IMG/VR virus record: IMGVR_UViG_3300045135_002615
Location: 62,001-126,000 of that record
Strand: one strand, 5' to 3'
Length of the DNA stretch: 64,000 nt
From: a virus
Both the position numbers and the translations under genes were made by a program. Below the pieces are notes generated by a model that saw only the letters and a list, made by a program, of their open reading frames with translations, was not told where the DNA came from and searched no databases. Numbering within the stretch: the stretch's first letter is position 1; each line of letters opens with the position of its first letter. This document shows, piece by piece, positions 1 to 64,000 of the stretch.

Positions 1-81
1 ACCCAAGTCCAAAGTTAAGGGCGGTAGTTGAGGGGGGTGAAATCTTAGATTTAATCATGCTATCCTCCATGCTCTTGGGGC

Positions 82-124
82 ACAGAGGTTAGCTGATAGA
101 ACAACTAAAAAAACGACCCTCTGT
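82..124. repeat. 7-bp inverted repeat beyond the first gene
   Basis: The arms ACAGAGG (82-88) and CCTCTGT (118-124) are perfect and separated by 29 bases that contain a run of seven A. Read on the minus strand this lies just after the stop codon of the gene at 128 and includes a T-run, so it may help terminate transcription, but it is not a classical hairpin-then-U-tract. I see no gene in bases 1-127. Confidence 0.3.
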
Positions 125-127
125 ACC

Positions 128-850
128 TTACGCTTGGAACGTAAGAGTGTAAGTGATGGTCAGTGTACCATCATCAGTCTTCGTGATGGTGTTCGTAAGG
201 TGACGGCGGGCAAAGAGCCTCATGTTCGTGCTCGTAGCTGGCTGAGGACCCCCTGTAAAGCAGTCCGCATCTGCGTTGTCTCCCGCAGTCCAAATACCGA
301 TCTCTGCGATACCATCAGCGAGGTTTCCCTCAGTAGTGTCAAACTCAGCGGTGAACTGAATCTTGTTGGGCTCAGGGAAAGTGACTGAGTTGATCACTTT
401 GCAATAGATGGGGGTGACGCTCACAGGGTTGAAGTTACCATCAACCATGGTAGTGAGCTGAGATGAGTTCGCCACATCGGTGTTCTGAGAAGCATTGACA
501 GGAGATACGGTATTTGTCCCTAGTCCGTCATTGAGGTTGCTGCCGACAGCAATGAAAGAGATGCGGTTACGACCAAAGACATCAAGGGCATTACCCGTAG
601 CCATGTCAGGACCGATGTAGTCAGGTCCATTAGGGTATGCCGTACCATCAGCCGCCATGCCGAGCTGAGCCGCACGATCAGGGGCGGCGAGCGGGGTAAT
701 CCCGTCACTTGCGTAAATACGAGAGATGATCTGATCCATCAAGATGTTGTTGGACATCTTGACAACGGTGTTGGGACCCTCTGACTCTTGGATCACGTTG
801 CCCTGTGCATCCTTGAGGACAGCATGGACGTAGCCTTTGATATTGAACAT
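128..850 (-). CDS. probable virion protein of the tail/baseplate block
   Basis: This encodes about 240 residues with no motif I can name. The sequence is rich in Thr, Asn, Asp and Gly and in short beta-like stretches, as in phage appendage or baseplate-decorating proteins. It begins MFNIKGYVHAVLKDAQGN and ends in an alternating TLTITYTLTF pattern. The start at 850 has an AAGGAG site eight bases upstream; longer frames lack this. It follows the 1764-residue protein on the same strand, in the place where tail fibre or adhesin genes often sit after baseplate genes. That role is inferred from position and composition only; it could be another wedge-associated protein. Confidence 0.55.
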   Translation of the reverse strand: MFNIKGYVHAVLKDAQGNVIQESEGPNTVVKMSNNILMDQIISRIYASDGITPLAAPDRAAQLGMAADGTAYPNGPDYIGPDMATGNALDVFGRNRISFIAVGSNLNDGLGTNTVSPVNASQNTDVANSSQLTTMVDGNFNPVSVTPIYCKVINSVTFPEPNKIQFTAEFDTTEGNLADGIAEIGIWTAGDNADADCFTGGPQPATSTNMRLFARRHLTNTITKTDDGTLTITYTLTFQA

Positions 851-865
851 AGTAGAACTCCTTGT

Positions 866-881
866 GTGTCTATGAAGACAC
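866..881 (-). promoter_or_regulatory. small hairpin just upstream of a Shine-Dalgarno site
   Basis: GTGTCT (866-871) and AGACAC (876-881) form a perfect 6-bp stem with a four-base loop, a few bases upstream of the AAGGAG site of the gene starting at 850. It lies in the 46-base gap between two minus-strand genes and could be an intercistronic stability or processing element. Confidence 0.35.
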
Positions 882-896
882 TCCATAAAAGATTTA

Positions 897-3800
897 TTAA
901 GCCGCACCACCATCGGTCTCCCAAATGATGAACCCGTCACGCCTCATTGTGAAGAAGTAATTCCATTGGAATTTATTGCCGTCAGTGTTCTGTATGAGCT
1001 CCATGTAGGGGAGAACACTTGAGGCGTTGTACACGGTAGTCGCACTCGATCCTCCATCATCTGCCCTCACCTCAAAGTACACCTCTACATCAGTAGCGTC
1101 ACCTTGAACCTCTAGTTGAAGCTGATGTCTCGTACCTAGTTGGAGCAACCAACTCGCCTGTGCTTCATTATCGGGGTTGAGCTTAGTTCCACCAGGGAAC
1201 TGCACATACCCGCCATCAACATAGACATAGGTGTAGTTTGCATCATGGAGATCAGGCTCAAGCCACCCTGTGAAGTCGGTAGACCCATCCGTTCCATTAG
1301 GAGATAGGACTGAAGAGTTATCAGGGGCTGGGCGGAGTCTCATCAAATCCGCATCATCACCCGCATCTGTGTATGTGTACTTGATGTACGCATACAGACG
1401 CACGGTCTCCGTCTTGTTGAAGTCAAAGTGTTGTTCACCATTAAAGGCAAACTTCACCGACTTGGTTAACGATTCAGGTGTGATCGTGTGGAGGTGATAG
1501 AGAGGTAGTGTATCAGCAGGTCCAGGGAATAGCTCCACATAGCTCTCACCCTTCAAGTACTGATAGGGTGACTCATTACTACCTCCGATCTTGAACGCAA
1601 GCTCCATGTCAGGGGGGCTCGTGTCATCAGATTCTGTAGAAGCATAGAGTTGATAGTCTCTGTCCCAGACAAGAGGTCCAATCTTAAAGAACGCATCATT
1701 ATTAGGGTTGTTGTACCCCGCAGTCAGCGTGGGGTGGACGGACAAGTCATTAGAGTCTCCTGTGATGACCTCTACAGGGACAGCACCTTGACTATCGGGC
1801 ATTAAAGTGGTGATGGCGGGATAGTTGAGTGTATTCAGTTGACCCTCATAGATACTGAACAGCTCTTCATCATTCACCGAGTTGGAGTTGTACCTCACCC
1901 CAATGTAGATATAAGGGTCTATGAGCACCTCAGTCTCGGTAGATGTGTCTGTTTGAGTAGGTAGTGAGTCCTCCATAACTAACGTCAAAGAGGTGGTTGT
2001 CTCATCTGTAGGTGATGGGACATTGAATTCACCTTGGCTCAAAAAGACCATCGAAGTAGTGACCTCGTCATCAATGACGTTGAGGGTATCCTCTTGTACG
2101 CTCTCAGCTACAACATCTCCAGCTAAGTGAGCATCAAGGATCAGAGGTAAGGTGTCTTCTAGGTTGATTGGGTCATACGAGTAAGTGTATGCCACCTCGT
2201 CAGTCATATTTAAGACATCATCAGAGGGGGTAAGGGTGAGGTTATATGTAGACTCATCTGTTACTTGAGCAAGGAACTCAGTTGCACTTGAAGGTGCTAG
2301 TAAGAGAGATGTGCTGTGATCATCAGACAGATTGTCAACCAAGTCTTCAGACGCAAGGCTCATAGTGAAAGAAGCATCGTCAATGACGAGTGCGGATGAG
2401 GACTCTTGTGTGCTGATTATGTCTAGAGTCGTAGTGTGTGTATCAACTACAGGCTCTATAGTGGAGCTCACTCTATAGGTGGAGATATAAGCGGTGTGTG
2501 TGTCAGTTGTCTGAGAGAGCATGTCAGTCTGTATAGAGTCATTCAAGTATGACCCAACTGAAAGCTCTTCTTTGATGGTGGGTATTAAGTCTTCAAAGTT
2601 CTGGGGTGTGTACTCATAGGTGTGTGTCTCTAGGGCGATCACTACAGGGACAAGATCATTAAAGGTATTCGCAGAGGCAAGTACTTGCTCCTCTTGTGTG
2701 AGAGGGAGTGTGTCCCCAACACTGAGAGACTGAGCTATGGACACTTGATCTGAGATCAATCCTGTTTGAGACTCAGAATATGATGACCATAGAGCTTGTG
2801 AGCTAGAACCAATCAATGGGATGATGTCATCTATTTGTGCAGACATCCTCAATGAGTATTCAAGATCATCTTCAACGGTAGCGGCGGGCTCGCTGATATT
2901 CGAGGGGAGGAGTAAGAGAGAGGCATCACTAACTGAGCCGACTAGCGGTACTTCATCCGTATAAGTTCTGTTGCTTGAATAGCTATGCTCATCAGTGATC
3001 GGGGCATTTGAGTCTTCTAGCTGTGCTTCCCATGGTGCGATAAAGGGCAAGGCATCGGGAGCGAAGTTGAGAGCCTTAACGCCATAGAGAGGTTCACTAG
3101 GGATGTACGCCCCTACTTGTATAGTGACTACAGCACCAACATCCTCTTCATCTTTAATGGCGGTGGGGTTGGGGTCTGTGATCTGTTCAAAGGTGACTAC
3201 TTCACCTGGGTTGGTTGCGAACGTGACGGCATATAAGAGGTTACCATCTCCACCGAACTCCTCATCTAATCTATATGTCTCTGCGGAGGTGTCCCATGAG
3301 GTATTCAATACATAAGGTGCGTTAGTCCCGCTTGAGAAGAAGTACCATGAGTCCGCCCCGCCTCCATCTTCCTCCATCGTGACTTCAATGTAGTAGGTCT
3401 GATAAGGGATGTGGTTAAAGGAAGCTGTGACTTCCGCTTCGTAGTTATTAGAGAAGTCCCCGTTGGAGTAGTTGTAAGCAAAACCCCCGCCCCCTCCTTC
3501 ATCTTGCAGCTTGTACGCTATAGGAGCCCCATTAGGAGGTACAATCTCTTGGAGTGCGGTAAAGCCATCTCCATTAGCTACGGGTGTAAGTGTTTGATAG
3601 TATTTAACTCCATCAACCCCTACCCTATAGATTGAGAAGTAGTACCCGTCACCACCTAGATCGTTTAAGAACGTGTAGTTGAAGAACAGGTGGGTGGGGA
3701 TCGTGTTGAAGGTCGTAGTCTCAAGAGCTGAAAGTGGACCTAAGAGGTATAGTGTGGGGTCTTGATAGAGTAGGGTGTCCTCTTGGGGCTTATTGAGATC

Positions 3801-6191
3801 ATGCAAAAAGCCAAGATTAGACCCTGAGATAGAGAGGCTAGAGAAGGAGTCCTCAAAGAATGAGAGTTCGCCTCTTACACCTGTAGAGGAGAGTTGTCTC
3901 TTGGCATAGATACGTCTATCAGCATCCTCACCATTGACATCAAGTCCAAGCGGGTTTTCGATGAGTTCTTCAGGGGTTGACTCAGATATGTTGGGTAAGA
4001 CATCAACATCAGTATATTGTAAAAAAGCCTGACCTTCTGCAAGAGTCTCTCCTTTGAACCATGACCCTTCGTAGGTAAGTGGGGTTGTTGAGAGTGCAGT
4101 AATGGTGAGGGTGGTGTGTCCACTCAAGTCTTTAACAAGAACACCTTGTTCTTGGATTGAGAAGGTGTAAGAGTTCCCTTGGTCGTCTACGATTGATGAG
4201 ATGTAGGAGGGGAAGAATCCAAGCTCAGTGTAAAGGATAAGAGAGTAGCTGGTTGATACGATAGCGACCGCAGGTCCTGAGACATTTGAAGGGTCGATGT
4301 CTTGACCAAGTGAAGCATTATTAAGGGTGAACCCTGAGTTGAGAACTTGGTTCTTTGTATGGATGATGTCCGAGGAGCTCACCGAGTAGGTTGATCTCTT
4401 CTCCTCTGTTGAATAGGGGCTTACGGGCGTAGCTGTATTCAACACATATGACATGGGGTTGGTGAGAACAGCTAGATTGTTATTGGGCTCACCTCTGCCA
4501 CTGAGACTGACAGATCTTGTGGGTCTTGAAGCGTTAAGAGTGAACTGCGTATCATTCAGTTCACTCAAGACCTTGATCTCTGATTTGGTCACCGGGTAAG
4601 TCAGGCTGACAACATCTCCGACTTGAAAGGCAACGCCATCAGAACTAAGTGTCCCTTGATCTGCATCATAGAATATATCACCTATATTGAGTGGTGTCCC
4701 CGCACGAGTGACTTCGACATTTAAGTCTGACCCCACGATAGGGAGTAAGCGATAAGACTTACGAATGAGGTCTGTGAAGTAAGAAGGGAGCTGTATATCG
4801 CCAGCTGTTTCATTAACAAAGGTGAGTGGCTCTCTTGTGAAGTCCTCACTAACTCTCCATGGGGAGCTTTGTCTAGTAAATAATACGATCCCTTGTTGAG
4901 CCACCTTAGAGTCAACTCGTACTACTTGAGCCGCGAGTCTAGTAGTCCCACCCAATAGAGTAGGGAAGTAGACTTTGCTGTCCGTGCTTAATAATAGTGG
5001 CTCACCATCGCCCACATAAGTCTGTGTTGGTTCTACAGAGAGGATGCCATTCGTCAAGGTGAAGTCTGAGCTAAAAGTAGTTTCCCCCACAGAGCGTATG
5101 AAGGTGAAGGATTCACCCGCTTGTGACACATCAGGAGGTAATGACTCATTAACGCTAATGACTCTAAGCCTCTGTGTATAGTACACCCCATCTTCTACCC
5201 ATCGTGCGATGAGCTCATCAGTCGTGTTGAGATTAGTGCGGAACAGCCTGACCTCATTACCATTCACATACCCGTAGAAGGTGTCCTCCCACACCCCCAC
5301 TCTTGCTTTCCTCATGTCTTCTTGGTAGAGACTGCCAAGACCTAATGAGATAGAGTCGAGTCCATCTATAGAGTCGGTCTCATTAGGTGCGATCCGATCA
5401 ACTTCTTGAAGGATCGAAGAGACAGAGCCCGTCTTAATATGGGCAGGCTTGATGACTTCAAAGACCTGTCTCAAGTTGTGTTGCAATCTCAAGATGTCTT
5501 GGGGCAAACCAAAGTAGACTTCGTGTGTGTGACTCACCCCTTCAGAGTTGGTGTGTGGTTGAACAACACCATCAATAATCTCATGTGTGTGGAGGTCATC
5601 ACCCCACCTGTAGTCTAGTGGTTTTAGTGTAGAACCTAGACCTGTAGCGGGGGCAAATGCGTAGTGTTTATGTTCGGGGATCACACCATCGGTATTGAAC
5701 TCAGTCGTAGCGAGAATAGAAGTCCTGATCTGAGCGATGTACCCGTTCACTTCAGATGTGACGTTAGAGTTGGTAATGCCATTAAGGGTCTGATCTATTG
5801 ATGTCTTAGTAGCACCCTCAAGTAGTCCCGCGTATACGCTTAAGAGCAACTCTAAGAGCTCACCTGTTTGGGTTGTTTGGGGAGCTGTACTCTCATCTAA
5901 AAAAAGAACGTAGAGTAGACGTGTAGACAGAAATTCCGCACGGAGCTGGCTGAGCTCCATATCATCAATATTATCTACGGAATCAACGAGGATACTTGAG
6001 AGGAGGCGAGCCACCCCTTCCATTAAAATCCTGTGGTTAGACCCATAGGCTTGGGTGAGATAGTTAGAGGCGGTGCCACTAGCCATTGTGGTGACGATCT
6101 GCTCGGTTAGGATGTCTTCTAAGAGCCTCCTCGAAGATGACCTAGTGTCCGTACCTTCTCTATTGAGTCTAGGGTCGTAGTCAAAGATCAT
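897..6191 (-). CDS. giant baseplate/tail protein with degenerate repeats
   Basis: At 1764 residues this is one of the largest proteins here. I do not recognise a family over its full length. The N-terminal 280 residues look helical (ILTEQIVTTMASG, then LLELLLSVYAGLLEG) and contain two His-rich patches (PEHKHYAF, DLHTHEI) that could bind metal. The rest is beta-rich. Residues about 1040-1400 form a run of degenerate 20-28-residue units with the theme D-x-LP-x-I/V-x-D/E followed by a Ser/Thr/Leu stretch. Its ATG shares bases with the stop codon of the J-like gene (TAATG), so translation is probably coupled. It sits where T4-type phages encode gp7/gp8/gp10-like wedge proteins; this assignment is positional. 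Confidence 0.7.
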   Translation of the reverse strand: MIFDYDPRLNREGTDTRSSSRRLLEDILTEQIVTTMASGTASNYLTQAYGSNHRILMEGVARLLSSILVDSVDNIDDMELSQLRAEFLSTRLLYVLFLDESTAPQTTQTGELLELLLSVYAGLLEGATKTSIDQTLNGITNSNVTSEVNGYIAQIRTSILATTEFNTDGVIPEHKHYAFAPATGLGSTLKPLDYRWGDDLHTHEIIDGVVQPHTNSEGVSHTHEVYFGLPQDILRLQHNLRQVFEVIKPAHIKTGSVSSILQEVDRIAPNETDSIDGLDSISLGLGSLYQEDMRKARVGVWEDTFYGYVNGNEVRLFRTNLNTTDELIARWVEDGVYYTQRLRVISVNESLPPDVSQAGESFTFIRSVGETTFSSDFTLTNGILSVEPTQTYVGDGEPLLLSTDSKVYFPTLLGGTTRLAAQVVRVDSKVAQQGIVLFTRQSSPWRVSEDFTREPLTFVNETAGDIQLPSYFTDLIRKSYRLLPIVGSDLNVEVTRAGTPLNIGDIFYDADQGTLSSDGVAFQVGDVVSLTYPVTKSEIKVLSELNDTQFTLNASRPTRSVSLSGRGEPNNNLAVLTNPMSYVLNTATPVSPYSTEEKRSTYSVSSSDIIHTKNQVLNSGFTLNNASLGQDIDPSNVSGPAVAIVSTSYSLILYTELGFFPSYISSIVDDQGNSYTFSIQEQGVLVKDLSGHTTLTITALSTTPLTYEGSWFKGETLAEGQAFLQYTDVDVLPNISESTPEELIENPLGLDVNGEDADRRIYAKRQLSSTGVRGELSFFEDSFSSLSISGSNLGFLHDLNKPQEDTLLYQDPTLYLLGPLSALETTTFNTIPTHLFFNYTFLNDLGGDGYYFSIYRVGVDGVKYYQTLTPVANGDGFTALQEIVPPNGAPIAYKLQDEGGGGGFAYNYSNGDFSNNYEAEVTASFNHIPYQTYYIEVTMEEDGGGADSWYFFSSGTNAPYVLNTSWDTSAETYRLDEEFGGDGNLLYAVTFATNPGEVVTFEQITDPNPTAIKDEEDVGAVVTIQVGAYIPSEPLYGVKALNFAPDALPFIAPWEAQLEDSNAPITDEHSYSSNRTYTDEVPLVGSVSDASLLLLPSNISEPAATVEDDLEYSLRMSAQIDDIIPLIGSSSQALWSSYSESQTGLISDQVSIAQSLSVGDTLPLTQEEQVLASANTFNDLVPVVIALETHTYEYTPQNFEDLIPTIKEELSVGSYLNDSIQTDMLSQTTDTHTAYISTYRVSSTIEPVVDTHTTTLDIISTQESSSALVIDDASFTMSLASEDLVDNLSDDHSTSLLLAPSSATEFLAQVTDESTYNLTLTPSDDVLNMTDEVAYTYSYDPINLEDTLPLILDAHLAGDVVAESVQEDTLNVIDDEVTTSMVFLSQGEFNVPSPTDETTTSLTLVMEDSLPTQTDTSTETEVLIDPYIYIGVRYNSNSVNDEELFSIYEGQLNTLNYPAITTLMPDSQGAVPVEVITGDSNDLSVHPTLTAGYNNPNNDAFFKIGPLVWDRDYQLYASTESDDTSPPDMELAFKIGGSNESPYQYLKGESYVELFPGPADTLPLYHLHTITPESLTKSVKFAFNGEQHFDFNKTETVRLYAYIKYTYTDAGDDADLMRLRPAPDNSSVLSPNGTDGSTDFTGWLEPDLHDANYTYVYVDGGYVQFPGGTKLNPDNEAQASWLLQLGTRHQLQLEVQGDATDVEVYFEVRADDGGSSATTVYNASSVLPYMELIQNTDGNKFQWNYFFTMRRDGFIIWETDGGAA

Positions 6192-9100
6192 TAGTTCACC
6201 TCCTCATACACGAAGCTGAAGTCTCCAGAGGTGAGGTAAGATAGAGAGTTGAGTTCAATCTGATTGACGAACCCAGAGCCATCACCTACCCTGTAGTTCA
6301 TCTCGATCTTGTAATCATTAGGTGTCTTACCTAATGGGAGTGAGACTAACACCCTCCTGCTGACACCACTGATGAGGGTGTATACTCCGTCTAAGGTGAG
6401 ATAGAAGTCCTCCTCACCCACGATGGTCGCACAGGTTGTGTTCCAATTTGTAGTCAAGGTACGTTGGTTCACACTCAAAATAGGTATCTCCTCACCATCT
6501 AAGAAAACCCTTGCTGAGTCGCCGCCAGCGGGTTGAGGGTTATGAGAGATAACGTGATCGCAAACCCACACTTGATGTGAAGAGGACACAACCTCTGTCA
6601 ATGCGGTTGGAGCTGTGTTAGAGACAAGCTCCCTTAGAACATCGGTACCTTGTGAAAGGGTGAGTTGAGTGAGGGGTACTTGTACATGGCTCACACCCGT
6701 GACGGCATCAAGCTCTCTGATCACATCAGAAGGGTAGAGGCGACCACCTTGACCTTCAGCTTCTATTCTTGTAGCGAGGTTGGCACGAACCACATTATCA
6801 ACAGTAGAGGGGTTAGAACCTCTCTCAAGATAGATGACCGCCTTCACATCTACAGGAGCGGGCAAGACTTCCTTGACGATGACATCCGCACCCATGTGCT
6901 TCTCTTCCTCTATGGTATCTTGGAGTGTTGAGAGCACTAGGTTTGTAGTGTAAGTGACAATCGTGTTCTCTAGATGATCATAGGAACACCCAATAGACGA
7001 GCCTTCAGGGATAGTGCTCGTTGAGGTACGCCTTACATAAGTCGTCCCTTGTGAGTCTGTATAGACTTCAAAGTCAGGAGTCTGTGATTTGAGTGAGCTT
7101 GCATATTCAACAAGTGTGGTGAGGTCGTATAGAGATACGGAGGTGATGTCTACACCCTTGTAGTTAAGTGCTTCAGGGTATGTTTGGTTGAACACTAGCT
7201 CCTCAGAGAAGGAGCTTAACCGATCACCTTCTCTGTTATTGATCTGAATATAGTCTTGAGCGGCTGTGCTGTACCCATTAACGAGGGGGTCTTCATTCTT
7301 GTAGAACGTATAGTCAGTGATCTCAGTGCCATCTGCGGTAGCTACTGAGATGACCTCACGGACAGGTTGTCGAGTAAGTATAATCTTCTCTGAAGTCTCA
7401 GTGCGGTAGTCACCTACGATGATGTCAGTGAACCTGTATGATGGTTGTAAGATTGTGGCATCTAGGGTGATGACTGCACCTTCACTGATGACAGCACCTG
7501 TGAGGTCAAAGAACTCACCACTAGTCTTGTTGTAGAGCCCATAGGAACCTTCCCTATCAATCATGGCAAATAGAGGGTTCTCAGAGGTTGCTGAAGAGGC
7601 TTTAAATACATATGAGCCCTCGCTATAGAGAGGGATGAAGCGATCACCTCTGATGGCATTGTAGGTGGGTGCTATGACATCAGTGACCTCATTAAGCACT
7701 TCGCCCTTAACCCATATATCTACCTTGCCTCCGAGTCCATTATCACGGATCATATACTGATCGCCCGCACCAACAATGAAGTAGCTTTCAACCCTAGCGG
7801 ATTCAGCGGCGAGCCTTGAATACCCTGCTCTTGTCCCATTATCTACTGAGCTGATGTACGAGAGAGCACGGGCGGAGAGTTGTCCATTAGTCTCTTCATC
7901 AAGACCACCAAAGGTGGGAGCTGTATTGGTGACCCTTAACCCACTTGGAGCCCCGCGTGTAATCTTGTTAGAGGTGAGATTACCCGCACTACCTGTGGTA
8001 GTGGCTTCTATGGGGACAGTGACTTCATACCTCTTGGTGAAGGGGTTGTAGTAGAGGTTTGAGTTGACGACGGGGATGCCATCACCTCGTGTTGTTCTGA
8101 AGCTAACAGACCCTGAAGATAGTATAGTCCCTGCGGGCACATCTAAGTTAAAGGTGGGGGCGGTGGTTGTATAGAAGACAACCTCACCAACAGACTTGGT
8201 TCCTCTTTTACGGGTAATTCCTAGATTGGAGGCGAGGCGATCAAAGCATTGGTTAATGAGCCCTTGAAGCTGTGTCTCACTCGTCATGAACAGAGCGTCT
8301 TGAAGTGTCTGTTTATAGCTTGAGTTGGCTACGGAGATAGAGGTACCCGTGTTAAGTGGGTCATCTATGCCGAGTAAGCTAATGAAGTTGGTTGTCCTAT
8401 ATGTGAAGTCTAAGATAAATCGAGTGCGAGATATCTCTGACACCATTGGATCAATGAACATGTCTCTTATAGCAGACCCTGCTGCGACATTAGCATCGGG
8501 ATCTGCTTGATATACTGCGGAGATCAACTCAGTTGTAAGTGCCTCATCAGAGACTGTCGGAAGCCCTAGATTTGATCTATTGATGTCTATAGGTGCGGCG
8601 ACTGCTTCAACGCTGAACTCGCTCTCAAGGGCAACACCATCAACCACCTTCACCGAAGTCGCCACATAGTAGAGTGGTGTAGTTGTGGGTAGCGTTGAGA
8701 ACTCACCTATTTGAAAGGTAGGGGGTTGAGAGTTTGGGGTGTTATTCCTGTTATGTGTGAAGGAGACCCTTGTGATGAGCTCCGTGGTGTAGACTTCACC
8801 TTTGATTCTTAGTCGGGTAGCTCCTTCAGGCACTTCTAAGCTACCTATAGTTGACGTGGTGAGGTCACTTTGGTTGCTAAGTATCTCTACGATAAGAGGG
8901 TCTGCTTCTTCTGCGGGGAGGTCAGATGTGACAGAGCCTACTAGGTTTGCTTGTTCTTCCGAAGAACCATACGCAACAGGACTTAACGGGATAGCGTTGA
9001 CTCTAACATACCCATTAGCTCCACCTCCTGATGTTTGAGATGCATAGATGTTGTAAGAGCTGACATCGGGGTCCGAGTGCAACCATGAGATTTCAACGGA

Positions 9101-9475
9101 GTTAGCACCTCGTGTAGCCTTAATGTTTAATGGGGGGCTTGGAGGGTTAAGGTTGAGGTCTTGAGGAAGTGAGACGATGAGAGTGATGGAGTTTTGGTTT
9201 CCTTGATCATCGGTGGCGGTAAGGAGGAACTCATTTGCCCCTTGTGAGAGCTCATACCCTTGTTCGTTATTAGGGAATACCCATGAACCATCTTCATTGA
9301 TGGTGATTTCAGGAGCTTCTCCAGCGGAGCTGTATGTGATGCCCTCGGATGAGACATCAATTTGTGAGTAGCCCTCAACAAGCCCGTATATGAAGTGTTC
9401 ATCTTGACCTACGGAATAGGTTGTGCTTGTAGAGGAGGAGACACCATCGGGTCTTACGATTTTAAAGTAGCTCAT
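6191..9475 (-). CDS. baseplate J/gp6-like wedge protein with Fn3-like N-terminus
   Basis: This 1094-residue protein carries the baseplate J signature at about 485-530: GSAGNLTSNKI, then SGLRVTNTAPTFGGLDEET and a following RAL. In J/gp6 proteins this core forms the inner ring of the baseplate that triggers sheath contraction. Residues about 20-110 look like an Ig-like beta domain ending TLIVSLP. About 112-290 look like a fibronectin type III domain (PPSPPLNIKATRG, VEISWLHSD) interrupted by an insertion at about 175-245. The protein is much longer than P2 J (about 300) and longer than T4 gp6 (about 660). It starts at 9475, overlapping the stop of the gp25-like gene by four bases, and is followed by a TAATG overlap. 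The J core is confident; the Fn3 call is by eye. Confidence 0.85.
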   Translation of the reverse strand: MSYFKIVRPDGVSSSTSTTYSVGQDEHFIYGLVEGYSQIDVSSEGITYSSAGEAPEITINEDGSWVFPNNEQGYELSQGANEFLLTATDDQGNQNSITLIVSLPQDLNLNPPSPPLNIKATRGANSVEISWLHSDPDVSSYNIYASQTSGGGANGYVRVNAIPLSPVAYGSSEEQANLVGSVTSDLPAEEADPLIVEILSNQSDLTTSTIGSLEVPEGATRLRIKGEVYTTELITRVSFTHNRNNTPNSQPPTFQIGEFSTLPTTTPLYYVATSVKVVDGVALESEFSVEAVAAPIDINRSNLGLPTVSDEALTTELISAVYQADPDANVAAGSAIRDMFIDPMVSEISRTRFILDFTYRTTNFISLLGIDDPLNTGTSISVANSSYKQTLQDALFMTSETQLQGLINQCFDRLASNLGITRKRGTKSVGEVVFYTTTAPTFNLDVPAGTILSSGSVSFRTTRGDGIPVVNSNLYYNPFTKRYEVTVPIEATTTGSAGNLTSNKITRGAPSGLRVTNTAPTFGGLDEETNGQLSARALSYISSVDNGTRAGYSRLAAESARVESYFIVGAGDQYMIRDNGLGGKVDIWVKGEVLNEVTDVIAPTYNAIRGDRFIPLYSEGSYVFKASSATSENPLFAMIDREGSYGLYNKTSGEFFDLTGAVISEGAVITLDATILQPSYRFTDIIVGDYRTETSEKIILTRQPVREVISVATADGTEITDYTFYKNEDPLVNGYSTAAQDYIQINNREGDRLSSFSEELVFNQTYPEALNYKGVDITSVSLYDLTTLVEYASSLKSQTPDFEVYTDSQGTTYVRRTSTSTIPEGSSIGCSYDHLENTIVTYTTNLVLSTLQDTIEEEKHMGADVIVKEVLPAPVDVKAVIYLERGSNPSTVDNVVRANLATRIEAEGQGGRLYPSDVIRELDAVTGVSHVQVPLTQLTLSQGTDVLRELVSNTAPTALTEVVSSSHQVWVCDHVISHNPQPAGGDSARVFLDGEEIPILSVNQRTLTTNWNTTCATIVGEEDFYLTLDGVYTLISGVSRRVLVSLPLGKTPNDYKIEMNYRVGDGSGFVNQIELNSLSYLTSGDFSFVYEEVN

Positions 9476-10509
9476 GTTAACTCACCATTCAGTTGGATTG
9501 AACCAGGTACAGAGAATACTAGGTTCACGCTCACGGGCTGACCCGAAGCACTTCGGACCACTATATTACAGATGTACGCCGTCTGATCATCACCTACTTG
9601 ACTTGCGGTAATCGACTCAATACGGAGCAGGGTCTCTTCTAAAGAGATGGGTTGCAGTTGCTTCTGTATACGCTGTTGAGATTGGAACTTACTCAAAGCG
9701 GAGGTCACCGTCTCCCTAATCACAGACGAGACATTAGGACTAGACTTTCTACCGATGAGATCGAATACCCTTGAACCATAGAAGGGGTGAAAGGGATTAG
9801 AGCCTAGTTTAGTGAGTACCACCTTAGCGATGTTCTGATAGAGAAGATCAGCTCCTTCAGCAATCTCCATTGTTCCTTGTTCATCCCATCGAAGATCATT
9901 CTCGACACCCGTACTCGCACATCTTCGACAGTATCTCTTATCTGTCGTGTATGTCACCTCAAGTAGCCCTTCAGGTGTGAGTGTCTTTGAAAACACCACA
10001 TCGTACCCATCTATTCTCCTAATAAGACTCCAAGAGGGTGTTACCTTACGAGGTCGCACACTAACCTTATCTCGATTAAATCCGAGTGCTCTCAAGAGTG
10101 TCCCTGAGAGAGAGAAGCCAACCCCCATGAGGTTGTCTGTGAACTTGATTGATTTACCCTCCTCAACGAGGAGGATCACTCCGAGCTTCTTGTTAAAGAA
10201 GGACACCATCTCAGATGACTTGTACGTCTTAGATGGGAGCGTATAGGTGTAGCTATCACCCGCAGTTGTCTTTAGGGTTAAAGTGTTGGAGTTGGACTTA
10301 ACTCGATAAGGAGAAGCTTGAGGTGCATAGAGATATGCTTCACTTGTGTTCCCGCTTTGTGATAGAAGGACACCATCTCTCTTGATCTCAAGTAGACCTT
10401 GACCACTGATTGGGGATCTAGGCGATAAGAGCACACCATTAGTCAAGTTGACCCTCTCATTACGAATGAGATGGGGACAAGCATATGCAATTTTTATATC
10501 GTAGCTCAT
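9472..10509 (-). CDS. gp25-like baseplate wedge protein with N-terminal extension
   Basis: The C-terminal part of this 345-residue protein, about 225-325, matches the gp25/W wedge pattern: NPFHPFYGSRVFDLIG, a following helix with a conserved-looking AL-x-x-F, then a beta segment ending VNLVFSVPG. In T4-like baseplates gp25 pairs with gp6, and here the two genes are adjacent and overlap by four bases. The first 200 residues are extra compared with the roughly 130-residue gp25 and include a CRRC pair near residue 196. The start at 10509 is preceded by GAGGTG, which lies inside a 13-bp hairpin (see separate entry), so translation may be controlled. Confidence 0.75.
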   Translation of the reverse strand: MSYDIKIAYACPHLIRNERVNLTNGVLLSPRSPISGQGLLEIKRDGVLLSQSGNTSEAYLYAPQASPYRVKSNSNTLTLKTTAGDSYTYTLPSKTYKSSEMVSFFNKKLGVILLVEEGKSIKFTDNLMGVGFSLSGTLLRALGFNRDKVSVRPRKVTPSWSLIRRIDGYDVVFSKTLTPEGLLEVTYTTDKRYCRRCASTGVENDLRWDEQGTMEIAEGADLLYQNIAKVVLTKLGSNPFHPFYGSRVFDLIGRKSSPNVSSVIRETVTSALSKFQSQQRIQKQLQPISLEETLLRIESITASQVGDDQTAYICNIVVRSASGQPVSVNLVFSVPGSIQLNGELT

Positions 10510-10511
10510 GT

Positions 10512-10547
10512 CACCTCGTCTGTGTATATTGTCTCACAGACGAGGTG
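10512..10547 (-). promoter_or_regulatory. 13-bp hairpin occluding the Shine-Dalgarno site of the gp25-like gene
   Basis: CACCTCGTCTGTG (10512-10524) and CACAGACGAGGTG (10535-10547) are perfectly complementary with a 10-base loop. In the minus-strand transcript the 3' arm contains GAGGTG two bases before the ATG at 10509, so the folded RNA would hide the ribosome site. There is no U-tract, which argues against a simple terminator. The element fills the gap between two minus-strand genes. Confidence 0.6.
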
Positions 10548-10561
10548 TGTCTATAAAGGGA

Positions 10562-12289
10562 TTATTGGGGAGCGACCTTGATCCCCGCTCCTTTGAGTGT
10601 GTCTTTAACTTCAGAGATAACCTCATCAACAACCACGTCTGAAGTCAAGTCTCTGACCGCATCAACGATAGGCTTGGGAATGTCGAGTAGGTTCCTCAAG
10701 GTCTGTCCACATGTGATGTAGTTATTAGTGGTGAGTTCCTTCTCGAACTTCTTTGGAAGTACAAGTTGTATGAGCCTCATTCTTGTAGCTTCTGCCATCG
10801 GTACGGCAATGATAGACTCTAGGTATTTTTTGTCCTTCTCTTTAAAGAGACCCTTACAATAGCTCCTGAACCTGATGTCGGGGTCAACATTTATATCAAG
10901 CTTTAAGTCTTGATACTTCATGGTGTACTTGAGCATGGTCTCCTTGAACTTTGTACGATCAAGCATCATAGACTCAACAGGCATATATCCATTAACAGCA
11001 CTCCACAAAGTGTCGATGACATGCTCTGGGTTCTCTGCTGTATTGACAATGTTGCGGATCATGGTTGACCATGCAGTAGGACCACCATGTAAAGACCCCT
11101 CAAGTACAACGCTTCTACCTCCTGAAGTGACCGTAAAAGGACCATTAACAGCTAGGAAGAGATTGACCCATTGGGGGACGGACTTCTCGTACTTCCTAAG
11201 TCTCTTGAAGTAGATGGTCTTACCTGCTCTCTTCTCACCAAAGTATCGGTGATTAGGGTCTATACAATCCTCTACGAAGTCTACGAGATTCTTGAGTTGA
11301 GGTAGGGTGAGGCGACTGAACCTCTTGATGACGAGAGGGGCGAGCTTAGAACTTGACACCTCTGAGCAGATCTCAGCGATTTGTTGTACGAGTTCATCAT
11401 TCCATTTAAGACCTACGATGAACATCCAATCCTCATCAACCATACGATTGACCTCAATACCGAGGTTGTACTTGATGTGGTTGATATAGTCGGGGTCCAT
11501 AGGGTCAATGTCTGTAGGGATAAGACCCTTACGACCCTCAACAATCAAGTCCTCCATCTCATCTCGGTAGTCATTGGGGGCGGCGAGAGAGTCCATCTCA
11601 TCGCCCTTGAAGTCTTCAGGTGCGAACCCACTTACAAGTGCTTGATCCACTTGGTTACCTGGTTTGGTCTTAACTTTGCGTACTCCCTTTGGGTTGTGTT
11701 GGCTGTTGATATAACCCATCACAGAACCGATGGCGGTGGCAATGCTTGAGAAGATACCTGGGTTCTTATGGAGACGATACCATACACCACCCTTAAGCTG
11801 TGAAGGGGACAGACCCATCGAGGTACGGGGTGGGTCAGGTGTGGCACTGTTTTGTGAGTGCGGTGTCAGGAAGTACCTGACATAAATCTCGGTTCCGAAG
11901 TCTTGGTGATCTGGAGCACCCCTATAGATGTAAGCACCCTTCTTGAGTAGCTTACCCCATGCCTTACCACCTTCACCTTTCCACTCTTGCATGATCTTGC
12001 TATGGGCTTCACGATCTTGAGCTTTGAGTTGCTTTTGAAGATTGTCGTAGTTACTAGGGTTTGTAGAAGGGGAAGGGACAGCGGAGGTCTCCCCAAGAGC
12101 ATGGAGTGCCGCCCAAGCGGTGTAGTAATACTGAGACTCCGTATGTTGCTTATTCTGAACAAGGTAGCCACCAAAAGCTGTCTTGACCCATGCTTGACAA
12201 GCGAACTTGATCACTGAGCTCTTATTCGATGCTCTTTTTGAGTTGAAGAAGAGCCACTCGCTCGCCATCTTTAATTGTTTTGAACCCAT
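10562..12289 (-). CDS. unknown 575-residue protein upstream of the baseplate genes
   Basis: I do not recognise this protein. The chosen ATG at 12289 (MGSKQLKMASEWLF) has GGGGGAG nine bases upstream; further in-frame starts up to 12394 lack a ribosome site. The N-terminal third has aromatic-rich helices and a segment SSIATAIGSVMGYI that could be amphipathic. The middle is strongly acidic (PEDFKGDEMDSL, DYRDEMEDL). The C-terminal half is helical and lysine-rich, ending DVVVDEVISEVKDTLKGAG. Position ahead of baseplate wedge genes suggests a tail-assembly or virion protein, but nothing in the sequence proves it. Confidence 0.55.
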   Translation of the reverse strand: MGSKQLKMASEWLFFNSKRASNKSSVIKFACQAWVKTAFGGYLVQNKQHTESQYYYTAWAALHALGETSAVPSPSTNPSNYDNLQKQLKAQDREAHSKIMQEWKGEGGKAWGKLLKKGAYIYRGAPDHQDFGTEIYVRYFLTPHSQNSATPDPPRTSMGLSPSQLKGGVWYRLHKNPGIFSSIATAIGSVMGYINSQHNPKGVRKVKTKPGNQVDQALVSGFAPEDFKGDEMDSLAAPNDYRDEMEDLIVEGRKGLIPTDIDPMDPDYINHIKYNLGIEVNRMVDEDWMFIVGLKWNDELVQQIAEICSEVSSSKLAPLVIKRFSRLTLPQLKNLVDFVEDCIDPNHRYFGEKRAGKTIYFKRLRKYEKSVPQWVNLFLAVNGPFTVTSGGRSVVLEGSLHGGPTAWSTMIRNIVNTAENPEHVIDTLWSAVNGYMPVESMMLDRTKFKETMLKYTMKYQDLKLDINVDPDIRFRSYCKGLFKEKDKKYLESIIAVPMAEATRMRLIQLVLPKKFEKELTTNNYITCGQTLRNLLDIPKPIVDAVRDLTSDVVVDEVISEVKDTLKGAGIKVAPQ

Positions 12290-12451
12290 AGGACTACTCT
12301 CCCCCATGTCATTATTGATGTATGTAAAGGATAAAGAAACTATAACAGTGACTTGACACGAGTTTACCATTAGTGTAAGGTGACTTACGACCACGATCCG
12401 TCATAACGTGACATCATCCAGGTCGTATATAAACCCTTACGAGGAGTACCA
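12290..12451. promoter_or_regulatory. divergent promoter region for the tail block and the sigma-like gene
   Basis: These 162 bases separate two divergent genes and are AT-rich in the middle. On the plus strand TATAAA lies at 12428-12433, close to the ATG at 12452. GTGAC occurs three times, twice followed by TT (near 12349 and 12379) and once by AT (near 12408), as would fit a repeated protein-binding site. A TTGACA-like element (near 12352) is also present. Exact start sites cannot be set from sequence alone. Confidence 0.4.
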
Positions 12452-13309
12452 ATGCTAAGACTAAAGAACCTTAAGGCGACTACCGTCATTGATGAGATGA
12501 ACCACCTCACCAAGATGGAGACCGCAAAGATTGATCTCCTAACAGAGATGAAGCGTGTGATGAAGTCCCCACGACCTTCTAGGCGGGCTGACCCCACCGC
12601 CGCGTGGAACGCCACACAGCGTTGGCTGTATGATGGCAAAGCGGAGAACTACGAGAAGCTCCGCAAACTCTGTCTCCGCCGTATTGAGGGTGACGAGTCA
12701 GCGGGTGATCTTGGTGACCAGCTCTATGAGGATTACTTCATGGATTGGATTGCTGACATCACCCGTAAAGACACACTTGACGAGAAGATCGAGAAGGGCG
12801 AGAAGATCAACTTCAACGCTCTCTATTGGTGGTATCGTCAGTTCGTCCAACGTGCCTCGATGAAGGCTGCCCAAGATGCACACAGCCGAGCACGAGGTGC
12901 TAAGACCCAAAGTGAACTGAGCCTCAACCGCCCTCACCTCCATGACCTTGACAAGATGGAGGGTACAGGTTTCGCTACTGCTAACGTAGTGTATAACCTA
13001 GATGCTGAAACAGGTGCTCAAATCGGTGAGCCTGACTACTACATTGAGGAGTACGAAAGTCCCGTGGAGCAAGAGCTCCACATGGAGAGTGTATACGCCC
13101 AAGTCAAGAACCTCCTCACCAATCGACATGGCGAGGAGGAGGGTGGCTCAAGGTACAAGCTCTTTGAGCAGATGATGGAAGGTAAGGGGGGCTTCCAAAA
13201 CAAAGACGAGTGGGCAGCCTCTTGGGGGGTCTCCCGCTCTGTACTCAACAAGCGTATTGAAGCGGTTGAGAAGCTCCTCCAACGCAACAAGAGCCTCTTT
13301 TACCCTTAA
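12452..13309 (+). CDS. possible phage sigma-like transcription factor
   Basis: This 285-residue protein has two segments resembling parts of sigma-70. FNALYWWYRQFVQRAS at about 122-137 recalls the region 2 pattern of aromatic residues followed by W-x-R-Q-x-x-x-R-A. Residues about 250-275 (DEWAASWGVSRSVLNKRIEA) look like the region 4 helix-turn-helix. Phage-coded sigma factors, such as T4 gp55, redirect host RNA polymerase to late promoters that lack a -35 box. Several genes here have a CTATAA-like element without an obvious -35, which fits. The ATG has GAGGAG six bases upstream. The match is weak and by eye; another DNA-binding protein remains possible. Confidence 0.45.
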   Translation: MLRLKNLKATTVIDEMNHLTKMETAKIDLLTEMKRVMKSPRPSRRADPTAAWNATQRWLYDGKAENYEKLRKLCLRRIEGDESAGDLGDQLYEDYFMDWIADITRKDTLDEKIEKGEKINFNALYWWYRQFVQRASMKAAQDAHSRARGAKTQSELSLNRPHLHDLDKMEGTGFATANVVYNLDAETGAQIGEPDYYIEEYESPVEQELHMESVYAQVKNLLTNRHGEEEGGSRYKLFEQMMEGKGGFQNKDEWAASWGVSRSVLNKRIEAVEKLLQRNKSLFYP

Positions 13310-13689
13310 AGGTACTTGATGCTCTCAGCGTCGTAGAAGAACGCCTCTATGCTACTTTTGATCTGCTTAAAGTGGCGAGCGATAATGCGGGCTCTCCTTG
13401 CACCTTGTGGCAAGAGGAACATAGACCTCCTATCAAGGCTGATCTCAGCGATGATGGAGGGGTCATATTGGGTCCCCGCTTTAATCACCATGATCTGAGT
13501 GCCAGAGATTAAGACTTCATAATCCACATGAGATAATCCAACCTGCTTATCAAGCACCATTCTTGCAATGCCAAGAGTGGTGCTTTTTTTTGTCTTGGTC
13601 CTACGCATAGAATCGTACATGACGAGATCATAGCGGGGGTCTATCCCTTTGGTGTGGTGACGAAACTGTGAGATATAGTCTATCAGCAT
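13306..13689 (-). CDS. unknown 127-residue basic protein
   Basis: No family is recognised. The protein is basic (RRTKTKK near residue 29; ARRARIIARHFKQIKSS near residue 97) and ends in a predicted helix. It starts one base after the stop of the tagged gene upstream (TGATATG), so the two are probably co-translated. Its stop overlaps the stop of the convergent sigma-like gene. A nucleic-acid-binding or tag-protein partner role is possible but unproven. Confidence 0.5.
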   Translation of the reverse strand: MLIDYISQFRHHTKGIDPRYDLVMYDSMRRTKTKKSTTLGIARMVLDKQVGLSHVDYEVLISGTQIMVIKAGTQYDPSIIAEISLDRRSMFLLPQGARRARIIARHFKQIKSSIEAFFYDAESIKYL

Positions 13690-13690
13690 A

Positions 13691-14524
13691 TCAGATGACC
13701 TTCACCTTGTAACCCTTACGCATGAGATACTTAACAACACGCTCCTTAAGAGCCTTCATGTGGGTTTTATGCTGGGTCAAGCTGTCTTTGTAGATGTTTC
13801 CGGTGACTGAGATCGTTTGCTTAGAAAGCATGACCCACAGTATAGATGGCGGATAACTAAACGCCTTGTTCGCCAATATGAACCCAAAATGATTATTTGC
13901 ATCTGAGAGCTCAAGCACACCTCCCTGTAGGGCTTTTTTTGCATGAAGATCATCAATAGCCTTATAAATAGCACCCTCTTGACCCAAGGAGGGCTGCCAA
14001 CGTGAGCTAGGGTCAAACCCGTTGCGTACCCTGACCATATAAGGGGAGGACAACTTTGAGACAGTCTTCTCATAAGGCGAAGGACCAAAGAAACCTGCGG
14101 TCTTTTTGACTGAAGAGACACGGAGGGCTTTCTTTAGGGTGAATGCCATGTCTTTGAAAGAGTTAAGGGACGCCTCTTTGGATACCTTAAACTCATATTT
14201 TTCCATGAGCCTTATAACTGCGACAGATAAGTTGCCTCGATTTAACCAAACTGCCCCATTTGTATATTCAATGCTATAGGGCAGTCCCTCGTTAACCGTT
14301 GATTGAGGAGCAACCTTAATAAGGTACCTTATTGCGTCCACTCCCCTTAGCCCCCTTTTATCAATGTCCTTATCTGGACTAGGGACGTAAATGACCTCAT
14401 ATACAGGTAGGTCACCAAGCGTGCTCTCAATATTCTCTTTTCTTCCAAAGATCGCCTCTTTCTCAAGCTCTGCGATACGAGTTTCAAGTTGGGCGATTTT
14501 CTGACTTGCTGTTAAGTGTCTCAT
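13691..14524 (-). CDS. tagged protein with shared MRHLTASQ N-terminus (copy 1)
   Basis: This 277-residue protein begins MRHLTASQKIAQLE followed by RIAELEKEAIFG, the N-terminal tag also found at 19662, 21007 and 42954. The tag has a heptad-like spacing of Ile and Leu and would form a short helix or coiled coil. The remainder (about 25-277) is a mixed alpha/beta protein I do not recognise, with many Lys and Arg at the C-terminus. The start at 14524 is preferred because the other tag genes start at the same residue and AAGGAG lies upstream. I infer that the tag is a targeting or cleaved propeptide, so the body may be packaged in the head and injected. Confidence 0.6.
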   Translation of the reverse strand: MRHLTASQKIAQLETRIAELEKEAIFGRKENIESTLGDLPVYEVIYVPSPDKDIDKRGLRGVDAIRYLIKVAPQSTVNEGLPYSIEYTNGAVWLNRGNLSVAVIRLMEKYEFKVSKEASLNSFKDMAFTLKKALRVSSVKKTAGFFGPSPYEKTVSKLSSPYMVRVRNGFDPSSRWQPSLGQEGAIYKAIDDLHAKKALQGGVLELSDANNHFGFILANKAFSYPPSILWVMLSKQTISVTGNIYKDSLTQHKTHMKALKERVVKYLMRKGYKVKVI

Positions 14525-14583
14525 GTGTACTCCTTCTATGTCTGTACCATGTGTAAACAAGAAGATAAAAGGAGTACAACATT
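14525..14583. promoter_or_regulatory. divergent start region with 10-bp inverted repeat
   Basis: TGTACTCCTT (from 14525) and AAGGAGTACA (ending about 14580) form a perfect inverted repeat around 36 bases. Each arm includes the Shine-Dalgarno site of one of the two divergent genes, so part of the symmetry is expected. The match extends beyond the AAGGAG core into TACA, which is more than two ribosome sites require, and may also be an operator. Confidence 0.35.
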
Positions 14584-14958
14584 ATGGGTGCAGGTATCAT
14601 GGTGAGATGCGGAGGTGAGGTTCTAATTCTCAAGAGAGCAAACTACAAAGAGGACAAGTATGCGGGCTATTGGAACTTCCCCGGTGGCACAGCAGATGAA
14701 GGTGAGACCCCATATGAAACCGCAGTCAGGGAGACTAGGGAAGAGATCGGGGTCTCCACCCCATATATCAAGATCGTTGACCATATAGGAGATCGCATCT
14801 ACACGATGTTCATCGGGCACGTCCCTATTAAGTTCAAACCAATCATAGATCATGAGCACACTGATTGGAGGTGGATACCAATCTCAGAAGTTAGTCATAT
14901 CGAGAATTTCCACCCCAAGGATAAGAGGCTCTTTGAGAGACTTAACGTGAGTTTCTGA
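14584..14958 (+). CDS. Nudix hydrolase
   Basis: This 124-residue protein contains a complete Nudix box from G35 to V57: Gly, five residues, Glu41, seven residues, Arg49-Glu50, then R-E-E-I-G-V. The glutamates bind Mg2+ and cleave nucleoside diphosphates linked to another moiety. NFPGGTADEGE just before and within the box is typical of the family, and the length is normal for a minimal Nudix protein. Phage Nudix enzymes can act as nucleotide-pool cleaners, ADP-ribose pyrophosphatases or mRNA-decapping enzymes; the substrate cannot be told from the box. Its 3' end overlaps the convergent gene by 17 bases. AAAGGAG lies upstream of the ATG. Confidence 0.9.
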   Translation: MGAGIMVRCGGEVLILKRANYKEDKYAGYWNFPGGTADEGETPYETAVRETREEIGVSTPYIKIVDHIGDRIYTMFIGHVPIKFKPIIDHEHTDWRWIPISEVSHIENFHPKDKRLFERLNVSF

Positions 14959-15439
14959 GCCTATGCTTAGCGATCTCTCTTGCGTTGTTGTCCATCTCAT
15001 GTGAGGTGGGTCCCCCCTCGGTTGTAAAGGGAAAAGATAATATCAGACCAACTACTGAACCGAGCTGACCTGAGCCAAGAAGGAGACCAATGCTACCTGT
15101 TACAGTGACGAGGATTGCAATAATGGCTATCACCGCTATGGTCGCATTACTTAGTTTAAAGGTTTGTCGTAGCGAGAAATAGAAGTGGTCCCAAAGTTTT
15201 TTAAATGATGATCTCTTGGGTGCCTCCTCTAGGATCTGCATGAACTTCTCATCTTTTCGGAGTTGCTTGATCTGCCTAGCTATATCCTCCTCCCTCGCTC
15301 CTTGAGCGACCTCCACCACCGACCGAGGTATCGAGCTCAGCACTTTAGGTAGCTCCTTCAGAAGGCTGAAAATCGCCTCTTTTTCCATTTGAGCAACCTT
15401 AGCATGGGCGACTCTTTGTATCATTGCTTGTCTATTCAT
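14942..15439 (-). CDS. small membrane protein with RVAxxxxAxMEKEA N-terminus
   Basis: This encodes 165 residues from the ATG at 15439, which has GGAGGTG upstream. It begins MNRQAMIQRVAHAKVAQMEK, a looser relative of the tag described at 13691 and of the N-terminus at 55813 (RVASLHLAKMQKRA). Residues about 35-95 are charged helix. About 105-140 are strongly hydrophobic (TIAVIAIIAILVTVTGSIG and GSVVGLILSF), predicting one hairpin or two membrane passes. It overlaps the Nudix gene tail to tail. A virion-ejected or host-membrane role is inferred from the N-terminus and the membrane segments. Confidence 0.55.
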   Translation of the reverse strand: MNRQAMIQRVAHAKVAQMEKEAIFSLLKELPKVLSSIPRSVVEVAQGAREEDIARQIKQLRKDEKFMQILEEAPKRSSFKKLWDHFYFSLRQTFKLSNATIAVIAIIAILVTVTGSIGLLLGSGQLGSVVGLILSFPFTTEGGPTSHEMDNNAREIAKHRLRNSR

Positions 15440-15499
15440 CTTGCACCTCCATATAGGACATATACATGGCAAGAGACATATAAAAAAAAATCTACTAAA

Positions 15500-16582
15500 T
15501 TACCATGCTTGGAAGTGAAGCCCTATAGACCATGTGTTAGACCCATCTGACCCATACACCCAACCCACACCCGGAGCTACATTCAATGCCTTCCCTGCAA
15601 ACATCATATGATAAGTCCCCATCACCCCTAAGTAGGGAACGCCCACCGTCAAGATCACGTTAGCCCCTAGTCGATACTTGCCTTCAACCGCATTGACCAA
15701 TGAAGCACCTACACTCAAACCGAACCCTGTGCTCTGATAGGTTGAACCGATTAGTAAAGAAGGCTCAAAGAGCTTAAGACCCCTCCCCGTTTGACTAGGG
15801 TCTACCTTTGGAGTGTAAGTGAATGACCCTTGTAAGTTGGGGTCTCCCTCTAACAGGGTCTGCTCTGCAATCGAGACAAAGCCTTTTTCAGGGTCTACAT
15901 AGCCTGCATAGATGTGAACCCCTTGATTTTGAGCAGCTCCTGAGCCGAGCTTGTTAGGGTCTTCACTATATCCTATCGTGACGACCTTGAAGGCAAGGTT
16001 GAGGTCAAGAGCATACTGACCCTCCCATAGATTAGGGGTCGAAAAGCGAGCAAGGGGTGAGCCATTGACCTTGTAAGGGCTCTCCCAACTAAACTCAAAA
16101 GGCTCACAACGCTCAGGATGATCCGCACACCTGACTTGGTCTTGCTTAGATACACCTTTCCATGTGCTTGGAGGAGGGGGCGTCTTAGCTCTATCTACTT
16201 TGCCTCCGATGCGGCGGATGCCTTCATTAAGGCGAGTCTCCATGTGTGTGAAGCGTACACCAATACTGTCTATACGAGCATTTGTCTGATCAAGGAAGCG
16301 GTCAAGCTCTCTGCGTGTACTCTCATCAAGACCTTCCATAACTTCACGGGTACGATTGATCACCTCAGCTTGAGTGACCATGCGGCTCTCGACCTGGTTG
16401 AGTTGAGTATTGAGCTGAGAGATGACGCGGGCTTGCTCAGATAGCTTACCCTCAAGCTGCTCCTTGATCGTTTGGTTGAGGCTTTGAGACTTGTAGTTTG
16501 TCCACCATGTGGAGCCGAGGTTAAGGATGACTAGAGTGGCGAGGGCATAAAGACCTCGATTAAAAAGCATAGTGGGTTCCAT
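15500..16582 (-). CDS. TM-anchored coiled-coil protein with beta-rich, W-terminated C-domain
   Basis: The 360 residues fall into three parts. There is an N-terminal membrane segment (about 8-24, LYALATLVILNLGSTWW). Then comes a long coiled coil to about 135 and a proline linker (TPPPPSTW). About 145-360 is a glycine-rich beta domain with alternating hydrophobic residues that ends SIGLHFQAW. A terminal aromatic on a beta strand is the usual signal of outer-membrane barrels. One reading is an envelope-spanning protein, comparable in plan to a spanin; another is a virion protein. The family is not recognised. The ATG at 16582 has GGAG eight bases upstream. Confidence 0.55.
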   Translation of the reverse strand: MEPTMLFNRGLYALATLVILNLGSTWWTNYKSQSLNQTIKEQLEGKLSEQARVISQLNTQLNQVESRMVTQAEVINRTREVMEGLDESTRRELDRFLDQTNARIDSIGVRFTHMETRLNEGIRRIGGKVDRAKTPPPPSTWKGVSKQDQVRCADHPERCEPFEFSWESPYKVNGSPLARFSTPNLWEGQYALDLNLAFKVVTIGYSEDPNKLGSGAAQNQGVHIYAGYVDPEKGFVSIAEQTLLEGDPNLQGSFTYTPKVDPSQTGRGLKLFEPSLLIGSTYQSTGFGLSVGASLVNAVEGKYRLGANVILTVGVPYLGVMGTYHMMFAGKALNVAPGVGWVYGSDGSNTWSIGLHFQAW

Positions 16583-16643
16583 GATTTATCTCCATCTTAG
16601 GGTTGGTCTACTGAGATTACCATAGCCTTGAAGGGTAGGCTTA

Positions 16644-16650
16644 CTATAAA
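16644..16650 (+). promoter_or_regulatory. -10-like element upstream of the DNA polymerase gene
   Basis: CTATAAA lies 31 bases before the polymerase ATG with no convincing -35 hexamer at the expected spacing. Similar CTATAA or TATAAA elements precede several other genes here, so it is a candidate phage-specific promoter. Confidence 0.35.
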
Positions 16651-16681
16651 GTAGACAACTATCATTTAACGGAGCACAGAC

Positions 16682-19285
16682 ATGAACTTCTTAGACGCAT
16701 TGACACAAGTCAATCGACCCAACATCAGCCCTAAGCCTTGGATGGCAGAGTGCGAGCTTATTTTCGGAACAAGAGACAACCTCGACAAGTGCATTGACGA
16801 GTGTATCAACTCTCCTACAGGCTTCTATGGTCTTGACACCGAGACTACAGGTCTTGACACGCGAGTATTCAACGGAAAGACAAGAGACACCATCGTGGGC
16901 ATCTGTCTCGCCCCGACCAAAGACAAGGGCTACTACTTCCCTGTCGCCCATAAAGAGGGAGTAGAGCACAACATTCCATGGAGGATCATGGGTCCTGCCC
17001 TTGAGCGTCTGTTTGATGTGTCTGTTAAGGCTATCCCTATCTTCCACAACAGCTCTTTTGATATGGAGGTGTTGGAGTTCAACGGATTCACCAAGCAACG
17101 TCTAGGTGAGAAGCGTTGGGACTCTCAGGCAGGGTGGCACGACACCTATATCTTGCAGTATCTCCTCAACCCTCGTGAGAAGGGCGGGCGTGGTCTTAAG
17201 CACTTGACGAACGTCCACCTCAAGAGGGAGATGATCGAGCTCTATGAGTTGTTTGGCATGGATAAGAAGGGTAGTAACTTGAACTACTCTCAACTAGACC
17301 CCTCATGGGAGCCTTGTGTGTGGTACGCCGCGAGTGATGCCATGTGTACGCTTGGGCTCTTTGAGATCCTCTATGCCGAGTATACAAGTAAGCCTGAGCA
17401 TACCAACTTCATCTATGCGTTGGAGAAGTCCTGTGCTTCCGCTACGCGGTGGATGCACCGCAACAGGGTCTACATTGATAGGGACACCGCCCTGAGCTAT
17501 GCCCAATCGGGTCAGAAGCTGTGGTTTGACTCTCTCGTAGAGGTCTACGAGGGTGCGTCAGAGATCCTTGGGCGTAATATTATGCCCAACTATGTACGCA
17601 TCTTGAAGGGAGAGCTGAAGGGTATGAACCGCTTCAATCCCGATGAGGTCGAGGGTATGAGCTACAAGGTACGCCTCGATGAAGCTCGTAAAGAGGCATT
17701 ACGCTTACACCCTGACCCTACAGAGGTGCTCACTAAGTCTGTCCCATACATTGACCGAGATGCAGGTACGGAGAGTGTTGAGTTCCCCTTAGTCTATGAC
17801 ATCATGTCACCACAGCAGTTCGGTCTGCTTTTGAGAGAGTTGGGTGTACCTGGCTTGAAGGCATCTGAGAAGTCGGGTCAAGTGGTCACGTCTAAAGATG
17901 TGATTGAAGTCGTGATCAAAGAGGCGAGTGAGACTTTCCCCTTCATGAAGAAGGTTAAGACCTTCCGTGAGCTAGGTAAGGCTATGGGTCAATACCTCAT
18001 CCCCTTCGTGGAGGATGTGGGTCCCGATGGGACACTCAAGCCCAAGTTTGATCAGTTCGCTGCCGATACGGGTCGCTTCTCATGTAAGACAAACAGCAAG
18101 CCTTGGAAGGTGCTTGATGGTGGCTGTCGTGTACCCTTTCAAGGTATTCCTGCGACCTATGATCCTAACAAGCCCGAAGCTATCGCCAAGATGCGTAAGT
18201 GTGTAGCTGTTAGAAACCCTGACTATTGGCTCGCGGCGATTGACTACGCAGGTGTAGAGTTAAGGCTCGTCACCAACTTGAGCGGTGAACCTCTATGGGA
18301 AGATGCCTTCTTCCGTTGTTCGGAGTGTGGTAAGGATTACCCTAAAGACATTCAAGAGGATGGATTTGCGGAAGCCCCTCCTGCGATCTGCTCATGTGGG
18401 TCGGATAAGATCGGTGATCTCCACACGATCACGGCGGTAGCCTTTTATGGAGAGGGAGCTAAGAAGCAAGACGATTGGAAGAAGCTCCGTGGTAACGGCA
18501 AGTCCTGTAACTTTGCTCTCTCTTATGGAGGTACGGGCAAGGCGGTACAGAGGTCTATTAAGGGTTGCTCAGCAGAGGAGGGTGAGGAGAAGTACAAGCT
18601 CTTTACCAAGACGTACAAGACGTTGACTGCGTGGTGGGCTCAGCAACACGCTTTTGGGCGTAAGCATGGTTTTGTAAAGACGGGCTTAGGTAGGGTTCAG
18701 CCCCTCCCTGACATCAACAACAAGAAGGAGTTTGGTCTCCGTTCTAAAGATGAGCGTAAGGCAGTTAATGGACCTGTACAGGGTACGAGTGCCGACATTA
18801 CTAAGCTCGCCATGAGTCTGATCTACAAAGCGGTCAAGGAGCGTGGTTGGGAAAACAAGCTCATGATGATCTTGACGGTACACGATGAGATTGTGTTTGA
18901 GATTCACAAGGACATCTTGAAGGAGGGTATTGAGCTACTCTGTGAGTTGATGACCCGTAATGAGGCGGTCAAGCGTATGAAGTGGCCTGTACCTTTGCTC
19001 GTAGACGTAGAGCTAGGTAAGGATTGGACAGTCCCTTACGACCTCAAAGAGATCAGAGAGGGCGAGGGGGATCCTGAGCTAGTCAAAATCTTTGGTGGTG
19101 TAAAGCCTTCGGAGAAGCCTGTTGAGGAGGAAGCTCCTAAGCAGGAGAAGCCGAAGGTGGACACACTTGAGATTGACGAGTTGACTGCGGATAGTGCGGT
19201 CAAGGTGGCGATGTGGGTTAGGGAGAGAGAGGGAGAGTGGGACGTGATCTATAGTGGGAGATCAGTCAAGGCACTACTCGTTTAA
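16682..19285 (+). CDS. polA: family A DNA polymerase with 3'-5' exonuclease and zinc-ribbon insert
   Basis: The 867-residue protein has exonuclease motifs DTETTGLDT (about 52), HNSSFDMEVLEFNG (about 121) and YAASDAMCTL (about 215). The polymerase motifs are motif A, DYAGVELRLVTN (about 520), motif B, KSCNFALSYGG (about 607), and motif C, VHDEIVFEI (about 734). There is no 5'-3' exonuclease domain, as is common in phage PolA. Between motifs A and B lies an insert with CSECGKDYP and ICSCGSDK (about 545-575), four cysteines in a zinc-ribbon pattern that ordinary PolA lacks. The C-terminal 60 residues are an acidic Pro/Glu/Lys linker plus a small domain. It is the replicative polymerase by inference. 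The ATG follows a CGGAG site. Confidence 0.97.
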   Translation: MNFLDALTQVNRPNISPKPWMAECELIFGTRDNLDKCIDECINSPTGFYGLDTETTGLDTRVFNGKTRDTIVGICLAPTKDKGYYFPVAHKEGVEHNIPWRIMGPALERLFDVSVKAIPIFHNSSFDMEVLEFNGFTKQRLGEKRWDSQAGWHDTYILQYLLNPREKGGRGLKHLTNVHLKREMIELYELFGMDKKGSNLNYSQLDPSWEPCVWYAASDAMCTLGLFEILYAEYTSKPEHTNFIYALEKSCASATRWMHRNRVYIDRDTALSYAQSGQKLWFDSLVEVYEGASEILGRNIMPNYVRILKGELKGMNRFNPDEVEGMSYKVRLDEARKEALRLHPDPTEVLTKSVPYIDRDAGTESVEFPLVYDIMSPQQFGLLLRELGVPGLKASEKSGQVVTSKDVIEVVIKEASETFPFMKKVKTFRELGKAMGQYLIPFVEDVGPDGTLKPKFDQFAADTGRFSCKTNSKPWKVLDGGCRVPFQGIPATYDPNKPEAIAKMRKCVAVRNPDYWLAAIDYAGVELRLVTNLSGEPLWEDAFFRCSECGKDYPKDIQEDGFAEAPPAICSCGSDKIGDLHTITAVAFYGEGAKKQDDWKKLRGNGKSCNFALSYGGTGKAVQRSIKGCSAEEGEEKYKLFTKTYKTLTAWWAQQHAFGRKHGFVKTGLGRVQPLPDINNKKEFGLRSKDERKAVNGPVQGTSADITKLAMSLIYKAVKERGWENKLMMILTVHDEIVFEIHKDILKEGIELLCELMTRNEAVKRMKWPVPLLVDVELGKDWTVPYDLKEIREGEGDPELVKIFGGVKPSEKPVEEEAPKQEKPKVDTLEIDELTADSAVKVAMWVREREGEWDVIYSGRSVKALLV

Positions 19286-19662
19286 ATGAAAATCCCATCC
19301 AACCTCCTGACGTTGGTTTTGTTTTGGAGTTCACGTTTTAACTCACGAGCAACTCTCTTAGGATTTGAGGCATAAGTGAGTTGCAACCAATCAACCCTGA
19401 TTGAAAATGAAGGGTCATTCCTACCAATGACTTCAACTTGCATATCAGCTTCTCTCCCCTGACTGTCAGTCAGCTCATATTTGACGTAGTAACCTCCGTG
19501 GGAATAAGAGTTCTTAAGGTTTATCTGCTCAACCTTATAACCTTCGTCCTCAAACACCTTCTCAATATCCTTTAAATATCTTAGGGGGTGTGCTTTTTTC
19601 TCAAGACGAGCGATACGGGATTCGAGGTGGGCGATTTTCTGACTGGCTGTTAGGTGTCTCAT
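19282..19662 (-). CDS. tagged protein with shared MRHLTASQ N-terminus (copy 2)
   Basis: This 126-residue protein begins MRHLTASQKIAHLE and RIARLEKKA, the same tag as at 14524, 21007 and 42954. The body is a small alpha/beta domain of about 100 residues (DIEKVFEDEGYKVEQINL; YVKYELTDSQG; FSIRVDWLQL) that I do not recognise. The start at 19662 rather than 19668 is chosen because AAAGGAGG abuts the earlier ATG and stands six bases from this one, and the tag genes all start at MRHLT. Its stop overlaps that of the convergent polymerase gene. It may be a packaged effector, by inference from the tag. Confidence 0.6.
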   Translation of the reverse strand: MRHLTASQKIAHLESRIARLEKKAHPLRYLKDIEKVFEDEGYKVEQINLKNSYSHGGYYVKYELTDSQGREADMQVEVIGRNDPSFSIRVDWLQLTYASNPKRVARELKRELQNKTNVRRLDGIFI

Positions 19663-19728
19663 GAACATCCTCCTTTAGATTGGTTATGACTTGGGTACGA
19701 TAAAAGAACTATCAAAGGAGTGGACAAC

Positions 19729-20259
19729 ATGAGACCTAACAAAGACCTATATATGGAGTGCAACGATCAAGGCACTCTATCAGCTAAAGACTTTGAGGAC
19801 ACCTTCTGCAAAGTCTGCAAGAATAGAGAGTGTGTACGCTCAGGGTGGGCTTTCAGCACATGGGATAAACGTATCCTTACCCAAGTAGACCGACTACTCG
19901 TCAACCCCAACATCGTTGATCAAAACGAGTCTATGGATTGGAGAGAGATCGCCAACTTCGAGGTCTTCCAAGAGCCTGAGAAGATTGAGGTGTGGGGTGG
20001 CTCTCCTCCTCCACAAGCTATCATCATATCAGAACCCCCTCCTCCCAAAGAAGAGACAAAATCTGAGCCCGTAGCCCCCCAAACACCCCCTCAAGAGCCA
20101 ACCTATGAGCCCTTGAACTCAAGCCCCCCCTCTTTCAACACTTCAAGCCATGAGATCATACTTGGGTCAGGTCCACTACCACCACCAACCCCTCAAGCAG
20201 ACCCTTGGGCAGTCACCAACACGGTGAAGGTTGGTGGTAAGTTCAAGATGGGAGGGTGA
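19729..20259 (+). CDS. unknown protein with proline-rich tail
   Basis: This encodes 176 residues. The N-terminal half contains CNDQGTLSAKDFEDTFC and CKVCKNRECVRSGW, a cluster of cysteines that could bind zinc or an iron-sulphur centre. The C-terminal half is disordered-looking and proline-rich (SPPPQAIIISEPPPPKEE, PPPTPQADPWA). The ATG at 19729 stands eight bases after AAAGGAG; the earlier in-frame GTG directly touches that site. It is the first of three closely spaced plus-strand genes that end at a terminator. Function unknown. Confidence 0.5.
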   Translation: MRPNKDLYMECNDQGTLSAKDFEDTFCKVCKNRECVRSGWAFSTWDKRILTQVDRLLVNPNIVDQNESMDWREIANFEVFQEPEKIEVWGGSPPPQAIIISEPPPPKEETKSEPVAPQTPPQEPTYEPLNSSPPSFNTSSHEIILGSGPLPPPTPQADPWAVTNTVKVGGKFKMGG

Positions 20260-20260
20260 T

Positions 20261-20620
20261 ATGTCTTATAGGAGACCTGTCACACCTTCATCCGTCTTAC
20301 CGCCTGACTTAATACGGGGGTATTACAACCGAGACGAACAAGCTATGTTAGAGGTCAGGTCATGGGTAGACAGGAATGGACTGATACTTCTTTTCACCTT
20401 TGGTAAGGTTAGGGGTGATGAGAGAGTTATCGTTGATGAACAAGGGGGCATCTATGTCGAGTGGGAGGCTCTACCTAAGAAGAAGGACTTATGTAGATGG
20501 CTTGGTGACATCTCAGTAGATACCTTGAGAGAAGCACTCACTCAAGAGTGGACTCGCAAACAGATGTTTGACGAGATAATTAAGACACCAATTACTGCAC
20601 CCAATGGTATAAGGGGTTGA
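20261..20620 (+). CDS. unknown 119-residue protein
   Basis: The start at 20261 follows the previous stop by one base (TGATATG) and has GGGAGG upstream. The protein (MSYRRPVTPSSVLPPDL...) has a short Pro-rich N-terminus, then a compact domain with YYNRDEQAMLEVRSWVDRNG and a beta-like LILLFTFGKVRG. No family is recognised. It lies between a cysteine-cluster protein and the histone H1-like protein and is probably co-transcribed with both. Confidence 0.5.
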   Translation: MSYRRPVTPSSVLPPDLIRGYYNRDEQAMLEVRSWVDRNGLILLFTFGKVRGDERVIVDEQGGIYVEWEALPKKKDLCRWLGDISVDTLREALTQEWTRKQMFDEIIKTPITAPNGIRG

Positions 20621-20661
20621 GGGACTTGATCCCACTAACCCATTCATTTAGGAGTAATGCC

Positions 20662-20853
20662 ATGAGCATTCAGACTCGTATCGCAGCACTTAAGGATGTC
20701 ATCGCCGCACTTGAGGCAGACGCAATCAAGACCGACAATGGTAACAAGTCAGCGGGCACTCGTGTCCGTAAGGCACTCCAAGAGGTTGTCAACACCTCTA
20801 AGGAGATCCGCAAGGAGGTTCTTGAGGCACGCAATGAGGAGAACGCTAACTAA
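20662..20853 (+). CDS. small histone H1-like (Hc1-type) protein
   Basis: These 63 residues (MSIQTRIAALKDVIAALEAD, then GNKSAGTRVRKALQEV and KEIRKEVLEA) follow the helical pattern of the Hc1/histone H1-like N-terminal domain of bacteria and some phages, including the conserved GNKxAGxRVRKAL stretch. Such proteins bind or condense DNA or act as architectural proteins. The lysine-rich tail of full-length Hc1 is missing, so only the helical part is present. TTAGGAG lies seven bases before the ATG, and a strong terminator follows the stop, which suggests high expression. The family call is by eye. Confidence 0.55.
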   Translation: MSIQTRIAALKDVIAALEADAIKTDNGNKSAGTRVRKALQEVVNTSKEIRKEVLEARNEENAN

Positions 20854-20883
20854 GAGTTAGCTCTTCTTCCTTAAGAAGCTGTT

Positions 20884-20925
20884 AAAGCCCCGCTACTCTC
20901 AACACAGAGGTGGCGGGGCTTTTTT
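20884..20925 (+). terminator. Rho-independent terminator
   Basis: AAAGCCCCGC (20884-20893) pairs perfectly with GCGGGGCTTT (20913-20922), with further pairing inside the loop, and runs into T residues to 20925. It ends the three-gene plus-strand unit that includes the histone-like gene. Confidence 0.9.
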
Positions 20926-21006
20926 ATGGTCGTTTAAGGATGGCTATGCAGTGATAGTTACTTTATATCTCCACCTCAACCAACACAACCCATAAAGGAG
21001 ATGTCC

Positions 21007-21891
21007 ATGAGACACCTAACAGCTAGTCAGAAAATCGCTCAGCTTGAAAACCGTATCGCCCACCTAGAGAAGCAAGCCTTCCTAGAAGGCATCCAACAAA
21101 AAGTCTCAGCTTGGATTGAAGCCAAGCTACCCTATAAGAGAGAAGTGAAGAAGGCAGTTCTTTCTGAGTACTCTATCAGGGACATGAAGAGTGCTGAAAA
21201 AGCAGCTAAATATGTGGTGAGGGATCTTAAAGATCCTCATCACATGACCGCCCTCAGCATGATTGTGAAGTCCGAGTCTACGTTCAAGGGTCGAGTGGAG
21301 ATGGCTCTCAATATTAAGAATCACCCTGAGATGTTTGAGGGGCGTACAGCGTCAGCGTTTGCTGTTGCCGCGTTGAGCGTAACAGCGTTACTTGTGGGTG
21401 TTGTTTGGACCTCGATTAAGCAGGTGTTCCGCCTTGCGTCACACAATAAGCAAGGCGGAATTCCCGTGATCGTGGGTGTCATCATCTCCATTTTGGGAGG
21501 TGTCGCTTTTCATGAGCTTCTTCTGACTCCTGAGAAAAAAACAAAAGAGATTGGGCACGCCATCTCAAGGGGTTTGATCGGTGAGCTCCCCGGAATTAAA
21601 TCAATAGAGAAGGTCTCAGAGAACATGGATGAGGTGGTCATAAAACTTGAGATTGCAGACACAGCAATGAAATACCCTACCGACATAGCTACTTTTTATC
21701 TCACCTTTGATACAACAAAGGATTATGTTTTCGTTGAAAACAGCTACATCAACGGGATAGCAGGGACATATGAAAATGTTTTAAAGAAGCTAGAGTCTCC
21801 AAGAGTTGAGGCTGAGTTGAGAGAAAAAATTAAGATTTGGGAAGATGACGATATTTTTCTTGGGCGAGATGACGATGACATGTCCATATAG
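21007..21891 (+). CDS. tagged membrane protein with shared MRHLTASQ N-terminus (copy 3)
   Basis: The 294-residue protein begins MRHLTASQKIAQLE and RIAHLEKQAF. After a charged helical region come two membrane segments at about 115-137 (AFAVAALSVTALLVGVVW) and 152-174 (GIPVIVGVIISILGGVAF). A soluble C-terminal domain ends in an acidic tail (WEDDDIF, DDDDMSI). AAAGGAG touches an upstream in-frame ATG and stands six bases from the ATG at 21007, matching the start of the other tag genes. The combination of tag and membrane segments suggests a protein carried in the virion and delivered to the host membrane, an inference to be tested. Confidence 0.65.
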   Translation: MRHLTASQKIAQLENRIAHLEKQAFLEGIQQKVSAWIEAKLPYKREVKKAVLSEYSIRDMKSAEKAAKYVVRDLKDPHHMTALSMIVKSESTFKGRVEMALNIKNHPEMFEGRTASAFAVAALSVTALLVGVVWTSIKQVFRLASHNKQGGIPVIVGVIISILGGVAFHELLLTPEKKTKEIGHAISRGLIGELPGIKSIEKVSENMDEVVIKLEIADTAMKYPTDIATFYLTFDTTKDYVFVENSYINGIAGTYENVLKKLESPRVEAELREKIKIWEDDDIFLGRDDDDMSI

Positions 21892-21900
21892 TATGAGAAC

Positions 21901-22449
21901 TTAATAGGTCGCCTTGTCCAGTGAGTCCTCTAGACTCTTCATTGAGAACCCGTACTCTCCATACAAGCGATGGAGCTCCATCACACCTGCTTCAGTAGGT
22001 GCAACTAGGTGTGATGAGTCCATGCCAAACACATGAGCTCTCACAAAGGTGTTATCTTTTTGGCAGATGTCCATTAAGGTACACCATCCTTGTTGGGCAG
22101 GTTGTACATCCCAATGGTTCACTTCATAGAGTACACCCTGTACTACATTTTCAAAGCGGCTTGGTGTGATTGAAGCCACCCCCACCTTATTAGAGGGGTC
22201 TGTAAAGATCAGACGATAACCTCGGATACTGCCTTGACCTTTCACCCTTGCAGAGGGGTACTTAGCTATCATTGTAGTGGGGTTCATATCGAGTCCGTAT
22301 GCGAAGATAAGTGCTTTCATAGTTGTATTCTTTCGTATGTGTTCGCCCGTCCAACCTGAACAGGTTTGGTTGGGTCTTGTAAGGCATTGAGCCCCCCTCG
22401 ACTTTGAAAGCTGCCTACCGCAGTATTTACAGACGTAGTCGGGCTCCAT
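21901..22449 (-). CDS. zinc-ribbon plus gamma-glutamylcyclotransferase-fold protein
   Basis: This encodes 182 residues from the ATG at 22449. Four cysteines (C7, C10, C22, C30: CKYCG, QCLTRPNQTC) form a zinc-ribbon-like head. From residue 44 the sequence MKALIFAYGLDM has the FAYG glycine loop of the gamma-glutamylcyclotransferase/AIG2-like fold, with later YEVNHWDV and HRLYGEYGF segments. These enzymes release 5-oxoproline from gamma-glutamyl compounds, but the fold also has non-enzymatic members, and I cannot place the catalytic Glu with certainty. The ATG overlaps the FmdB-like stop (TAATG). An internal start at 22320 (MKALIF) would give the domain alone and is an alternative product. Confidence 0.65.
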   Translation of the reverse strand: MEPDYVCKYCGRQLSKSRGAQCLTRPNQTCSGWTGEHIRKNTTMKALIFAYGLDMNPTTMIAKYPSARVKGQGSIRGYRLIFTDPSNKVGVASITPSRFENVVQGVLYEVNHWDVQPAQQGWCTLMDICQKDNTFVRAHVFGMDSSHLVAPTEAGVMELHRLYGEYGFSMKSLEDSLDKATY

Positions 22450-22628
22450 TAATACCCGCCTGTATTGAACCAACCAGGACCTTTAAGGACGAAGCTCGTC
22501 CCACCGACTTGTCTCTCGGTGGGACCTTCACACTTCTTGCATGGAGGGAGAGGGTCTTCAAACTTCTGCATCTTAGTTGTGACTTCTTTACATTCAGGGT
22601 TTTTACACTCGAAGTTATAGATAGGCAT
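22449..22628 (-). CDS. FmdB-family zinc-ribbon protein
   Basis: This 59-residue protein begins MPIYNFECKN and has C8, C13, C30 and C33 in the FmdB zinc-ribbon arrangement, then the family ending TSFVLKGPGWF. FmdB-like proteins are short putative regulators found in bacteria and many phages; their molecular role is mostly unknown. It sits three bases after the gene at 22632 and overlaps the next gene by one base, so it belongs to a three-gene minus-strand unit. The following gene also starts with a zinc ribbon. It is below the length usually listed by automatic ORF calling. Confidence 0.8.
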   Translation of the reverse strand: MPIYNFECKNPECKEVTTKMQKFEDPLPPCKKCEGPTERQVGGTSFVLKGPGWFNTGGY

Positions 22629-22631
22629 AGG

Positions 22632-22877
22632 TCATTGTCCTTTCTTTTTGTTGGTGGTGTCTCCACGCACTTTGCTTTGACGCTCCTCACGAGCTTTATT
22701 TTGGAGGGTGTTAAGGAGAGCTTGTAGGTCACGCCTGATCTTTTTAGCCATCATGTGTACATCTTCATCTGCCCATCCATCAGGGTCACGATTGCAACAA
22801 GAGATGATTGAGTTGATGTTGTCTAAGCAAGAGCCCGCTTTATCCATAGCGGAGCGAGCTGATCTGAGTGGTCTCAT
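22632..22877 (-). CDS. unknown small helical protein
   Basis: These 81 residues (MRPLRSARSAMDKAGS...) are helical and end in a basic tail (RQSKVRGDTTNKKKGQ). A pair CC near the centre and DPDGWADEDVH stand out but do not match a family I know. The start at 22877 has AAGGAG seven bases upstream. It leads a compact unit with the FmdB-like and cyclotransferase-fold genes. Confidence 0.5.
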   Translation of the reverse strand: MRPLRSARSAMDKAGSCLDNINSIISCCNRDPDGWADEDVHMMAKKIRRDLQALLNTLQNKAREERQSKVRGDTTNKKKGQ

Positions 22878-22961
22878 AGGTTTTTCTCCTTCATGGGTGT
22901 TATACCGATAGATCATTTATGGGTCAATGTGAGTTGAACTCATCGTGCTGGAGCATATCAG

Positions 22962-24422
22962 ATGGCAAGAACTGACTCCGAGAAAAGAGACATCTACAAG
23001 AAGTGGCATGAGCTGATCAACATGAGTGAAACGGCTCTTAAGTCATGGGCAGAAGATGATGACAGGCTTCTTGCGTCTATCAATAGGCAAGAGGCAAAGT
23101 CTGAAGGGGGTATCCAATCGGGCTATGATTCCTTCCATCGCATAAAAAGGCGTAAAAAAAAGCCTTTTAAGGAATGGTCGGACTCGGATTTCGATAATGC
23201 TAATCAAGAGATAGGCTTCAACTCACGGATGCTAGGAGGCACCCCTGGGAAACCTGTGTCCAATTCAGGGCGATCTAAATGGGAGATCAGTCTTAGGAAT
23301 TGGGGACACGATCCTTCGTTGAAGTCAAGCCCCGCACATAATAAATGGAAGTCATGGAAGAAGAAGCAAGAGGAAACCAACATGAAGAAGTCACACCAAG
23401 TCCGCGTCCTGAAGAGGGCGATTATAGCCACGAGAAACCGCCCTGACCTAGCCCCACAGAGGGAGGAGTACATCCGCCTTTTGAAAGCTCATAATAGCAG
23501 GGTAGCTTCGGGTGACCCTAATAAAGAGTTAGAGAAGCCAGCTAAGAAGCTTGGTTTGTCTAGGAAAGATATGTACGAGGCATGGCTTCCACTTTTAAAA
23601 AAAGTATCGGGTCTTATCAAGCCTGAGTATCAGGTTCAGATTTCCAAGTTCATTTCGAGTTATGGTCTTTTGGGATTCTTCAATGGGCTCTACAAGGACA
23701 CCATGAAGGGTACAATCAAGCCCTCAAATCCCGTTGAAAAATTCCTTGCCTCGATCTTCAAAGGCTTGAGTATCTCAAAGACCGCCGAGATGACCATCCG
23801 TGTCCTCCAAGCGGAGTCCTTGGATGATATTGCCGAGGTCGGTAGAGCACAAGGTCGGGATATGTTGGGAGAGTGGGGTCTAGGAGACGCTAAACTCAAA
23901 AAGCGTATGTATGAGAATAAAGTGGGACGTAACGTCACTTGGGAGGAGTTCGCTGAACAAGTCGAAGATAAAAGGTTGTACACCATGTTGGTGAAGTATC
24001 TAACCTATATTGAGGATTCTAAAATCTTTGGGGTTAAGCTCTTGTTCACCATTGTCAAAGGTGCAGGTGTTGCTTGGTTATTAGGAGGCACTCTCGCAGG
24101 GATTACTTTCGGCGTGGTTGCATTCCTTAAGTTCATTTTTGCTTTGGCGGTGTGCTTCGGTTGGCGTAATGCAGCTCAGTTTCTTCGTAAGACAGGGATT
24201 ATGCTCACCGCACTCGCCCCTTCAGTGCTCATAGACCTTGGGAGGGTCTTAGGACTCCCGTTTGATATATTCCATGGCATTGTAAACAAAGTGAGTCAAG
24301 CCACAGATGCCGTCGTTAACTTCTTCTCGAAGAAGGCGGTACAAGAAATCCGTATGCTACTTAGAGAGGACATGGACTTCCGCAGGGAGTTCTTGATCAC
24401 TCAAAAACGCAGACACATCTAA
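22962..24422 (+). CDS. two-domain protein: phage-type N-domain and C-terminal membrane region
   Basis: The 486-residue protein has an N-terminal region (1-140) with conserved-looking blocks: YKKWHELINMSETAL, a KRRKKK basic stretch, GFNSRMLGG and SLRNWGHDPS. I believe I have seen this pattern in other phage proteins of unknown function but cannot name it. A central helical part follows (about 140-355), including HNSRVASGD. About 360-410 is hydrophobic (LLFTIVKGAGVAWLLGG, FGVVAFLKFIFALAVCF), predicting two membrane segments, followed by an amphipathic C-terminus. GGAG lies eight bases before the ATG. A short palindrome, TGAGTTGAACTCA, occurs upstream. Possibly an ejected membrane protein. Confidence 0.55.
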   Translation: MARTDSEKRDIYKKWHELINMSETALKSWAEDDDRLLASINRQEAKSEGGIQSGYDSFHRIKRRKKKPFKEWSDSDFDNANQEIGFNSRMLGGTPGKPVSNSGRSKWEISLRNWGHDPSLKSSPAHNKWKSWKKKQEETNMKKSHQVRVLKRAIIATRNRPDLAPQREEYIRLLKAHNSRVASGDPNKELEKPAKKLGLSRKDMYEAWLPLLKKVSGLIKPEYQVQISKFISSYGLLGFFNGLYKDTMKGTIKPSNPVEKFLASIFKGLSISKTAEMTIRVLQAESLDDIAEVGRAQGRDMLGEWGLGDAKLKKRMYENKVGRNVTWEEFAEQVEDKRLYTMLVKYLTYIEDSKIFGVKLLFTIVKGAGVAWLLGGTLAGITFGVVAFLKFIFALAVCFGWRNAAQFLRKTGIMLTALAPSVLIDLGRVLGLPFDIFHGIVNKVSQATDAVVNFFSKKAVQEIRMLLREDMDFRREFLITQKRRHI

Positions 24423-24440
24423 TAATCTTTTAATAAGAGC

Positions 24441-24471
24441 ACCCCTCTCGGAGCACCAATCTGAGAGGGGT
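24441..24471 (+). promoter_or_regulatory. 9-bp hairpin covering the ribosome site of the Ntn/GGCT gene
   Basis: ACCCCTCTC (24441-24449) and GAGAGGGGT (24463-24471) pair perfectly with a 13-base loop. The 3' arm holds the AGAGG ribosome site ten bases before the ATG at 24479. No U-tract follows, so the element looks more like a translation control or processing hairpin than a terminator, although it does lie between two genes. Confidence 0.55.
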
Positions 24472-24478
24472 CTGTTAT

Positions 24479-25879
24479 ATGGATAAGAAAGCATGTGTCA
24501 TAGGGGTCACCCATATCAATGGGAAGAAGTACATCTTTAAAAACAGGGACAGGAACTATATCCCTGAGATTAAAGTCTATCATGTGCTGAGCGAGAATGG
24601 TACAGAGATACTCTACTTCAAAGACGAGATATCAGGGTGGGTTGAAGGGATCAATGAGCACGGCATCGTAGTAGCTAATGCCGCCCTCATGGTCTTGGAA
24701 GATGAAAAGGCGGGGCTTAAGAAGGGTAAGAAGGTTAGATTCTCTAAAGATGCTCACCGTATGATCTATGCACTCGACACCAACTCATTGATGGAAGCCC
24801 TACATAGGGTCACCCACTTCAAAACAGGAGTCAAGGGTCATACAACAGTGTCCAACGCTGAACACACCTACGTCATCGAGCGTACAAGTAAACATGATCC
24901 AAAGGTCGAGCTCGTCAATGAACCCCACTTCGTAAGAACCAATCATGGCGTCCACTACCCAGATGCAGGTTATCAAGTAGGTGCTGATAAAGAGTCCTCA
25001 CACACCCGTTATGAGACCGCTATGTCGGTTATGGAGTCAAGGAATAGAAGCCCTTACGACATCGTCAAGAAGTTCTTTAACAAGAGATTGAAAGATGTAC
25101 CCAATCCCAATAATGTAGTCCGTAAGACGGACAATATGTTCACCTCTAATCAGTTCATATTTGAACCCGCTAAGAGGAGGATGAATATGATATTGATCGA
25201 GGACGATTGCGTATTCCTCGGATACGAAAAGCACTTCTCTAAACCCGCTAAGTGCTCCTTCTCTGTGCGTAAAGTCAAGCCTGGTAAAGACGGGAAAGCC
25301 ATGCTTGAAAAGATTGAAGCAAAGCCCATCCAAGTAACACTCCCACCCCCTAATGAGAACGTACTTAGAGTCTTTGCGTATGGCTCGCTCATGTATGAGC
25401 CTGAGCTACCTGATCTAATCTGCGGTCAGAAGGTCTGTCACTTGAACGGTATGAGGCGTGTCTTTAATATTTACTCTCCATCAAGGAAGCATTCAGTCTT
25501 GGGTACTTGCCCTGGCGGTGCCATGCAGGGACTACTCCTTGAGTACCCTATCGAGAACGCTGAAGAAGTCATCAAGGCTCTTGATAAGCGTGAAGGGTTT
25601 AAGGAAGGTGACTCAAACAGCCTATACTTGAGAGAAGTTCGTAGAGCTTACTCCACCGAACACCCTCAAGGTGTTCCTTGTATCGTATACATCACTAATG
25701 AAGAACATGACTCATATGTTGGTCCTCGTGACGATCTGATTCAAGAGACAGTAGAATCTGAAGACCTGCAAGGATACCTAAGAGGTTGTTCAAGGTCGAT
25801 GACAAGCCATGGTGTTGAGGACAAGTACCTTGATCGAATCATACTCAAACTGAAGGAAGACCATAAGGTAAGGATATGA
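24479..25879 (+). CDS. Ntn-hydrolase-like domain fused to gamma-glutamylcyclotransferase domain
   Basis: The 466 residues contain two enzymatic folds. The N-terminal part (1-about 285) resembles the acyl-transferase/penicillin acylase-like Ntn hydrolases: a Cys at position 6 as possible nucleophile, NRDR at 22-25, and the GWVEGINEHGIVVANAAL stretch at about 55-72. If C6 is the nucleophile, five residues must be removed first. The C-terminal part (about 297-466) begins VFAYGSLMYEPELP, the glycine loop of ChaC/gamma-glutamylcyclotransferases, with LDKREGF at about 367 supplying the likely catalytic Glu. Both folds act on amide bonds of small peptides or amines, so a two-step hydrolysis of a gamma-glutamyl compound is plausible; the substrate is unknown. 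Its stop overlaps the next start (ATGA). Confidence 0.75.
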   Translation: MDKKACVIGVTHINGKKYIFKNRDRNYIPEIKVYHVLSENGTEILYFKDEISGWVEGINEHGIVVANAALMVLEDEKAGLKKGKKVRFSKDAHRMIYALDTNSLMEALHRVTHFKTGVKGHTTVSNAEHTYVIERTSKHDPKVELVNEPHFVRTNHGVHYPDAGYQVGADKESSHTRYETAMSVMESRNRSPYDIVKKFFNKRLKDVPNPNNVVRKTDNMFTSNQFIFEPAKRRMNMILIEDDCVFLGYEKHFSKPAKCSFSVRKVKPGKDGKAMLEKIEAKPIQVTLPPPNENVLRVFAYGSLMYEPELPDLICGQKVCHLNGMRRVFNIYSPSRKHSVLGTCPGGAMQGLLLEYPIENAEEVIKALDKREGFKEGDSNSLYLREVRRAYSTEHPQGVPCIVYITNEEHDSYVGPRDDLIQETVESEDLQGYLRGCSRSMTSHGVEDKYLDRIILKLKEDHKVRI

Positions 25880-26388
25880 TACAACTCCTCGCTAAGTTGT
25901 TAGGGATTAGAGAGGTCATCGTACCTTCTCCCATCTTCCACCACCATGTAGATGAGCCCCGTAAGTCAGGTCATACATTCTCAACCACCATTGAAGATAC
26001 ATACATGGAGTGGGACGTTGAGACCCTGTGGACACATAGCGAGAGCCTACCTGTTACCCAATGGGAGATACCCGACAGCTTCCTTGAAGAATGGAACTGG
26101 GGGTCAGATCACCCTTCTGAGCATATTGAGAGATGTCTTGAAGCCGACCTCTGTTATCCCATTCTCGTATGGGATGGGATCATCGTAGATGGCTGCCACC
26201 GAGCGGTCAAGTCTATTGCTCTAGGGTTTTCAACGATACCTTGTAAGGTCATTAACACCATGCCTCCCACCAATCACGACATCCATCCCCATGAGGAAGA
26301 GGAAAGCACGGGTAAGTGGACCCACGATGACATGGTTAAGATTTTAAGGGTTGTCTTAGATCAAACCCTCACCCCAAAAGATAAGTAG
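25876..26388 (+). CDS. ParB/Srx-like domain protein
   Basis: The 170 residues carry the ParB-like nuclease fold signature at about 94-115: YPILVWDGIIVDGCHRAVKS, with D105-G106-C107-H108-R109 matching the conserved G-x-H-R nucleotide-binding loop. A proposed strand-helix (PVTQWEIPDSFLEEWNW) precedes it. Members bind or hydrolyse CTP/ATP or act as phosphotransferases; this one lacks a DNA-binding helix-turn-helix. It overlaps the Ntn/cyclotransferase gene by four bases, so the two are probably co-translated and may act together. The last 33 bases overlap a convergent gene. Confidence 0.65.
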   Translation: MIQLLAKLLGIREVIVPSPIFHHHVDEPRKSGHTFSTTIEDTYMEWDVETLWTHSESLPVTQWEIPDSFLEEWNWGSDHPSEHIERCLEADLCYPILVWDGIIVDGCHRAVKSIALGFSTIPCKVINTMPPTNHDIHPHEEEESTGKWTHDDMVKILRVVLDQTLTPKDK

Positions 26389-26748
26389 GGGTTTGTCCCC
26401 CTTGCGGGAGATGCGGTACTCTGAGACATTGTGGATGGTGAAGCTAACCTTCCCGGACTTGTCTTTTAGAACCACTCCCTCCAAGAGAGTCAACTCACCT
26501 TCAATCAAGTAGGCTTTCTCTACCTCAACCTTGATTGAGGTGATGACCCTGTGTCTATCTCGATTGAAGGTAATTAGGTAAGTTGTATCCTTGGTTGTGA
26601 CCATATCCAAGAGTACCTCAACTTGACCGCCTTTACGGGTTAAGGTAGCCCCTTTGATCTGATTATAAGAAGGATCGAGGCAGCCCTCTACAGGGCTTGC
26701 CATACAAGGTGTGTTAAGCACCATCAACATTAAAAGAGCTCTGATCAT
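26356..26748 (-). CDS. small exported protein with signal peptide
   Basis: These 130 residues start MIRALLMLMVLNTPCMASPV, a typical short signal peptide with likely cleavage after CMA. The mature part is beta-rich (GQVEVLLDMVTTKDTTYLITF; AYLIEGELTLLEGVVL). No family is recognised. Its ATG at 26748 overlaps the SANT-like gene's stop (ATGA) and GGAG lies eight bases upstream. Phages use small periplasmic proteins for exclusion of other phages or for lysis control; here that is only a possibility. The 3' end overlaps the ParB-like gene on the other strand. Confidence 0.55.
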   Translation of the reverse strand: MIRALLMLMVLNTPCMASPVEGCLDPSYNQIKGATLTRKGGQVEVLLDMVTTKDTTYLITFNRDRHRVITSIKVEVEKAYLIEGELTLLEGVVLKDKSGKVSFTIHNVSEYRISRKGDKPLLIFWGEGLI

Positions 26749-27350
26749 TGTGTTAGTCTCCAATACATTTTCTGCACGGTTGATTTTTTACGATTTAACT
26801 TTTCTGAGATGTCCTTCCAAGACAACCCATCTTCCTTCATCTTGAGGAGTTCATCTTTCTCCTCATCTGTCCACTTCTTTGTCTTTGTCTTTGTCTCAAG
26901 CATCAGGTCGTAAGCCTTTTTCCTACAAGCAGTAGCGGTCTTACCTAATGCTTCACCGATGTCTGACCAACTCAAGCCATCTTCAATGAGTGCCTCTAGT
27001 TGTTCTACCTGCTCATCTTTCCAACCTCTAGGGTTTAAGGTGAGCCCTAGTCTTGAGGCTTTGCTCTTAACAGCGGAATGTGTCTTACCTAGCTTGTTAG
27101 CAATACGCACTCCGCTCATACACCACCTTCGGCTTCGCAAGTAGGCAAGTTCTTCATCAGTCCATGTATTGCTTCGGTCAACTACAATGAAATCCCGTTC
27201 TTCTCTCAAACGGATGCCGAGCTTCAGGAGCCGACCTTTAACGGAATATTCGGAACGGTTGAGCCTCTCTGCGAGTTCTTTAGTAGTGCAAAAAGAAGCC
27301 ATCGTTTTGAGGATCAAGTCCTCTTCTTTCGTCCATCTTTTGTAGGTCAT
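26745..27350 (-). CDS. four-repeat SANT/Myb-like DNA-binding protein
   Basis: The 201 residues are almost entirely four tandem Myb/SANT-like helix-turn-helix units, at about 5-48 (RWTKEEDLILKTM), 62-105 (TWTDEELAYLRS), 109-150 (GWKDEQVEQLEA) and 159-199 (KWTDEEKDELLKMK). Each has the leading W-T/K-D/E-E and ends in K/R-x-x-x-L. Repeats 3 and 4 share DGLSW-S/K-D-I and are the closest pair, pointing to recent duplication. Such arrays read long DNA sites, so this is a likely phage transcription regulator. Its leader is a perfect 12-bp inverted repeat (27351-27390), which could be both its own operator and an RNA hairpin over the ribosome site. Confidence 0.8.
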   Translation of the reverse strand: MTYKRWTKEEDLILKTMASFCTTKELAERLNRSEYSVKGRLLKLGIRLREERDFIVVDRSNTWTDEELAYLRSRRWCMSGVRIANKLGKTHSAVKSKASRLGLTLNPRGWKDEQVEQLEALIEDGLSWSDIGEALGKTATACRKKAYDLMLETKTKTKKWTDEEKDELLKMKEDGLSWKDISEKLNRKKSTVQKMYWRLTQ

Positions 27351-27390
27351 ATAAGTGCCTCTCTAATCAGTATGTTATAGAGGCACTTAT
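27351..27390 (-). promoter_or_regulatory. 12-bp inverted repeat immediately before the SANT-like gene
   Basis: ATAAGTGCCTCT (27351-27362) and AGAGGCACTTAT (27379-27390) are perfect arms with a 16-base centre that contains CTATAACAT on the minus strand. In RNA the 3' arm contains the AGAGG ribosome site seven bases before the ATG at 27350. As DNA it would suit autoregulation by the adjacent DNA-binding protein. Confidence 0.6.
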
Positions 27391-27395
27391 ATGTT

Positions 27396-28064
27396 TCAGT
27401 GCATACTACCCCTGAGCATCTTGAGCACCTTGACTATTTTTGACACATCTGCCGCACGGAACGAACTCTCTAACTCATTATACTTTGTACGCAAGGGTTT
27501 GCGAGCCTTCTTAATGAGTCCATCAATCGTCTTGATCGCGGGCTGTGATCTACGGTCTTTGAATTCGAGGAGGAAAGACCTCAGAGCTTCAAGGGGGCGA
27601 GGGTCAAGTTCAAGCCCTGCCTGGGTAAGACCAACCATAGGCTGTATACGATCAATCCAGTAGTCAAGCTCTTTAGCTTTGAAGAGTGTCCTATCACCCT
27701 TAAAGGCTTTTGGGTTCGTGTCTATGGGATACTTTCCATAGAGCACCTGACCTCCTCTATGAGGTCCTCTTTTACTGAAGATTGAGAAGTACCCTTGATG
27801 CACACGCTCTTTGATCTCCTCATGAAGAAACTGCATCGCTTCACTCTCTGTGTAGAACCGATGTGACTTCTTAACAGACATGCTGGGTGAAGATTCTAAG
27901 ACTTGTATCTCGTTGCCCTTGACCACAGCCTCATATTTCCTCCACTTCTTATGGGGGAAGAACAAGGCTACTGCGATTTGGTCTTTCAAGAGGTCGCCCT
28001 CATGATAAACCTTAGTGCCCTTTGGCATCTTCAAAGTGGGGGTTTCAAACGCTCTCTTTAACAT
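27396..28064 (-). CDS. unknown 222-residue protein
   Basis: No family is recognised. The protein is basic and mixed alpha/beta: MLKRAFETPTLKMPKGTKVY at the start, a central FYTESEAMQFLHEEIKERV helix, a Gly/His-rich loop (SKRGPHRGGQ), and a helical C-terminus ending KVLKMLRGSMH. AAAGG lies upstream of the ATG at 28064. It is followed after a 45-base gap by the SANT-like regulator and preceded by a small hairpin. Confidence 0.5.
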   Translation of the reverse strand: MLKRAFETPTLKMPKGTKVYHEGDLLKDQIAVALFFPHKKWRKYEAVVKGNEIQVLESSPSMSVKKSHRFYTESEAMQFLHEEIKERVHQGYFSIFSKRGPHRGGQVLYGKYPIDTNPKAFKGDRTLFKAKELDYWIDRIQPMVGLTQAGLELDPRPLEALRSFLLEFKDRRSQPAIKTIDGLIKKARKPLRTKYNELESSFRAADVSKIVKVLKMLRGSMH

Positions 28065-28082
28065 GACATCACACCTTTATCA

Positions 28083-28105
28083 ATCGTTGGTGATAGAGCA
28101 ACGAT
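28083..28105 (-). promoter_or_regulatory. 7-bp hairpin upstream of the gene at 28064
   Basis: ATCGTTG (28083-28089) and CAACGAT (28099-28105) form a perfect stem with a nine-base loop in the gap between two minus-strand genes. It does not cover the ribosome site. It could mark RNA processing between the structural block and the accessory genes. Confidence 0.35.
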
Positions 28106-28115
28106 AAATCATCTA

Positions 28116-29003
28116 TCAGAGAGCCGTGAACTCCTCCTCACCTGTAGGGGCATCGTCCAAGAGACACTGATAAAGGGTCGTCGGAGGTCTGATCCCCTTA
28201 TGACTATTGAAGTCAGGCACGAACACCCCATCTCTTTCAAGGGGGTTGTAGTACTCTAAGTCTATGTTCGTAACGATGTGGCTCAAGTGATTAGAATCAA
28301 GCATGATTGAAGGATCAAAGTCCTCAAGAACCAAAACCGAACCTGAGAGAGCATTGACTAGTAGCTCGTCCCTCTCTCGGATAAGTTGCTCTCTCAAGTC
28401 ACAGAGCTTCAGTATCCTCGCTTCAAGGTTATTCCTCAAGTGGCTGATCTCTTGAGCAAAGACCTTCTTTACCTTGCGTATCTGACCACCGATCTGATCA
28501 GCTTCTGGGAAGATGTTGGCTTCATTAGAACCGAGCTTACGAGGAGGGTATTTCCATAAGGGCAACCACCCACTCGTATCAACACCTTCAAACTCATCAT
28601 TAGACTCAGGGTACACAACCCCCCCATAAGGCTGTGTCTCTAAAACCCTGAACTCCCCTACTCTCCTCGTGTCATCATCAAAACGACCTTCTGTAAGGTC
28701 TTCGATGAAACGAAATGAGTCAGGGTGGAGGAACATAGAGATGTCAAAGGGGTTACCTCCTTGTGCAATATACGCACGCATGAGCTTCCCTAGTGATGTG
28801 TTAGGATCAACGACAAATCCGTCCCTTGCCTCGGTGCAGGAGTCCCCCTCCACCTTGTAGGCAATAGACACATTACCTATACGAGCAAGTTCAGCGTTAA
28901 TCAACGCAACCCTTGAAGGAGTGTTCTGTCTCTGTAGAAGAACGAACCTTCTAAACTCTAACCATGACCCATGACGAAACATACAAGTCCATCCGAAGCT
29001 CAT
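28116..29003 (-). CDS. probable virion protein at the end of the second structural block
   Basis: The 295 residues (MSFGWTCMFRHGSWLEFRRF...) match no family I know. Features are ARDGFVVDPNTSLGKLMRAY, a long helical region at about 185-225 (KVKKVFAQEISHLRNNLEAR...) and a C-terminal segment ending in Glu-rich EEEF. It starts one base after the stop of the 807-residue protein (TGATATG) with AGGAG upstream, so it belongs to the same minus-strand structural transcript as the giant protein. Confidence 0.5.
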   Translation of the reverse strand: MSFGWTCMFRHGSWLEFRRFVLLQRQNTPSRVALINAELARIGNVSIAYKVEGDSCTEARDGFVVDPNTSLGKLMRAYIAQGGNPFDISMFLHPDSFRFIEDLTEGRFDDDTRRVGEFRVLETQPYGGVVYPESNDEFEGVDTSGWLPLWKYPPRKLGSNEANIFPEADQIGGQIRKVKKVFAQEISHLRNNLEARILKLCDLREQLIRERDELLVNALSGSVLVLEDFDPSIMLDSNHLSHIVTNIDLEYYNPLERDGVFVPDFNSHKGIRPPTTLYQCLLDDAPTGEEEFTAL

Positions 29004-29004
29004 A

Positions 29005-31428
29005 TCAATCTCCTAACAAGGCTTTGAAGAGGTCTATCAGCGTGGTCGGTAAACCTCCCGCAACAACCATCGCTCCTGTGCCGTACCCGTTGTTGATAGG
29101 GGGCTTGTTCTGAGCTCCCATGATAGAGGTTACAAGACCTGCCGTACCATCTGAGATATGGTAAGTGGCGTAGATCCCTTCAGGGAGTCTGAAGTTTAAA
29201 ATGGCATCTATGATAGCTTTGATCTTAGCTATAAACTGCTGTAGTTGAGCGAGGCGTACTTGAAGCCTTTGTATGAACTTAACGACCTCACCCACAATCG
29301 TGTCTAAGCCTGCTACCAAACCCTTCAAGAACAACTTAGTCTCATCCATGAAGCTCAAAAACCCTGCAAGGTCAGTCTCGTAGAAGGGTCGGTAGTTAAT
29401 CCAATCACCTCTGTTCTCCTCACTGACCCCGACAGCAAGTATGCCAAAGCCATTGGTGATTACATCTGCTATGCCTGGTAGATCAAGAACAACTTTCTGT
29501 ACGGCATTGTCGGTAAGCACAAGGCGGAGATATGGGCTCTCATAGTACAGCCCACTACTAATGAACTTGCGAGAATTAGGCAGCCCGTAATCCTGCTGTT
29601 GATCCTCCCATGTGAAGCCGTTGTCCCGCCCATGAGAGAAGCTATAGATGACACCCTCATAATGAACCCCGCCCGAGGTTCCCGTCTTGAAGTATCCGTC
29701 TGCGTCATCTCCCTCTTTTGTCTTCTCAAGTATCTCATAGAGGTTGTACCTATAGTCGTTGATAGCCTCCACCATTGAAGATACACTCGAAAGTGATGAA
29801 GGTGTGGTGGTGTTGAACACCGCTTTGTCTACTAAATAAATAACCCTACTTGCGAAGCTCTCCCTTGAGAGATCAGCTCTAGCATAGAGATATTTACCAC
29901 ACTCCATGTACCCACTAAATCCCATCTTGTTGTAGATTGAGGCGATGTCACTACCATAGTCTGCAAACTCACCTAAAAGTTTATTATTCGCAGCGGTGTC
30001 CCCTACACGACACAACAAGAACGCAGCATAGAAGTTCCTCAGTGCCTTGTAGTACTCATTGAGTCTATTAGTAGGGAAGGTGAAGGTTGTCTCCCCAGAC
30101 CCTAAAGTCAACCCCTTGACTTTAGTCTTGACTTCGGGAACTACATCTATCGTGTATTCAACTAAGCCCTTAGTATTCAGCACCCTCTGCATACCATGTT
30201 GAGTAGTCGTATAGACGGCATCTTGTTCCGCTTCGAGACCATAGATGTTGACATAATATGAGTCTTGGAGGACACCTCCCACTTTTAATGCCTCTGATGG
30301 GATCTCCATACGGAACTCTGAGTCATCTGTGAAGGAGGCTAAGAGTGAAGAGTTGTCATACAAGAAGGTTCGGTAAACCTCCGATACATCTTGACCCTCT
30401 ATCTTGGAGGTGTATATATCATTGTCCCCATAGACCAATAGAGGGGAGTCATTGAAGTCAGGGGTAGGTGTCAAGTCCTTCATCAACCCCTTCTCGACAC
30501 TACCTGAAGATGGCGAGTACTTTGTATCTGAGTCTAACATCACGCTGTATAGATGAGCAGGTACGGGATCAGGGGTTGAGAGTATCTTAGGCTCTATTAC
30601 TTGAGGTTTTCCATACTCGTCATACTCAGCAGGTGTCGATGCCCTTAACACTCCTACACCTAGCTTTTCGTTCCTACTCCTAGATGACACACAAACCAAG
30701 AAGTAAGGTGGTGCAAGGCTCTCACGCAATCTTGTAGGCACACTTGAAGAAGGGGAGGAGCACTTCCATCGCACTACAACCCCATCCGCCTCTTGACCTG
30801 GCAGTCTTGGGTTTGCGGGCGTGGTCACCCCGCCAATCTTGCGGTAGTAGCCTATAGTCACTTGTGTGGGAGGTGGCGTTGAAGGTTGACTATCTTCACC
30901 TAAGAACACCTTCAAGAGCTTTTTGATGGGGAGGATGACATCCTTATAGATACGAGCGACCCCATCTGTACCCACACCCGCAAAGAAGTTCAACGCAAAA
31001 ACCTTCGTATTCTGTGTGAACGCAGGTCTTGTAGGGTCTTGCCTATTTGTCAACCTCTTGATCGCCCTCTGCTCGTATGCGGGGTAGCCCCCTTTTAAGA
31101 GTTGGAGAGGATCTCTCAGTTGCTCTCTATCGTAAGTGAAGTAAAACCCCGCGTTCCTGAAGTCCTCAATCAAGGAGTCCAAGAACGAGATGATTGCTTG
31201 AACAACCACTTTTAACGGGTCAGCTACGTCTAACAAGAAAGAAGACATCAAGTCGAGCACGCCATTGACCAACCTGAAGGTCAAGTTCAACGCTTCAAAG
31301 AAAGCGTCACTACTCTGCTTCGCAGAGATGAGTGCGTCATAGATCTCATTCTCTGCGGGGATGCCAACATGACCCCATGAGTCTCTTGATGGAGACAGAC
31401 TCCCATCTCTTGGATTAGGCTCAGCCAT
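29005..31428 (-). CDS. large virion protein (807 residues)
   Basis: I do not recognise a family. The N-terminus is Ser/Pro-rich, followed by helical, moderately hydrophobic stretches (VNGVLDLMSSFLLDV; LKVVVQAIISFLDSL). The centre is beta-rich, and residues about 680-750 are helical again (FIQRLQVRLAQLQQFIAKIK). The C-terminus has a Gly-rich segment (NNGYGTGAMVVAGG). Size, location between the giant protein and another probable virion gene, and four-base overlap with the small gene upstream all suggest a structural role in tail or baseplate. Confidence 0.55.
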   Translation of the reverse strand: MAEPNPRDGSLSPSRDSWGHVGIPAENEIYDALISAKQSSDAFFEALNLTFRLVNGVLDLMSSFLLDVADPLKVVVQAIISFLDSLIEDFRNAGFYFTYDREQLRDPLQLLKGGYPAYEQRAIKRLTNRQDPTRPAFTQNTKVFALNFFAGVGTDGVARIYKDVILPIKKLLKVFLGEDSQPSTPPPTQVTIGYYRKIGGVTTPANPRLPGQEADGVVVRWKCSSPSSSVPTRLRESLAPPYFLVCVSSRSRNEKLGVGVLRASTPAEYDEYGKPQVIEPKILSTPDPVPAHLYSVMLDSDTKYSPSSGSVEKGLMKDLTPTPDFNDSPLLVYGDNDIYTSKIEGQDVSEVYRTFLYDNSSLLASFTDDSEFRMEIPSEALKVGGVLQDSYYVNIYGLEAEQDAVYTTTQHGMQRVLNTKGLVEYTIDVVPEVKTKVKGLTLGSGETTFTFPTNRLNEYYKALRNFYAAFLLCRVGDTAANNKLLGEFADYGSDIASIYNKMGFSGYMECGKYLYARADLSRESFASRVIYLVDKAVFNTTTPSSLSSVSSMVEAINDYRYNLYEILEKTKEGDDADGYFKTGTSGGVHYEGVIYSFSHGRDNGFTWEDQQQDYGLPNSRKFISSGLYYESPYLRLVLTDNAVQKVVLDLPGIADVITNGFGILAVGVSEENRGDWINYRPFYETDLAGFLSFMDETKLFLKGLVAGLDTIVGEVVKFIQRLQVRLAQLQQFIAKIKAIIDAILNFRLPEGIYATYHISDGTAGLVTSIMGAQNKPPINNGYGTGAMVVAGGLPTTLIDLFKALLGD

Positions 31429-31621
31429 TGGGGTCTACCTTCCTGTTGGCTTGTTGCTCTTTGAGCTGTGTCTGAACTCTCTCAAGGGCATGTATCTGAG
31501 ACTGAACTTGACGAGCTTCCTTCTCATAGTAGTCCTTGAGAGCAATCAAGTTGCTCACAAAGTCCCCTAGCTGAGTACCCTCAAGGTTTGGTCTCTCTGA
31601 CTCACTCTTCCAATCACTCAT
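31421..31621 (-). CDS. small coiled-coil protein between two structural genes
   Basis: These 66 residues (MSDWKSESERPNLEGTQLGD...) form one long predicted helix with heptads (YYEKEARQVQSQIHALERVQ) and a polar tail. It overlaps the giant gene upstream by four bases and the 807-residue gene downstream by eight, so all three are translated together. A chaperone or small connector for the neighbouring giant proteins is a reasonable guess. Confidence 0.55.
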   Translation of the reverse strand: MSDWKSESERPNLEGTQLGDFVSNLIALKDYYEKEARQVQSQIHALERVQTQLKEQQANRKVDPNG

Positions 31622-34600
31622 ATGATGTCCTCCAACGCTGTTAGGTCAGGGTTTTGATAGTCGATCCTATCCATGCGAGGTAAAGTACCTGTCACTCGGT
31701 TCGTCCTCGTATTAATCCATGCATACCTCTTACTCCTCATACCCATAGAAGAGATACCATTCCCTATGAGCGTAACCATACCCTCAAAGAGTGTATGCCC
31801 TTGAGCCTCAAGCTGAGGGTCTTCAACAAGTAGCCTACGATCCGTTAAAGACAGCATTGTGTCCGTGTAAGGGTACGGAGGCTCATGCGGCGTCAAAACC
31901 CCAAAAATCAGGTCATTAGATGGGTGTGTGGGGTCGTTCTCACCTACAAGGTAAATAGAGTCTGTCTGCTCATACGCAGCCCATGTCAAAGGTAGAGGCA
32001 CAAGTTGATTAAACAGCCTTACCCTCTCAGACCATGACAATACTCTCTCCCTGAAAAACAACACAACCTCCGCTAAGTTTCGATCAAGCAAGTCTCTCCT
32101 CTTAAGGATGCGATAAGAGAAGGGCTCTATGCTGTCTGAGCTTGTAGTGTATGTCCCATTGTCGATAGGAGAAGTCACCCTCAAAGGGTTCGAGGTGTCC
32201 CCATCTACAGAAGGTAGGAATATCTCATGTGGGTTTGAACTACCTGAGATAAACTCAACCGTCAAAGATGACCCGTCAACACTAATGACCCTATAGGATC
32301 CCCTGTTGTCATCTAAGGTGTTCGGCTGACCCACACCTAATGGTCCATCGCCTTGTGCAGGAGCACCCCTCTCTAATGGGGCACCCTCAAGAGCTCCTTG
32401 AGGGTCTATCACGAGATAATAATCTGAAGGTGTACCCGTGATTAGCTCAGAGAAGTCTACACTAGTGTCTTCAAGAGTATTCTCCGTAGGCACACGAGCT
32501 GTGGAACTATAGATGAGATCAAAACCATGCTCAAGGAACTCGTTGAAGCTCTGCTCTTGGGGGATCAAGTGTGTTCTTGTAGTCACCTTGAAAGATACCA
32601 TGTCACCATTAGGGTCACCCGATAATGAGATGCCTTTAGCTGAACCTGGTGTAGCCTCAACAATCTTCATCTTGAAGACCTCATCACTTGAGCTGTCGTA
32701 CATAGTGATGTAGTCACCAACCTTCAAGGCTTCATCAAAGTCACCCACTTGAGTGTCCTTGCCCCCTAGTGCCTCTACACCAAAGACATCAACCTTCTTA
32801 GAGGTGAGTGTATAGACGCCATCTGTGAAACTAAGATGGTCAACCAAACCTACCTTCTGCTCATAGAGGTTTTTGAGACCAAGTAGTGAGTTCAACATCT
32901 CAAGCATGATGCGAGAGAACCTCCTGAGCCTACGCACCTTGATCGTACTCACCTCTGTGAATGTCCAAGCAGGTAAGTTACCTAACCCAACTTCATCAGC
33001 AAGTGATCTTACTTGAGAAGTCCCATCATTAAACACCTTTGGTGTCGTACCCCTATAGTCTCTCATTAAGCGAGGGAATGCTCGATCAAGATGGATCGCT
33101 GCTTCCGCCGTGATGGTCAGAGTAAAGCTATCATTAGGCGTTAAGAACCCTTGCCCATAGGTGTTCCCTTGAGGCGTGTCTTCTATCGTAGGGAAGATAG
33201 ACTCCCATGAACCGCCTACTAAATTAGATGGGAGTAAGAGAGCTCTCATGATGCCCTCCTCATCCCTCTCAATATAACTCTCATCTACCGTGACGGATAC
33301 GGACAAACCACCCGCTAAGGTGAGGTCAATGGTTAATGGACTAGCTAATGAAGTTGGGACTTCATAAGGGAGCAAGCCTGTAGCCAAGAAGTTAAAAGGA
33401 ACCTTGTGGATGCCACAAACGACTTGACCACCTGACCCAATAACACTGTTCATCTGTTGGTAGGTGAGCTCCTCTACCTGGTTAGAGTCTACGTTGCCAT
33501 AAGTGGGGTTCTCAGTGCCATTGGCGGATGAGAAGGTGAACGTCATCGAACCGCCATTGATCGAGTCATACTTCAAGCGGATGTAAGACCGATAGAACAC
33601 TTCATCGAAGCTATTGTTCTGTGTAGACGCAGGCTGAGTCAGGTAGTTGTCATTCAAGAGGATGATGGCTTCCATCAAGCCCGACCCATTGTAGTAAAGA
33701 CTCAAGTCGCTGCTGTCTGTCACAAGCGTACCTGTACCATCACCATTATCGAGTACCTCCACTACAGTGGGGAACACTACAGGCAAGATATCGCTAGAAC
33801 CAATCTGCTCTGTGTATGTGGCACTTAACGCTGAAGGGGTTATCCTCTTGACTCGATGAACACCCGCGTTGTGACCTCGCTCAATATAGACCAAGTCACC
33901 CTCTTCAACATTAGCTAATGAACCTTCAAAAGACACAAGGTTCGTCAACTCAGCCGGGGCGGAGTCTGTTGTACCTGTTGGGTCAATCCTGCCATATTCA
34001 CCTGAACCAATGAAGATGACCTCTCCATCTCGAACCTCAGCACCTACAAACAAAGACATAGGATCGTTGGTTCGCTCAATGTCAAAGAGACTCCTTACCC
34101 TCAAGGTGTTGGCGTCAATCACATCCCATGCCTCACCTAGTCGAATATGAGAGTATCCGAAACGACTAAAGGCGTTAGCATAAGACTCAATAAGCTGTGT
34201 TCCTATGCCCCCATACTGCCATACGTTCATTAGTGACCCGTAGACATAGAATAGTGGTGTCACATCTAATGGGGCGACACCACCTCCCGCTGCCAATAAC
34301 ACAGAGGGGTCGGTGTCTGATTGTATCCATGTTGTGAAATCAGCATCTGCATCATAGAAGCTCAACCTGTCCGAGAGGACATACGAGTTAGTATTCAACC
34401 CGAACCTCATGTCGATGCGATAGTTCAAGAAGAAGTCAATAGAGAGCGTCCTCGTGTTTACCCCAATATCCGCAGTCACATCGAGGTCGATGAGGTCTGT
34501 CCATAACGTGTTAGTGATCCATGTCTCATAACCATTAAAAGGCCACTGAGGTTCCTCAGCTAAGGTCAACACATTAGGGATAGGTTGTTGGAGTACGCCA

Positions 34601-37600
34601 ATCGAGGTGGCGGAATAAGACACCGTCAAAATGTTAGTCGCAACCTCAACCACACCCGTAGGTGAAGTCGTTGAGACAATCCATGACGCCCCGTCATACC
34701 TGAACGTGATCTTGTAATGGAACTCATAAGTGGTTGGGGCATACACATGAAGGATGAACGTGCCATTAGTGTTGAACACCTTGTCCATGATGTCCCCTAC
34801 GGGAAAGCCATTACTGAACTCAAACTCCACCAACGACTGATCCCATTCAGAAGTAGCCACGTTGAAGATGAGCGTCTCTTGGAACGTCACACCCGACCCT
34901 AGACCCGAAGGCAACATGTGTACTTGAGCGTTCAAAACCTCATATGAAGCACCATCACTCGGTGTCTCAAAGAAAGGTGGACTCAACTGAGCCCCATCTA
35001 TAGACATGAGCTCCATGATGCCCGTTGCCCCACTACCATCTACCCCACTGTCATCTGGACGAAGTAGAATCAAGTCCCCCTGTCTAGGGGTCTGTTCAAT
35101 GAAGCCATTAAGGTTAGAGAAATCCTCAGATGTCACAAGATGACCACCCGTGATCTGTGTCAGATCATCACGAACCTCATCTGGGTACTCGTACTCTAGC
35201 TCACCTGAATACAAGTTCAACGTCTGTGCTGACCCCGCTTCAAAGTTGGGTTGTATCCCCTCTAATACCTCACGCTCCCCTAGCGTATTCAAGTAAGGGA
35301 GATCATGGTCTCCTGCGTCACATACATCAAGACCCTTGAGAGCAGGATACTCAAAAGGAGAGGTGTTCGTATTGTTGAACGTCACAATACCCTGTAGGGG
35401 AGCATACGCTTCCGGTACGTTCTGACCCGTCAGCTCTTGAAGGGGCCAACTTGGTTCACTCAAGCTCGGTAATGAGATGTCATAAAGCTCCCCCGTTGCT
35501 GTGTTCAACCCTACATCAACTCCGATGCGGAACGTAGAAGGTTGAGCATCAGACTCATCAAGGTCTGCTCTGTAGGAAAGAGCAAGTGTATCCCCCCTCT
35601 TGGGTACATATGTGTAAAGGTCATCCCCGTTGATCGAATACGAGGAAGGCACTCCATTAAGCACCACAAGACACCCTTGATATATCGCACCCACCCTAGC
35701 TGTCTTATATGCTGAAGCACCATCGTAAACAGCCAACTCCGCCTTGTTCAAAAGATCATGGAATACACCATCCACGCTGATCTTCAGCTTATCACCGACA
35801 CTCAACCCTCCAAAAACATGACTAGGGTCACCCGTCAATACATCAGGCGTATCTCCACCGTAAGTGATGAACTGAGAGACATCAGGATAACCTGTAGTAG
35901 AGTCTATCGGAAAGCTCTGTAGTTCCACCGCAGATAAAATGAACGTAGGCTTACCCGCTGACAATGGCTCAAAGTCCGCAAAGCCATCTCGTGAGTAGTT
36001 TACAATCCTGAATCGAGCGGGGCGGCGGGCTAACGTAAGTGAGGTGATGTCTGTAATCCGACCTTGTGCGTCATTCCCAACAAGGGCGATCACGCTGCCA
36101 TTAGTCGTTGAGTCTAAGTCACCTGGTACTCGGTAGGTGTAGTACTCTGTCCGCTCATTAAACAAGCGACTATAAATACTAGGCTCTGAAGCCCTCGCCC
36201 AACGAGCAACATAAGGGGAGACAGGCACTCCCGTAGTGAAGTCAAACACCCTAGACCTGTCCCAACCTACCATCAAGTAGTCGTCTATCTCGTTCTCCAC
36301 CAATGAACCCTGATCTTCCATCAAGGCTGTAAGCTCTCTCACATCATTGACCGACATGGGATCACTAGGCAACATATACCCTTGCTCTAAAGCACGAGCC
36401 GCCAACACTACATAACGAGGATACACCTCCATCGTTAATGGATCCTCAAAACCCGCTCCTCCCCAATCACCTGCTATCGGAAGCTCAAACTTGAACTGAC
36501 CATCATAGTCCCCAACCAAGCTCCCTGTTGCTGTTGAAAGCACACTATCTAAAGGTCTCAAGTACCCGTCATACTCCCGTATGCGATCTCTCGCCACAAA
36601 GTCATCCGCCAACAAGTCATACAGACCAAGCCCCACCCCCTTAAAGGTCTGTTCCGTAGCTACGCTCTTACCACTCGTAGTCCTTGACCTCAAAGACTCC
36701 GCCTTCAAGCGACTCGCCACAATAGACCCATATACACCCTTGTCCATAATCGTCACTTGGAACGTGTCCGGTGACTCAACTACACAACCTGCCGTCACGG
36801 GCAACCCCGTATAATCCGTAGGTACCCTCCTCTCCGTATAGCTCACACTATATCTAGGATAACTGACACGACCCCCCGCCACTTGAATAGGACTCAATAC
36901 ACCCCTTGCTGTGTGAAGGAAGTAATACTGATCACCTCCTACTACACCATCTACCAGCTCAACCTCACCCTCCCTTAACTCATAGTCACGACCCTCGATG
37001 AGTAGCGTAGCTACCCCTCCACGGTACCTAAGCAACTTGTAATCAATACCCACCACAGAGGTCGATAGGCTCAAGACCTTGTCTCCCTCAAAATAAGACG
37101 CCCTCAAGCTCACCAATAGACGAGTACCCGATGAGGTGTATGAGTGTGCCCTCACCTGACCCTCTGCAACCAAGATCGTCACACCCTCCTCTACCCTGAC
37201 CGTAGACACCCTGTAACACACACCATCCGTGATCACTAATGAGCCCGATCCCATTAACGGACTCAAGTCACCACTCAATCTCAACTCCGTACCCCGTGCT
37301 ACCGACTCTACACGCACCCCCTCAACCTGTCTAAATGATGAACGGAGCTCATACCCGTCATACACTACAACAGGTACGTTCAGCACATCAAAGCTCTCTG
37401 CCTCTAATGAACTCAGCGGCGTTGGACTCAAACCAACTTCACTCGCAGTAACGGAAGTCACAAAGAACTTTGAGAACCCTATAGAGATCAAATCACCCAC
37501 TGACACTCTGTCTCTCACGTCTACAGGACAAGTCATCGTTGACACACCACTCGACAACGAGAACTTCGGAACCTCAACTCCCGAAGACAACCTCAACACA

Positions 37601-40347
37601 CTCTCACCACCTAATGAACTCGTCACAAAGTAGCTCACATACACATTAGAACCCGTCACATCACTCGTGAACGTGACCTCCTCGTTGGTGAAGCTATACC
37701 CACTAGCTAATGAAGCCCCCACATATACGGCGAGGTCTCCAATAACTTCACGACCCTCACCATTGTAAGACCACTTGTACCCATTGATGGACTCCGCTGG
37801 CTCATCCACAATCGAGAACAACAACGTCTCCGTAACACGCTCATCAGATCCCAACGGAAAATAACTCGCCTCTACCCCAACACCACTCCTTAAAGGCTCC
37901 CTAAACCTTATCACCCCTCGGCTCGCCTCATACCTGATGTCACTAACCTCCTCTACAAGCTCATCATAAACACCCGTTAGAGAAGCCCCGTTGATGTCAC
38001 ACTCCGCATGATCTAACCCCGCTAAGGGAAGACGCCTCAAGAGAACTACACCTACCCAACTAGAGTCCTCTATCCCATCTAACTTAAATACCACATACCC
38101 ATCTACCACCTCGAAACTCTGACCACCTTGAGCTACTCCCTCTGTGTACTCCATATCATCTATCAAAAGCACATATGAACCACCCAACACATGTGCGTCA
38201 CCACCCACATAGTACGGGGCTTCAATACGCTCATCCTTCAACACCACTAATGGAACTAATGAACCCCCTGAAACCCTCACACTCAACGTGTCTAAACTAG
38301 ACACCAAACCTAAGTCTAAATCCCCGTCTATACCATAGACCTTGTAGACCTTCAATGCGTCTCCCGCACTCACCTTCTCAAATACCTCCCCTACTAAACG
38401 GGTCATGTCAGGTGTCTCCTCCGCTACATAACCCTCTCGATAACCCCTATACGCTTCCCAACTAGAACCCGACTCTAGTGTACCCCCCGACACCACAACA
38501 CTCAACCCCAATACAGACTCGATACGCACATACGACTCTCCATCCGTCAACCAATCCCCTGAACGTAGCCCTTCTACCTCTACATCTAACTCTACAGACC
38601 TCTCCCCCGTCACCACAAAAACCTCCCCTCCACCTAACCTCTCTCCATATACACTCTGTAGACTCAACACTCCACCAACGCCCACCTCATAGTCCCGACC
38701 CTCCACCAAAGTCTGAGACCCCGCTCCCTCTACATACACACTCAAGGTACTCGTACCCGATAACACACCCGGTGAACTACTCAAGAGACTCGTAGCCTCC
38801 TTCACGTCACCCTCTAACGTACCCGAACCTATCCACTCAAAACCATTCGGCACCTCTCCAAACCTGTAGCTAACCTCAACCCCCTCTACAAGATCCCTGT
38901 CCCCAACCTTGAAGTGCTTACCATACCCATATACACCCACCATGTCTAAACGAGGCTCAAAGTTCAATACCTGATATGTCGAGACACCACTCACCTGACC
39001 CACAGCCTCATCGTCAAATGAATAGTAACCCACCACCGAAGGACTCGTTAAGTCCAACCTTAAACCCAACTCCGTGTGCGGCACTAAACCCAACTCTCCT
39101 AACACAACCCTCTCCCCTATCGTAGGATAACTCACCTCCGCTCCCACTACCAAATGACCCCTCGTGTCTATATACGCATCTCCTCCAACCACTACCCCAT
39201 CTAACAACTCCACCATCGACCCATTGACCAACCTAAATGAACCACTCACTTGACCCACTGGTAACAACGAAACCAATGGATTCATATACACACAACCCAC
39301 TGAACTACCCACCGCACCCACTTCCAATGACTCCTCATAGTCCCCCTCCCCATTAACTAACCAACCCGTGCGGTCACTTAACGCCCACACTAAACCACTA
39401 CCATTCGGTCTCTCCCCCGTTGCCTCCCCAATAGGCTCAATACCACTACCATCAGGTACTGAGATACGCTCCACTAACCCTACACTATCCTCCCCCAACA
39501 CAAGACCCTCATACTCATAAATAACACCCTCCTCCCCAAGCAACTCACCCGTCAATAAATCTACTTGTACCTCTCCCCTACGCACAGCTCCAAACGAACC
39601 CTCTACATACACTACATCTACATAGCCCTTACCCTTCTCTCTCAAGAGAAGATACTCATGACGTAAAGGCACTGGGCTTAACCTATCCCCACTCACCACA
39701 CTCTCAACCCCTAAGAGCTCATCACTCACATAGATGGCACTACCCGATAACCCCTTTAAAATGCCCCCCTCCACATAAGCCACTACTCCCGAACTCTCTT
39801 CTAATGGTACATCCTCACTCCCTATCAAGTACACCCCATCTAACGTGTGTAACTCCCCACTCGTACCCACCTCGTCCCCATTAGATACCTCCACTCCCTT
39901 ACCACCACCCTTCAAAACCCAACGACCTCCCTTGTACTCGAACCTTGTACGCACCGCGTCATTCTGAGTCCACCAAAAACCCATACGCCCTATCGTAGCC
40001 ACCGCACTACTCAAGCCCGCTTGATCACTCTCAATCACCGTACCCCCATACAAAATACGCAACGCTCCCGTTACACTCTCTACTACACCATCCCTTAAAC
40101 CCGTAGCATAGTAATAGAGACCTCCCACCTCCTCTATGTACGTCAACGTGATCTCCCTCTCCCCACTCCATACTGAACCATCACCCTTAGCTATCCATAA
40201 GACATCTCCAAGAGATCCTATCTCATACGCTACTCGACCCCTCACCTCTCCACCACCCACCACTCGGTTGTCTATACGCCTTAACGCAAGACCTGTCTCC
40301 TTGTCGTTCTTCTCCCCACTACGGACATCAAGTAATACTTTGCTCAT
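31618..40347 (-). CDS. giant beta-rich virion protein (2909 residues)
   Basis: This is the largest gene in the window. The ATG at 40347 (MSKVLLDVRSG) has GGAG eight bases upstream; the longer frame to 40392 lacks one. The N-terminal half is built of beta modules with a recurring theme, for example VEGRDYEVGVGGVLSL and IEGRDYELREGEVELV, like the V-x-G-x-D-Y-x-x-x-x-G-x-V-x-L modules common in large phage tail proteins. The C-terminal quarter includes a long mixed region with GSGGQVVCGIHKVPF. No enzymatic motif is seen. Base composition changes strongly along the gene: near 38.6 kb the coding strand has about 29 G to 2 C per 60 bases, near 32.1 kb 10 G to 17 C. Likely a tail-fibre-like or baseplate-peripheral protein. 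Confidence 0.7.
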   Translation of the reverse strand: MSKVLLDVRSGEKNDKETGLALRRIDNRVVGGGEVRGRVAYEIGSLGDVLWIAKGDGSVWSGEREITLTYIEEVGGLYYYATGLRDGVVESVTGALRILYGGTVIESDQAGLSSAVATIGRMGFWWTQNDAVRTRFEYKGGRWVLKGGGKGVEVSNGDEVGTSGELHTLDGVYLIGSEDVPLEESSGVVAYVEGGILKGLSGSAIYVSDELLGVESVVSGDRLSPVPLRHEYLLLREKGKGYVDVVYVEGSFGAVRRGEVQVDLLTGELLGEEGVIYEYEGLVLGEDSVGLVERISVPDGSGIEPIGEATGERPNGSGLVWALSDRTGWLVNGEGDYEESLEVGAVGSSVGCVYMNPLVSLLPVGQVSGSFRLVNGSMVELLDGVVVGGDAYIDTRGHLVVGAEVSYPTIGERVVLGELGLVPHTELGLRLDLTSPSVVGYYSFDDEAVGQVSGVSTYQVLNFEPRLDMVGVYGYGKHFKVGDRDLVEGVEVSYRFGEVPNGFEWIGSGTLEGDVKEATSLLSSSPGVLSGTSTLSVYVEGAGSQTLVEGRDYEVGVGGVLSLQSVYGERLGGGEVFVVTGERSVELDVEVEGLRSGDWLTDGESYVRIESVLGLSVVVSGGTLESGSSWEAYRGYREGYVAEETPDMTRLVGEVFEKVSAGDALKVYKVYGIDGDLDLGLVSSLDTLSVRVSGGSLVPLVVLKDERIEAPYYVGGDAHVLGGSYVLLIDDMEYTEGVAQGGQSFEVVDGYVVFKLDGIEDSSWVGVVLLRRLPLAGLDHAECDINGASLTGVYDELVEEVSDIRYEASRGVIRFREPLRSGVGVEASYFPLGSDERVTETLLFSIVDEPAESINGYKWSYNGEGREVIGDLAVYVGASLASGYSFTNEEVTFTSDVTGSNVYVSYFVTSSLGGESVLRLSSGVEVPKFSLSSGVSTMTCPVDVRDRVSVGDLISIGFSKFFVTSVTASEVGLSPTPLSSLEAESFDVLNVPVVVYDGYELRSSFRQVEGVRVESVARGTELRLSGDLSPLMGSGSLVITDGVCYRVSTVRVEEGVTILVAEGQVRAHSYTSSGTRLLVSLRASYFEGDKVLSLSTSVVGIDYKLLRYRGGVATLLIEGRDYELREGEVELVDGVVGGDQYYFLHTARGVLSPIQVAGGRVSYPRYSVSYTERRVPTDYTGLPVTAGCVVESPDTFQVTIMDKGVYGSIVASRLKAESLRSRTTSGKSVATEQTFKGVGLGLYDLLADDFVARDRIREYDGYLRPLDSVLSTATGSLVGDYDGQFKFELPIAGDWGGAGFEDPLTMEVYPRYVVLAARALEQGYMLPSDPMSVNDVRELTALMEDQGSLVENEIDDYLMVGWDRSRVFDFTTGVPVSPYVARWARASEPSIYSRLFNERTEYYTYRVPGDLDSTTNGSVIALVGNDAQGRITDITSLTLARRPARFRIVNYSRDGFADFEPLSAGKPTFILSAVELQSFPIDSTTGYPDVSQFITYGGDTPDVLTGDPSHVFGGLSVGDKLKISVDGVFHDLLNKAELAVYDGASAYKTARVGAIYQGCLVVLNGVPSSYSINGDDLYTYVPKRGDTLALSYRADLDESDAQPSTFRIGVDVGLNTATGELYDISLPSLSEPSWPLQELTGQNVPEAYAPLQGIVTFNNTNTSPFEYPALKGLDVCDAGDHDLPYLNTLGEREVLEGIQPNFEAGSAQTLNLYSGELEYEYPDEVRDDLTQITGGHLVTSEDFSNLNGFIEQTPRQGDLILLRPDDSGVDGSGATGIMELMSIDGAQLSPPFFETPSDGASYEVLNAQVHMLPSGLGSGVTFQETLIFNVATSEWDQSLVEFEFSNGFPVGDIMDKVFNTNGTFILHVYAPTTYEFHYKITFRYDGASWIVSTTSPTGVVEVATNILTVSYSATSIGVLQQPIPNVLTLAEEPQWPFNGYETWITNTLWTDLIDLDVTADIGVNTRTLSIDFFLNYRIDMRFGLNTNSYVLSDRLSFYDADADFTTWIQSDTDPSVLLAAGGGVAPLDVTPLFYVYGSLMNVWQYGGIGTQLIESYANAFSRFGYSHIRLGEAWDVIDANTLRVRSLFDIERTNDPMSLFVGAEVRDGEVIFIGSGEYGRIDPTGTTDSAPAELTNLVSFEGSLANVEEGDLVYIERGHNAGVHRVKRITPSALSATYTEQIGSSDILPVVFPTVVEVLDNGDGTGTLVTDSSDLSLYYNGSGLMEAIILLNDNYLTQPASTQNNSFDEVFYRSYIRLKYDSINGGSMTFTFSSANGTENPTYGNVDSNQVEELTYQQMNSVIGSGGQVVCGIHKVPFNFLATGLLPYEVPTSLASPLTIDLTLAGGLSVSVTVDESYIERDEEGIMRALLLPSNLVGGSWESIFPTIEDTPQGNTYGQGFLTPNDSFTLTITAEAAIHLDRAFPRLMRDYRGTTPKVFNDGTSQVRSLADEVGLGNLPAWTFTEVSTIKVRRLRRFSRIMLEMLNSLLGLKNLYEQKVGLVDHLSFTDGVYTLTSKKVDVFGVEALGGKDTQVGDFDEALKVGDYITMYDSSSDEVFKMKIVEATPGSAKGISLSGDPNGDMVSFKVTTRTHLIPQEQSFNEFLEHGFDLIYSSTARVPTENTLEDTSVDFSELITGTPSDYYLVIDPQGALEGAPLERGAPAQGDGPLGVGQPNTLDDNRGSYRVISVDGSSLTVEFISGSSNPHEIFLPSVDGDTSNPLRVTSPIDNGTYTTSSDSIEPFSYRILKRRDLLDRNLAEVVLFFRERVLSWSERVRLFNQLVPLPLTWAAYEQTDSIYLVGENDPTHPSNDLIFGVLTPHEPPYPYTDTMLSLTDRRLLVEDPQLEAQGHTLFEGMVTLIGNGISSMGMRSKRYAWINTRTNRVTGTLPRMDRIDYQNPDLTALEDII

Positions 40348-40406
40348 ATCTCTAGCTCCACTCAGATGGTCAGACCATAGACTACCACCCACATAGATAA
40401 AATATC

Positions 40407-40979
40407 TCAGAACACCGATAACGATAACGGACTACTCAACGCAGCTCCACTACCCGCTCCCGCTATCACACCACTCACCGATACACCACTCATACCCAAC
40501 CATATACCCCTACCTATACCACTCGCTAAATCCCAAGCTCGCTCACCCCTCACCCCCTCACTTATCAATGAACCCCATATCAAGTCTTCTAAGTCACTCG
40601 ATGTACCCAATATACCAACCCCTACAAAACTACCCACCACCGCACTCTCACCCACTACATCGTACACACCCGCAACAGCCTCTCCAATAGCCCTAGAAAG
40701 AACGTTTACACCCATATCCTCACCTACCCCTAGACCCGCTCCTTTAAGGCTTAAAATGAGCTGTTCTGTTAAAGGTGGAACTATGAAGCTACCCTGAGCA
40801 TATCCTGTACCCGCTACTCCCGTTGCTATGACAGGTACTACCACTAAGCTACGCAGCCAATGATACAACCCCTTCTCTACACCTAAAGCAATCGCCCTAG
40901 GATAAGGAAGTCCTACCACCTCTGCCGTGATCGTGAGGTTCAACTCTATTCTCGATGATAAGGCTCCGTCTATTAGCAT
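40407..40979 (-). CDS. glycine/valine-rich protein leading the second structural block
   Basis: The 190 residues are low in charge and rich in Gly, Val, Ala and Ser (VVVPVIATGVAGTGYAQGS; GMSGVSVSGVIAGAGSGAAL), with hydrophobic stretches but no clear helix-length membrane segment apart from about 45-60. No family is recognised. It is the first gene of the minus-strand structural unit. On the coding strand it shares the extreme G-over-C composition of the following giant gene, so both seem to have evolved under the same bias. Confidence 0.5.
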   Translation of the reverse strand: MLIDGALSSRIELNLTITAEVVGLPYPRAIALGVEKGLYHWLRSLVVVPVIATGVAGTGYAQGSFIVPPLTEQLILSLKGAGLGVGEDMGVNVLSRAIGEAVAGVYDVVGESAVVGSFVGVGILGTSSDLEDLIWGSLISEGVRGERAWDLASGIGRGIWLGMSGVSVSGVIAGAGSGAALSSPLSLSVF

Positions 40980-41270
40980 ATGCTCTCACCTAACCCCATA
41001 GATGGTTCGTAAATAAAGTCTACCAAGTGCCCCCCCCCTACCCTCACTGACACTTAAATAGTTGTTGACACACCCACACACGAAGATGTGGTGGTATGTC
41101 GGTGTCTACAGGGTGACATACGCTTCGAGTATAAAAAGACTATTGAGAGTTAAACCGACACGAAAAATGAGAGCGTTGAGTTGAGTTGGGTTCTAAGGGT
41201 AGGTATTGGGTCAGTAGGTTATTTATATGCGTATGGTGTGTAGCCCCTTAGAACTATTGAGGAGAGAGAG
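40980..41270. other. divergent intergenic region with inverted repeats and strand-composition switch
   Basis: These 291 bases, the longest non-coding stretch in the window, separate two divergent units. They hold a run of eight C near 41029-41036, GTATGTC/GACATAC arms (about 41093-41120) and a perfect 10-bp inverted repeat GTTCTAAGGG (41190-41199)/CCCTTAGAAC (41245-41254). On the minus strand TATAAATA, the T4 late-promoter consensus, lies at 41227-41220 facing the structural block. C-rich plus strand to the left turns G-rich to the right, as seen at some replication origins. Promoter region is likely; an origin is speculative. Confidence 0.45.
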
Positions 41271-41687
41271 ATGGCTAAACACGCAGAGAGAGAGATGGGC
41301 TTATTGCCTATCATGAATCCGCTATACAACTTGAGAGAGATCTCGAAGCAGATGGCGTTATTGGAGGATCACTTGAATCACCCTCGCAAGAGGTGTCCTG
41401 ATTGTATTAGGAAGCACTTCTTGACGATAGAGGCATTATTTGAGGAGGCGGTATCCTTGGACAAGGAGGGTAAGTATGTGGAGTTGCTTGATGGCAAGGC
41501 ACAGGAGATGAGAGATTTACAGGGGGCGTGGCTTGACGGCAGGGATGGTAGGGATGCGGACAAGGTATATATGGTAATAGCTCAGGGTATCCGTGCGATG
41601 CGTAAGGAGTTTGCCCCTATGTGTTTTGATGTGCGTAAGTTGGCTTCGTTGAGGGTAGCGAGCAGGTATCTTCTTAGGCGGAGGTGA
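41271..41687 (+). CDS. conserved-looking small phage protein with CPDC motif
   Basis: The 138 residues include NPLYNLREISKQMALLEDHL, a CPDCIRKHFLTIEALFEEA block and the C-terminal SLRVASRYLLRRR. I have a sense of meeting the CPDC-x-RKH-F-x-x-IEALxEEA pattern in other large phages but cannot name a function. The two cysteines could form half of a zinc site. The C-terminal RVASRYL recalls the RVAS-type N-termini of other proteins in this window. GAGGAG lies upstream of the ATG. The gene stands alone between two minus-strand units. Confidence 0.6.
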   Translation: MAKHAEREMGLLPIMNPLYNLREISKQMALLEDHLNHPRKRCPDCIRKHFLTIEALFEEAVSLDKEGKYVELLDGKAQEMRDLQGAWLDGRDGRDADKVYMVIAQGIRAMRKEFAPMCFDVRKLASLRVASRYLLRRR

Positions 41688-41697
41688 GTGGGGTTTC

Positions 41698-42954
41698 TTA
41701 GTATCTTCTTCTTAGGCGAGAATCCTGACGGCTGAACCCTTTAGGGAGGGTAGCACCTGTGAGATCAGCTCCACTGAGGTCTGCTCCACTGAGGCCAGCG
41801 TGACTGAGGCCAGCGTGACTGAGGTCTGCTCCACTGATTTTAGCGTATTCAAGGTCAGCGTGACTGAGGTTAGCATCATTGAGTTTAGCCCCATTGAGTT
41901 CAGCACCATTGAGTTTAGCCCCATTGAGTTCAGCCCCATCGAGTTTAGCCCCTTTGAGGTTAGCTTCACTGAGGTTAGCTTCAATGAGCTGAGCATCATA
42001 GAGTTTAGCTTTAGTGAGGTTAGCACCATTGAGATAAGCTCCTGTGAGATCAGCATAACTGAGGTCAGCCCCACTGAGGTCAGCTCCTGCGAGTTTAGCT
42101 TTAGTGAGGTTAGACCCCATGAGGTAAGCCTTAGTGAGCTTAGCCTTAGTGAGGTTCGCCCCTGTGAGTTTAAACCTAACGAGGTTAGTTCCACTGAGGT
42201 CAGCGTGACTGAGGTTCGCCCCATTGAGTTCAGCCTCATAGAGTTTAGCCCCTGTGAGTTTAGCCCCTGTGAGATCAGCATCTGTGAGATCAGCCCCCTC
42301 AAGGTTGGCTCCACTGAGGTCAGCCTTACTGAGATCTGCATCTGTGAGGTCAGCCTTTCTGAGATCAGCACCCTTGAGGTTAGCGTTATTGAGCTCAGCA
42401 TCTGTGAGATCAGCTTCAGTGAGGTTAGCCCCACTGAGATCAGCCTTACTGAGCTTAGCTCCTATTAGGTCAGCCCCTCTGAGATCAGCATCTGTGAGAT
42501 CAGCCTTACTGAGATCAGCGTTATTGAGATAAGCATCTGTGAGATCAGCCCCTCTGAGATCAGCACCCTTGAGGTTAGCGTTATTGAGCTCAGCGACAGT
42601 GAGATCTGCATCAGTGAGATCTGCATCAGTGAGGTCAGCCTTTGTGAGGTTAGCCCCTCTGAGGTTAGCCCCTCTGAGCTTAGCCCCAATGAGCTTAGCC
42701 CCAATGAGATCAGCCTTACTGAGCTCAGCCTCACTGAGATCAGTCCAACTGAGATCAACACCACTGAGATCAGTCCAACTGAGGTCAAGACCACTGAGGT
42801 CTTGACCTGAGAAGTCTTTCTCCCCCTTAGCGAGTGCCTCCACTAGGGACTCCCTAGTGTGCTTAAGATTGCCCTTTAGGGAGGCTTGCTTCTCTAGATG
42901 AGAGATACGGTTTTCGATTTGAGCGATTTTTTGACTGGTTGTTAAGTGTCTCAT
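41698..42954 (-). CDS. pentapeptide-repeat protein with MRHLTTSQ tag (copy 4)
   Basis: The 418 residues start MRHLTTSQKIAQIE and RISHLEKQAS, the shared tag. From about residue 45 to 405 they consist of roughly 70 pentapeptide repeats of the form A-(D/N)-L-x-x (ADLTDADLSKADL and similar), then a basic tail ending RLRRRY. Pentapeptide repeats fold into a square beta-helix. Some members (Qnr, MfpA) mimic DNA and inhibit gyrase; others are of unknown role. At this length the helix would be about 17 coils, longer than Qnr. The repeats are also near-identical at DNA level, so the gene is prone to expansion and contraction. Combination with the tag suggests a virion-carried protein. Confidence 0.85.
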   Translation of the reverse strand: MRHLTTSQKIAQIENRISHLEKQASLKGNLKHTRESLVEALAKGEKDFSGQDLSGLDLSWTDLSGVDLSWTDLSEAELSKADLIGAKLIGAKLRGANLRGANLTKADLTDADLTDADLTVAELNNANLKGADLRGADLTDAYLNNADLSKADLTDADLRGADLIGAKLSKADLSGANLTEADLTDAELNNANLKGADLRKADLTDADLSKADLSGANLEGADLTDADLTGAKLTGAKLYEAELNGANLSHADLSGTNLVRFKLTGANLTKAKLTKAYLMGSNLTKAKLAGADLSGADLSYADLTGAYLNGANLTKAKLYDAQLIEANLSEANLKGAKLDGAELNGAKLNGAELNGAKLNDANLSHADLEYAKISGADLSHAGLSHAGLSGADLSGADLTGATLPKGFSRQDSRLRRRY

Positions 42955-43007
42955 GAGTGAGTCCTTTCTTAGTTGAGTTGGTTAAGGTATAGATAAATTA
43001 AAAAGGC

Positions 43008-43035
43008 GACCCGCTTCCTTGACTAGGAAGAGGTC
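43008..43035 (-). terminator. Rho-independent terminator of the 43-47 kb operon
   Basis: On the minus strand GACC and CTTCCT pair with AGGAAG and GGTC across a small interior loop, followed by a T-rich tract (CCTTTTTAATTT). It lies directly after the stop codon at 43040, closing the unit that runs from 47154. Confidence 0.7.
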
Positions 43036-43039
43036 TGTT

Positions 43040-43396
43040 TTAGTCCGCGTGGGTGATCTTTACGTTGTAGTCACCGCCCATGTCGTATGAAGGGATATGT
43101 AGGGTCATCCCCTCCCATGTGACGAGGCGGGGGTCAGTATAAACAAAGAGAGCATCCTCAGCATCCTCCTCATCACAGAGATGCTCAGGGCAGATAAGGA
43201 GAATGCCTGATTGAAGATAGAGGGTATCACCTGTAGACAGATGATAGTGACCGACCCCCAACCTAATGGCTACTAGAGGTGTGTGCCCGCCGACATAGAA
43301 CAGATTAGCTTGACCTTTGTTGGGGGTATTCTCCAATAGAGTCTCGATATGTTCCTCAGCAATAGCGTGTATGGGGTCTCCGAGATAGCACTTCAT
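43040..43396 (-). CDS. unknown acidic protein, last gene of the operon
   Basis: The 118 residues (MKCYLGDPIHAIAEEHIETL...) include a compact beta region (ANLFYVGGHTPLVAIRLGVG) and ICPEHLCDEEDAEDALF. Two cysteines and several histidines are present, but no family is recognised. The start at 43396 has AAGGA upstream and follows the previous stop by four bases. A terminator follows. Confidence 0.5.
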   Translation of the reverse strand: MKCYLGDPIHAIAEEHIETLLENTPNKGQANLFYVGGHTPLVAIRLGVGHYHLSTGDTLYLQSGILLICPEHLCDEEDAEDALFVYTDPRLVTWEGMTLHIPSYDMGGDYNVKITHAD

Positions 43397-43400
43397 TAGT

Positions 43401-43811
43401 TTAATCCTTCTTAAGGAACTTGACTTGGTGGGTTGCAGGCTTGTTAGGCAACCTGTTGAGGAGTTGGTCCACCTCAGCTTGAGGGGCTTCCTTATAGAGA
43501 GCCCATCTGAGGTTGCGGCTCTCGGCAATGTACTTCTCATAGAGATCAATGCCGAGTGCTTCAATGAGTTGATCCCTTGACAGCCCCTCTAGGGAGACCG
43601 AGGGTCGTTGAGGTACAACGAGAGCCTTTGAGCGGATACCATTAAAGGTAATGGTCTCTTGTCCGTCACCTGTGTGGTCAATGAGCTCTTGTTTAAAGTC
43701 CCGTACAATGTCTTGAGCGAGGTGGCTGAGATACCACAGCTTAGAAGCGGCATCAATGCGGTGCTCAAGAGGTGCGTTCGTGTCTTGCACGATGTCAAAG
43801 AGATAGTTCAT
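43401..43811 (-). CDS. unknown helical protein of the operon
   Basis: The 136 residues are largely helical (MNYLFDIVQDTNAPLEHRID; HLAQDIVRDFKQELIDH) with a short basic C-terminus (QVKFLKKD). No family is recognised. The ATG overlaps the stop of the preceding paralogue gene (ATGA) and GGAGG lies six bases upstream, so it is translationally coupled. Confidence 0.5.
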   Translation of the reverse strand: MNYLFDIVQDTNAPLEHRIDAASKLWYLSHLAQDIVRDFKQELIDHTGDGQETITFNGIRSKALVVPQRPSVSLEGLSRDQLIEALGIDLYEKYIAESRNLRWALYKEAPQAEVDQLLNRLPNKPATHQVKFLKKD

Positions 43812-44374
43812 GTCACCACCTCCCACTCATGGTACCACCTTGTCCTTGAAGTGCGATTTGTTGTCGCTGCGACCACAGGACCAAGTGATAGGGTAACCTC
43901 ATACTGAGCCCCACTCTTAGCCCCTTTGATAGTGACCTTCGAGCCCACGGGGATCGTCTCTAAGTTGTCAAAGAACGCCTTGACTGAGGCGAGTTCATTT
44001 TTTTCAGGGATGCGGTACTTGAGCTTTTTGAGCTCAACACGCCGCGTGTGTTTTGCAGGTTGGTTAGGGTGCCCTAAAACAACTAGGTCATCTTCCTTAT
44101 GGAGAATGAAGAAGTCCATACCCTTGAGGTACCCACTCGTCACAGAGACAGGTGTACCTACTTCAAGGGGTAGATTCTTGTAGTAGTCCTTAATCTCTTT
44201 GACCACCTTCCTCACAGGCTTGGGGTCATGGTAGGTGGTAGCCACATCAAGGCTGATACCACACAGAGGTTGCTCAACTAAGTCAATGTCATATCCATCA
44301 GGGTTGGTGCCGTTCATGGCGTAGTAGTTGATGCAGATCTGCTCCGCGAGGAGCTTGTTCTTGTTAAAGTCCAT
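43808..44374 (-). CDS. tandem paralogue C: helical head with KOW/SH3-like domains
   Basis: This is the third of three adjacent paralogues (with 44374-44964 and 44961-45530). The 188 residues start MDFNKNKLLAEQICINYYAM and share the block NPDGYDIDLV...LCGISLDVATTY, then a conserved helix (KEIKDYYKNLPLEVGT). Two segments, VGTPVSVTSGYLKGMDFFIL and VGSKVTIKGAKSGAQYEV, resemble KOW/SH3-like beta barrels that bind nucleic acid or protein. The head region is about 70-80% alike in the paralogues while the barrels differ. Function unknown; a multi-subunit complex is plausible. Confidence 0.6.
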   Translation of the reverse strand: MDFNKNKLLAEQICINYYAMNGTNPDGYDIDLVEQPLCGISLDVATTYHDPKPVRKVVKEIKDYYKNLPLEVGTPVSVTSGYLKGMDFFILHKEDDLVVLGHPNQPAKHTRRVELKKLKYRIPEKNELASVKAFFDNLETIPVGSKVTIKGAKSGAQYEVTLSLGPVVAATTNRTSRTRWYHEWEVVT

Positions 44375-44964
44375 TATGACACCACCTCCAGCTCACAGGT
44401 GAGCCGATGAGGTCCCCATGTAGCATCCTTATCCTCAGCGACTCGAACATACAAGTTGTTCGGCTCAACCTCAATAACCCACCTTAACCCATCGAACGAA
44501 GGTGAGGTCACCTTGTCACCGACAGAGATATCTTTATGTTGGTACTCGACCTCGTCCTTGTTAAGAGGGCGAGACCTGAGCTGAGAGATCTTAACCCATG
44601 TGGTTGACACATAGGAGGTGAGGGGGCTCTCAGACTTTGGGTAGTCAAATGAGACCAAAGCATTGTCGCCCAAGACTTTTAAGATAATAGCCTGAGCCCC
44701 CTTGTACCTCCCCGACTTTGGCACAACAGTAGTACCTACCTCAAGGGGTAGGTTCTTGTAGTAGTCCTTGATCTCCTTGATCATCTTCTTAGCGACACTA
44801 GGTGTGCTGTAGGTGGTAGCCACATCAAGGCTGATACCACAAAGGGGGTAACCCACTAAGTCAATGTCATATCCATCAGGGAAGGTACCATGCATGGCGA
44901 AGTAGTTGATGCAGATCTGCTCCGCGAGACGGCGGTTGGCATCTTTGAATGGGTAGTCAATCAT
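44374..44964 (-). CDS. tandem paralogue B: helical head with KOW/SH3-like domains
   Basis: The 196 residues begin MIDYPFKDANRRLAEQICIN and share with its neighbours the YFAMHG-x-x-PDGYD block, LCGISLDVATTY and KEIKDYYKNLPLEVGT. Two beta modules follow: VGTTVVPKSGRYKGAQAIIL, and a second around VGDKVTSPSFDGLRWVIEV. It touches paralogue C by a one-base stop/start overlap and overlaps paralogue A by four bases. The DNA of A, B and C is clearly related, so the set arose by tandem duplication. Function unknown. Confidence 0.6.
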   Translation of the reverse strand: MIDYPFKDANRRLAEQICINYFAMHGTFPDGYDIDLVGYPLCGISLDVATTYSTPSVAKKMIKEIKDYYKNLPLEVGTTVVPKSGRYKGAQAIILKVLGDNALVSFDYPKSESPLTSYVSTTWVKISQLRSRPLNKDEVEYQHKDISVGDKVTSPSFDGLRWVIEVEPNNLYVRVAEDKDATWGPHRLTCELEVVS

Positions 44965-45530
44965 GAGAGCACCTTGAGTTCCTCAGTTAAGAAGGTGAGA
45001 CCGTATAAAGCTTTGGGGTCGGGGCTGACGATGACTTTAAGTCCTTCAACTTTAATCACAAACATCACCTCACCCAACACATCCACCTTCGTACCAACCG
45101 CAGGAGGTGTCTTGGGGATCCAAAAGGTCTCCCCTCTAACGAGCGGGCGAGCCTTTACCTTCGCTGCCTTAACCCACACATACGACATGTAATCAAATTT
45201 CTGCCCAACATATGGGTCGAGGGTCACCAAGAGATGTCCATTTGACTTAATGATGACGTTTCCATTCCTGAAGCCACCATACATACGACCTGCATTGTAG
45301 GTAACAGCAAGACCCTCTGTGATGGGGAGATTCTTGTAGTAAATATTAATCTCCTTGACCACCTTACGCACCTCTGTGATTGGGGCATAATCCTCGACCT
45401 CCTTGAGGTTCATTCCACATAATGCTGTAGTAGATAAGGTGGGGTCATACCCATCAGGGTTGGTGCCGTGCATGGCGAAGTAGTTGGCACTAATGGTTTC
45501 AGAGAGTTGTAAATTCTTGTTAAAATCCAT
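44961..45530 (-). CDS. tandem paralogue A: helical head with KOW/SH3-like domains
   Basis: The 189 residues begin MDFNKNLQLSETISANYFAM and keep the PDGYD, LCG-x-x-L and KEINIYYKNLP landmarks, but are the most diverged of the three (VEDYAP in place of VATTY). The later modules are LAVTYNAGRMYGGFRNGNVI and VGTKVDVLGEVMFVIKV. The start at 45530 has AAGGAG seven bases upstream, and a longer frame adds only two residues. It precedes paralogue B with a four-base overlap. Confidence 0.6.
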   Translation of the reverse strand: MDFNKNLQLSETISANYFAMHGTNPDGYDPTLSTTALCGMNLKEVEDYAPITEVRKVVKEINIYYKNLPITEGLAVTYNAGRMYGGFRNGNVIIKSNGHLLVTLDPYVGQKFDYMSYVWVKAAKVKARPLVRGETFWIPKTPPAVGTKVDVLGEVMFVIKVEGLKVIVSPDPKALYGLTFLTEELKVLS

Positions 45531-45541
45531 GTTCATTCTCC

Positions 45542-45994
45542 TTATGCGTTGCGGTAGTCAAGGACAAGAGCAAGGACATCAGACTGAGCCCAACCCATTG
45601 AAGGGATGAATGTAGCCTGCTCACCTTGCTTGATGATGTCACCTGACAAGACACAGGTGACATCACACTTGACCTCGTGGACGGTTGCAGTTGAGAGCCC
45701 CGCTGAACGAGGGATCTTGATCTTCTTGAGATCTACCCCCCTGTCCTGCCCCATCTTGATGATTTCCGCCTTCACCTTGCGAGCCTCCTTGCGAGCCTCC
45801 TTGATCTCCTCCTTCTCACCTAAGCAGGCGGAGCGGAGGGGACACCCCTGACATACAGGGTCTGTCTTAACCCCCTTAGTGAAGCAAGGGGTAGCCCTCA
45901 TCATCAAAGCCATAGTGGTAGGGCATGAGGGGTCATAGAGGCTAGAGACAGCCTCGTTTGTTGCGTTCTCGATTTGCTTGTACTCGTTCATCAT
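45542..45994 (-). CDS. four-cysteine protein, possible Fe-S or zinc site
   Basis: The 150 residues contain TPCFTKGV followed by CQGCPLRSACL, giving four cysteines in the order C...C-x2-C-x5-C. Such clusters bind zinc or [4Fe-4S]; the CPLRSACL stretch resembles WhiB-type sites, but the rest of the protein does not, and WhiB is actinobacterial. A long charged helix (KEEIKEARKEARKVKAEIIK) and a C-terminal beta part follow, with two more cysteines (CDVTC). AAGGAG lies nine bases before the ATG at 45994. It sits between the AAA+ gene and the paralogue cluster. Confidence 0.55.
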   Translation of the reverse strand: MMNEYKQIENATNEAVSSLYDPSCPTTMALMMRATPCFTKGVKTDPVCQGCPLRSACLGEKEEIKEARKEARKVKAEIIKMGQDRGVDLKKIKIPRSAGLSTATVHEVKCDVTCVLSGDIIKQGEQATFIPSMGWAQSDVLALVLDYRNA

Positions 45995-46014
45995 GATGAT
46001 GTTCTCCTTTTCAA

Positions 46015-47154
46015 TCACATGTCAATGGGGGTAGGGGCGTCAACACTCTGCTCGTTGACAACGTCTGAGCTGAGGTAGGTGTCGATAGCACCCTGTAAGG
46101 CATCACGGTTGTGGTCCTCCATGAGGTGACCAACCACGCTCTCAAAGGTGTCCTTGAGAGCGTGGTTGAAGGTGTCTGCAAGACCCTCTGCGAGCCAATC
46201 AAGTGCGAGGCGACCCCACATCTTTGCTTGACGCAGCGTGACCTCGATACCCATGCGATCCTCGTGGCTTACACGGCGAACCGCACGAATACAATCAGAG
46301 AGGGTTTGCACCTCAAGCTCTGTGAGGACAGGGAAGGCAGCGGCGATCACCTTCTTCTCAAACGCTTGGGTGTGAGGTGGGACCATCACCGCTGAGAGGC
46401 GTGAAAGGAAGCTCGCATCCTTCGGGCGGGTGATGTTGCCACGACCCCCATCCCCATCAGCACCTGAATTGGAGGTGAGGATAACGCGAGTACCCTTGAG
46501 GACAGGGAACATCTTACCCGTCACAGGGTGGGCGATCTTCTCCTTGTCAAGCTCAGTCGTTTGGCGGAGGAACTCGACCTGCTCAGGGGTGGCTCGGTCA
46601 TAATCACTAAAGAGGATGATTGAGGGGACGGTGATCTTGAGAAGCCCCTTGTCGTCAAGCCTCTCCACCTTGTAGTTCTCCTCCTCCATCTGCTTGATGA
46701 GATCCTCACGAACCTCACTCTCAAGAGAGGAGAGATCACGCACACAGCTCACACCGCGTGTCGCACGGAGGAGATCACCATCAGTGACCTTCGTCACCGA
46801 AGCTCCGCGAACCTCAACGAGCTCAACACGAGCAAGGTAGTCAGCAGGGTTGACGCCCACCTTGAAGGCGAAGCGGGCGAGGGGGCGGTTGGTGGCATGG
46901 GCGAGGGCATCTGTCCACACCTCCTTACCCGTGCCCGCCGTGCCGTTCACTACGAGGTGGCTCTTCTTCTGAAAGAATGTGGCGAGGCGGAGAGGGTTCT
47001 TGCTTGTGGAGGTGTCCTCCACATAGTCATCAGCTCGCTCGCCTGGTAGGTAGCCTGCGTCGATGATCTCCTGCTCGGTGAGAGGGGATACGACTCGCTT
47101 GATGCCGAAGAACGACACCGTCTGAAGTTTATTAAAGTTAGGTGCTGAACGCAT
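46015..47154 (-). CDS. AAA+ ATPase of the MoxR/CobS type
   Basis: The 379 residues contain Walker A NGTAGTGKEVW (about 70-80), Walker B-like IILFSDYDRA (about 178-187), and a sensor region VILTSNSGADGDGG (about 222-235). In Walker A, Glu replaces the usual Thr/Ser after Lys. MoxR/CobS ATPases work with VWA-domain partners to remodel protein complexes, and a CobT-like and a VWA gene stand divergently 176 bases away. Phage CobS/CobT-like pairs are known, but their role in infection is unclear; cobalamin synthesis is unlikely here. The ATG has AAAGGA upstream. It is the first gene of the minus operon. Confidence 0.8.
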   Translation of the reverse strand: MRSAPNFNKLQTVSFFGIKRVVSPLTEQEIIDAGYLPGERADDYVEDTSTSKNPLRLATFFQKKSHLVVNGTAGTGKEVWTDALAHATNRPLARFAFKVGVNPADYLARVELVEVRGASVTKVTDGDLLRATRGVSCVRDLSSLESEVREDLIKQMEEENYKVERLDDKGLLKITVPSIILFSDYDRATPEQVEFLRQTTELDKEKIAHPVTGKMFPVLKGTRVILTSNSGADGDGGRGNITRPKDASFLSRLSAVMVPPHTQAFEKKVIAAAFPVLTELEVQTLSDCIRAVRRVSHEDRMGIEVTLRQAKMWGRLALDWLAEGLADTFNHALKDTFESVVGHLMEDHNRDALQGAIDTYLSSDVVNEQSVDAPTPIDM

Positions 47155-47329
47155 CTATAGTTTCCTTTGTGTTAGGTGTTAGTGGTAGAGGCGATCAGTG
47201 CCTCTCTTGCTTACTTATATAAAGTAGAGATCGGGGGGGAGTAGTTTAAGTCCCCCCCGTACACTCTTTCATATAAATATGTACATGAGGAGACGCACAG
47301 TGTGTCTCCTACTCAATGACAGGAGACAC
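47155..47329. promoter_or_regulatory. divergent promoter region of the CobS/CobT-like genes
   Basis: These 175 bases hold AT-rich elements for both directions: TATAAATA at 47272-47279 on the plus strand, 51 bases before the CobT-like ATG, and a TATATAAG element near 47213-47222 on the minus strand. A small hairpin AGAGGC/GCCTCT lies at 47187-47205. The two units are probably regulated together. Confidence 0.45.
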
Positions 47330-47330
47330 A
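47301..47330 (+). promoter_or_regulatory. 10-bp hairpin hiding the CobT-like ribosome site
   Basis: TGTGTCTCCT (47301-47310) and AGGAGACACA (47321-47330) pair perfectly with a 10-base loop. The 3' arm contains AGGAG and the A of the ATG, so the start would be fully paired in RNA. Stem and loop size are close to those of the 10512-10547 element, although the sequence is unrelated. Confidence 0.6.
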
Positions 47331-49018
47331 TGAAAACTGACAAAGACAAAGACTACACGAAGCGTGACCCTCTCGCCTTCGCACAAGGGGCGTTTAAGGG
47401 TATCCTTAGCCACCTCCCACCAGGTGTACAGGTGAGACGGGGTGGTAATACATTTGCGATTGGGGCTAGGTTCCCTTGGCTCTGCTTCGCCTCCGCCATG
47501 AGCAGGGGCTCATCTCGGATCAGCGAAATATACTCCAACGCTGAGTACTATTACAGGAGGGGGTCGGAGAGTGTGGTGCTCTACCTCCCTGCCCCCTCCG
47601 CCGCAGGGGTGAGCACCATCAATGCCTCCGCAGCGGTGGGTGGTGGAATGCACGAGGCGGGGCATGGTATCTGTGATTGTGCAAACGACCCAATGCCGAC
47701 CCTTCAGGAGTTTAAGAACAAGGTGGGCAAGCACATCCGAGCGGATGTGAACTACATGAAGGCTGAGATCTTCAAGTGGACGAACGTCTACGCGGACATT
47801 CGCCTTGAGAACGGAATGGCTAAGCTCTTCCCCCTCACGAAGGTTCGCTTCTTCGCTATTCAGAAGTGGATCCACACCCTTGAGTCTAAGGGTCGTGGTA
47901 AGACCTTCGCGGGAGACTTCCTCATGGCTCTTAGAGATAAGGGCAAGGGGTGGGTCAACGAGGAGAGCGAGGCGGTCTATCAAGAGTACTCACAAGATGC
48001 CCGTGACCTAGTAGACGAGATGGAGGAGTACATCAAGATGGTTCTCCCCAAGACCACCGATTGGACTACGACTGCACACACGCCGTTGCTCGCGGCGATC
48101 TTGACCATCAACAAGCTCCATGACATGAAGCAAGAGCAAGAGAAGGAGCAAGAGAAGGAGCAACAGGAGCAGAGTCAACAGGAGCAGAGTCAACAGGAGC
48201 AGAGTCAACCTGACGATCAGTCTCAAGGTAGTGGTGACTCACAAGGTGAGGGTCAAAGCTCTCAGCAAGAGTGTGATCAATCTCAAGGTGGTCAGGGTGG
48301 TCAAGAGAGTGGTGGTCAAGAGAGTGGTGGTCAAGAGAGTGGTGATCAAGAGAGTGGTGATCAAGAGAGTGGTGGTCAAGAGAGTGGTGATCAAGAGAGT
48401 GGTGGTCAAGAGAGTGGTGATCAAGAGAGTGGTGGTCAAGGTGATCAAGAGAGTGGTGGTCAAGGTGATCAAGAGAGTGGTGGTCAAGCTCAAGGCGGTC
48501 AAGGAGGGCTAGACGACCTGCTCAACTCAAACAGAGGTGACCTCATGGACACTGCCAAGAAGTCACTAAGTGACCTCTCCAATGACCGCCTCTCAGATGG
48601 TATGAGAGACCTCCTTAATGAGAAGGTAGATGAGGCTCTTGAGGAGGTTGAAAAATACCTTCAAGGAGACAAGGATGCTCTCAGTGATCTTACTCAGATG
48701 GAGAAGCTCATATACATTCATGCCCTTGAGATGATCAAAGACGCTCTAGAGAGTGGTGACGATGAGGCTCTTGAGGAGGCACTCAAGAAGTTACTCCAAC
48801 AACAGGGCGAGGGCGAGGAGAAGGGTACAGAGGCAGGTAAGGAAGAGACCCAATGGATTGACATCGACAGCCTCCTTGATGGTCAGGGTGAAGTCCTCGA
48901 CCCCTCATCAGCCATGAAGAAGGACTTTAAGGCTCAAGAGGCACTCCTTGACCACAAGGTCTATGTGCCAAATGGCATCCCCATGATTCGCTCTAAGGTC
49001 AACCCCCGTATCCGCTAA
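47330..49018 (+). CDS. CobT-like N-terminal protein with HEAGH motif and Gln/Glu-rich repeats
   Basis: The 562 residues begin MKTDKDKDYTKRDPLAFAQG. The first 270 are globular and include GGGMHEAGHGICDC, in which H108-E-A-G-H112 fits the HExxH zinc-peptidase motif. Residues about 265-405 are low complexity: EQEKEQ and QQEQSQ repeats, then eleven copies of G/D-QESG. The last part is acidic and helical. In CobT-type proteins an acidic linker leads to a C-terminal VWA domain; here the VWA domain is a separate gene 36 bases downstream, so the protein is split. The start at 47330 uses AGGAG; a longer frame from 47279 has none. The AAA+ partner lies divergently upstream. Confidence 0.75.
   Translation: MKTDKDKDYTKRDPLAFAQGAFKGILSHLPPGVQVRRGGNTFAIGARFPWLCFASAMSRGSSRISEIYSNAEYYYRRGSESVVLYLPAPSAAGVSTINASAAVGGGMHEAGHGICDCANDPMPTLQEFKNKVGKHIRADVNYMKAEIFKWTNVYADIRLENGMAKLFPLTKVRFFAIQKWIHTLESKGRGKTFAGDFLMALRDKGKGWVNEESEAVYQEYSQDARDLVDEMEEYIKMVLPKTTDWTTTAHTPLLAAILTINKLHDMKQEQEKEQEKEQQEQSQQEQSQQEQSQPDDQSQGSGDSQGEGQSSQQECDQSQGGQGGQESGGQESGGQESGDQESGDQESGGQESGDQESGGQESGDQESGGQGDQESGGQGDQESGGQAQGGQGGLDDLLNSNRGDLMDTAKKSLSDLSNDRLSDGMRDLLNEKVDEALEEVEKYLQGDKDALSDLTQMEKLIYIHALEMIKDALESGDDEALEEALKKLLQQQGEGEEKGTEAGKEETQWIDIDSLLDGQGEVLDPSSAMKKDFKAQEALLDHKVYVPNGIPMIRSKVNPRIR
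48299..48488 (+). repeat. 15-bp coding minisatellite
   Basis: The unit GGTGGTCAAGAGAGT and its variant with GATCAA repeat nine times without interruption, then twice in a 21-bp form. The two variants alternate irregularly, which suggests slippage or unequal exchange. It encodes the G/D-QESG linker of the CobT-like protein, and length should vary among related phages. Confidence 0.9.
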
Positions 49019-49054
49019 TCACACCCACACACAAACCCCTAAAGGAGGGAACAC

Positions 49055-49873
49055 ATGACACAACGTAAAACAAAAGAACTCATCGCTAAGATGAACAAGA
49101 GCGTCAACAAGCTACGCCGCGAGCTTGAGGTGCAGAACCTCGCAGAGGGTACTCACTACATGGGCACACAGCTCAACCGATCAGCCCTCGTCAAGGGCGT
49201 GGTTCAAGCTAAGGTTCATATGCAACCCCGCGACCTCTACCACAAGGTCTACCGTGACCCTGATGTCGATGCCGCCTTCTCCTTTGCAATCGACAGCTCA
49301 AGCTCGATGCATTGGAACTACACCCCAGAAGGCACTGACTATTGGAAGGAGTGTCACTACCTACTAGACGCACTCCACCTCACGCTTGATCGTATCGGCA
49401 TCAAGACCGCCTCTGCCTCTGCGGGCTACTCAGGGAGTTATTATGAAAAAGGGGCTACGGGTGCTTCCACATCACTCACACCTGTCGCAAAGGTCTACAA
49501 GGAGTTCCATGAGAGATGGACTCCAAGTAGCTACAAGAAGTTCACCCTCAAGGCGAACAGCGGAACGTGCATCATCTCATGGGCGGAGGTTGCATGGCAA
49601 CTCGCTCGTGAGAGCGATGCTCAATACCGCATGGCGTTCTTCCTCACTGATGGAGAGGATATTGGAGCACGACCTTACCTTGAGAGTATGAGGGTTCAAG
49701 CCCTCTCTGAGGGTATCATCCTTGTAGGTATCGGACTTGGAATGAGCGGGGTCGGATTACCAAATGGTATCAGCGGTCTAAATGCTGAGCAGATTTCCGC
49801 ACATATGCTCGATCACTTGTATAAGATCATCAAGGCAGGTGGTCAAGCATCTGTCGAGACCAAAGTGGGCTGA
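49055..49873 (+). CDS. VWA-domain protein, likely CobT-like C-terminal half
   Basis: The 272 residues carry a von Willebrand A fold with a metal-ion-dependent adhesion site: D80-S81-S82-S83-S84 (FAIDSSSSMHW), a Thr near 171 (SGTCIISWAEVAW) and an Asp near 199 (FFLTDGED). The final 60 residues follow the usual LVGIGLG strand and a terminal helix. With the upstream protein it makes up the parts of a CobT-like subunit, and the MoxR/CobS-type ATPase at 46015 is the expected partner. AAAGGAGGG precedes the ATG. Confidence 0.85.
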   Translation: MTQRKTKELIAKMNKSVNKLRRELEVQNLAEGTHYMGTQLNRSALVKGVVQAKVHMQPRDLYHKVYRDPDVDAAFSFAIDSSSSMHWNYTPEGTDYWKECHYLLDALHLTLDRIGIKTASASAGYSGSYYEKGATGASTSLTPVAKVYKEFHERWTPSSYKKFTLKANSGTCIISWAEVAWQLARESDAQYRMAFFLTDGEDIGARPYLESMRVQALSEGIILVGIGLGMSGVGLPNGISGLNAEQISAHMLDHLYKIIKAGGQASVETKVG

Positions 49874-49910
49874 CCATTGGGGTCGCCCCCTTAACCATTG
49901 GAGTTCCATT

Positions 49911-50264
49911 ATGGACACTTCTAAAAGCAAGCTCCTTCTCCTCTCCTCTCTCAAGCTTCAAGGACCTCTCACGGCGATTGAGGCGGCCGAGACCCTCGGT
50001 GGTGACTACTCCTCTGTGTACTCACAGCTTCAGTCCCTCACCATCGCGGGCATGATCCGCAAGGTCGGCACTCGCAAGAACGCCACCTACGAGCTCGTGG
50101 AGAACTTCTCTATCTCTCCCTCAGAGGGCATCGCCCTCATGGAGCACCTCAAGGCTAACACCGACGAGGTCAACCGCCTGGAGCTGATCGTGAAGCACAA
50201 GAAGGCTGAGCTTGAGGTCACCCGTGACGCTATCAAGTCGATGATCGAGGATCACCTCAACTGA
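49911..50264 (+). CDS. winged-helix-type DNA-binding protein
   Basis: The 117 residues have an N-terminal helix-turn-helix (LLLSSLKLQGPLTAIEAAET, then SSVYSQLQSLTIAGMIRKVG and a wing with NATYELV) of the MarR/ArsR-like winged type, followed by a long C-terminal helix (VNRLELIVKHKKAELEVTRD) for dimerisation. The ATG at 49911 has GGAG seven bases upstream. A strong terminator follows. It is likely a regulator of the surrounding genes. Confidence 0.65.
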   Translation: MDTSKSKLLLLSSLKLQGPLTAIEAAETLGGDYSSVYSQLQSLTIAGMIRKVGTRKNATYELVENFSISPSEGIALMEHLKANTDEVNRLELIVKHKKAELEVTRDAIKSMIEDHLN

Positions 50265-50293
50265 TAGAACCGCTCACAACGTGACCGCTCCCT

Positions 50294-50356
50294 GAGCCCC
50301 CCTCTCTCCCACACGCCCCCTCAAGGGCAGGGTTGAGAGGGGGGCTCTTTTTTTTT
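50294..50356 (+). terminator. Rho-independent terminator
   Basis: GAGCCCCCCTCTC (50294-50306) pairs perfectly with GAGAGGGGGGCTC (50335-50347), and nine T follow. It closes the unit containing the CobT-like, VWA and winged-helix genes. The remainder of 50265-50430 holds no gene I can support. Confidence 0.92.
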
Positions 50357-50430
50357 CATTAAGCCCCTCCGCCCACTAATGAAATCAGATAATGGAGACA
50401 CAACACACACATGACACAAGGACAGCACAC

Positions 50431-50943
50431 ATGCAGAAGTACACACAAGTCAAACTCTCCAATCAGGACAAGGGCTACACCTTCACTCTCGATTACACCA
50501 TCCCTTACCGCCAGGTACTCCTTGAGCGAGTACGCCGCCTTGAGTGGTTCATCAACAACAACTCATTAGAGCAGGCTACAAGCCTCATCCAAGAGGTTTT
50601 GGGCGACAGGGCTACCATCACCACCAAAGAGGTTGATAAGGCTCTTAGAGGACAGAAGGGGATGCTCACGAGTCACTACCTCTCACTTGAGGGTAAGAAC
50701 AACCTCGGACCTCGCAACCTCCCACTCACTCGTCACGAGGGTACACCCATCATGACCGATGCTGAAGGCGGTGAGTGGGTGCGTGGTGTCGTGGTTGACG
50801 GGCGTGTACCCCGCCTCCGTAACGTCACTAACAGCCTCTCTATGATTCGACTCATCGTTGAAGCCAAACTTGAGCTGCCCATCTACACCAGGTGGCGGCT
50901 CCAATCAGGCGATGAGACCGTTGACCGCAACCCTATCAACTAA
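50431..50943 (+). CDS. unknown 170-residue protein
   Basis: From the ATG at 50431 (MQKYTQVKLSNQDKGYTFTL), with AAGGA about eight bases upstream, the protein has a beta-rich start, a helix (YRQVLLERVRRLEWFINNN) and a C-terminal beta part. No family is recognised. A longer frame from 50392 adds 13 residues without a ribosome site. It begins a run of plus-strand genes with a C-rich coding strand. Confidence 0.5.
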   Translation: MQKYTQVKLSNQDKGYTFTLDYTIPYRQVLLERVRRLEWFINNNSLEQATSLIQEVLGDRATITTKEVDKALRGQKGMLTSHYLSLEGKNNLGPRNLPLTRHEGTPIMTDAEGGEWVRGVVVDGRVPRLRNVTNSLSMIRLIVEAKLELPIYTRWRLQSGDETVDRNPIN

Positions 50944-50955
50944 GGAACACTACAC

Positions 50956-51195
50956 ATGGCACTCACCAAAGACACGTTCAAGACACCCCTCAAGCGTATC
51001 GTCACAGGCACAATCGACCTTGACGGCTTCACTCTCCATCAGGTAGCCATCACCCAAGACGACTACCAAGCACTCATCGAGTTCACCAAGGTCGCATCTA
51101 ACGTCACCCTCGTAGACTCCCCCGCTGTGCTTGAGGTCGGGGATACCATCATCACACCAACTACGCTCACTCAGCTCATCAAGGAGAACACCTAA
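50956..51195 (+). CDS. unknown small protein
   Basis: The 79 residues (MALTKDTFKTPLKRIVTGTI...) look like a small alpha/beta domain (DLDGFTLHQVAITQDDYQAL) with no recognised motif. It lies 12 bases after the previous gene and its stop overlaps the next start by one base, so it is part of a tightly packed unit of four or more genes. Confidence 0.5.
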   Translation: MALTKDTFKTPLKRIVTGTIDLDGFTLHQVAITQDDYQALIEFTKVASNVTLVDSPAVLEVGDTIITPTTLTQLIKENT

Positions 51196-51968
51196 TGGCT
51201 AACCTCTTTGCAACCATCATGCGTGACAACATCACCTTCGTCCTCCAAGACAGGACGCTGAAGAAGAAGGACATCCTCACTGAGTACTGCACCCACCAAG
51301 GCGTCGCTGACAAGGAAGCGTTCGGACACCTACCCTCTGGCGGTAGCCTCCTTGAGTCCAATGCCACCAATACGCTTACATGGCTCATCAAGGCGGGTAC
51401 GATCAAGTCACCTAAGCGAGGCGTCTATCAGATGGTCGAGGGGGTCGCTCCTGCAACTGCCTTTACAAAGCACGCTCTCAACGAAGAGACACACGATGAC
51501 GCAGAGACCTCTCAAGAGACCCTACCAAGCCTTGAGGAGTACCTAGAGGAGCAACCCCTCCACACCCTTGAGCATGAGCTCATGTCTACTCTTGAGTTCC
51601 ACCCTCTCCATCTCAAGTACACGCTCCAAAGCGGCGAGGTCGTTGAAGGCAAGTTCATGGTGTCACGCACACCCGATGCCTTCGTCATCACTCAGAAGGG
51701 GCGTAAGGACTCTGTCCTCGTACCCGTCAATGACCTCGTCAGTACTGACCCTGAGATCCAAGCCTTCGCGGACACCGTCAAGAATGACTTCGACCACGCA
51801 GGCTCTCACAAGGGGGCTGCCAACCGACTGCTCAAGATGCTGCTCATCTGTGGACTCAAGCATGAGCACGAAGACCCCCTCGCAGGCTTCGTGGCTCCAT
51901 GCCCTGACCTCTGCCCCATCCAAGAGCTGTGGGCAGGTAAGGCTCAGATCATCAAGGAGAGCATCTGA
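51195..51968 (+). CDS. winged-helix-like protein with beta C-domain
   Basis: The 257 residues start with a helical region resembling a winged helix (LKKKDILTEYCTHQG; TNTLTWLIKAGTIKSPKRGV). A Glu-rich linker follows, then an SH3-like beta part (LKYTLQSGEVVEGKFMVSRT), and lastly helical GAANRLLKMLLICGLKHEHE with CPDLCP. No family is certain. It is joined to both neighbours by one-base stop/start overlaps. The next gene has a similar overall plan (helical head, linker, beta module), so distant relationship is possible. Confidence 0.5.
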   Translation: MANLFATIMRDNITFVLQDRTLKKKDILTEYCTHQGVADKEAFGHLPSGGSLLESNATNTLTWLIKAGTIKSPKRGVYQMVEGVAPATAFTKHALNEETHDDAETSQETLPSLEEYLEEQPLHTLEHELMSTLEFHPLHLKYTLQSGEVVEGKFMVSRTPDAFVITQKGRKDSVLVPVNDLVSTDPEIQAFADTVKNDFDHAGSHKGAANRLLKMLLICGLKHEHEDPLAGFVAPCPDLCPIQELWAGKAQIIKESI

Positions 51969-52777
51969 TGAAGCACCTCATCGGCATGAACCTCACCCAA
52001 GCTAAAGAGGCTCTCAAGCGTGAACAGGGCGTCAAGAGGATGGGGGAGAACCGCTTCCAAGCACTCCTCAACAAGGCAATCTCTATGGGTCAGATCGCCC
52101 TTCAAGGTGACCTCATCACTGCACCCTCAGCATCCATCTTCGGGGAGACACCCTCCACTGAGACACCCAAGCCCAAGAGTGATGAGGGTACTAACCCCCT
52201 CCCTGTCAGAGCACCCCTCCCTAATGAGCTCTCTGTCGATCACCTCATCGCCCCTCGCTCATGTCCAACCACCATCACCGATGACATCCACAAGGTCAAC
52301 GCATGGCTCAAGGACATCAGCGAGGAGGCAAGGTGGCACGGGATCACCAACTTCCATGCTACCGCCACTCACCCTGAACACCCTCAAGGTGGTGGGTCGG
52401 TGTCCTTCACTCAAGACGATTCACACCCTGTCAACACCCTCAACGCTCACGCTCTCGCTCTTCTCGGTCTCACTGATCAAGCCGTACCCGACCTCTCAGA
52501 GCTACCCCGCCTCGGTGACCTCTACCACTACCGCACCTATCAAGGAAACATCGTTCAAGGTGAGGTGCTCGGTGTCTACTGCTTCATGGAGGTTGCCAAC
52601 CCTGACGGCTCCTATCAAACCGTGAGCCTCACTGAGGCGGCGGTCAAGAAGAACAAGACACCCAAGCCATACAGCCTCACTACATACCTCAGCGACAACC
52701 GCAAGCTCACCGCTGAGCGTGACCGACTGCTCAAAGAGATCGAGGAGCTCAAGGCTCTTAAGGAGGGGCTCTCTTGA
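51968..52777 (+). CDS. unknown protein with helical head and coiled-coil tail
   Basis: The 269 residues start MKHLIGMNLTQAKEALKREQ, a helical head possibly of helix-turn-helix type. A Pro/Thr linker follows, then a segment LGDLYHYRTYQGNIVQGEVL that looks SH3-like. It ends in a coiled coil (RKLTAERDRLLKEIEELKAL). No family is recognised. It overlaps the upstream gene by one base and the downstream membrane-protein gene by four. Confidence 0.5.
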   Translation: MKHLIGMNLTQAKEALKREQGVKRMGENRFQALLNKAISMGQIALQGDLITAPSASIFGETPSTETPKPKSDEGTNPLPVRAPLPNELSVDHLIAPRSCPTTITDDIHKVNAWLKDISEEARWHGITNFHATATHPEHPQGGGSVSFTQDDSHPVNTLNAHALALLGLTDQAVPDLSELPRLGDLYHYRTYQGNIVQGEVLGVYCFMEVANPDGSYQTVSLTEAAVKKNKTPKPYSLTTYLSDNRKLTAERDRLLKEIEELKALKEGLS

Positions 52778-52989
52778 TGATCGACCTACTCACCGCCACC
52801 AAGTACTCATGGAGCTTCACGGGCGTCCTCGTTGCCCTCGTCATCGCCCTCACCATCTCGACCTACAACGACCTACAAGACAAAGTCGAAGCCCCCCTCC
52901 TCCGTGTCACTGGCTACGCTGTCACCCTCAGCCTCGTGCTCTCTATGAGCTACCTGATCGTGTCTCTGTCTAGGTGGGCTCTATCTTGA
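52774..52989 (+). CDS. small two-pass membrane protein
   Basis: These 71 residues contain two hydrophobic segments, at about 13-30 (WSFTGVLVALVIALTIST) and 44-66 (LRVTGYAVTLSLVLSMSYLI), with a short charged link. This plan is shared by holins and many other small phage membrane proteins, so holin is one possibility. It overlaps the preceding gene by four bases and is the last gene of the C-rich unit. Confidence 0.55.
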   Translation: MMIDLLTATKYSWSFTGVLVALVIALTISTYNDLQDKVEAPLLRVTGYAVTLSLVLSMSYLIVSLSRWALS

Positions 52990-52991
52990 GC

Positions 52992-53044
52992 GGGCGTAGC
53001 CCCTCGCCCTGCGGTCGGGCGTAGCCCCCCTCGCCCCTGCGGTC
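52992..53044 (+). repeat. GC-rich direct repeat after the 50.4-53.0 kb unit
   Basis: Two imperfect tandem copies (52992-53016 and 53017-53044) share GGGCGTAGCCCC, a TCGCCC stretch and CTGCGGTC. Their GC content is well above that of the flanking genes, and the sequence looks unlike phage coding DNA. It may be part of a transcription end or a transferred fragment. Confidence 0.6.
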
Positions 53045-53062
53045 GGGCTCGATCTGCCAGAA

Positions 53063-53080
53063 CCGCGTTAAAAAACGCGG
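53063..53080 (+). terminator. hairpin, possible terminator without U-tract
   Basis: CCGCGTT (53063-53069) pairs with AACGCGG (53074-53080) around AAAA. It follows the direct repeats and precedes a different composition domain. A U-tract is missing, so termination is uncertain. The rest of 52990-53181 holds no gene; TATAAA at 53155-53160 may serve the next gene. Confidence 0.45.
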
Positions 53081-53181
53081 GGTTGATGGCGGGGGTCCCA
53101 AATTGCCATATTGAAAACGCATTGAAAATGTGACCCCGAATTTGGAACCATGTTTATAAAGAGGGTTGAAAGGACACACAC

Positions 53182-53502
53182 ATGACACTATCAAGAATAC
53201 ACAACGGAAGAAGAGAGTGGACACCACTAGCCAAACTGAGACTTAAGAGAGAGGGGGGGAGTATCTCTCCTAGCTTTGGTCAAGAGTTATTAGTTGAGCT
53301 AGAGTCCTGTAGCTTTGAAAATTATGGTCAAGCGGCATTTATGAAAGACGACTCAGGAGTATGGCTTAAGTATCATGGACCTAGTAATGGGGTGATACTC
53401 TATTGTCGCAACACACAGAAGTCAATGACATACAAAGAGATGGGTGACCTCATTAACTTATGGGGAGACATCCGTACCTTGTGGAGAGAGAGTAAAGGTT
53501 AA
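53182..53502 (+). CDS. unknown 106-residue protein
   Basis: The protein (MTLSRIHNGRREWTPLAKLR...) has a basic start, then a beta-rich part (SGVWLKYHGPSNGVILYCRN) and a C-terminal helix with two Trp. No family is recognised. AAAGGA lies eight bases before the ATG, and a TATAAA element stands 22 bases upstream. Composition lies between that of the C-rich genes before it and the G-rich genes after it. Confidence 0.5.
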   Translation: MTLSRIHNGRREWTPLAKLRLKREGGSISPSFGQELLVELESCSFENYGQAAFMKDDSGVWLKYHGPSNGVILYCRNTQKSMTYKEMGDLINLWGDIRTLWRESKG

Positions 53503-53670
53503 GCCTCTCAGGGAGGGGGGGTCTTATATATGAGCCGTTTCCGTGTTCAAGGGTGAGGTGGGCTTGCCTCGTATATTATTTGGGTTTGGTTTTTTGAGGG
53601 TTGATTTCAAACCCCATATCAGTTGTCGTTCTATAATCGTGTTAGGAACACACACATAAAGGAGAGCCAA
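53503..53670 (+). promoter_or_regulatory. non-coding region with CTATAAT element before a G-rich gene pair
   Basis: This 168-base stretch holds no open frame I support. CTATAAT at 53631-53637, preceded by GTT, lies 34 bases before the next ATG, with no -35 at normal spacing. The same CTATAAT with an upstream TT occurs at 62163, so it is a candidate phage promoter. Confidence 0.4.
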
Positions 53671-54321
53671 ATGGCGAAGAAGTTACCGAAGAGTTATGTA
53701 GAGAAGATGAAGATCCTAGACATGTTGAAGTCTAGGTCATTGAATAGTCTCCGTAAGGAGTGGATTGTGGCGGCGGCTAAGAATCGTCATTTACCTAAAG
53801 AGGTGAAGGCGGGGTTACGTTTGCATTTAAAGCGAAGGGCTAAGATAGAGGAGTTAGAAGATGCTCAGAGGTTACTTAGTCGAGAGGTAGGTAGGATGAG
53901 TGCGGAGGAGTACGAGAGGAGTGTTGTCTCTTTGGATGCTGAGATTGCGGGGGTGGTGAAGAAGGTAGAAGAGGTATTGAAGAGTGTAGAGGTGACCTAC
54001 AAGGGTAAGAGGGGGAAGATATATGGTTACCTCAAGAGAGGGAGTAGTCCAGGTTATGTGCTTAATGTGGATTTGATGATAGGGCAGTTTGAGCGTAACT
54101 ATTGGGGTCGTGCGGGTACGTTCATGGCTCGTGGGACAATGGTTTCACTATTGAGTGAGGATGAGAGTGAGGAGTTACGGGCAGAGGTGAGTAAAGAGTT
54201 AAGGCGTAAGATGGAGAGGGCAGGTATGGAGGGCAAGTTGCTTGAGACGAGTAGCTTGATTTATGGGGCGGGTTGGTATTTGACGAAGCAACAGGTATTG
54301 AACTATTTAGCGGGGGGGTGA
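53671..54321 (+). CDS. basic helical protein with strongly G-biased codons
   Basis: The 216 residues (MAKKLPKSYVEKMKILDMLK...) are highly charged and helical, with LRLHLKRRAKIEELEDAQRL and a C-terminal GAGWYLTKQQVLNYLAGG. No family is recognised. The coding strand contains about 18 G and 6 C per 60 bases, in contrast to the gene block just upstream. AAAGGAG precedes the ATG. It is followed by a gene with the same bias, so the two probably share a history. Confidence 0.5.
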   Translation: MAKKLPKSYVEKMKILDMLKSRSLNSLRKEWIVAAAKNRHLPKEVKAGLRLHLKRRAKIEELEDAQRLLSREVGRMSAEEYERSVVSLDAEIAGVVKKVEEVLKSVEVTYKGKRGKIYGYLKRGSSPGYVLNVDLMIGQFERNYWGRAGTFMARGTMVSLLSEDESEELRAEVSKELRRKMERAGMEGKLLETSSLIYGAGWYLTKQQVLNYLAGG

Positions 54322-54325
54322 GTTC

Positions 54326-54340
54326 AATAAAGCCTTTATT
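54326..54340. promoter_or_regulatory. 15-bp palindrome, possible operator
   Basis: AATAAAG and CTTTATT flank a single C between two plus-strand genes. The one-base centre suits a DNA-binding dimer site better than an RNA hairpin. Confidence 0.3.
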
Positions 54341-54385
54341 AGTGTGTATGGAGCATGAAGTCCCGCATAGAGAGGATCATGTGAC

Positions 54386-55810
54386 ATGGATACACTAGTT
54401 AAGCTTGCCACCTTAGAAGAGAGATTTGGGTTAGAGAGCAAGGGGGGTTCTTTAGAAGCCAGGATAGCGAGTCTTGAGAGTTTTGCCGTAACTAAGTTAG
54501 CGGGGCGTGTTGCGATAGAGGTGGGGAAGAAGGTTCCGAGTGAGGTGCAAGGTGTTTTGGGGAAGGGTTTAAGGGATGAGTTTGGTGTGAGTAGCTTAGA
54601 TGGTTTAGCATCTAATCTAGAAGCAATCCGCATTGGCTTACAGGACTCTAAGAACAAAGAGGTAGCGGACTATGTGAGGAAGCAGAGTAATACTTTAAGG
54701 GGTCAGGTAGAGCTATTACTTGAGTTGAAGAGTTCGGACAGGGTGGGCAGTTTTAAGAACTATTTCTTTGGTTTCTCAATACCTTTAGTGATCATGCTTT
54801 TGGTCATGTCGTTGTTTTCTCAGATGACGTTCTTCCAGTTGCTTTTAAGTTTTGGGGGTCACATTGTAGAGAACTTTTTTGTGATCGTAGTGGGTGGGGT
54901 ATGTGTGGTAAAGGTAGCTCAGTTCTTAATGTGGGTCTCGGACAAGATCGAAAAGTTTGAAAAGGCTGTCTTTGGATTTTGGAAGCCAAAACCAAAGAAG
55001 AAGAGGAGGAGGAGGAGGGCTACCAAAGAGGCGAGGGCGTTAGAGACCTTGAACAAGGTGGTGGAGTTCTTACCGTTGGTGAGCCGTTTGAAGGGAGCGG
55101 GTAAGGAGCTTTTACGTTTAGTGGGTAGTTCATTTCAGGACTTGGTGAGCACGTTTGAGCTAATGGTAAGGAAGGACAAGTGGAAGATACTTGAGGCGTT
55201 GAAGAAGAACTTTGACTCTCAGATGTCGAATGCTTTTCAGACATTTACGTCAGTGAAGGAGCCTCCGAAGTTGAAGGAGATAAACTTTGAGAAGCTTTTA
55301 GACTCGGTGTATGAGCATAAGGGGGAGAAGTTCAAGTTGAGGGAGTTATTGGAGGCGGATTCGATAGTGGGTCAGGGGGCATATACGACGTACAATAGTT
55401 GGGTAATGGAGTACGGGTATATCTTAGATCATGCTTTGGGTCGTCCTGCGAAGATGACGGGTAAGCAAGAGAGGGATTTATTAAAGAAGGGTGCGAGTGC
55501 TTTGAAGAGAGCATCGAACACATTCTACAGGTTCTTAGGTTTATGGTTGAAGGCAACTTCGCAGTCGGCGTTGGTGACTTCATTGTGGGTATCCGTAACG
55601 GCGATGTCATTAGCTTATGGTGGGAAGGTCATATTAAGGAAGCTGGTAGACATGTTTAACTCAAAGGTGACGGAGGAGATTAAGGAAGACAAGGGTGGTC
55701 CGATGTCTGAGTTATTCACGCCATCAAGAGTAGCGAGTAGGGGAGGTCATACGTTAGTGTTAGTGAATGAGTATCTTGAGTGTTTGAACTACATAGAGGG
55801 TAGGGTCTAG
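54386..55810 (+). CDS. membrane protein with coiled-coil tag-like N-terminus (class 2)
   Basis: The 474 residues start MDTLVKLATLEERFGLESKG and GSLEARIASLE, which matches the N-terminus at 56969 (IASLERRLG, then GASLNVRLANLEE). Membrane segments are predicted at about 130-155 (IPLVIMLLVMSLF) and 165-187 (FFVIVVGGVCVVKV), and a third near 394-412. A basic run (KPKKKRRRRRATK) follows the second. The remainder is helical. G-rich coding strand as in the gene before. The repeated N-terminus and membrane segments suggest the same fate as the MRHLT-tagged proteins, namely virion packaging and ejection, an inference. A weak GAGG ribosome site precedes the ATG. Confidence 0.55.
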   Translation: MDTLVKLATLEERFGLESKGGSLEARIASLESFAVTKLAGRVAIEVGKKVPSEVQGVLGKGLRDEFGVSSLDGLASNLEAIRIGLQDSKNKEVADYVRKQSNTLRGQVELLLELKSSDRVGSFKNYFFGFSIPLVIMLLVMSLFSQMTFFQLLLSFGGHIVENFFVIVVGGVCVVKVAQFLMWVSDKIEKFEKAVFGFWKPKPKKKRRRRRATKEARALETLNKVVEFLPLVSRLKGAGKELLRLVGSSFQDLVSTFELMVRKDKWKILEALKKNFDSQMSNAFQTFTSVKEPPKLKEINFEKLLDSVYEHKGEKFKLRELLEADSIVGQGAYTTYNSWVMEYGYILDHALGRPAKMTGKQERDLLKKGASALKRASNTFYRFLGLWLKATSQSALVTSLWVSVTAMSLAYGGKVILRKLVDMFNSKVTEEIKEDKGGPMSELFTPSRVASRGGHTLVLVNEYLECLNYIEGRV

Positions 55811-55812
55811 GT

Positions 55813-56880
55813 TTATCTTTTCTTCTTGTTTGAGGGCTTCTTCTTGGTCGAGGGCTTCTTTGGAGTATTCTTTTTGAGCTCTTTAGGGATAGCTTTAACT
55901 ACGGGGTCTTGTGTTCCGAGTTGGGTTTCAGCTTGGACTACCGCACCATCTACGAGCATTTGTGGTCCAGAGAGCATCTTGTATAGCCCTTTGCCGATCA
56001 TATGCAAAAACTTAAGGACCATCTTAAGAGGTGTTTCCACGAAGAGCTTACCGGGTAGTCGTTGAGTTTTGAACACACCCCATGAGATAAGCATGAGGAC
56101 ATAGTAAATGACGACAGCAACACCTAAGAATTTCAGGGTTGTGAAAAAGGAGATATGACCTCCGAGCCAACCAAGAAGTGTCATGATTGCGGAACCTATA
56201 GCGTTAATAGCAGTGAACAAACCTCCCCACGCCAAACCTACCGCCTTAGCCATTCCAATATATGCCGCATTGGAAGTGATTGATGTGGGTAGTATGAAGT
56301 TAAAGAGCCACCCTGCTCCCACACCAATGTAATAAACAATTTGTGTGGCAATCCATCCGGACCACCCAAGTGCCGAAACCATATATGCCCATAGGATGTT
56401 AGAGGACTTCTCCATAGAGCCTGTCTTCATAAACTCAGGCATCACCCCTGTCTTATTGACCCACAGTGATTTATCATCGCGGACGTACCATAGTAGAACA
56501 ACGGTCATCGTTTCGGGGGCGACATCTACAATCTTCGCCATCTCTTCAATTTTCTTATTCTTGAAGGCTACTTGGAACGAACCTACGATGTTGCTCGCCT
56601 CTTCGGGTGTTTTTACTTTTGAGAGCCTATCACTCAACATCTTCTGTATAGGGTCGTCTCGATCAACCTTAGCTTTGGTCATTTGAGAGAGGCTCATTTT
56701 ATGAGAAGAGAAGAGGTCTTGGATGCCTTTGAGGGCGGTCCCCGAAATACCTTTTCTTATCTTTAGTGCTTCATTAACAACGACAGCCTTAGTGACCTTC
56801 TCCTTAAGATCATCAACTATGCCTGCTCGCTTTTGCATCTTAGCGAGATGTAGACTTGCGACACGTTTTGAGTTAGCCAT
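55813..56880 (-). CDS. membrane protein with RVAS-type N-terminus and Lys-rich tail
   Basis: The 355 residues start MANSKRVASLHLAKMQKRAG, similar to the N-terminus of the gene at 15439. Several hydrophobic segments lie between about 160 and 275 (MVSALGWSGWIATQIVYYIG; FLGVAVVIYYVLMLISWGVF), giving three or four membrane passes. The C-terminus is a run of Lys/Pro (KKPSTKKKPSNKKKR). GAGGAG precedes the ATG. It converges with the gene at 54386 and is divergent from 56969. Composition is more balanced than its G-rich neighbour. Possibly another ejected or host-membrane protein. Confidence 0.55.
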   Translation of the reverse strand: MANSKRVASLHLAKMQKRAGIVDDLKEKVTKAVVVNEALKIRKGISGTALKGIQDLFSSHKMSLSQMTKAKVDRDDPIQKMLSDRLSKVKTPEEASNIVGSFQVAFKNKKIEEMAKIVDVAPETMTVVLLWYVRDDKSLWVNKTGVMPEFMKTGSMEKSSNILWAYMVSALGWSGWIATQIVYYIGVGAGWLFNFILPTSITSNAAYIGMAKAVGLAWGGLFTAINAIGSAIMTLLGWLGGHISFFTTLKFLGVAVVIYYVLMLISWGVFKTQRLPGKLFVETPLKMVLKFLHMIGKGLYKMLSGPQMLVDGAVVQAETQLGTQDPVVKAIPKELKKNTPKKPSTKKKPSNKKKR

Positions 56881-56968
56881 GTTCTTACTCCTCTAGATTA
56901 TGTATGACTACAGGGGTTTAATAAACAATCTATAGCTCTCACCTACCTATACGCATGGAGGTAAGAAC

Positions 56969-57646
56969 ATGGAACATAGAATCGCATCATTAGAGAGAAG
57001 ACTTGGGGTCACACCCTCAAGAGGTGCAAGCCTTAATGTGAGACTTGCAAACCTTGAGGAGTTAGCCACTGATAAGGCATCTAATCAGATAGAGCGTATC
57101 GCTCAGAAGAAGTTGCCCACTGAGGCTAAGAGAGTGGCTCAAATCGTTTTGGGTAAAGAGATGGGCATTACAAGCTATGCGGGCTTCAAATCGAAGGCAG
57201 CACAGATTTACAAAGAGGTGCAGAAAGCTGAGACAAAGAAGATTGGGCAGAGGATCATCAGGGCACACCCGAACGATTTAAAGGCTCAGTTCCGTATGGC
57301 GATTGGTCTCAATCTCTCAGAGGGCAAGCAGGCGGGCTTTGGGAGCAACTTTGTCTTAGGGGTTACAGTTACAGCGGTGCTGTTGTATCTAGTAATGGTT
57401 GCCATTGCGGACACGATTACTGCCTTTGGTCTAATATGGCTTCTCCCTAATATTCTTGGAGAGATGTCACTCTTACTCCTTGCTGGAGGCTTGGTTTTTG
57501 GGGTGATGGGTTCCGTGTTCTCATGGCTCATCAACTTGAAAAAAAGCCGTCAAGCTTCGCTCAAGTTGATGGGTCAAGAAGTCGTGACGAGGAAGAAGTC
57601 TCTAGGTAAAGAGCTTTTAGAGACTTTATTCGATCTACTCTCATAA
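56969..57646 (+). CDS. membrane protein with coiled-coil tag-like N-terminus (class 2)
   Basis: The 225 residues start MEHRIASLERRLGVTPSRGA and SLNVRLANLEELA, matching the N-terminus of 54386; the following KLPTEAKRVAQIVLGKEMGI also aligns with KVPSEVQGVLGKGLRDEFGV there, so the two are paralogues over about 70 residues. Two membrane segments follow at about 129-155 and 158-190. The C-terminus is basic and helical. GGAGG lies before the ATG. Likely the same functional group as 54386. Confidence 0.6.
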   Translation: MEHRIASLERRLGVTPSRGASLNVRLANLEELATDKASNQIERIAQKKLPTEAKRVAQIVLGKEMGITSYAGFKSKAAQIYKEVQKAETKKIGQRIIRAHPNDLKAQFRMAIGLNLSEGKQAGFGSNFVLGVTVTAVLLYLVMVAIADTITAFGLIWLLPNILGEMSLLLLAGGLVFGVMGSVFSWLINLKKSRQASLKLMGQEVVTRKKSLGKELLETLFDLLS

Positions 57647-57663
57647 GAGAGTTTGGGGGGGGC

Positions 57664-58020
57664 TTGAGTGTGTACACGAGCATCGTAAAAGGCAAAAGGG
57701 TATGGCTTGAAAGCACGATAGGTCTGTATGAAGGAGTTGATGAAAGAAGTCGATTTGACTTGATCTCAAAAGGGCTCTTAGAGGCCAACTGTGTGTTGGA
57801 GAATGAGCTCGAAGACCCTTTACCTCCTGTGATAAGGATGAACACATACAAGATAGGCGGTAAGCTCGTGTTCTTCTTGTATCTTGTAGAGATACAGGGG
57901 TCGTTTAAATGTTGTTTTAAGGTGGGTAAGGGTGACATAAAAGTTCAAGGCGTATATCGTCTTGAGGCAGATACGATCTTCAAAGACATAAGAGAAGAGT
58001 GGAAGTCCTCATTTTCATAG
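57664..58020 (+). CDS. unknown 118-residue protein with non-ATG start
   Basis: The frame opens with TTG at 57664 (or GTG at 57670) just after a run of eight G that may serve as a ribosome site; no ATG lies near. The protein (…YTSIVKGKRVWLESTIGLYE…) is alpha/beta with a beta centre (KIGGKLVFFLYLVEIQGSF). No family is recognised. Start position is uncertain. Confidence 0.45.
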   Translation: MSVYTSIVKGKRVWLESTIGLYEGVDERSRFDLISKGLLEANCVLENELEDPLPPVIRMNTYKIGGKLVFFLYLVEIQGSFKCCFKVGKGDIKVQGVYRLEADTIFKDIREEWKSSFS

Positions 58021-58062
58021 GCTTTTTATAGTCAATCCGTTTGGGTGTAAAGGAGGTCTGCT

Positions 58063-58401
58063 ATGCCAGGAGACACATCAAAAATGACCGAGCTTGGCTT
58101 CAAGCTCTTGTCAGGTCTTATCATTCCTGTGGGGATCTACATCATCAATATGAGCACCAATGTTAAGTTGCTTGAACAGAAGGTAGAGACACAGGAGACA
58201 AGGATACAAGAGCTCAAAGACCATTCAGAACGAATGGTCGAGAATCTTAAAGAGTACGAGGTTAAGATCAACGCCTTCTGGCGAGCATTAGACTCCAACA
58301 ACAAAGACATCCTCTTGATCAAAGACTCAGTCAAGCTACAGAGTGAGATGGTCAAAGATGTATACGAATACATCCTCAAGCAACAAGGACGTACCCCATG
58401 A
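58063..58401 (+). CDS. TM plus coiled-coil protein, possible lysis or structural factor
   Basis: The 112 residues have one membrane segment at about 12-30 (GFKLLSGLIIPVGIYIINM), then a long coiled coil (LEQKVETQETRIQELKDHSE...). This plan resembles i-spanins and some holin-type or superinfection proteins. The following gene overlaps by four bases and starts with a hydrophobic signal, so the pair could be a spanin-like unit, though no lipobox is present in the second. AAAGGAGG precedes the ATG. Confidence 0.55.
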   Translation: MPGDTSKMTELGFKLLSGLIIPVGIYIINMSTNVKLLEQKVETQETRIQELKDHSERMVENLKEYEVKINAFWRALDSNNKDILLIKDSVKLQSEMVKDVYEYILKQQGRTP

Positions 58402-58700
58402 AAAGTCTAATCGTAGTGCTAGCGAGCTCTTTTTTGTTCTATCTTGTAGCAATGGCATCGACCACTGAGAAGAAGGTCGAAGAGCCCAAAGAGAAGACGA
58501 GTACTCCACTTAAACCAAAAAGTATGACCGCGTGTGCTCCTCGCTTGGTAGAAGATACTGTCCTTTCAAACAGAGCAGAGACCTTGGGTGAACTCAAGAC
58601 AACCTCTAATGAGCTTCTAGAGGACACTATCCTTTTACACCAAGCCATCTTGGAGGGCTATCATGTCAACAACCAACACACAATCAGTAGGCAACCTTAA
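58398..58700 (+). CDS. small exported or membrane-anchored protein
   Basis: The 100 residues begin MKSLIVVLASSFLFYLVAMA, a signal peptide or anchor, followed by a charged Glu/Lys/Pro segment and a helix (LGELKTTSNELLEDTILLHQ). There is no lipobox. It overlaps the upstream TM/coiled-coil gene by four bases and the downstream gene by 38 bases in another frame, so the three are expressed together. A spanin-like partner role is possible. Confidence 0.5.
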   Translation: MKSLIVVLASSFLFYLVAMASTTEKKVEEPKEKTSTPLKPKSMTACAPRLVEDTVLSNRAETLGELKTTSNELLEDTILLHQAILEGYHVNNQHTISRQP

Positions 58701-58947
58701 CGAGGAAGAGACTCAAGCCATTGCTCGTCATCGTCAGATTGCGAATGAGATCCTCGGACAGATCGGTCAGATCGAGGTCCGTAAGGCTCGTCTCCTCGCA
58801 CTTGTCGAGCGTAATGAGGCTCAGGCTCAACAAGTCCTTAAGGATGTGGCAACACGCCTTGAGATCGCAGAGGGTTCTACATGGCAGGTTCAGCCTGACG
58901 GCTCTGTTGTTGTCAGTACTGAGAGTGAGACAACCACCGAGGGTTAA
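58663..58947 (+). CDS. small coiled-coil protein
   Basis: The 94 residues (MSTTNTQSVGNLNEEETQAI...) form a long helix pair (IANEILGQIGQIEVRKARLL; QAQQVLKDVATRLEIAEG) and end WQVQPDGSVVVSTESE. Proteins with the pattern helix-helix-W-x-V-x-x-DG-x-V are frequent in large phages, in my recollection, without a known function. A terminator follows. Confidence 0.55.
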   Translation: MSTTNTQSVGNLNEEETQAIARHRQIANEILGQIGQIEVRKARLLALVERNEAQAQQVLKDVATRLEIAEGSTWQVQPDGSVVVSTESETTTEG

Positions 58948-58990
58948 ACAACCAAACTCTTGAGAGTGATCTAAAAGAGGGGTTTCCTTG

Positions 58991-59013
58991 AAAGAGGCAA
59001 CTCCTCTTTTTTT
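58991..59013 (+). terminator. Rho-independent terminator
   Basis: AAAGAGG (58991-58997) pairs with CCTCTTT (59003-59009) around CAACT and is followed by further T. It lies between the small coiled-coil gene and the virion gene at 59063. Confidence 0.75.
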
Positions 59014-59062
59014 ATCTCTTTATATTCATATTCTCATAGGACATCTATGGGAGGAAAACCTC

Positions 59063-60433
59063 ATGGCTCACGGTTGGTATGACAGACGTTCAGCGTGGCC
59101 GTTGCCACCGCAAAACACAACAGCCGTGTCCCCCTTCCTGAAAGGGGAGATAGATGTACGATGGGACGACCCTTCATTACAACATGGGAATGAAGGGTGG
59201 ATCATTAGGGGGGTTAATATCTATCGGTCATCGAACTCAGATCGAGGTCCCTATAGGAGAGTTAACATAGTCCCTGTAGGTGGCTCCTTCTATCGTGATC
59301 GAATAGCCACTTGGACTGTCCATGAAGAAGAGGTTCAACCATATCAATGGTTCTCTAAGGGAGACCATACAGAAGACCCCTATAAGTTTAAGACGAAGTA
59401 CCCCATTGCTAAGTTGAATAGCCACACCGACCCAGGTGACTCTCCCAAAGATGTGGTGGTCACTGTAGATGGTCAAACCTTCCCCGTTACAAGAGTTATA
59501 GGTCAACTAGGCGAAGTCACTCTAGCATATAGAGCAAGACCTGCTGATGAAGCCATCACGATGAGGGACGGTTTATTCCCTGAGATCACAGACACCTCTG
59601 TAGTTAAGGTAAGCTACCTTGCCTATGACATGAGTAGTCGTTTAAGGGTAGGTCCTGATAAGAGAGACTTTTATCGCGTGACTACAGTAGCGTCTGACCC
59701 TCTTACTGATAAGCTATATGAGACACCACTTGATCAATGTAAGCCTTTCTCTGATAGGGAGATAGAGCAAGTGGACTACATGTGGAGAGAGGGCATCCGT
59801 AGGAACAATTGGATACTTGAGCAAGGTGGTGAGAGAGTGAAATTATTCACCCGCCGTATTGCGGGTGAACCATGTTTCTGTACGGCTTTCAATCCTGAGA
59901 CACTTGTGAACTCAAAGCATCCAGATAGTCTTTGCAAGATATGCTTTGGTGTGGGTATCAAGGGGGGTTATGACGGACCTTTTGATATAATCATCGGACC
60001 TGATGATGCGGAGAAGAGGGTGAGCCAATCTGATCGAGGTCGAAAGAAGGAACACTCGTATGAGGTATGGATAGGACCTAGTCCTATTGTATCTCAAAGG
60101 GACTTCATAGTTAAGATGAACAATGACCGCTACTCTATTGGTGCGGTTAGATACCCCTCTAATAGAGGTAACATCTTACAGCAACACTTCAACATAGGCT
60201 ACTTAGACTCAGGGGACATCAGGTATAAGTTCCCCTTAGAGGGAGTGCCTGTCACATGGGACAAAACCCAATATGGATATTGGTCACAAAGAGACACATA
60301 CAGTGCTAGGTCTGATGCTCAATATCCTATAATAGAAGATAGAGGCTATCCTCAACAAACCCAAAAAACAACCACGAGTGATGCCCTTGAGAAGAAGGGT
60401 CGTACAGCAACGTGGGAGAACCAAAACTACTAA
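59063..60433 (+). CDS. virion protein with cysteine cluster, probably neck/tail
   Basis: The 456 residues start MAHGWYDRRSAWPLPPQNTT; GGGAGG lies nine bases before this ATG, and the longer frame has no site. A beta-rich first half includes an Fn3-like GWIIRGVNIYRSSN. At about 290-325 lies CFCTAFNP...LCKICFGVGIKGGYDGP, four cysteines that probably bind zinc. This C-x-C...C-x-x-C-x-G-x-G-x-x-GGY pattern occurs, as I recall, in myovirus structural proteins near the neck genes. The next two genes also fit neck or tail-completion proteins. Confidence 0.65.
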   Translation: MAHGWYDRRSAWPLPPQNTTAVSPFLKGEIDVRWDDPSLQHGNEGWIIRGVNIYRSSNSDRGPYRRVNIVPVGGSFYRDRIATWTVHEEEVQPYQWFSKGDHTEDPYKFKTKYPIAKLNSHTDPGDSPKDVVVTVDGQTFPVTRVIGQLGEVTLAYRARPADEAITMRDGLFPEITDTSVVKVSYLAYDMSSRLRVGPDKRDFYRVTTVASDPLTDKLYETPLDQCKPFSDREIEQVDYMWREGIRRNNWILEQGGERVKLFTRRIAGEPCFCTAFNPETLVNSKHPDSLCKICFGVGIKGGYDGPFDIIIGPDDAEKRVSQSDRGRKKEHSYEVWIGPSPIVSQRDFIVKMNNDRYSIGAVRYPSNRGNILQQHFNIGYLDSGDIRYKFPLEGVPVTWDKTQYGYWSQRDTYSARSDAQYPIIEDRGYPQQTQKTTTSDALEKKGRTATWENQNY

Positions 60434-60445
60434 GGAGGTGCTCAC

Positions 60446-60994
60446 ATGAGCATGATTAAACGTGTCGCAGCTGCACATATGAAAAAGCCCCGCAACCTTG
60501 AGGAAGCACTACAGCCTTGGATCCCAGGAATCAAGCTAGAGAGACTTGAGGAGACTGCTACCTTTGAGATCATCTCAGGTAAAGTTGATGATGGCGAGGA
60601 GCATGAAGACACACGCTTTGATTACTCTTACGGGAGCATTAATGGGGTGCATGGGAGGGTGTACACCACTAAGCAGTCTAGCATTAATGGGAAGTTCCAC
60701 CTTTGCCTTGATCCTTCACAGGTAGGTCTGAAACTAGGGAGGATTACCCGAAAGCAATCAAACCAAGCGTTGGTCTACTTGAAGCCATACATTGATGATC
60801 TAATTGATGAGGTCTATTATGACGCGATCAGTGATGTCCTCTATGATGAAGAGTGGTACGGAGATGGTCACTATGCTTCAATGGACATTACGGGAGTATT
60901 CATAAAGAGAGGGAAGCTCTGTCTATCCTTGAAAGGCTATCTCGAAGCGTCTGAGCCTGTAGAGGTTGAAGACGATTTTGATTACTACCCATGA
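60446..60994 (+). CDS. probable virion or assembly protein with KRVAAAHM N-terminus
   Basis: The 182 residues start MSMIKRVAAAHMKKPRNLEE, another variant of the RVA-type N-terminus. The body is alpha/beta and acidic, ending EDDFDYYP. No family is recognised. AAGGAGG precedes the ATG and its stop overlaps the next start by four bases. Position between two probable neck genes suggests a virion role. Confidence 0.5.
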   Translation: MSMIKRVAAAHMKKPRNLEEALQPWIPGIKLERLEETATFEIISGKVDDGEEHEDTRFDYSYGSINGVHGRVYTTKQSSINGKFHLCLDPSQVGLKLGRITRKQSNQALVYLKPYIDDLIDEVYYDAISDVLYDEEWYGDGHYASMDITGVFIKRGKLCLSLKGYLEASEPVEVEDDFDYYP

Positions 60995-61539
60995 AGTTCG
61001 ATCCACGCAAAGCCCGTAATCAGAGGTCTGCTTCTAGGGGTGAGTGGGATCTCCGTAATGTGAAGATACAGAAGAGCTTCATGGGAAACAACAACCTCAA
61101 GATTACAACTCAGCTATTGGACATCTTTGGTGAGGAGATCATCAAGGGTATTCAGTATGAAGCGGCTAAGGCTGCTCGTATCTCTAGTGCGATACCCTCT
61201 ACTCGTAAATTCATTAACTCCTTCTACTATGAGATTACGGAAAAAGGGGCATTGAAGATCACGTCAACGTGGCCGTGGGTTAAGAAGTACTTGAACCGCA
61301 AGTACGACTACCCGATGAAATGGTTGACCCGTGCTCGTGGAGCTAAGAGAGTCATCGCCCTCAGATCAAAGAACGGAAACGTAATCTTCAGGAACGCCCC
61401 TCTACAGTTAAACCAAGCATGGGTACACCCATCTGTAGCTCGGTTCGACTTCATTGAAAAAGGCATCAATAGGGGTAAGCAAAAGGCTCTTTTGAGAATA
61501 CGTCAGATGGGTGCCATGAACTTGCTTGGTAATGATTAA
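60991..61539 (+). CDS. possible HK97 gp10-like neck/tail-completion protein
   Basis: The 182 residues have a basic start, a long helix (GEEIIKGIQYEAAKAARISS), a beta part and a C-terminal WVHPSVARFDFIEKGINRGK. The arrangement of helix, beta hairpin and a late HP-x-x-x-x-x-F-I-x-x-x-I motif recalls HK97 gp10-like proteins that join head and tail. The match is weak. It overlaps the previous gene by four bases (ATGA). Confidence 0.45.
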   Translation: MKFDPRKARNQRSASRGEWDLRNVKIQKSFMGNNNLKITTQLLDIFGEEIIKGIQYEAAKAARISSAIPSTRKFINSFYYEITEKGALKITSTWPWVKKYLNRKYDYPMKWLTRARGAKRVIALRSKNGNVIFRNAPLQLNQAWVHPSVARFDFIEKGINRGKQKALLRIRQMGAMNLLGND

Positions 61540-61564
61540 GACAACCCATAACAAGGAGGTCTTA
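61537..61564 (+). promoter_or_regulatory. short inverted repeat abutting a start codon
   Basis: TAAGAC (61537-61542, including the upstream stop codon) and GTCTTA (61559-61564, including the A of the next ATG) are perfect arms. AAGGAG lies in the loop. It resembles the larger element at 62167-62202. Confidence 0.35.
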
Positions 61565-61767
61565 TGAAGACTACCGATCCGATGGAACACGTCAAGGTAC
61601 ACCTAAACAACGAGACTCCCAAGAGCACATGGTCAGACTTCTCTTTAGAAGATGAAGTCTTTAAGGGTGTTACCTTAGTTGACTCTAAGGGCAACGTGCT
61701 TCGCTTTGAGGGTGACTACACCATGACTAAGAATAAGCAAGGTGGTCTAGACATCAAGGCTTGTTAG
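61564..61767 (+). CDS. unknown small protein
   Basis: The 67 residues (MKTTDPMEHVKVHLNNETPK...) form a small beta-type domain (FKGVTLVDSKGNVLRFEGDY) ending IKAC. No family is recognised. AAGGAGG stands before the ATG and the gene lies 24 bases after the previous stop. Confidence 0.5.
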   Translation: MKTTDPMEHVKVHLNNETPKSTWSDFSLEDEVFKGVTLVDSKGNVLRFEGDYTMTKNKQGGLDIKAC

Positions 61768-61774
61768 TTTGTTT

Positions 61775-61814
61775 ATAGCTACAGTCCACCGCTAACTGAA
61801 AGGACTATAGCTAT
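61775..61814 (+). promoter_or_regulatory. inverted repeat covering the lipoprotein start codon
   Basis: ATAGCTACAGTCC (61775-61787) and GGACTATAGCTAT (61802-61814) match at 12 of 13 positions. The 3' arm contains part of the AAGGA ribosome site and the first two bases of the ATG at 61813. The folded RNA would block initiation. Confidence 0.5.
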
Positions 61815-62154
61815 GAAGAATCTACTTACTATTGTAATCTGCCTCTCACTTGTCGCTTGTGAAGAGGAGAAGACTGAGACCACACCCTGCGGTGGCGAAG
61901 CCGTTGCAGGAACACCCGTACCTGCCGTTGTTGGTGGCGAGATTGCAGGTGTGCCCATGACATCAGGCGTTGACGCAGGTGAGGAGCCTGTGGCAGAGGG
62001 CGAGCCTGTCGCGGGTACACCTATGGGCGGTGAGGATGTCGCGGGTGTTGAGGCTGACATGATGGCAGGTGAGCCTGTTGAAGCTGACATGGGTGCTGAA
62101 GGTGGTATGCCTGTTGAGGCGGACATGGAGATGATTGGTGGTGTCGAAGGTTAA
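61813..62154 (+). CDS. low-complexity lipoprotein
   Basis: The 113 residues begin with a lipoprotein signal: MKNLLTIVICLSLVAC, with L13-V14-A15-C16 as lipobox, so the mature protein would be lipidated at C16. The mature part is a run of short units rich in Gly, Glu, Pro, Val, Ala and Met (EAVAGTPVPAVVGGEIAGVP; GGEDVAGVEADMMAGEPVEA), acidic and without predicted fold. Phage lipoproteins can block superinfection or act as o-spanins, but this one lacks a coiled coil. Similar low-complexity lipoproteins occur in some deltaproteobacteria, so it may have come from the host. Its start lies in a hairpin. Confidence 0.7.
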   Translation: MKNLLTIVICLSLVACEEEKTETTPCGGEAVAGTPVPAVVGGEIAGVPMTSGVDAGEEPVAEGEPVAGTPMGGEDVAGVEADMMAGEPVEADMGAEGGMPVEADMEMIGGVEG

Positions 62155-62162
62155 TGGTTTTT

Positions 62163-62202
62163 CTATAATGGGAGTATGACACACACAAGGAGTACTCCCA
62201 TT
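62163..62202 (+). promoter_or_regulatory. CTATAAT element and 9-bp inverted repeat before the gene at 62203
   Basis: CTATAAT (62163-62169) looks like a -10 box without a -35. It overlaps the inverted repeat AATGGGAGT (62167-62175)/ACTCCCATT (62194-62202), whose right arm ends directly at the ATG. AAGGAG lies in the centre. If transcription starts about seven bases after the -10, the left arm is not transcribed, so the repeat may be an operator rather than an RNA hairpin. Confidence 0.45.
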
Positions 62203-62625
62203 ATGATTAACCGATACGCTAATTTCCCTTCAACAGGCATCGCCGTCTACCCTGGACAAGCAGATTTGAAGGGTATGTTGATCAGATTAAAGACAGACCA
62301 CATCCATCAGGTCTATCGAAGACTCGATATACCTGGTGGGGGATATGAAGAGAAGCTCGTGACACTCCATCTTAAGAGAGGTACTACCTTAAGGGTCTCC
62401 CAACTTAATATATATGGGTTCATCTTTGAGATAGAAGCCGCCAAATACGGTCATCTACATACGGCAGAGGGAGTTACTCGCTTCCGTATAAGCACAACCA
62501 TGCGAGATAAGATGGGGAGGGATGCGATTTGGGTTTGGACCCCCTTCAGCATTTTTTATGCTGACGTGAAGATTGACCAACGCTTCATCAAGATCTTAAA
62601 AGATCACCATTCACGCCTTCAGTGA
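62203..62625 (+). CDS. unknown 140-residue protein
   Basis: The protein (MINRYANFPSTGIAVYPGQA...) is mostly beta (KLVTLHLKRGTTLRVSQLNI) with a final helix (IDQRFIKILKDHHSRLQ). No family is recognised. The ATG at 62203 has AAGGAG upstream and directly follows an inverted repeat. It converges with the MazG-like gene with no gap. Confidence 0.5.
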   Translation: MINRYANFPSTGIAVYPGQADLKGMLIRLKTDHIHQVYRRLDIPGGGYEEKLVTLHLKRGTTLRVSQLNIYGFIFEIEAAKYGHLHTAEGVTRFRISTTMRDKMGRDAIWVWTPFSIFYADVKIDQRFIKILKDHHSRLQ

Positions 62626-63099
62626 TTAGCGGTTATCCCCACTACCGCCAATCACACCACGAGCCTTGCGGTCTAAGAGCTTGTCCATATTGTCCTCTGC
62701 GATCTGAGAGAGACTAAGACCAAGCTCATCTGCAAGGCGAGCAAGATACCAAAGCACATCACCCATCTCAGATGCCATCATCTGAACCCACTCCTCAGAT
62801 GGATTATTAGGGTCTGCATCTCGGATGAGCTTCTTGAGCTTACCTGCTACCTCACCTGCCTCGGATGTAAGACCGAGAGTGAGGTACTCAACAGCCTTGT
62901 CCTTTGGGTACTTGGCAGTTTGAGCTGTTGCCTCTTGATACTCACGAAAGGACTCGTCTGAGTAATGATCCCAACCTTGAGCATTGATGAAGTCCTCAAC
63001 ATTGTCCTCACCGACTAAGTGAATGAGTTCATCATGTGTCACCACTACGAGGACAATGTCACCATTCACCTCTTCGTACCTAGAATACTTCTTACTCAT
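62626..63099 (-). CDS. MazG-like nucleotide pyrophosphohydrolase
   Basis: The 157 residues have an N-terminal domain of about 50 residues, then an all-alpha NTP pyrophosphohydrolase domain. E80 and E83 (LTSEAGEVAGKLKK) and E111 and D114 (ASEMGDVLWYLARLADELGL) form the usual metal-binding set. Phage MazG-like enzymes hydrolyse nucleoside triphosphates or (p)ppGpp-like alarmones to sustain macromolecular synthesis. The DRKARGVIGGSGD ending is common in the family. GGAG stands eight bases before the ATG at 63099. Function of the N-terminal domain is unknown. Confidence 0.85.
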   Translation of the reverse strand: MSKKYSRYEEVNGDIVLVVVTHDELIHLVGEDNVEDFINAQGWDHYSDESFREYQEATAQTAKYPKDKAVEYLTLGLTSEAGEVAGKLKKLIRDADPNNPSEEWVQMMASEMGDVLWYLARLADELGLSLSQIAEDNMDKLLDRKARGVIGGSGDNR

Positions 63100-63216
63100 C
63101 GTTAGACTCCAAGTATTGAGCTGACCAATCATGGAGGGCATTGCCCCATGCTCTTGGAAGGAAAGGCATGAGGGGATGAGCTACGCAGTTATGCAAGACA
63201 GAGCCGAGCCAAGACT

Positions 63217-63684
63217 TCATAGGTAGTCCGTTTCCGCGATGTCCTTCTTAGCCTCATCCTCTGGGTCAGGCTCAGGAGTGAGGTCAGGTCGCCAAGAACC
63301 GTTACGCTCAACCTCCTCAGAGAAGTAGAAGATGTCGGGTGAGCGGAGGTGATACTTCATCTCTGCGGTCTTCTCATCTTCTGAACCACCGATAAAGCAG
63401 AGCTGATGGTCGAGGAGAGCCTTCTTTTGATCGGGGTCGAGTTGATTCCAACAATCTGCACCAAGCTCGATAACGAACTTGTAATCAGCCTCCCCAAGAA
63501 CAGAGAGGATAGCGGGTGCTTTAGAGGTTTTACCGAGGATGGGGGTGTTACCCTTGCGTGAGCACTTATCTTTGAAAATAACCACAATCTCGTCAGCGAT
63601 ATCTGCAAGATGAGGGTGTGCCTCACCGATGAGTGTGTTGATCATGAGCTGGATCTCGTCCCCAGCCTTCCACTTGTCGCTCAT
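63217..63684 (-). CDS. putative phage metallopeptidase with degenerate active site
   Basis: The 155 residues follow the pattern of the putative phage metallopeptidase family (a domain of about 130 residues): KFVIELGADCWNQLDPDQKK, then ALLDHQLCFIGG. In the family the last motif is HELCH; here it reads H93-Q94-L95-C96-F97, so both the catalytic Glu and second His are changed. The protein is therefore probably not a peptidase; it may be a binding or regulatory derivative. The tail is acidic (PEPDPEDEAKKDIAETDYL). AGGAGG stands before the ATG. It lies upstream of the MazG-like gene on the same strand. Confidence 0.65.
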   Translation of the reverse strand: MSDKWKAGDEIQLMINTLIGEAHPHLADIADEIVVIFKDKCSRKGNTPILGKTSKAPAILSVLGEADYKFVIELGADCWNQLDPDQKKALLDHQLCFIGGSEDEKTAEMKYHLRSPDIFYFSEEVERNGSWRPDLTPEPDPEDEAKKDIAETDYL

Positions 63685-63750
63685 AATGAGCCTCCTGTGT
63701 CTTAAAGGTTAAAATCGAACATGACCTTTATACAAGGGCTCAGCGTGGAG

Positions 63751-63993
63751 TCAATCATTTTTAGAGAAGAAGCCCCACAGGTAGTGAAAGAACCCCTCTA
63801 TAAGTAAGACGGATTTAAGCATAAAGCTAGGGTCAGAACAGAGCATCATACGCATACTCATCTCTAATTGCTTAGGGTTCTGAGCAACCTTTTTTTCATT
63901 CATTAAGACGGACACATCACCATCTTCGTGGACGACAACGACGACATTACCTTGTAAGAGTTCATCTAATAGTTCAGGCTCAATAGGATCCAT
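63751..63993 (-). CDS. unknown small protein near the window edge
   Basis: The 80 residues start MDPIEPELLDELLQGNVVVV and end with an aromatic-rich SVLLIEGFFHYLWGFFSKND. No family is recognised. Only seven bases precede the ATG in the window, so its ribosome site and a possible upstream start cannot be checked. Confidence 0.45.
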   Translation of the reverse strand: MDPIEPELLDELLQGNVVVVVHEDGDVSVLMNEKKVAQNPKQLEMSMRMMLCSDPSFMLKSVLLIEGFFHYLWGFFSKND

Positions 63994-64000
63994 GTAGCAC

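Follow-up and report, generated by a model that had tools for sequence, protein, structure and literature searches.

The window examined here, a stretch of 64,000 nucleotides, comprises bases 62,001-126,000 of a 296,642-base record, the genome of a jumbo myovirus. That this phage has a contractile tail was indicated by baseplate families detected inside the window; a tail sheath-like gene residing in another stretch of the genome was recognised by eye only. As stated by the first-pass annotation, four genes of the window begin with a common N-terminal segment, which we call the tag. They start at positions 14524 (minus strand), 19662 (minus strand), 21007 (plus strand) and 42954 (minus strand), and their products begin with MRHLTASQKIAQLETRIAELEKEA, MRHLTASQKIAHLESRIARLEKKA, MRHLTASQKIAQLENRIAHLEKQA and MRHLTTSQKIAQIENRISHLEKQA, respectively. 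The start pattern ATGAGACACNTAACA is common to all four genes (first 15 bases match).

For the body of protein A (277 aa; 13691..14524, minus strand), family scans yielded no match. Its tag, residues 1-24 (14453..14524, minus strand), ends with a [KR]xA sequence, KEA, followed by I. The tag of protein B (126 aa; 19282..19662, minus strand), again residues 1-24 (19591..19662, minus strand), ends with KKA followed by H and precedes a body of about 100 aa without a confident family. A late-type promoter motif, TGATAGTTCTTTTAT (19700..19714, minus strand; 17.6 bits), lies 37 nt upstream of the B start, and a similar one, TGATAGTTACTTTAT (20952..20966, plus strand; 14.5 bits), was found 40 nt upstream of the gene for protein C (294 aa; 21007..21891, plus strand). 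Protein C belongs to a membrane-protein family having members in other tagged phages; across this family, 16 positions of the tag never vary, at an identity of the whole proteins of 21-34%. The C tag, residues 1-24 (21007..21078, plus strand), was modelled with higher confidence than any other part of the protein (pLDDT 78-87 over residues 1-20) and is predicted to form a helix from residue 6. Protein D (418 aa; 41698..42954, minus strand) possesses a pentapeptide-repeat body (PF00805, E 2e-114). Its tag, residues 1-24 (42883..42954, minus strand), ends with KQA followed by S, and the promoter motif TTTTAATTTATCTAT (42989..43003, minus strand; 9.7 bits) is situated 34 nt upstream of the start.

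Further genes of the window show one or the other of these features. A fifth, weaker tag-like N-terminus, MEHRIASLERRLG...RGAS, belongs to a protein with four [KR]xA[SG] sites (56969..57646, plus strand), and the late-promoter gene at 55813..56880 (minus strand) encodes a different, second-class N-terminus, MANSKRVASLHLAKMQKRAG. The promoter motif TTATAGTTTCTTTAT (12331..12345, minus strand; 20.8 bits) precedes an untagged late gene of 575 aa (10562..12289, minus strand), whose product contains two N-terminal [KR]xAS sites (KMAS, KRAS), and the baseplate genes behind it. The gene and the baseplate genes constitute a morphogenesis operon with the signal of the tagged genes. Another such motif, CAATAGTCTTTTTAT (41131..41145, minus strand; 15.9 bits), precedes the gene block 40407-40979 / 31618-40392.

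The head genes of the phage are located outside the window, at about 213-219 kb of the record. The major capsid protein was recognised as a PHROG major head protein (E 1e-51) and the protease of the cluster as a PHROG head maturation protease (E 6e-15). A Pfam scan assigned no family to the protease, whose identity was taken from the PHROG matches together with synteny. The cluster also contains a decoration-like gene and, at the scaffold position, a gene for a long acidic protein, which repeats the sequence Lys/Arg-x-Ala-Ser. An origin of the tag by copying of a scaffold helix (PTQRLARLERLAS in the source phage) was considered and dropped, the likeness being only loose and not maintained across the clade. 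With the capsid proteins of LR745208.1 (485 kb), Tunturi_5 and phage G, that of the source phage shares 88%, 47% and 38% identity, respectively. In IMG/VR, 516 stretches encode a relative of this protein, 80 of which (90-97% identical) were kept; a near-identity search in a phage collection gave no match.

Over the full 296,642 bases, ATGAGACACNTAACA was encountered six times, compared with none in the backward control. The search of the genome and of related phages proposed by the first-pass annotation was carried out with a protein profile of the tag (29 positions). It gave 21 matches in the genome, eight of them at E < 1e-14; 19 reside at the N-termini of proteins and two weak ones at C-termini. 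The four genes initially reported are thus genuine but an undercount. Not more than 2.6 kb behind the capsid gene lie two of the tagged genes, along with an 84-aa gene whose product has a tag-like helix at its end. The profile also matched 15 of the 18 relatives searched. In six larger relatives, whose capsid proteins are at least 94% identical, 32, 30, 16, 13, 11 and 8 matches were counted. LR745208.1, Tunturi_5 and phage G, which are more distantly related, lack the tag.

The tag is a predicted amphipathic helix of 18-20 residues with the core I..LE.RIA.LE, heptad-like spacing (I-3-L-4-I-3-L) and conserved E and R. The tag set was gathered by profile and pattern, so that the conservation of LE and R is partly built in, the substitution pattern being unaffected. 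The consensus differs by phage group (MRHLTASQKIAQLE.., MRQLTAS.., MRRSASEIIRNLE.., MISQKLASLE..). It reads MRHLTASQKIAQLENRIAHLEKQA in the source phage, MRQLTASQKIA.. in its nearest relatives, MRRSASEIIRNLE.RIARLERQA in G006, G007 and G009, MRTASEVLRSLEARIARLE in G010 and MISQKLASLEARIAKLE in G016. A known cytoplasmic domain, which would have spoken for another role, was looked for: Pfam revealed no match covering the tag of the four window proteins, no curated family of cytoplasmic coiled coils matched over it, and PHROG gave a single match centred on it, at E 0.065. Comparison with annotated phages disclosed chance matches only (E 7-9), and no description of such a tag system was found in the library of papers searched.

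Across the clade, 123 tagged proteins were collected, which fall into 79 BLAST body clusters including 61 singletons. The view that one module has been attached to many unrelated bodies was thereby confirmed on a larger scale. In the source phage, BLAST detected kinship of the bodies only within a few paralogue groups, so that their unrelatedness holds as well. Two of them are of the pentapeptide type, several are membrane proteins, three form a family of tandem paralogues (about 320 residues each), and many are small and match no family. Pfam and PHROG scans of 79 tagged representatives left almost all of them dark, with one WGR-domain protein and one pentapeptide protein as exceptions, and disclosed no family common to more than one of them. 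AlphaFold2 models of two tagged families were of low confidence for the bodies.

The likeness of the first 70 or so bases of the tagged genes had been noted before. It is real, but it does not reflect a recent copying event: the six MRHLT tags of the source phage showed a dS of 1.07 versus a dN of 0.10, residues 31-50 of the same proteins being 9% identical. Within genomes, dN/dS values of the tag amounted to 0.09 (source phage), 0.19, 0.20, 0.20, 0.27 and 0.44 at a dS of 0.65-1.17, and residues 31-50 of the tagged proteins were 5-9% identical. Because of this substitution pattern, we regard the tags as old copies under selection at the protein level and not as the outcome of a fresh duplication. 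If the tag were a functionless leftover of repeated gene duplications, in which the start region was copied together with the promoter, the similar first 70 bases and the similar promoters would be accounted for, but not dN/dS values of 0.09-0.44 at a dS near 1 in front of unrelated bodies, nor the conservation of the tag between phages whose bodies differ. The substitution pattern already disfavours this explanation, which we consider extremely improbable.

We also studied the sequence repeated in the scaffold. In the protease and scaffold of the source phage, [KR]xAS occurs 15 times versus 1.0 expected from shuffled sequence, and in those of the relative G001 14 times versus 1.0. The scaffolds of LR745208.1 and Tunturi_5 contain it six times (0.6 expected) and four times (0.5 expected), respectively. 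As these two phages have motif-rich scaffolds and lack the tag, the motif is independent of the tag. In 16 non-redundant scaffolds, 125 occurrences were counted versus 12.5 expected, which ranks [KR]xAS within the top two of all patterns built in this way; the control pattern [KR]xSA was not enriched. It was inspection of the scaffold by eye that first drew attention to the motif; the tagged proteins and the later test sets are independent of that observation.

In the stretch of 20 residues that follows the tag helix, [KR]xA[SG] was found 61 times versus 3.35 expected. Directly at the helix end lie 32 of these sites, and 29 are situated at offsets of 1-18 (3.2 expected). When only one protein per body cluster was counted, 35 sites remained versus 1.99 expected, and at residues 20-80 behind the helix the motif fell to a low background rate. 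In phages with non-fitting residues right after the helix, the site often follows a few residues later (six out of seven cases in G016). This varying distance argues for a protease site and against a fixed coiled-coil position; conservation of A24 merely as a heptad position was rejected, as it fails to explain the 29 sites at offsets 1-18. Against a cut at this site it speaks that only 54-55 of the 123 tags have the strict motif near the helix and 99 have [KR]xA, so that the residue after the putative cut would have to be relaxed. The bodies, too, carry [KR]xA[SG], both in the source phage and in its relatives. In a tagged family of 12 members (28-52% identity, measured against the first), [KR]xA[GS] follows the N-terminal tag in most cases; close to the C-terminus, a [KR]xAS site (KTAS-type) is invariant at A and S. 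On the basis of the motif common to the phage's own scaffold and protease, the tag region agrees with the general kind of a prohead-protease substrate, and its cleavage is predicted.

These data bear on another interpretation, according to which the tag is a short coiled coil by which, late in infection, the proteins would pair mutually or with a single hub in cytoplasm or membrane, neither packaging nor cleavage being involved. The predicted helix, its heptad-like spacing with conserved E and R, and the membrane proteins among the bodies are all in line with it. It would leave unexplained that [KR]xA[SG] follows the helix at varying distance and recurs in scaffold and protease, and that the C-terminal site of the diverged 12-member family is invariant. 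We therefore regard simple pairing as unlikely.

Most tagged genes are preceded by TAATAGTTTATTTAT, or a looser form of it, about 30-60 bases upstream of the start. Genome-wide, this pattern was counted 12 times, and not once in the reversed control. A matrix derived from 17 sites of tagged genes of other phages was used to scan the examined stretches of the source phage, and revealed 43 sites of at least 8 bits (14 expected) and 25 sites of at least 11 bits (4.6 expected). A gene start lies within 220 bases of 33 of the 43 sites. They precede the protease/scaffold operon, the decoration and capsid genes, the operons of tail sheath and baseplate, a large block of tail genes and many of the tagged genes; in the scanned stretches, no site was detected before DNA polymerase or other recognisable replication genes. 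The promoter was assigned to eight of 15 tagged genes of the source phage, only these passing the threshold, versus 19 of 107 other genes (p = 0.005). Among untagged genes, it was present in seven of 12 with an N-terminal [KR]xA[SG] and in 12 of 95 without (p = 0.0009). A promoter common to the head operons fits the putative late co-expression of the tagged genes with head genes. As it also serves tail genes, late expression is no proof of a location in the head.

The latter point touches on a tag that would direct its protein to the virion but stay on it, as a docking peptide for the head interior, the neck or the tail, without proteolysis. Such a role would be compatible with the late promoter common to head and tail operons, and in SPN3US about 80% of the head proteins escape cleavage (PMC10052503). 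It is, however, opposed by the motif statistics behind the helix and by the strong motif enrichment in scaffold and protease, and appears to us distinctly unlikely.

Thus, the tag is tied to head assembly in two independent ways, by the motif common to scaffold and protease and by the promoter common to head and tail operons. We consider it probable that the tag is a capsid-targeting propeptide, which is removed by the prohead protease after [KR]xA and before S or G and delivers a large and variable cargo into the virion. The association of the tagged proteins with the virion, taken for itself, we propose with more confidence. Tag, selection, phage-specific consensus, motif statistics and common promoter were read from the DNA; docking on the scaffold, cut, packaging and ejection are steps that we infer. 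During late gene expression, the tag helix would dock each protein onto the scaffold core of the growing prohead. After assembly, the phage's own prohead protease would cleave each protein directly downstream of the helix, following [KR]-x-A and in most cases with S or G as the next residue, releasing the body inside the head, and the scaffold would be degraded by the same enzyme at the same kind of site. Together with the DNA, the body would remain inside the head and probably be ejected into the next host. The bodies would then make up an extensive and quickly changing repertoire of accessory virion proteins.

In the T4 system, a capsid-targeting sequence of roughly ten residues is common to diverged internal proteins and removed by gp21 (PMC9026906, PMC5694885). 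The tag resembles that of IPI-IPIII and Alt in being a short N-terminal segment on unrelated bodies, with removal by a prohead protease predicted here, and in a cargo that varies between related phages, the tagged genes being putatively late like those of T4. T4 Alt loses both ends (PMC9026906), and the 12-member tagged family appears to be cut likewise. There are also clear differences. The tag, a coiled-coil-like helix of 18-20 residues compared with about ten in T4, showed no sequence likeness to the T4 element; the T4 site is [LI]xE, and the candidate site here is [KR]xA before S or G. The gp21 motif [LI]xE was found near the helix end in only six of 123 tags. Moreover, T4 has a handful of cargo genes, whereas 10-30 per genome, scattered over both strands, occur here. 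The earlier suggestion of an unrelated equivalent of the T4 signal is indirectly supported by the candidate cleavage motif common to scaffold and protease and by the promoter common to head and tail operons, whereas the location in the virion is our deduction. Seen in this way, the tag would work like the capsid-targeting sequence of T4, to which it is apparently not homologous.

In phage P1, the first 30 residues of DarB suffice to carry a reporter into the head, and the N-termini of the Dar proteins have no common consensus (PMC9024508). An N-terminal packaging signal is thus a likeness to DarB, but here a common consensus is the main feature. The giant phages SPN3US, phiKZ and 201phi2-1 have N-terminal propeptides on many head proteins, and the giant phage head proteins gp53 and gp54 combine an identical N-terminus with diverged bodies (PMC5694885). 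In SPN3US, these propeptides mostly comprise 111-254 residues and are cut after AxE (PMC10052503), whereas the tag, with its roughly 24 residues, lacks a conserved AxE where the helix ends. The cleavage motifs of the phiKZ/SPN3US type, SxE and AxE, are each present near the helix end in eight of the 123 tags, and AxE occurs inside 65 whole tags, mostly by way of the MRRSASE-type start. The assemblin of herpesviruses cuts its scaffold between Ala and Ser. This A-S core is the likeness to our candidate site, the Lys/Arg two residues before Ala being particular to the phage clade studied here; Pfam gave no match linking the phage protease to assemblin.

In summary, a label on 10 to 30 unrelated proteins per phage most probably serves to load them into the head. 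We give an even chance to the wider picture of a widespread aquatic jumbo-phage clade with a genome-wide address system, in which a phage-specific helical label, a clade-specific [KR]xA code cut before S or G and a late promoter would make any gene virion cargo, bringing 10-30 or more largely uncharacterised proteins per particle into the host. If true, the capsid-targeting principle of T4 would recur here in a new form and on a far larger scale, as a second code that evolved independently of that of T4 and whose cleavage rule can be tested. For an abundant clade of uncultured phages, sequence alone would then reveal which proteins are packaged and probably injected. Dozens of uncharacterised proteins would obtain a common predicted fate, and with it a candidate list for early host takeover or counter-defence.

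Across the whole genome, the promoter motif TAATAGTTYNTTTAT marks a regulon comprising head, tail and tagged genes, examples of which lie at window positions 12331-12345 (-) and, in two further stretches of the record, at L007:5053-5067 (+) and L067:478-492 (+). In its sequence the motif does not resemble an ordinary sigma-70 promoter. The scaffold protein of this phage (L007:3391-5037) contains EF-hand-like loops, DLDGDDLISRDEW, whose match fell below the curated cut-off. Across the clade (this locus and 63 scaffold loci) the scaffolds have a nearly invariant C-terminus in common, KTLGNISREAS..DELSKLWESAPDVSKFFG, and this shared end could be the one that binds the capsid. Directly behind the capsid gene, an 84-aa gene with the late promoter (L007:6963-7217(+)) carries a tag-like helix, SQIVRNLERRVARLEKSSR, at its end and not at its start.

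Tagged paralogues of approximately 320 aa are arranged in tandem (L066:3726-6666(+) and relatives). In these proteins a [KR]xAS site close to the C-terminus is invariant, and both ends look as if they were propeptides, a likeness to T4 Alt. On the same stretch, L066:6945-9839(-) encodes a 964-aa protein which by eye resembles a DNA-binding protein with an intein; the DNA-binding matches it has in PHROG are confined to near the C-terminal end. Another pentapeptide-repeat protein (G000:C1:134609(-), stretch L273) has the late promoter and lacks the tag; its N-terminus, MRQRKASSHTI, shows a bare [KR]xAS site.

At protein N-termini a second motif also occurs, R-V/L/Y-A-S/A-x-H-M/L (e.g., KRVASLHLAKMQKRAG); a profile search of the genome found it at four loci and a weak fifth, the profile having been built partly from the same loci as those counted. 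The genes are located at window positions 55813-56880 (-) and 60446-60994 (+) and at L007:15326-17326 (+) and L007:17885-18994 (+). Since several of them possess both the late promoter and a [KR]xA[SG] site, the motif may represent a second class of head-targeting end.

Follow-up and report, generated by a model that had tools for sequence, protein, structure and literature searches.

Why should the predicted catalytic cysteine of a phage enzyme lie five residues inside the chain? The gene that raises this question is found in a stretch of 64,000 nucleotides, here called the window, which corresponds to positions 62001-126000 of a viral record of 296,642 bp (G000). The genes that G000 carries (baseplate, terminase, portal, DNA polymerase and ribonucleotide reductase) identify it as a jumbo myovirus. 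The gene in question is predicted to encode an Ntn amidase or acyltransferase of the AAT/penicillin-acylase type, joined at its C-terminal side to a gamma-glutamyl-cyclotransferase (GGCT). The nucleophile of an Ntn-hydrolase has to be the first residue of the mature chain, so the five residues MDKKA that precede Cys6 would need to be removed for it to play this role. We infer from the sequence that they are, and that Cys6 is N-terminal in the mature window protein. The features concerned are as follows.

24479-25879 (+): AAT-GGCT fusion protein, a single unbroken ORF with an ATG start, 466 aa (Pfam, AlphaFold, Foldseek)
24479-24493 (+): candidate propeptide MDKKA (aa 1-5), with K-K-A just before Cys6; K-x-[AS] occurs throughout the clade
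24494-25330 (+): AAT-type Ntn-hydrolase domain, predicted nucleophile Cys6 at 24494-24496 (Pfam, invariant residues, Foldseek)
25355-25876 (+): ChaC/GGCT-type cyclotransferase domain, YGSL at aa 301-304, Glu372 at 25592-25594 (Pfam, alignment, Foldseek)

A Shine-Dalgarno-like stretch, GAGAGGGG, lies 8 nt upstream of the ATG. The same stretch forms the 3' arm of an 8-bp hairpin (CCCCTCTC...GAGAGGGG; window 24442-24470) between the upstream stop codon and the ATG, so that the hairpin could be a terminator or could hide the ribosome site.

Two domains of known fold

A preliminary description of the window had proposed the fusion of an Ntn-hydrolase-like and a GGCT-like domain, with C6 as candidate nucleophile and a catalytic Glu near residue 371, and had suggested structure prediction. 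Both domains indeed have family matches above the curated Pfam cut-offs: AAT (PF03417) at residues 15-239 (E = 3e-10; 40.6 bits against a cut-off of 23.2) and, in the C-terminal part, both ChaC (PF04752) at residues 298-418 (E = 1.7e-7) and GGACT (PF06094; E = 7.6e-6). The AlphaFold model of the full-length protein (pLDDT 84.9, pTM 0.73) agrees. When compared with the PDB using Foldseek, its N-terminal part matches isopenicillin-N acyltransferase (2x1c/2x1e; E 2e-8, with 2x1c at 2.4e-8) as well as bile-salt hydrolases and penicillin V acylases, while its C-terminal part matches human ChaC2 (6ky1; E 4e-9) and GGCT (3cry). A sequence search of the PDB with the fusion protein gave colicin-immunity matches only, which were dismissed as chance.

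Cys6 is invariant in every aligned homologue, which upholds its candidacy as nucleophile. Along with it K21, D24, N67, N155 and R215 are invariant in an alignment of 32 sequences; these we take to be the expected catalytic partners, their roles being transferred from choloylglycine hydrolases. The Glu of the second domain proves to be Glu372, within ALDKREGF, and is conserved in all aligned fusions except that of locus L104, where it is Arg. The predicted activity of this domain may be the release of 5-oxoproline from a gamma-glutamyl substrate, the substrates of GGCT, GGACT and ChaC being indistinguishable at the level of identity seen. Host N-acyl or gamma-glutamyl amides are possible substrates of the protein, and the data favour neither. 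As enzymes, the two domains add new members to families already known. The novelty lies in their being fused and in the phage-type processing motif beside the nucleophile. The preliminary description overlooked that Cys6 lies five residues inside the chain, and it is there that the more surprising biology is found.

Distribution of the family and of the fusion

Searches with the fusion protein as a single sequence matched only two Chryseobacterium phages, and no relative was found among viral contigs in this way. An AAT member is carried by Chryseobacterium phages MA9V-1 and MA9V-2 (the latter being locus L002), and the family was opened only by an alignment with the Chryseobacterium phage protein, with which the viral contigs were then scanned. 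This yielded 202 AAT relatives, of which 80 were kept. Nearly all consist of the AAT domain only and are around 270 aa long. Fusions to GGCT are seen in the window and at L004/L005, L006, L007/L008, L009-L012, L104 and L108-L111, representing about seven phage lineages, and this recurrence argues against a chance join. At L013 an unrelated C-terminal domain is found where GGCT would be. Taken together with the loss of the catalytic Glu in L104, this suggests that the AAT and GGCT activities are not obligately coupled. The literature that we searched contained no description of the fusion in phages.

A pattern scan of the genomes of 84,980 bacterial and archaeal species with the AAT alignment found no relative, nor did a tblastn search of plasmids, and the idea of a cellular origin or cellular relatives of the phage AAT subfamily was dropped. 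Since the species scan relies on short patterns, distant cellular AAT proteins could still exist.

A motif of the head-protease type before the nucleophile

Propeptides were compared across 33 homologue clusters built at 85% identity. Glu directly precedes the Cys in 27 of the 33, and in all 27 the P3 residue is Leu, Ile or Phe. Otherwise the propeptides differ in both sequence and length, from 4 to more than 300 aa; examples are MKKLINE, MAKQLLDE, MIKLRNLLAELNE, MKLKDLIPKPINE and MNNLFDKIMLGE. As a background value, [LIF]xE stands before at most 4.4% of Cys residues in neighbouring ORFs, even with the AAT ORFs counted in.

The head protease of phage T4, gp21, cuts after L/I-x-E (PMC9026906). 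Among its substrates are the T4 internal proteins, whose N-terminal capsid-targeting propeptides of 10-19 aa it removes; foreign proteins joined to such propeptides get packaged and delivered (PMC9026906). Of the 21 records whose AAT has the [LIF]xE|C form, 11 contain a Peptidase_S77 (gp21) match (E 3e-8 to 8e-35). Among the IMG/VR records longer than 100 kb, six of eight are positive, as is MA9V-2 at a weaker score. The records that lack a match are mostly short contigs, although two large ones, G015 and G024, also gave none. Around residue 60, at a gp23-like site, the T4-type major capsid proteins (MCPs) of these loci read LVTE|A, LLDE|A or LVQE|A. N-termini resembling those of the AAT proteins are found on other proteins too (MKKLKDLLKE|S, MIKLKSLLNE|G, MNLKKLITE|S and MKKDILINE), and the MNLKKLITE protein adjoins an AAT protein whose propeptide is MIKLRNLLAELNE.

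Plain Met-Cys members also occur (L015, L042 and L111), and two of the clusters have this form. For these an aminopeptidase would suffice and no head protease is needed. At the other extreme, the AAT domain of L037, L056 and L082 is the last part of a longer, polyprotein-like ORF, in which [LI]xE|C again forms the junction. In MA9V-2, a 998-aa protein adjoining the AAT gene (L002:92-3088) contains around 18 repeats of [hydrophobic]NE[SAN] that resemble scattered head-protease sites, the AAT protein's own site being INE|C.

The clade of the window protein

The propeptide of the window protein ends in K-K-A, not L/I-x-E. All six clusters or rows of its clade (window, L004, L007, L009, L013 and L104) have K-x-[AS] before the Cys, in N-termini of the form M-x-K-x-[AS] (MDKKA, MKKQS, MIKQS, MDKNA, MKKDA, MNKNA, MYKRS). 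In an unrooted tree these rows form one clade (100/100), joined with twelve LxE rows at 99/88. Searches of G000 for S77 and S78 proteases found neither. Its head protease was found instead through PHROGs (phrog_18299, E = 6e-15; G000:213912-215351). The MCP of G000 (phrog_2522; G000:217796-218671) contains GRAKLA|AS in its N-terminus. This head protease and MCP belong to families other than those of the LxE phages, and Tunturi_5, Bacillus phage G and mycobacteriophages have relatives of them.

Is K-x-[AS] part of a wider pattern in these phages? Within residues 2-36 of 278 G000 proteins, [KR]xA is counted 169 times, compared with 81 ± 7.9 in shuffles. The enrichment has z = 11.4, 9.5 and 7.5 in three window-clade genomes, G000, G001 (the genome of L004) and G002 (that of L008), as against -1.1, -0.6 and -0.2 in three LxE genomes. 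A peak at position 5, comprising 14, 28 and 9 proteins in the respective window-clade genomes, falls at the exact point where the AAT Cys would be uncovered.

Much of the enrichment comes from an N-terminal tag, though without the tag family the G000 count is still 124 compared with 69 ± 7.6. The tag reads MRHLTASQKIAQLExRIAxLEKxA in G000 and MRRSASEIIRNLExRIARLERQA in G001. In the latter genome, as MRR[ST]ASE[IV]I..LE.R[IV]A.LE[KR]QA, it is carried by around 25 unrelated proteins, with [KR]xA ends at residues 5, 17 and 23. Its coiled part is seen in 19, 29 and 25 proteins of G000, G001 and G002, respectively, and in none of the LxE genomes. Tag-bearing loci outside the window are L168-L186 (G001) and L138-L153 (G002); those inside it are listed here.

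13691-14560 (-): tag-bearing protein
19282-19668 (-): tag-bearing protein
21001-21891 (+): possible head-cargo protein whose N-terminus bears the phage-wide tag MSMRHLTASQKIAQLENRIAHLEKQA
41698-42954 (-): tag-bearing protein

The Cys of the AAT-GGCT protein stands at the very position at which a cut would release the first segment of a tag of this kind. The shared tag may serve to target proteins to the capsid and offer a series of cleavage sites; if it does act as such a signal, the head cargo of window-clade phages could be listed from sequence alone.

The idea that [KR]xA is the general motif of this head-protease family was not supported. Tunturi_5, phage G and LR745208 have the window-type head protease and MCP, yet [KR]xA is not enriched in them (z 1.3-1.5). 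We therefore read it as a trait of this clade and as no more than a candidate motif of that protease family. Furthermore, [LIF]xE[AGSC] is N-terminally enriched in Tunturi_5 (z 3.4) and LR745208 (z 4.7), so that an N-terminal excess of LxE does not by itself mark phages with S77.

Proposed activation during head maturation and its alternatives

The best explanation, which we consider about as probable as all others combined, is that the gene encodes a bifunctional enzyme precursor whose Cys would be uncovered by the head-maturation protease on packaged molecules that are then delivered. A short AAT precursor would enter the prohead, where the protease would remove the propeptide at maturation so that the Cys becomes residue 1. 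The mature amidase, which in the window's clade has its C-terminal cyclotransferase attached, would travel in the capsid, enter the host with the DNA and there act at an early stage on an N-acyl or gamma-glutamyl amide. Cleavage, packaging and delivery are all predictions from sequence. In the wider family the head protease is the most likely cutter because the residues before the Cys vary with the processing motif of the carrier phage: [LI]xE where the protease is T4-gp21-like, and K-x-[AS] in the window's clade, with its other head protease and its N-terminal [KR]xA tag on many proteins. We are slightly more hesitant about the general form of the proposal, namely that these are phage-specific Ntn amidases, packaged inactive, exposed at the Cys by head proteases of at least two specificities ([LI]xE and K-x-[AS]) and delivered.

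For the T4-like relatives, capsid-packaged precursors uncovered during head maturation are fairly well supported, mainly by the conservation of P3-P1 before the Cys, the known specificity of gp21 and the co-occurrence of S77. For the window protein the same reading is an extrapolation, and weaker, since [KR]xA is not enriched in the relatives that share its head-protease family. The strongest part of the analysis is that the nucleophile is set at a predicted head-protease site, something outside the reading of the preliminary description. In the literature we found no virion proteome of an AAT-carrying phage, the MA9V-1 paper giving SDS-PAGE only.

If the proposal is true, the proteolysis that matures the capsid also activates a cargo enzyme. 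The cut that frees the cargo from the scaffold would also make the active site, so that the amidase would be silent in the producing cell and active in the particle. It would also give a function to more than 200 unannotated phage proteins and point to a wide group of injected enzymes.

The main rival is autocleavage. The protein could be an ordinary cytoplasmic amidase/cyclotransferase, produced in the course of infection, which loses its propeptide by itself or to host aminopeptidases, with [LI]xE and KxA incidental, and this we regard as a serious possibility if, on balance, a doubtful one. Ntn-hydrolases often shed their own propeptides, autoprocessing being the rule for penicillin acylases and AAT, and two of the Foldseek matches, 2x1c and 2iwm, are precursor structures. 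The Met-Cys forms need no head protease, and five residues ending in a small P1 (Ala/Ser), as in the window's clade, would suit autocleavage. However, autocleavage would not require [LIF]xE, yet P3 and P1 are kept in every LxE-type cluster while the remaining propeptide varies, and where LxE gives way to KxA the head protease changes too.

Catabolism of glutathione or other gamma-glutamyl compounds during early takeover, with GGCT degrading glutathione like ChaC and the amidase removing another acyl group, seems unlikely as the principal role, although it is compatible with activation during head maturation and does not exclude it. ChaC is the best match by both Pfam and fold, and G000 also encodes a glutamine synthetase, but GGCT is missing from most AAT relatives, lost its Glu in L104, is replaced by another domain in L013 and has substrates inseparable from those of GGACT and ChaC at this identity. 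Least likely, and by our estimate very improbable, is that the Ntn fold lacks catalytic activity or stays uncleaved and serves for binding only: Cys6 is indeed not N-terminal as translated, but the Cys and its partners are invariant over highly diverged homologues and the Met-Cys forms show the family evolving towards an exposed Cys.

Neighbouring and other genes

The genes around the fusion had suggested a multi-gene gamma-glutamyl pathway, built on a ParB/Srx-like enzyme downstream and a second cyclotransferase-fold protein upstream.

21901-22473 (-): GGCT-like 190-aa protein with a Cys4 (zinc-ribbon-like) head (phrog_2520, E = 2e-5; alignment)
22962-24422 (+): 486-aa protein with a hydrophobic C-terminal region; homologue upstream of the fusion in L004, L006, L013 and L111
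25876-26388 (+): ParB/Srx-like protein with a DGxHR motif, overlapping the fusion gene by 4 nt (phrog_17560)

The family assignment and Cys4 head of the 190-aa protein stand, but Gln is aligned at the position of the catalytic Glu. For the ParB/Srx-like protein, the overlap and the conserved DGxHR motif are clear, and its best fold matches (sulfiredoxin, ParB-N and SbnI) are compatible but sub-significant (E about 0.09). Its gene comes directly after the fusion gene in the window and at L004, L006 and L111, lies two genes on in L013 and does not follow it in L008, L010 or L104. With one protein lacking the Glu and the other linked in some lineages only, the pathway is not upheld; L104 and L013, without the GGCT Glu and GGCT respectively, count further against it. 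The conserved neighbours, that is the protein with the hydrophobic C-terminus and the ParB/Srx-like protein, may share the cargo role or the regulation of the fusion.

Elsewhere in the phage genome, the glutamine synthetase gene (L096:3606-4610, G000:243606-244610; PF00120 E 7e-16, PF03951 E 4e-13) has a partial homologue in G001 (L169:3-305). The gene at L092:15141-15968 (-) specifies the catalytic domain of an adenylate/guanylate cyclase (PF00211, E 1e-7). A 997-aa protein at L091:10947-13937 (-), listed with L088:1897-4794, appears by eye to be intein-interrupted with a Dps/ferritin-like C-terminus. Two arrays of short paralogues starting WTEIV.GKR.A, with at least 8 copies, lie at opposite ends of the record (G000:24933-27421 and 280688-282942).

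Comparison with known systems

With AAT/isopenicillin-N acyltransferase, penicillin V acylase and choloylglycine hydrolase the window protein shares the fold, the Pfam AAT family and the invariant Cys with its partners. It differs in being only around 13% identical to 2x1c and fused to GGCT, and in belonging to a subfamily found only in phages, for which the pattern scan and the plasmid search gave no cellular relative and whose propeptides end in phage-type processing motifs. The C-terminal domain has the YGSL motif, catalytic Glu and fold of ChaC, GGCT and GGACT, but is here the second domain of a fusion and lacks the Glu in L104. In butirosin synthesis, acyl transfer followed by gamma-glutamyl cyclotransfer is carried out by BtrH and BtrG; these are separate proteins, and the parallel is a lead only.

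Among phage systems, ejection proteins of the jumbo phages phiKZ and SPN3US have N-terminal propeptides cut at S/A-x-E (PMC9026906, PMC7411985), a different motif, and no AAT-fold enzyme is described among them in the literature searched. The T4 internal proteins (IPI-III and Alt) resemble the AAT-only relatives, which likewise have a short L/I-x-E propeptide, with S77 in 11 of 21 of their records. The window member departs from them in its K-K-A and in a genome without S77, and for the whole family the cut would, unlike that in T4, also create an active site.
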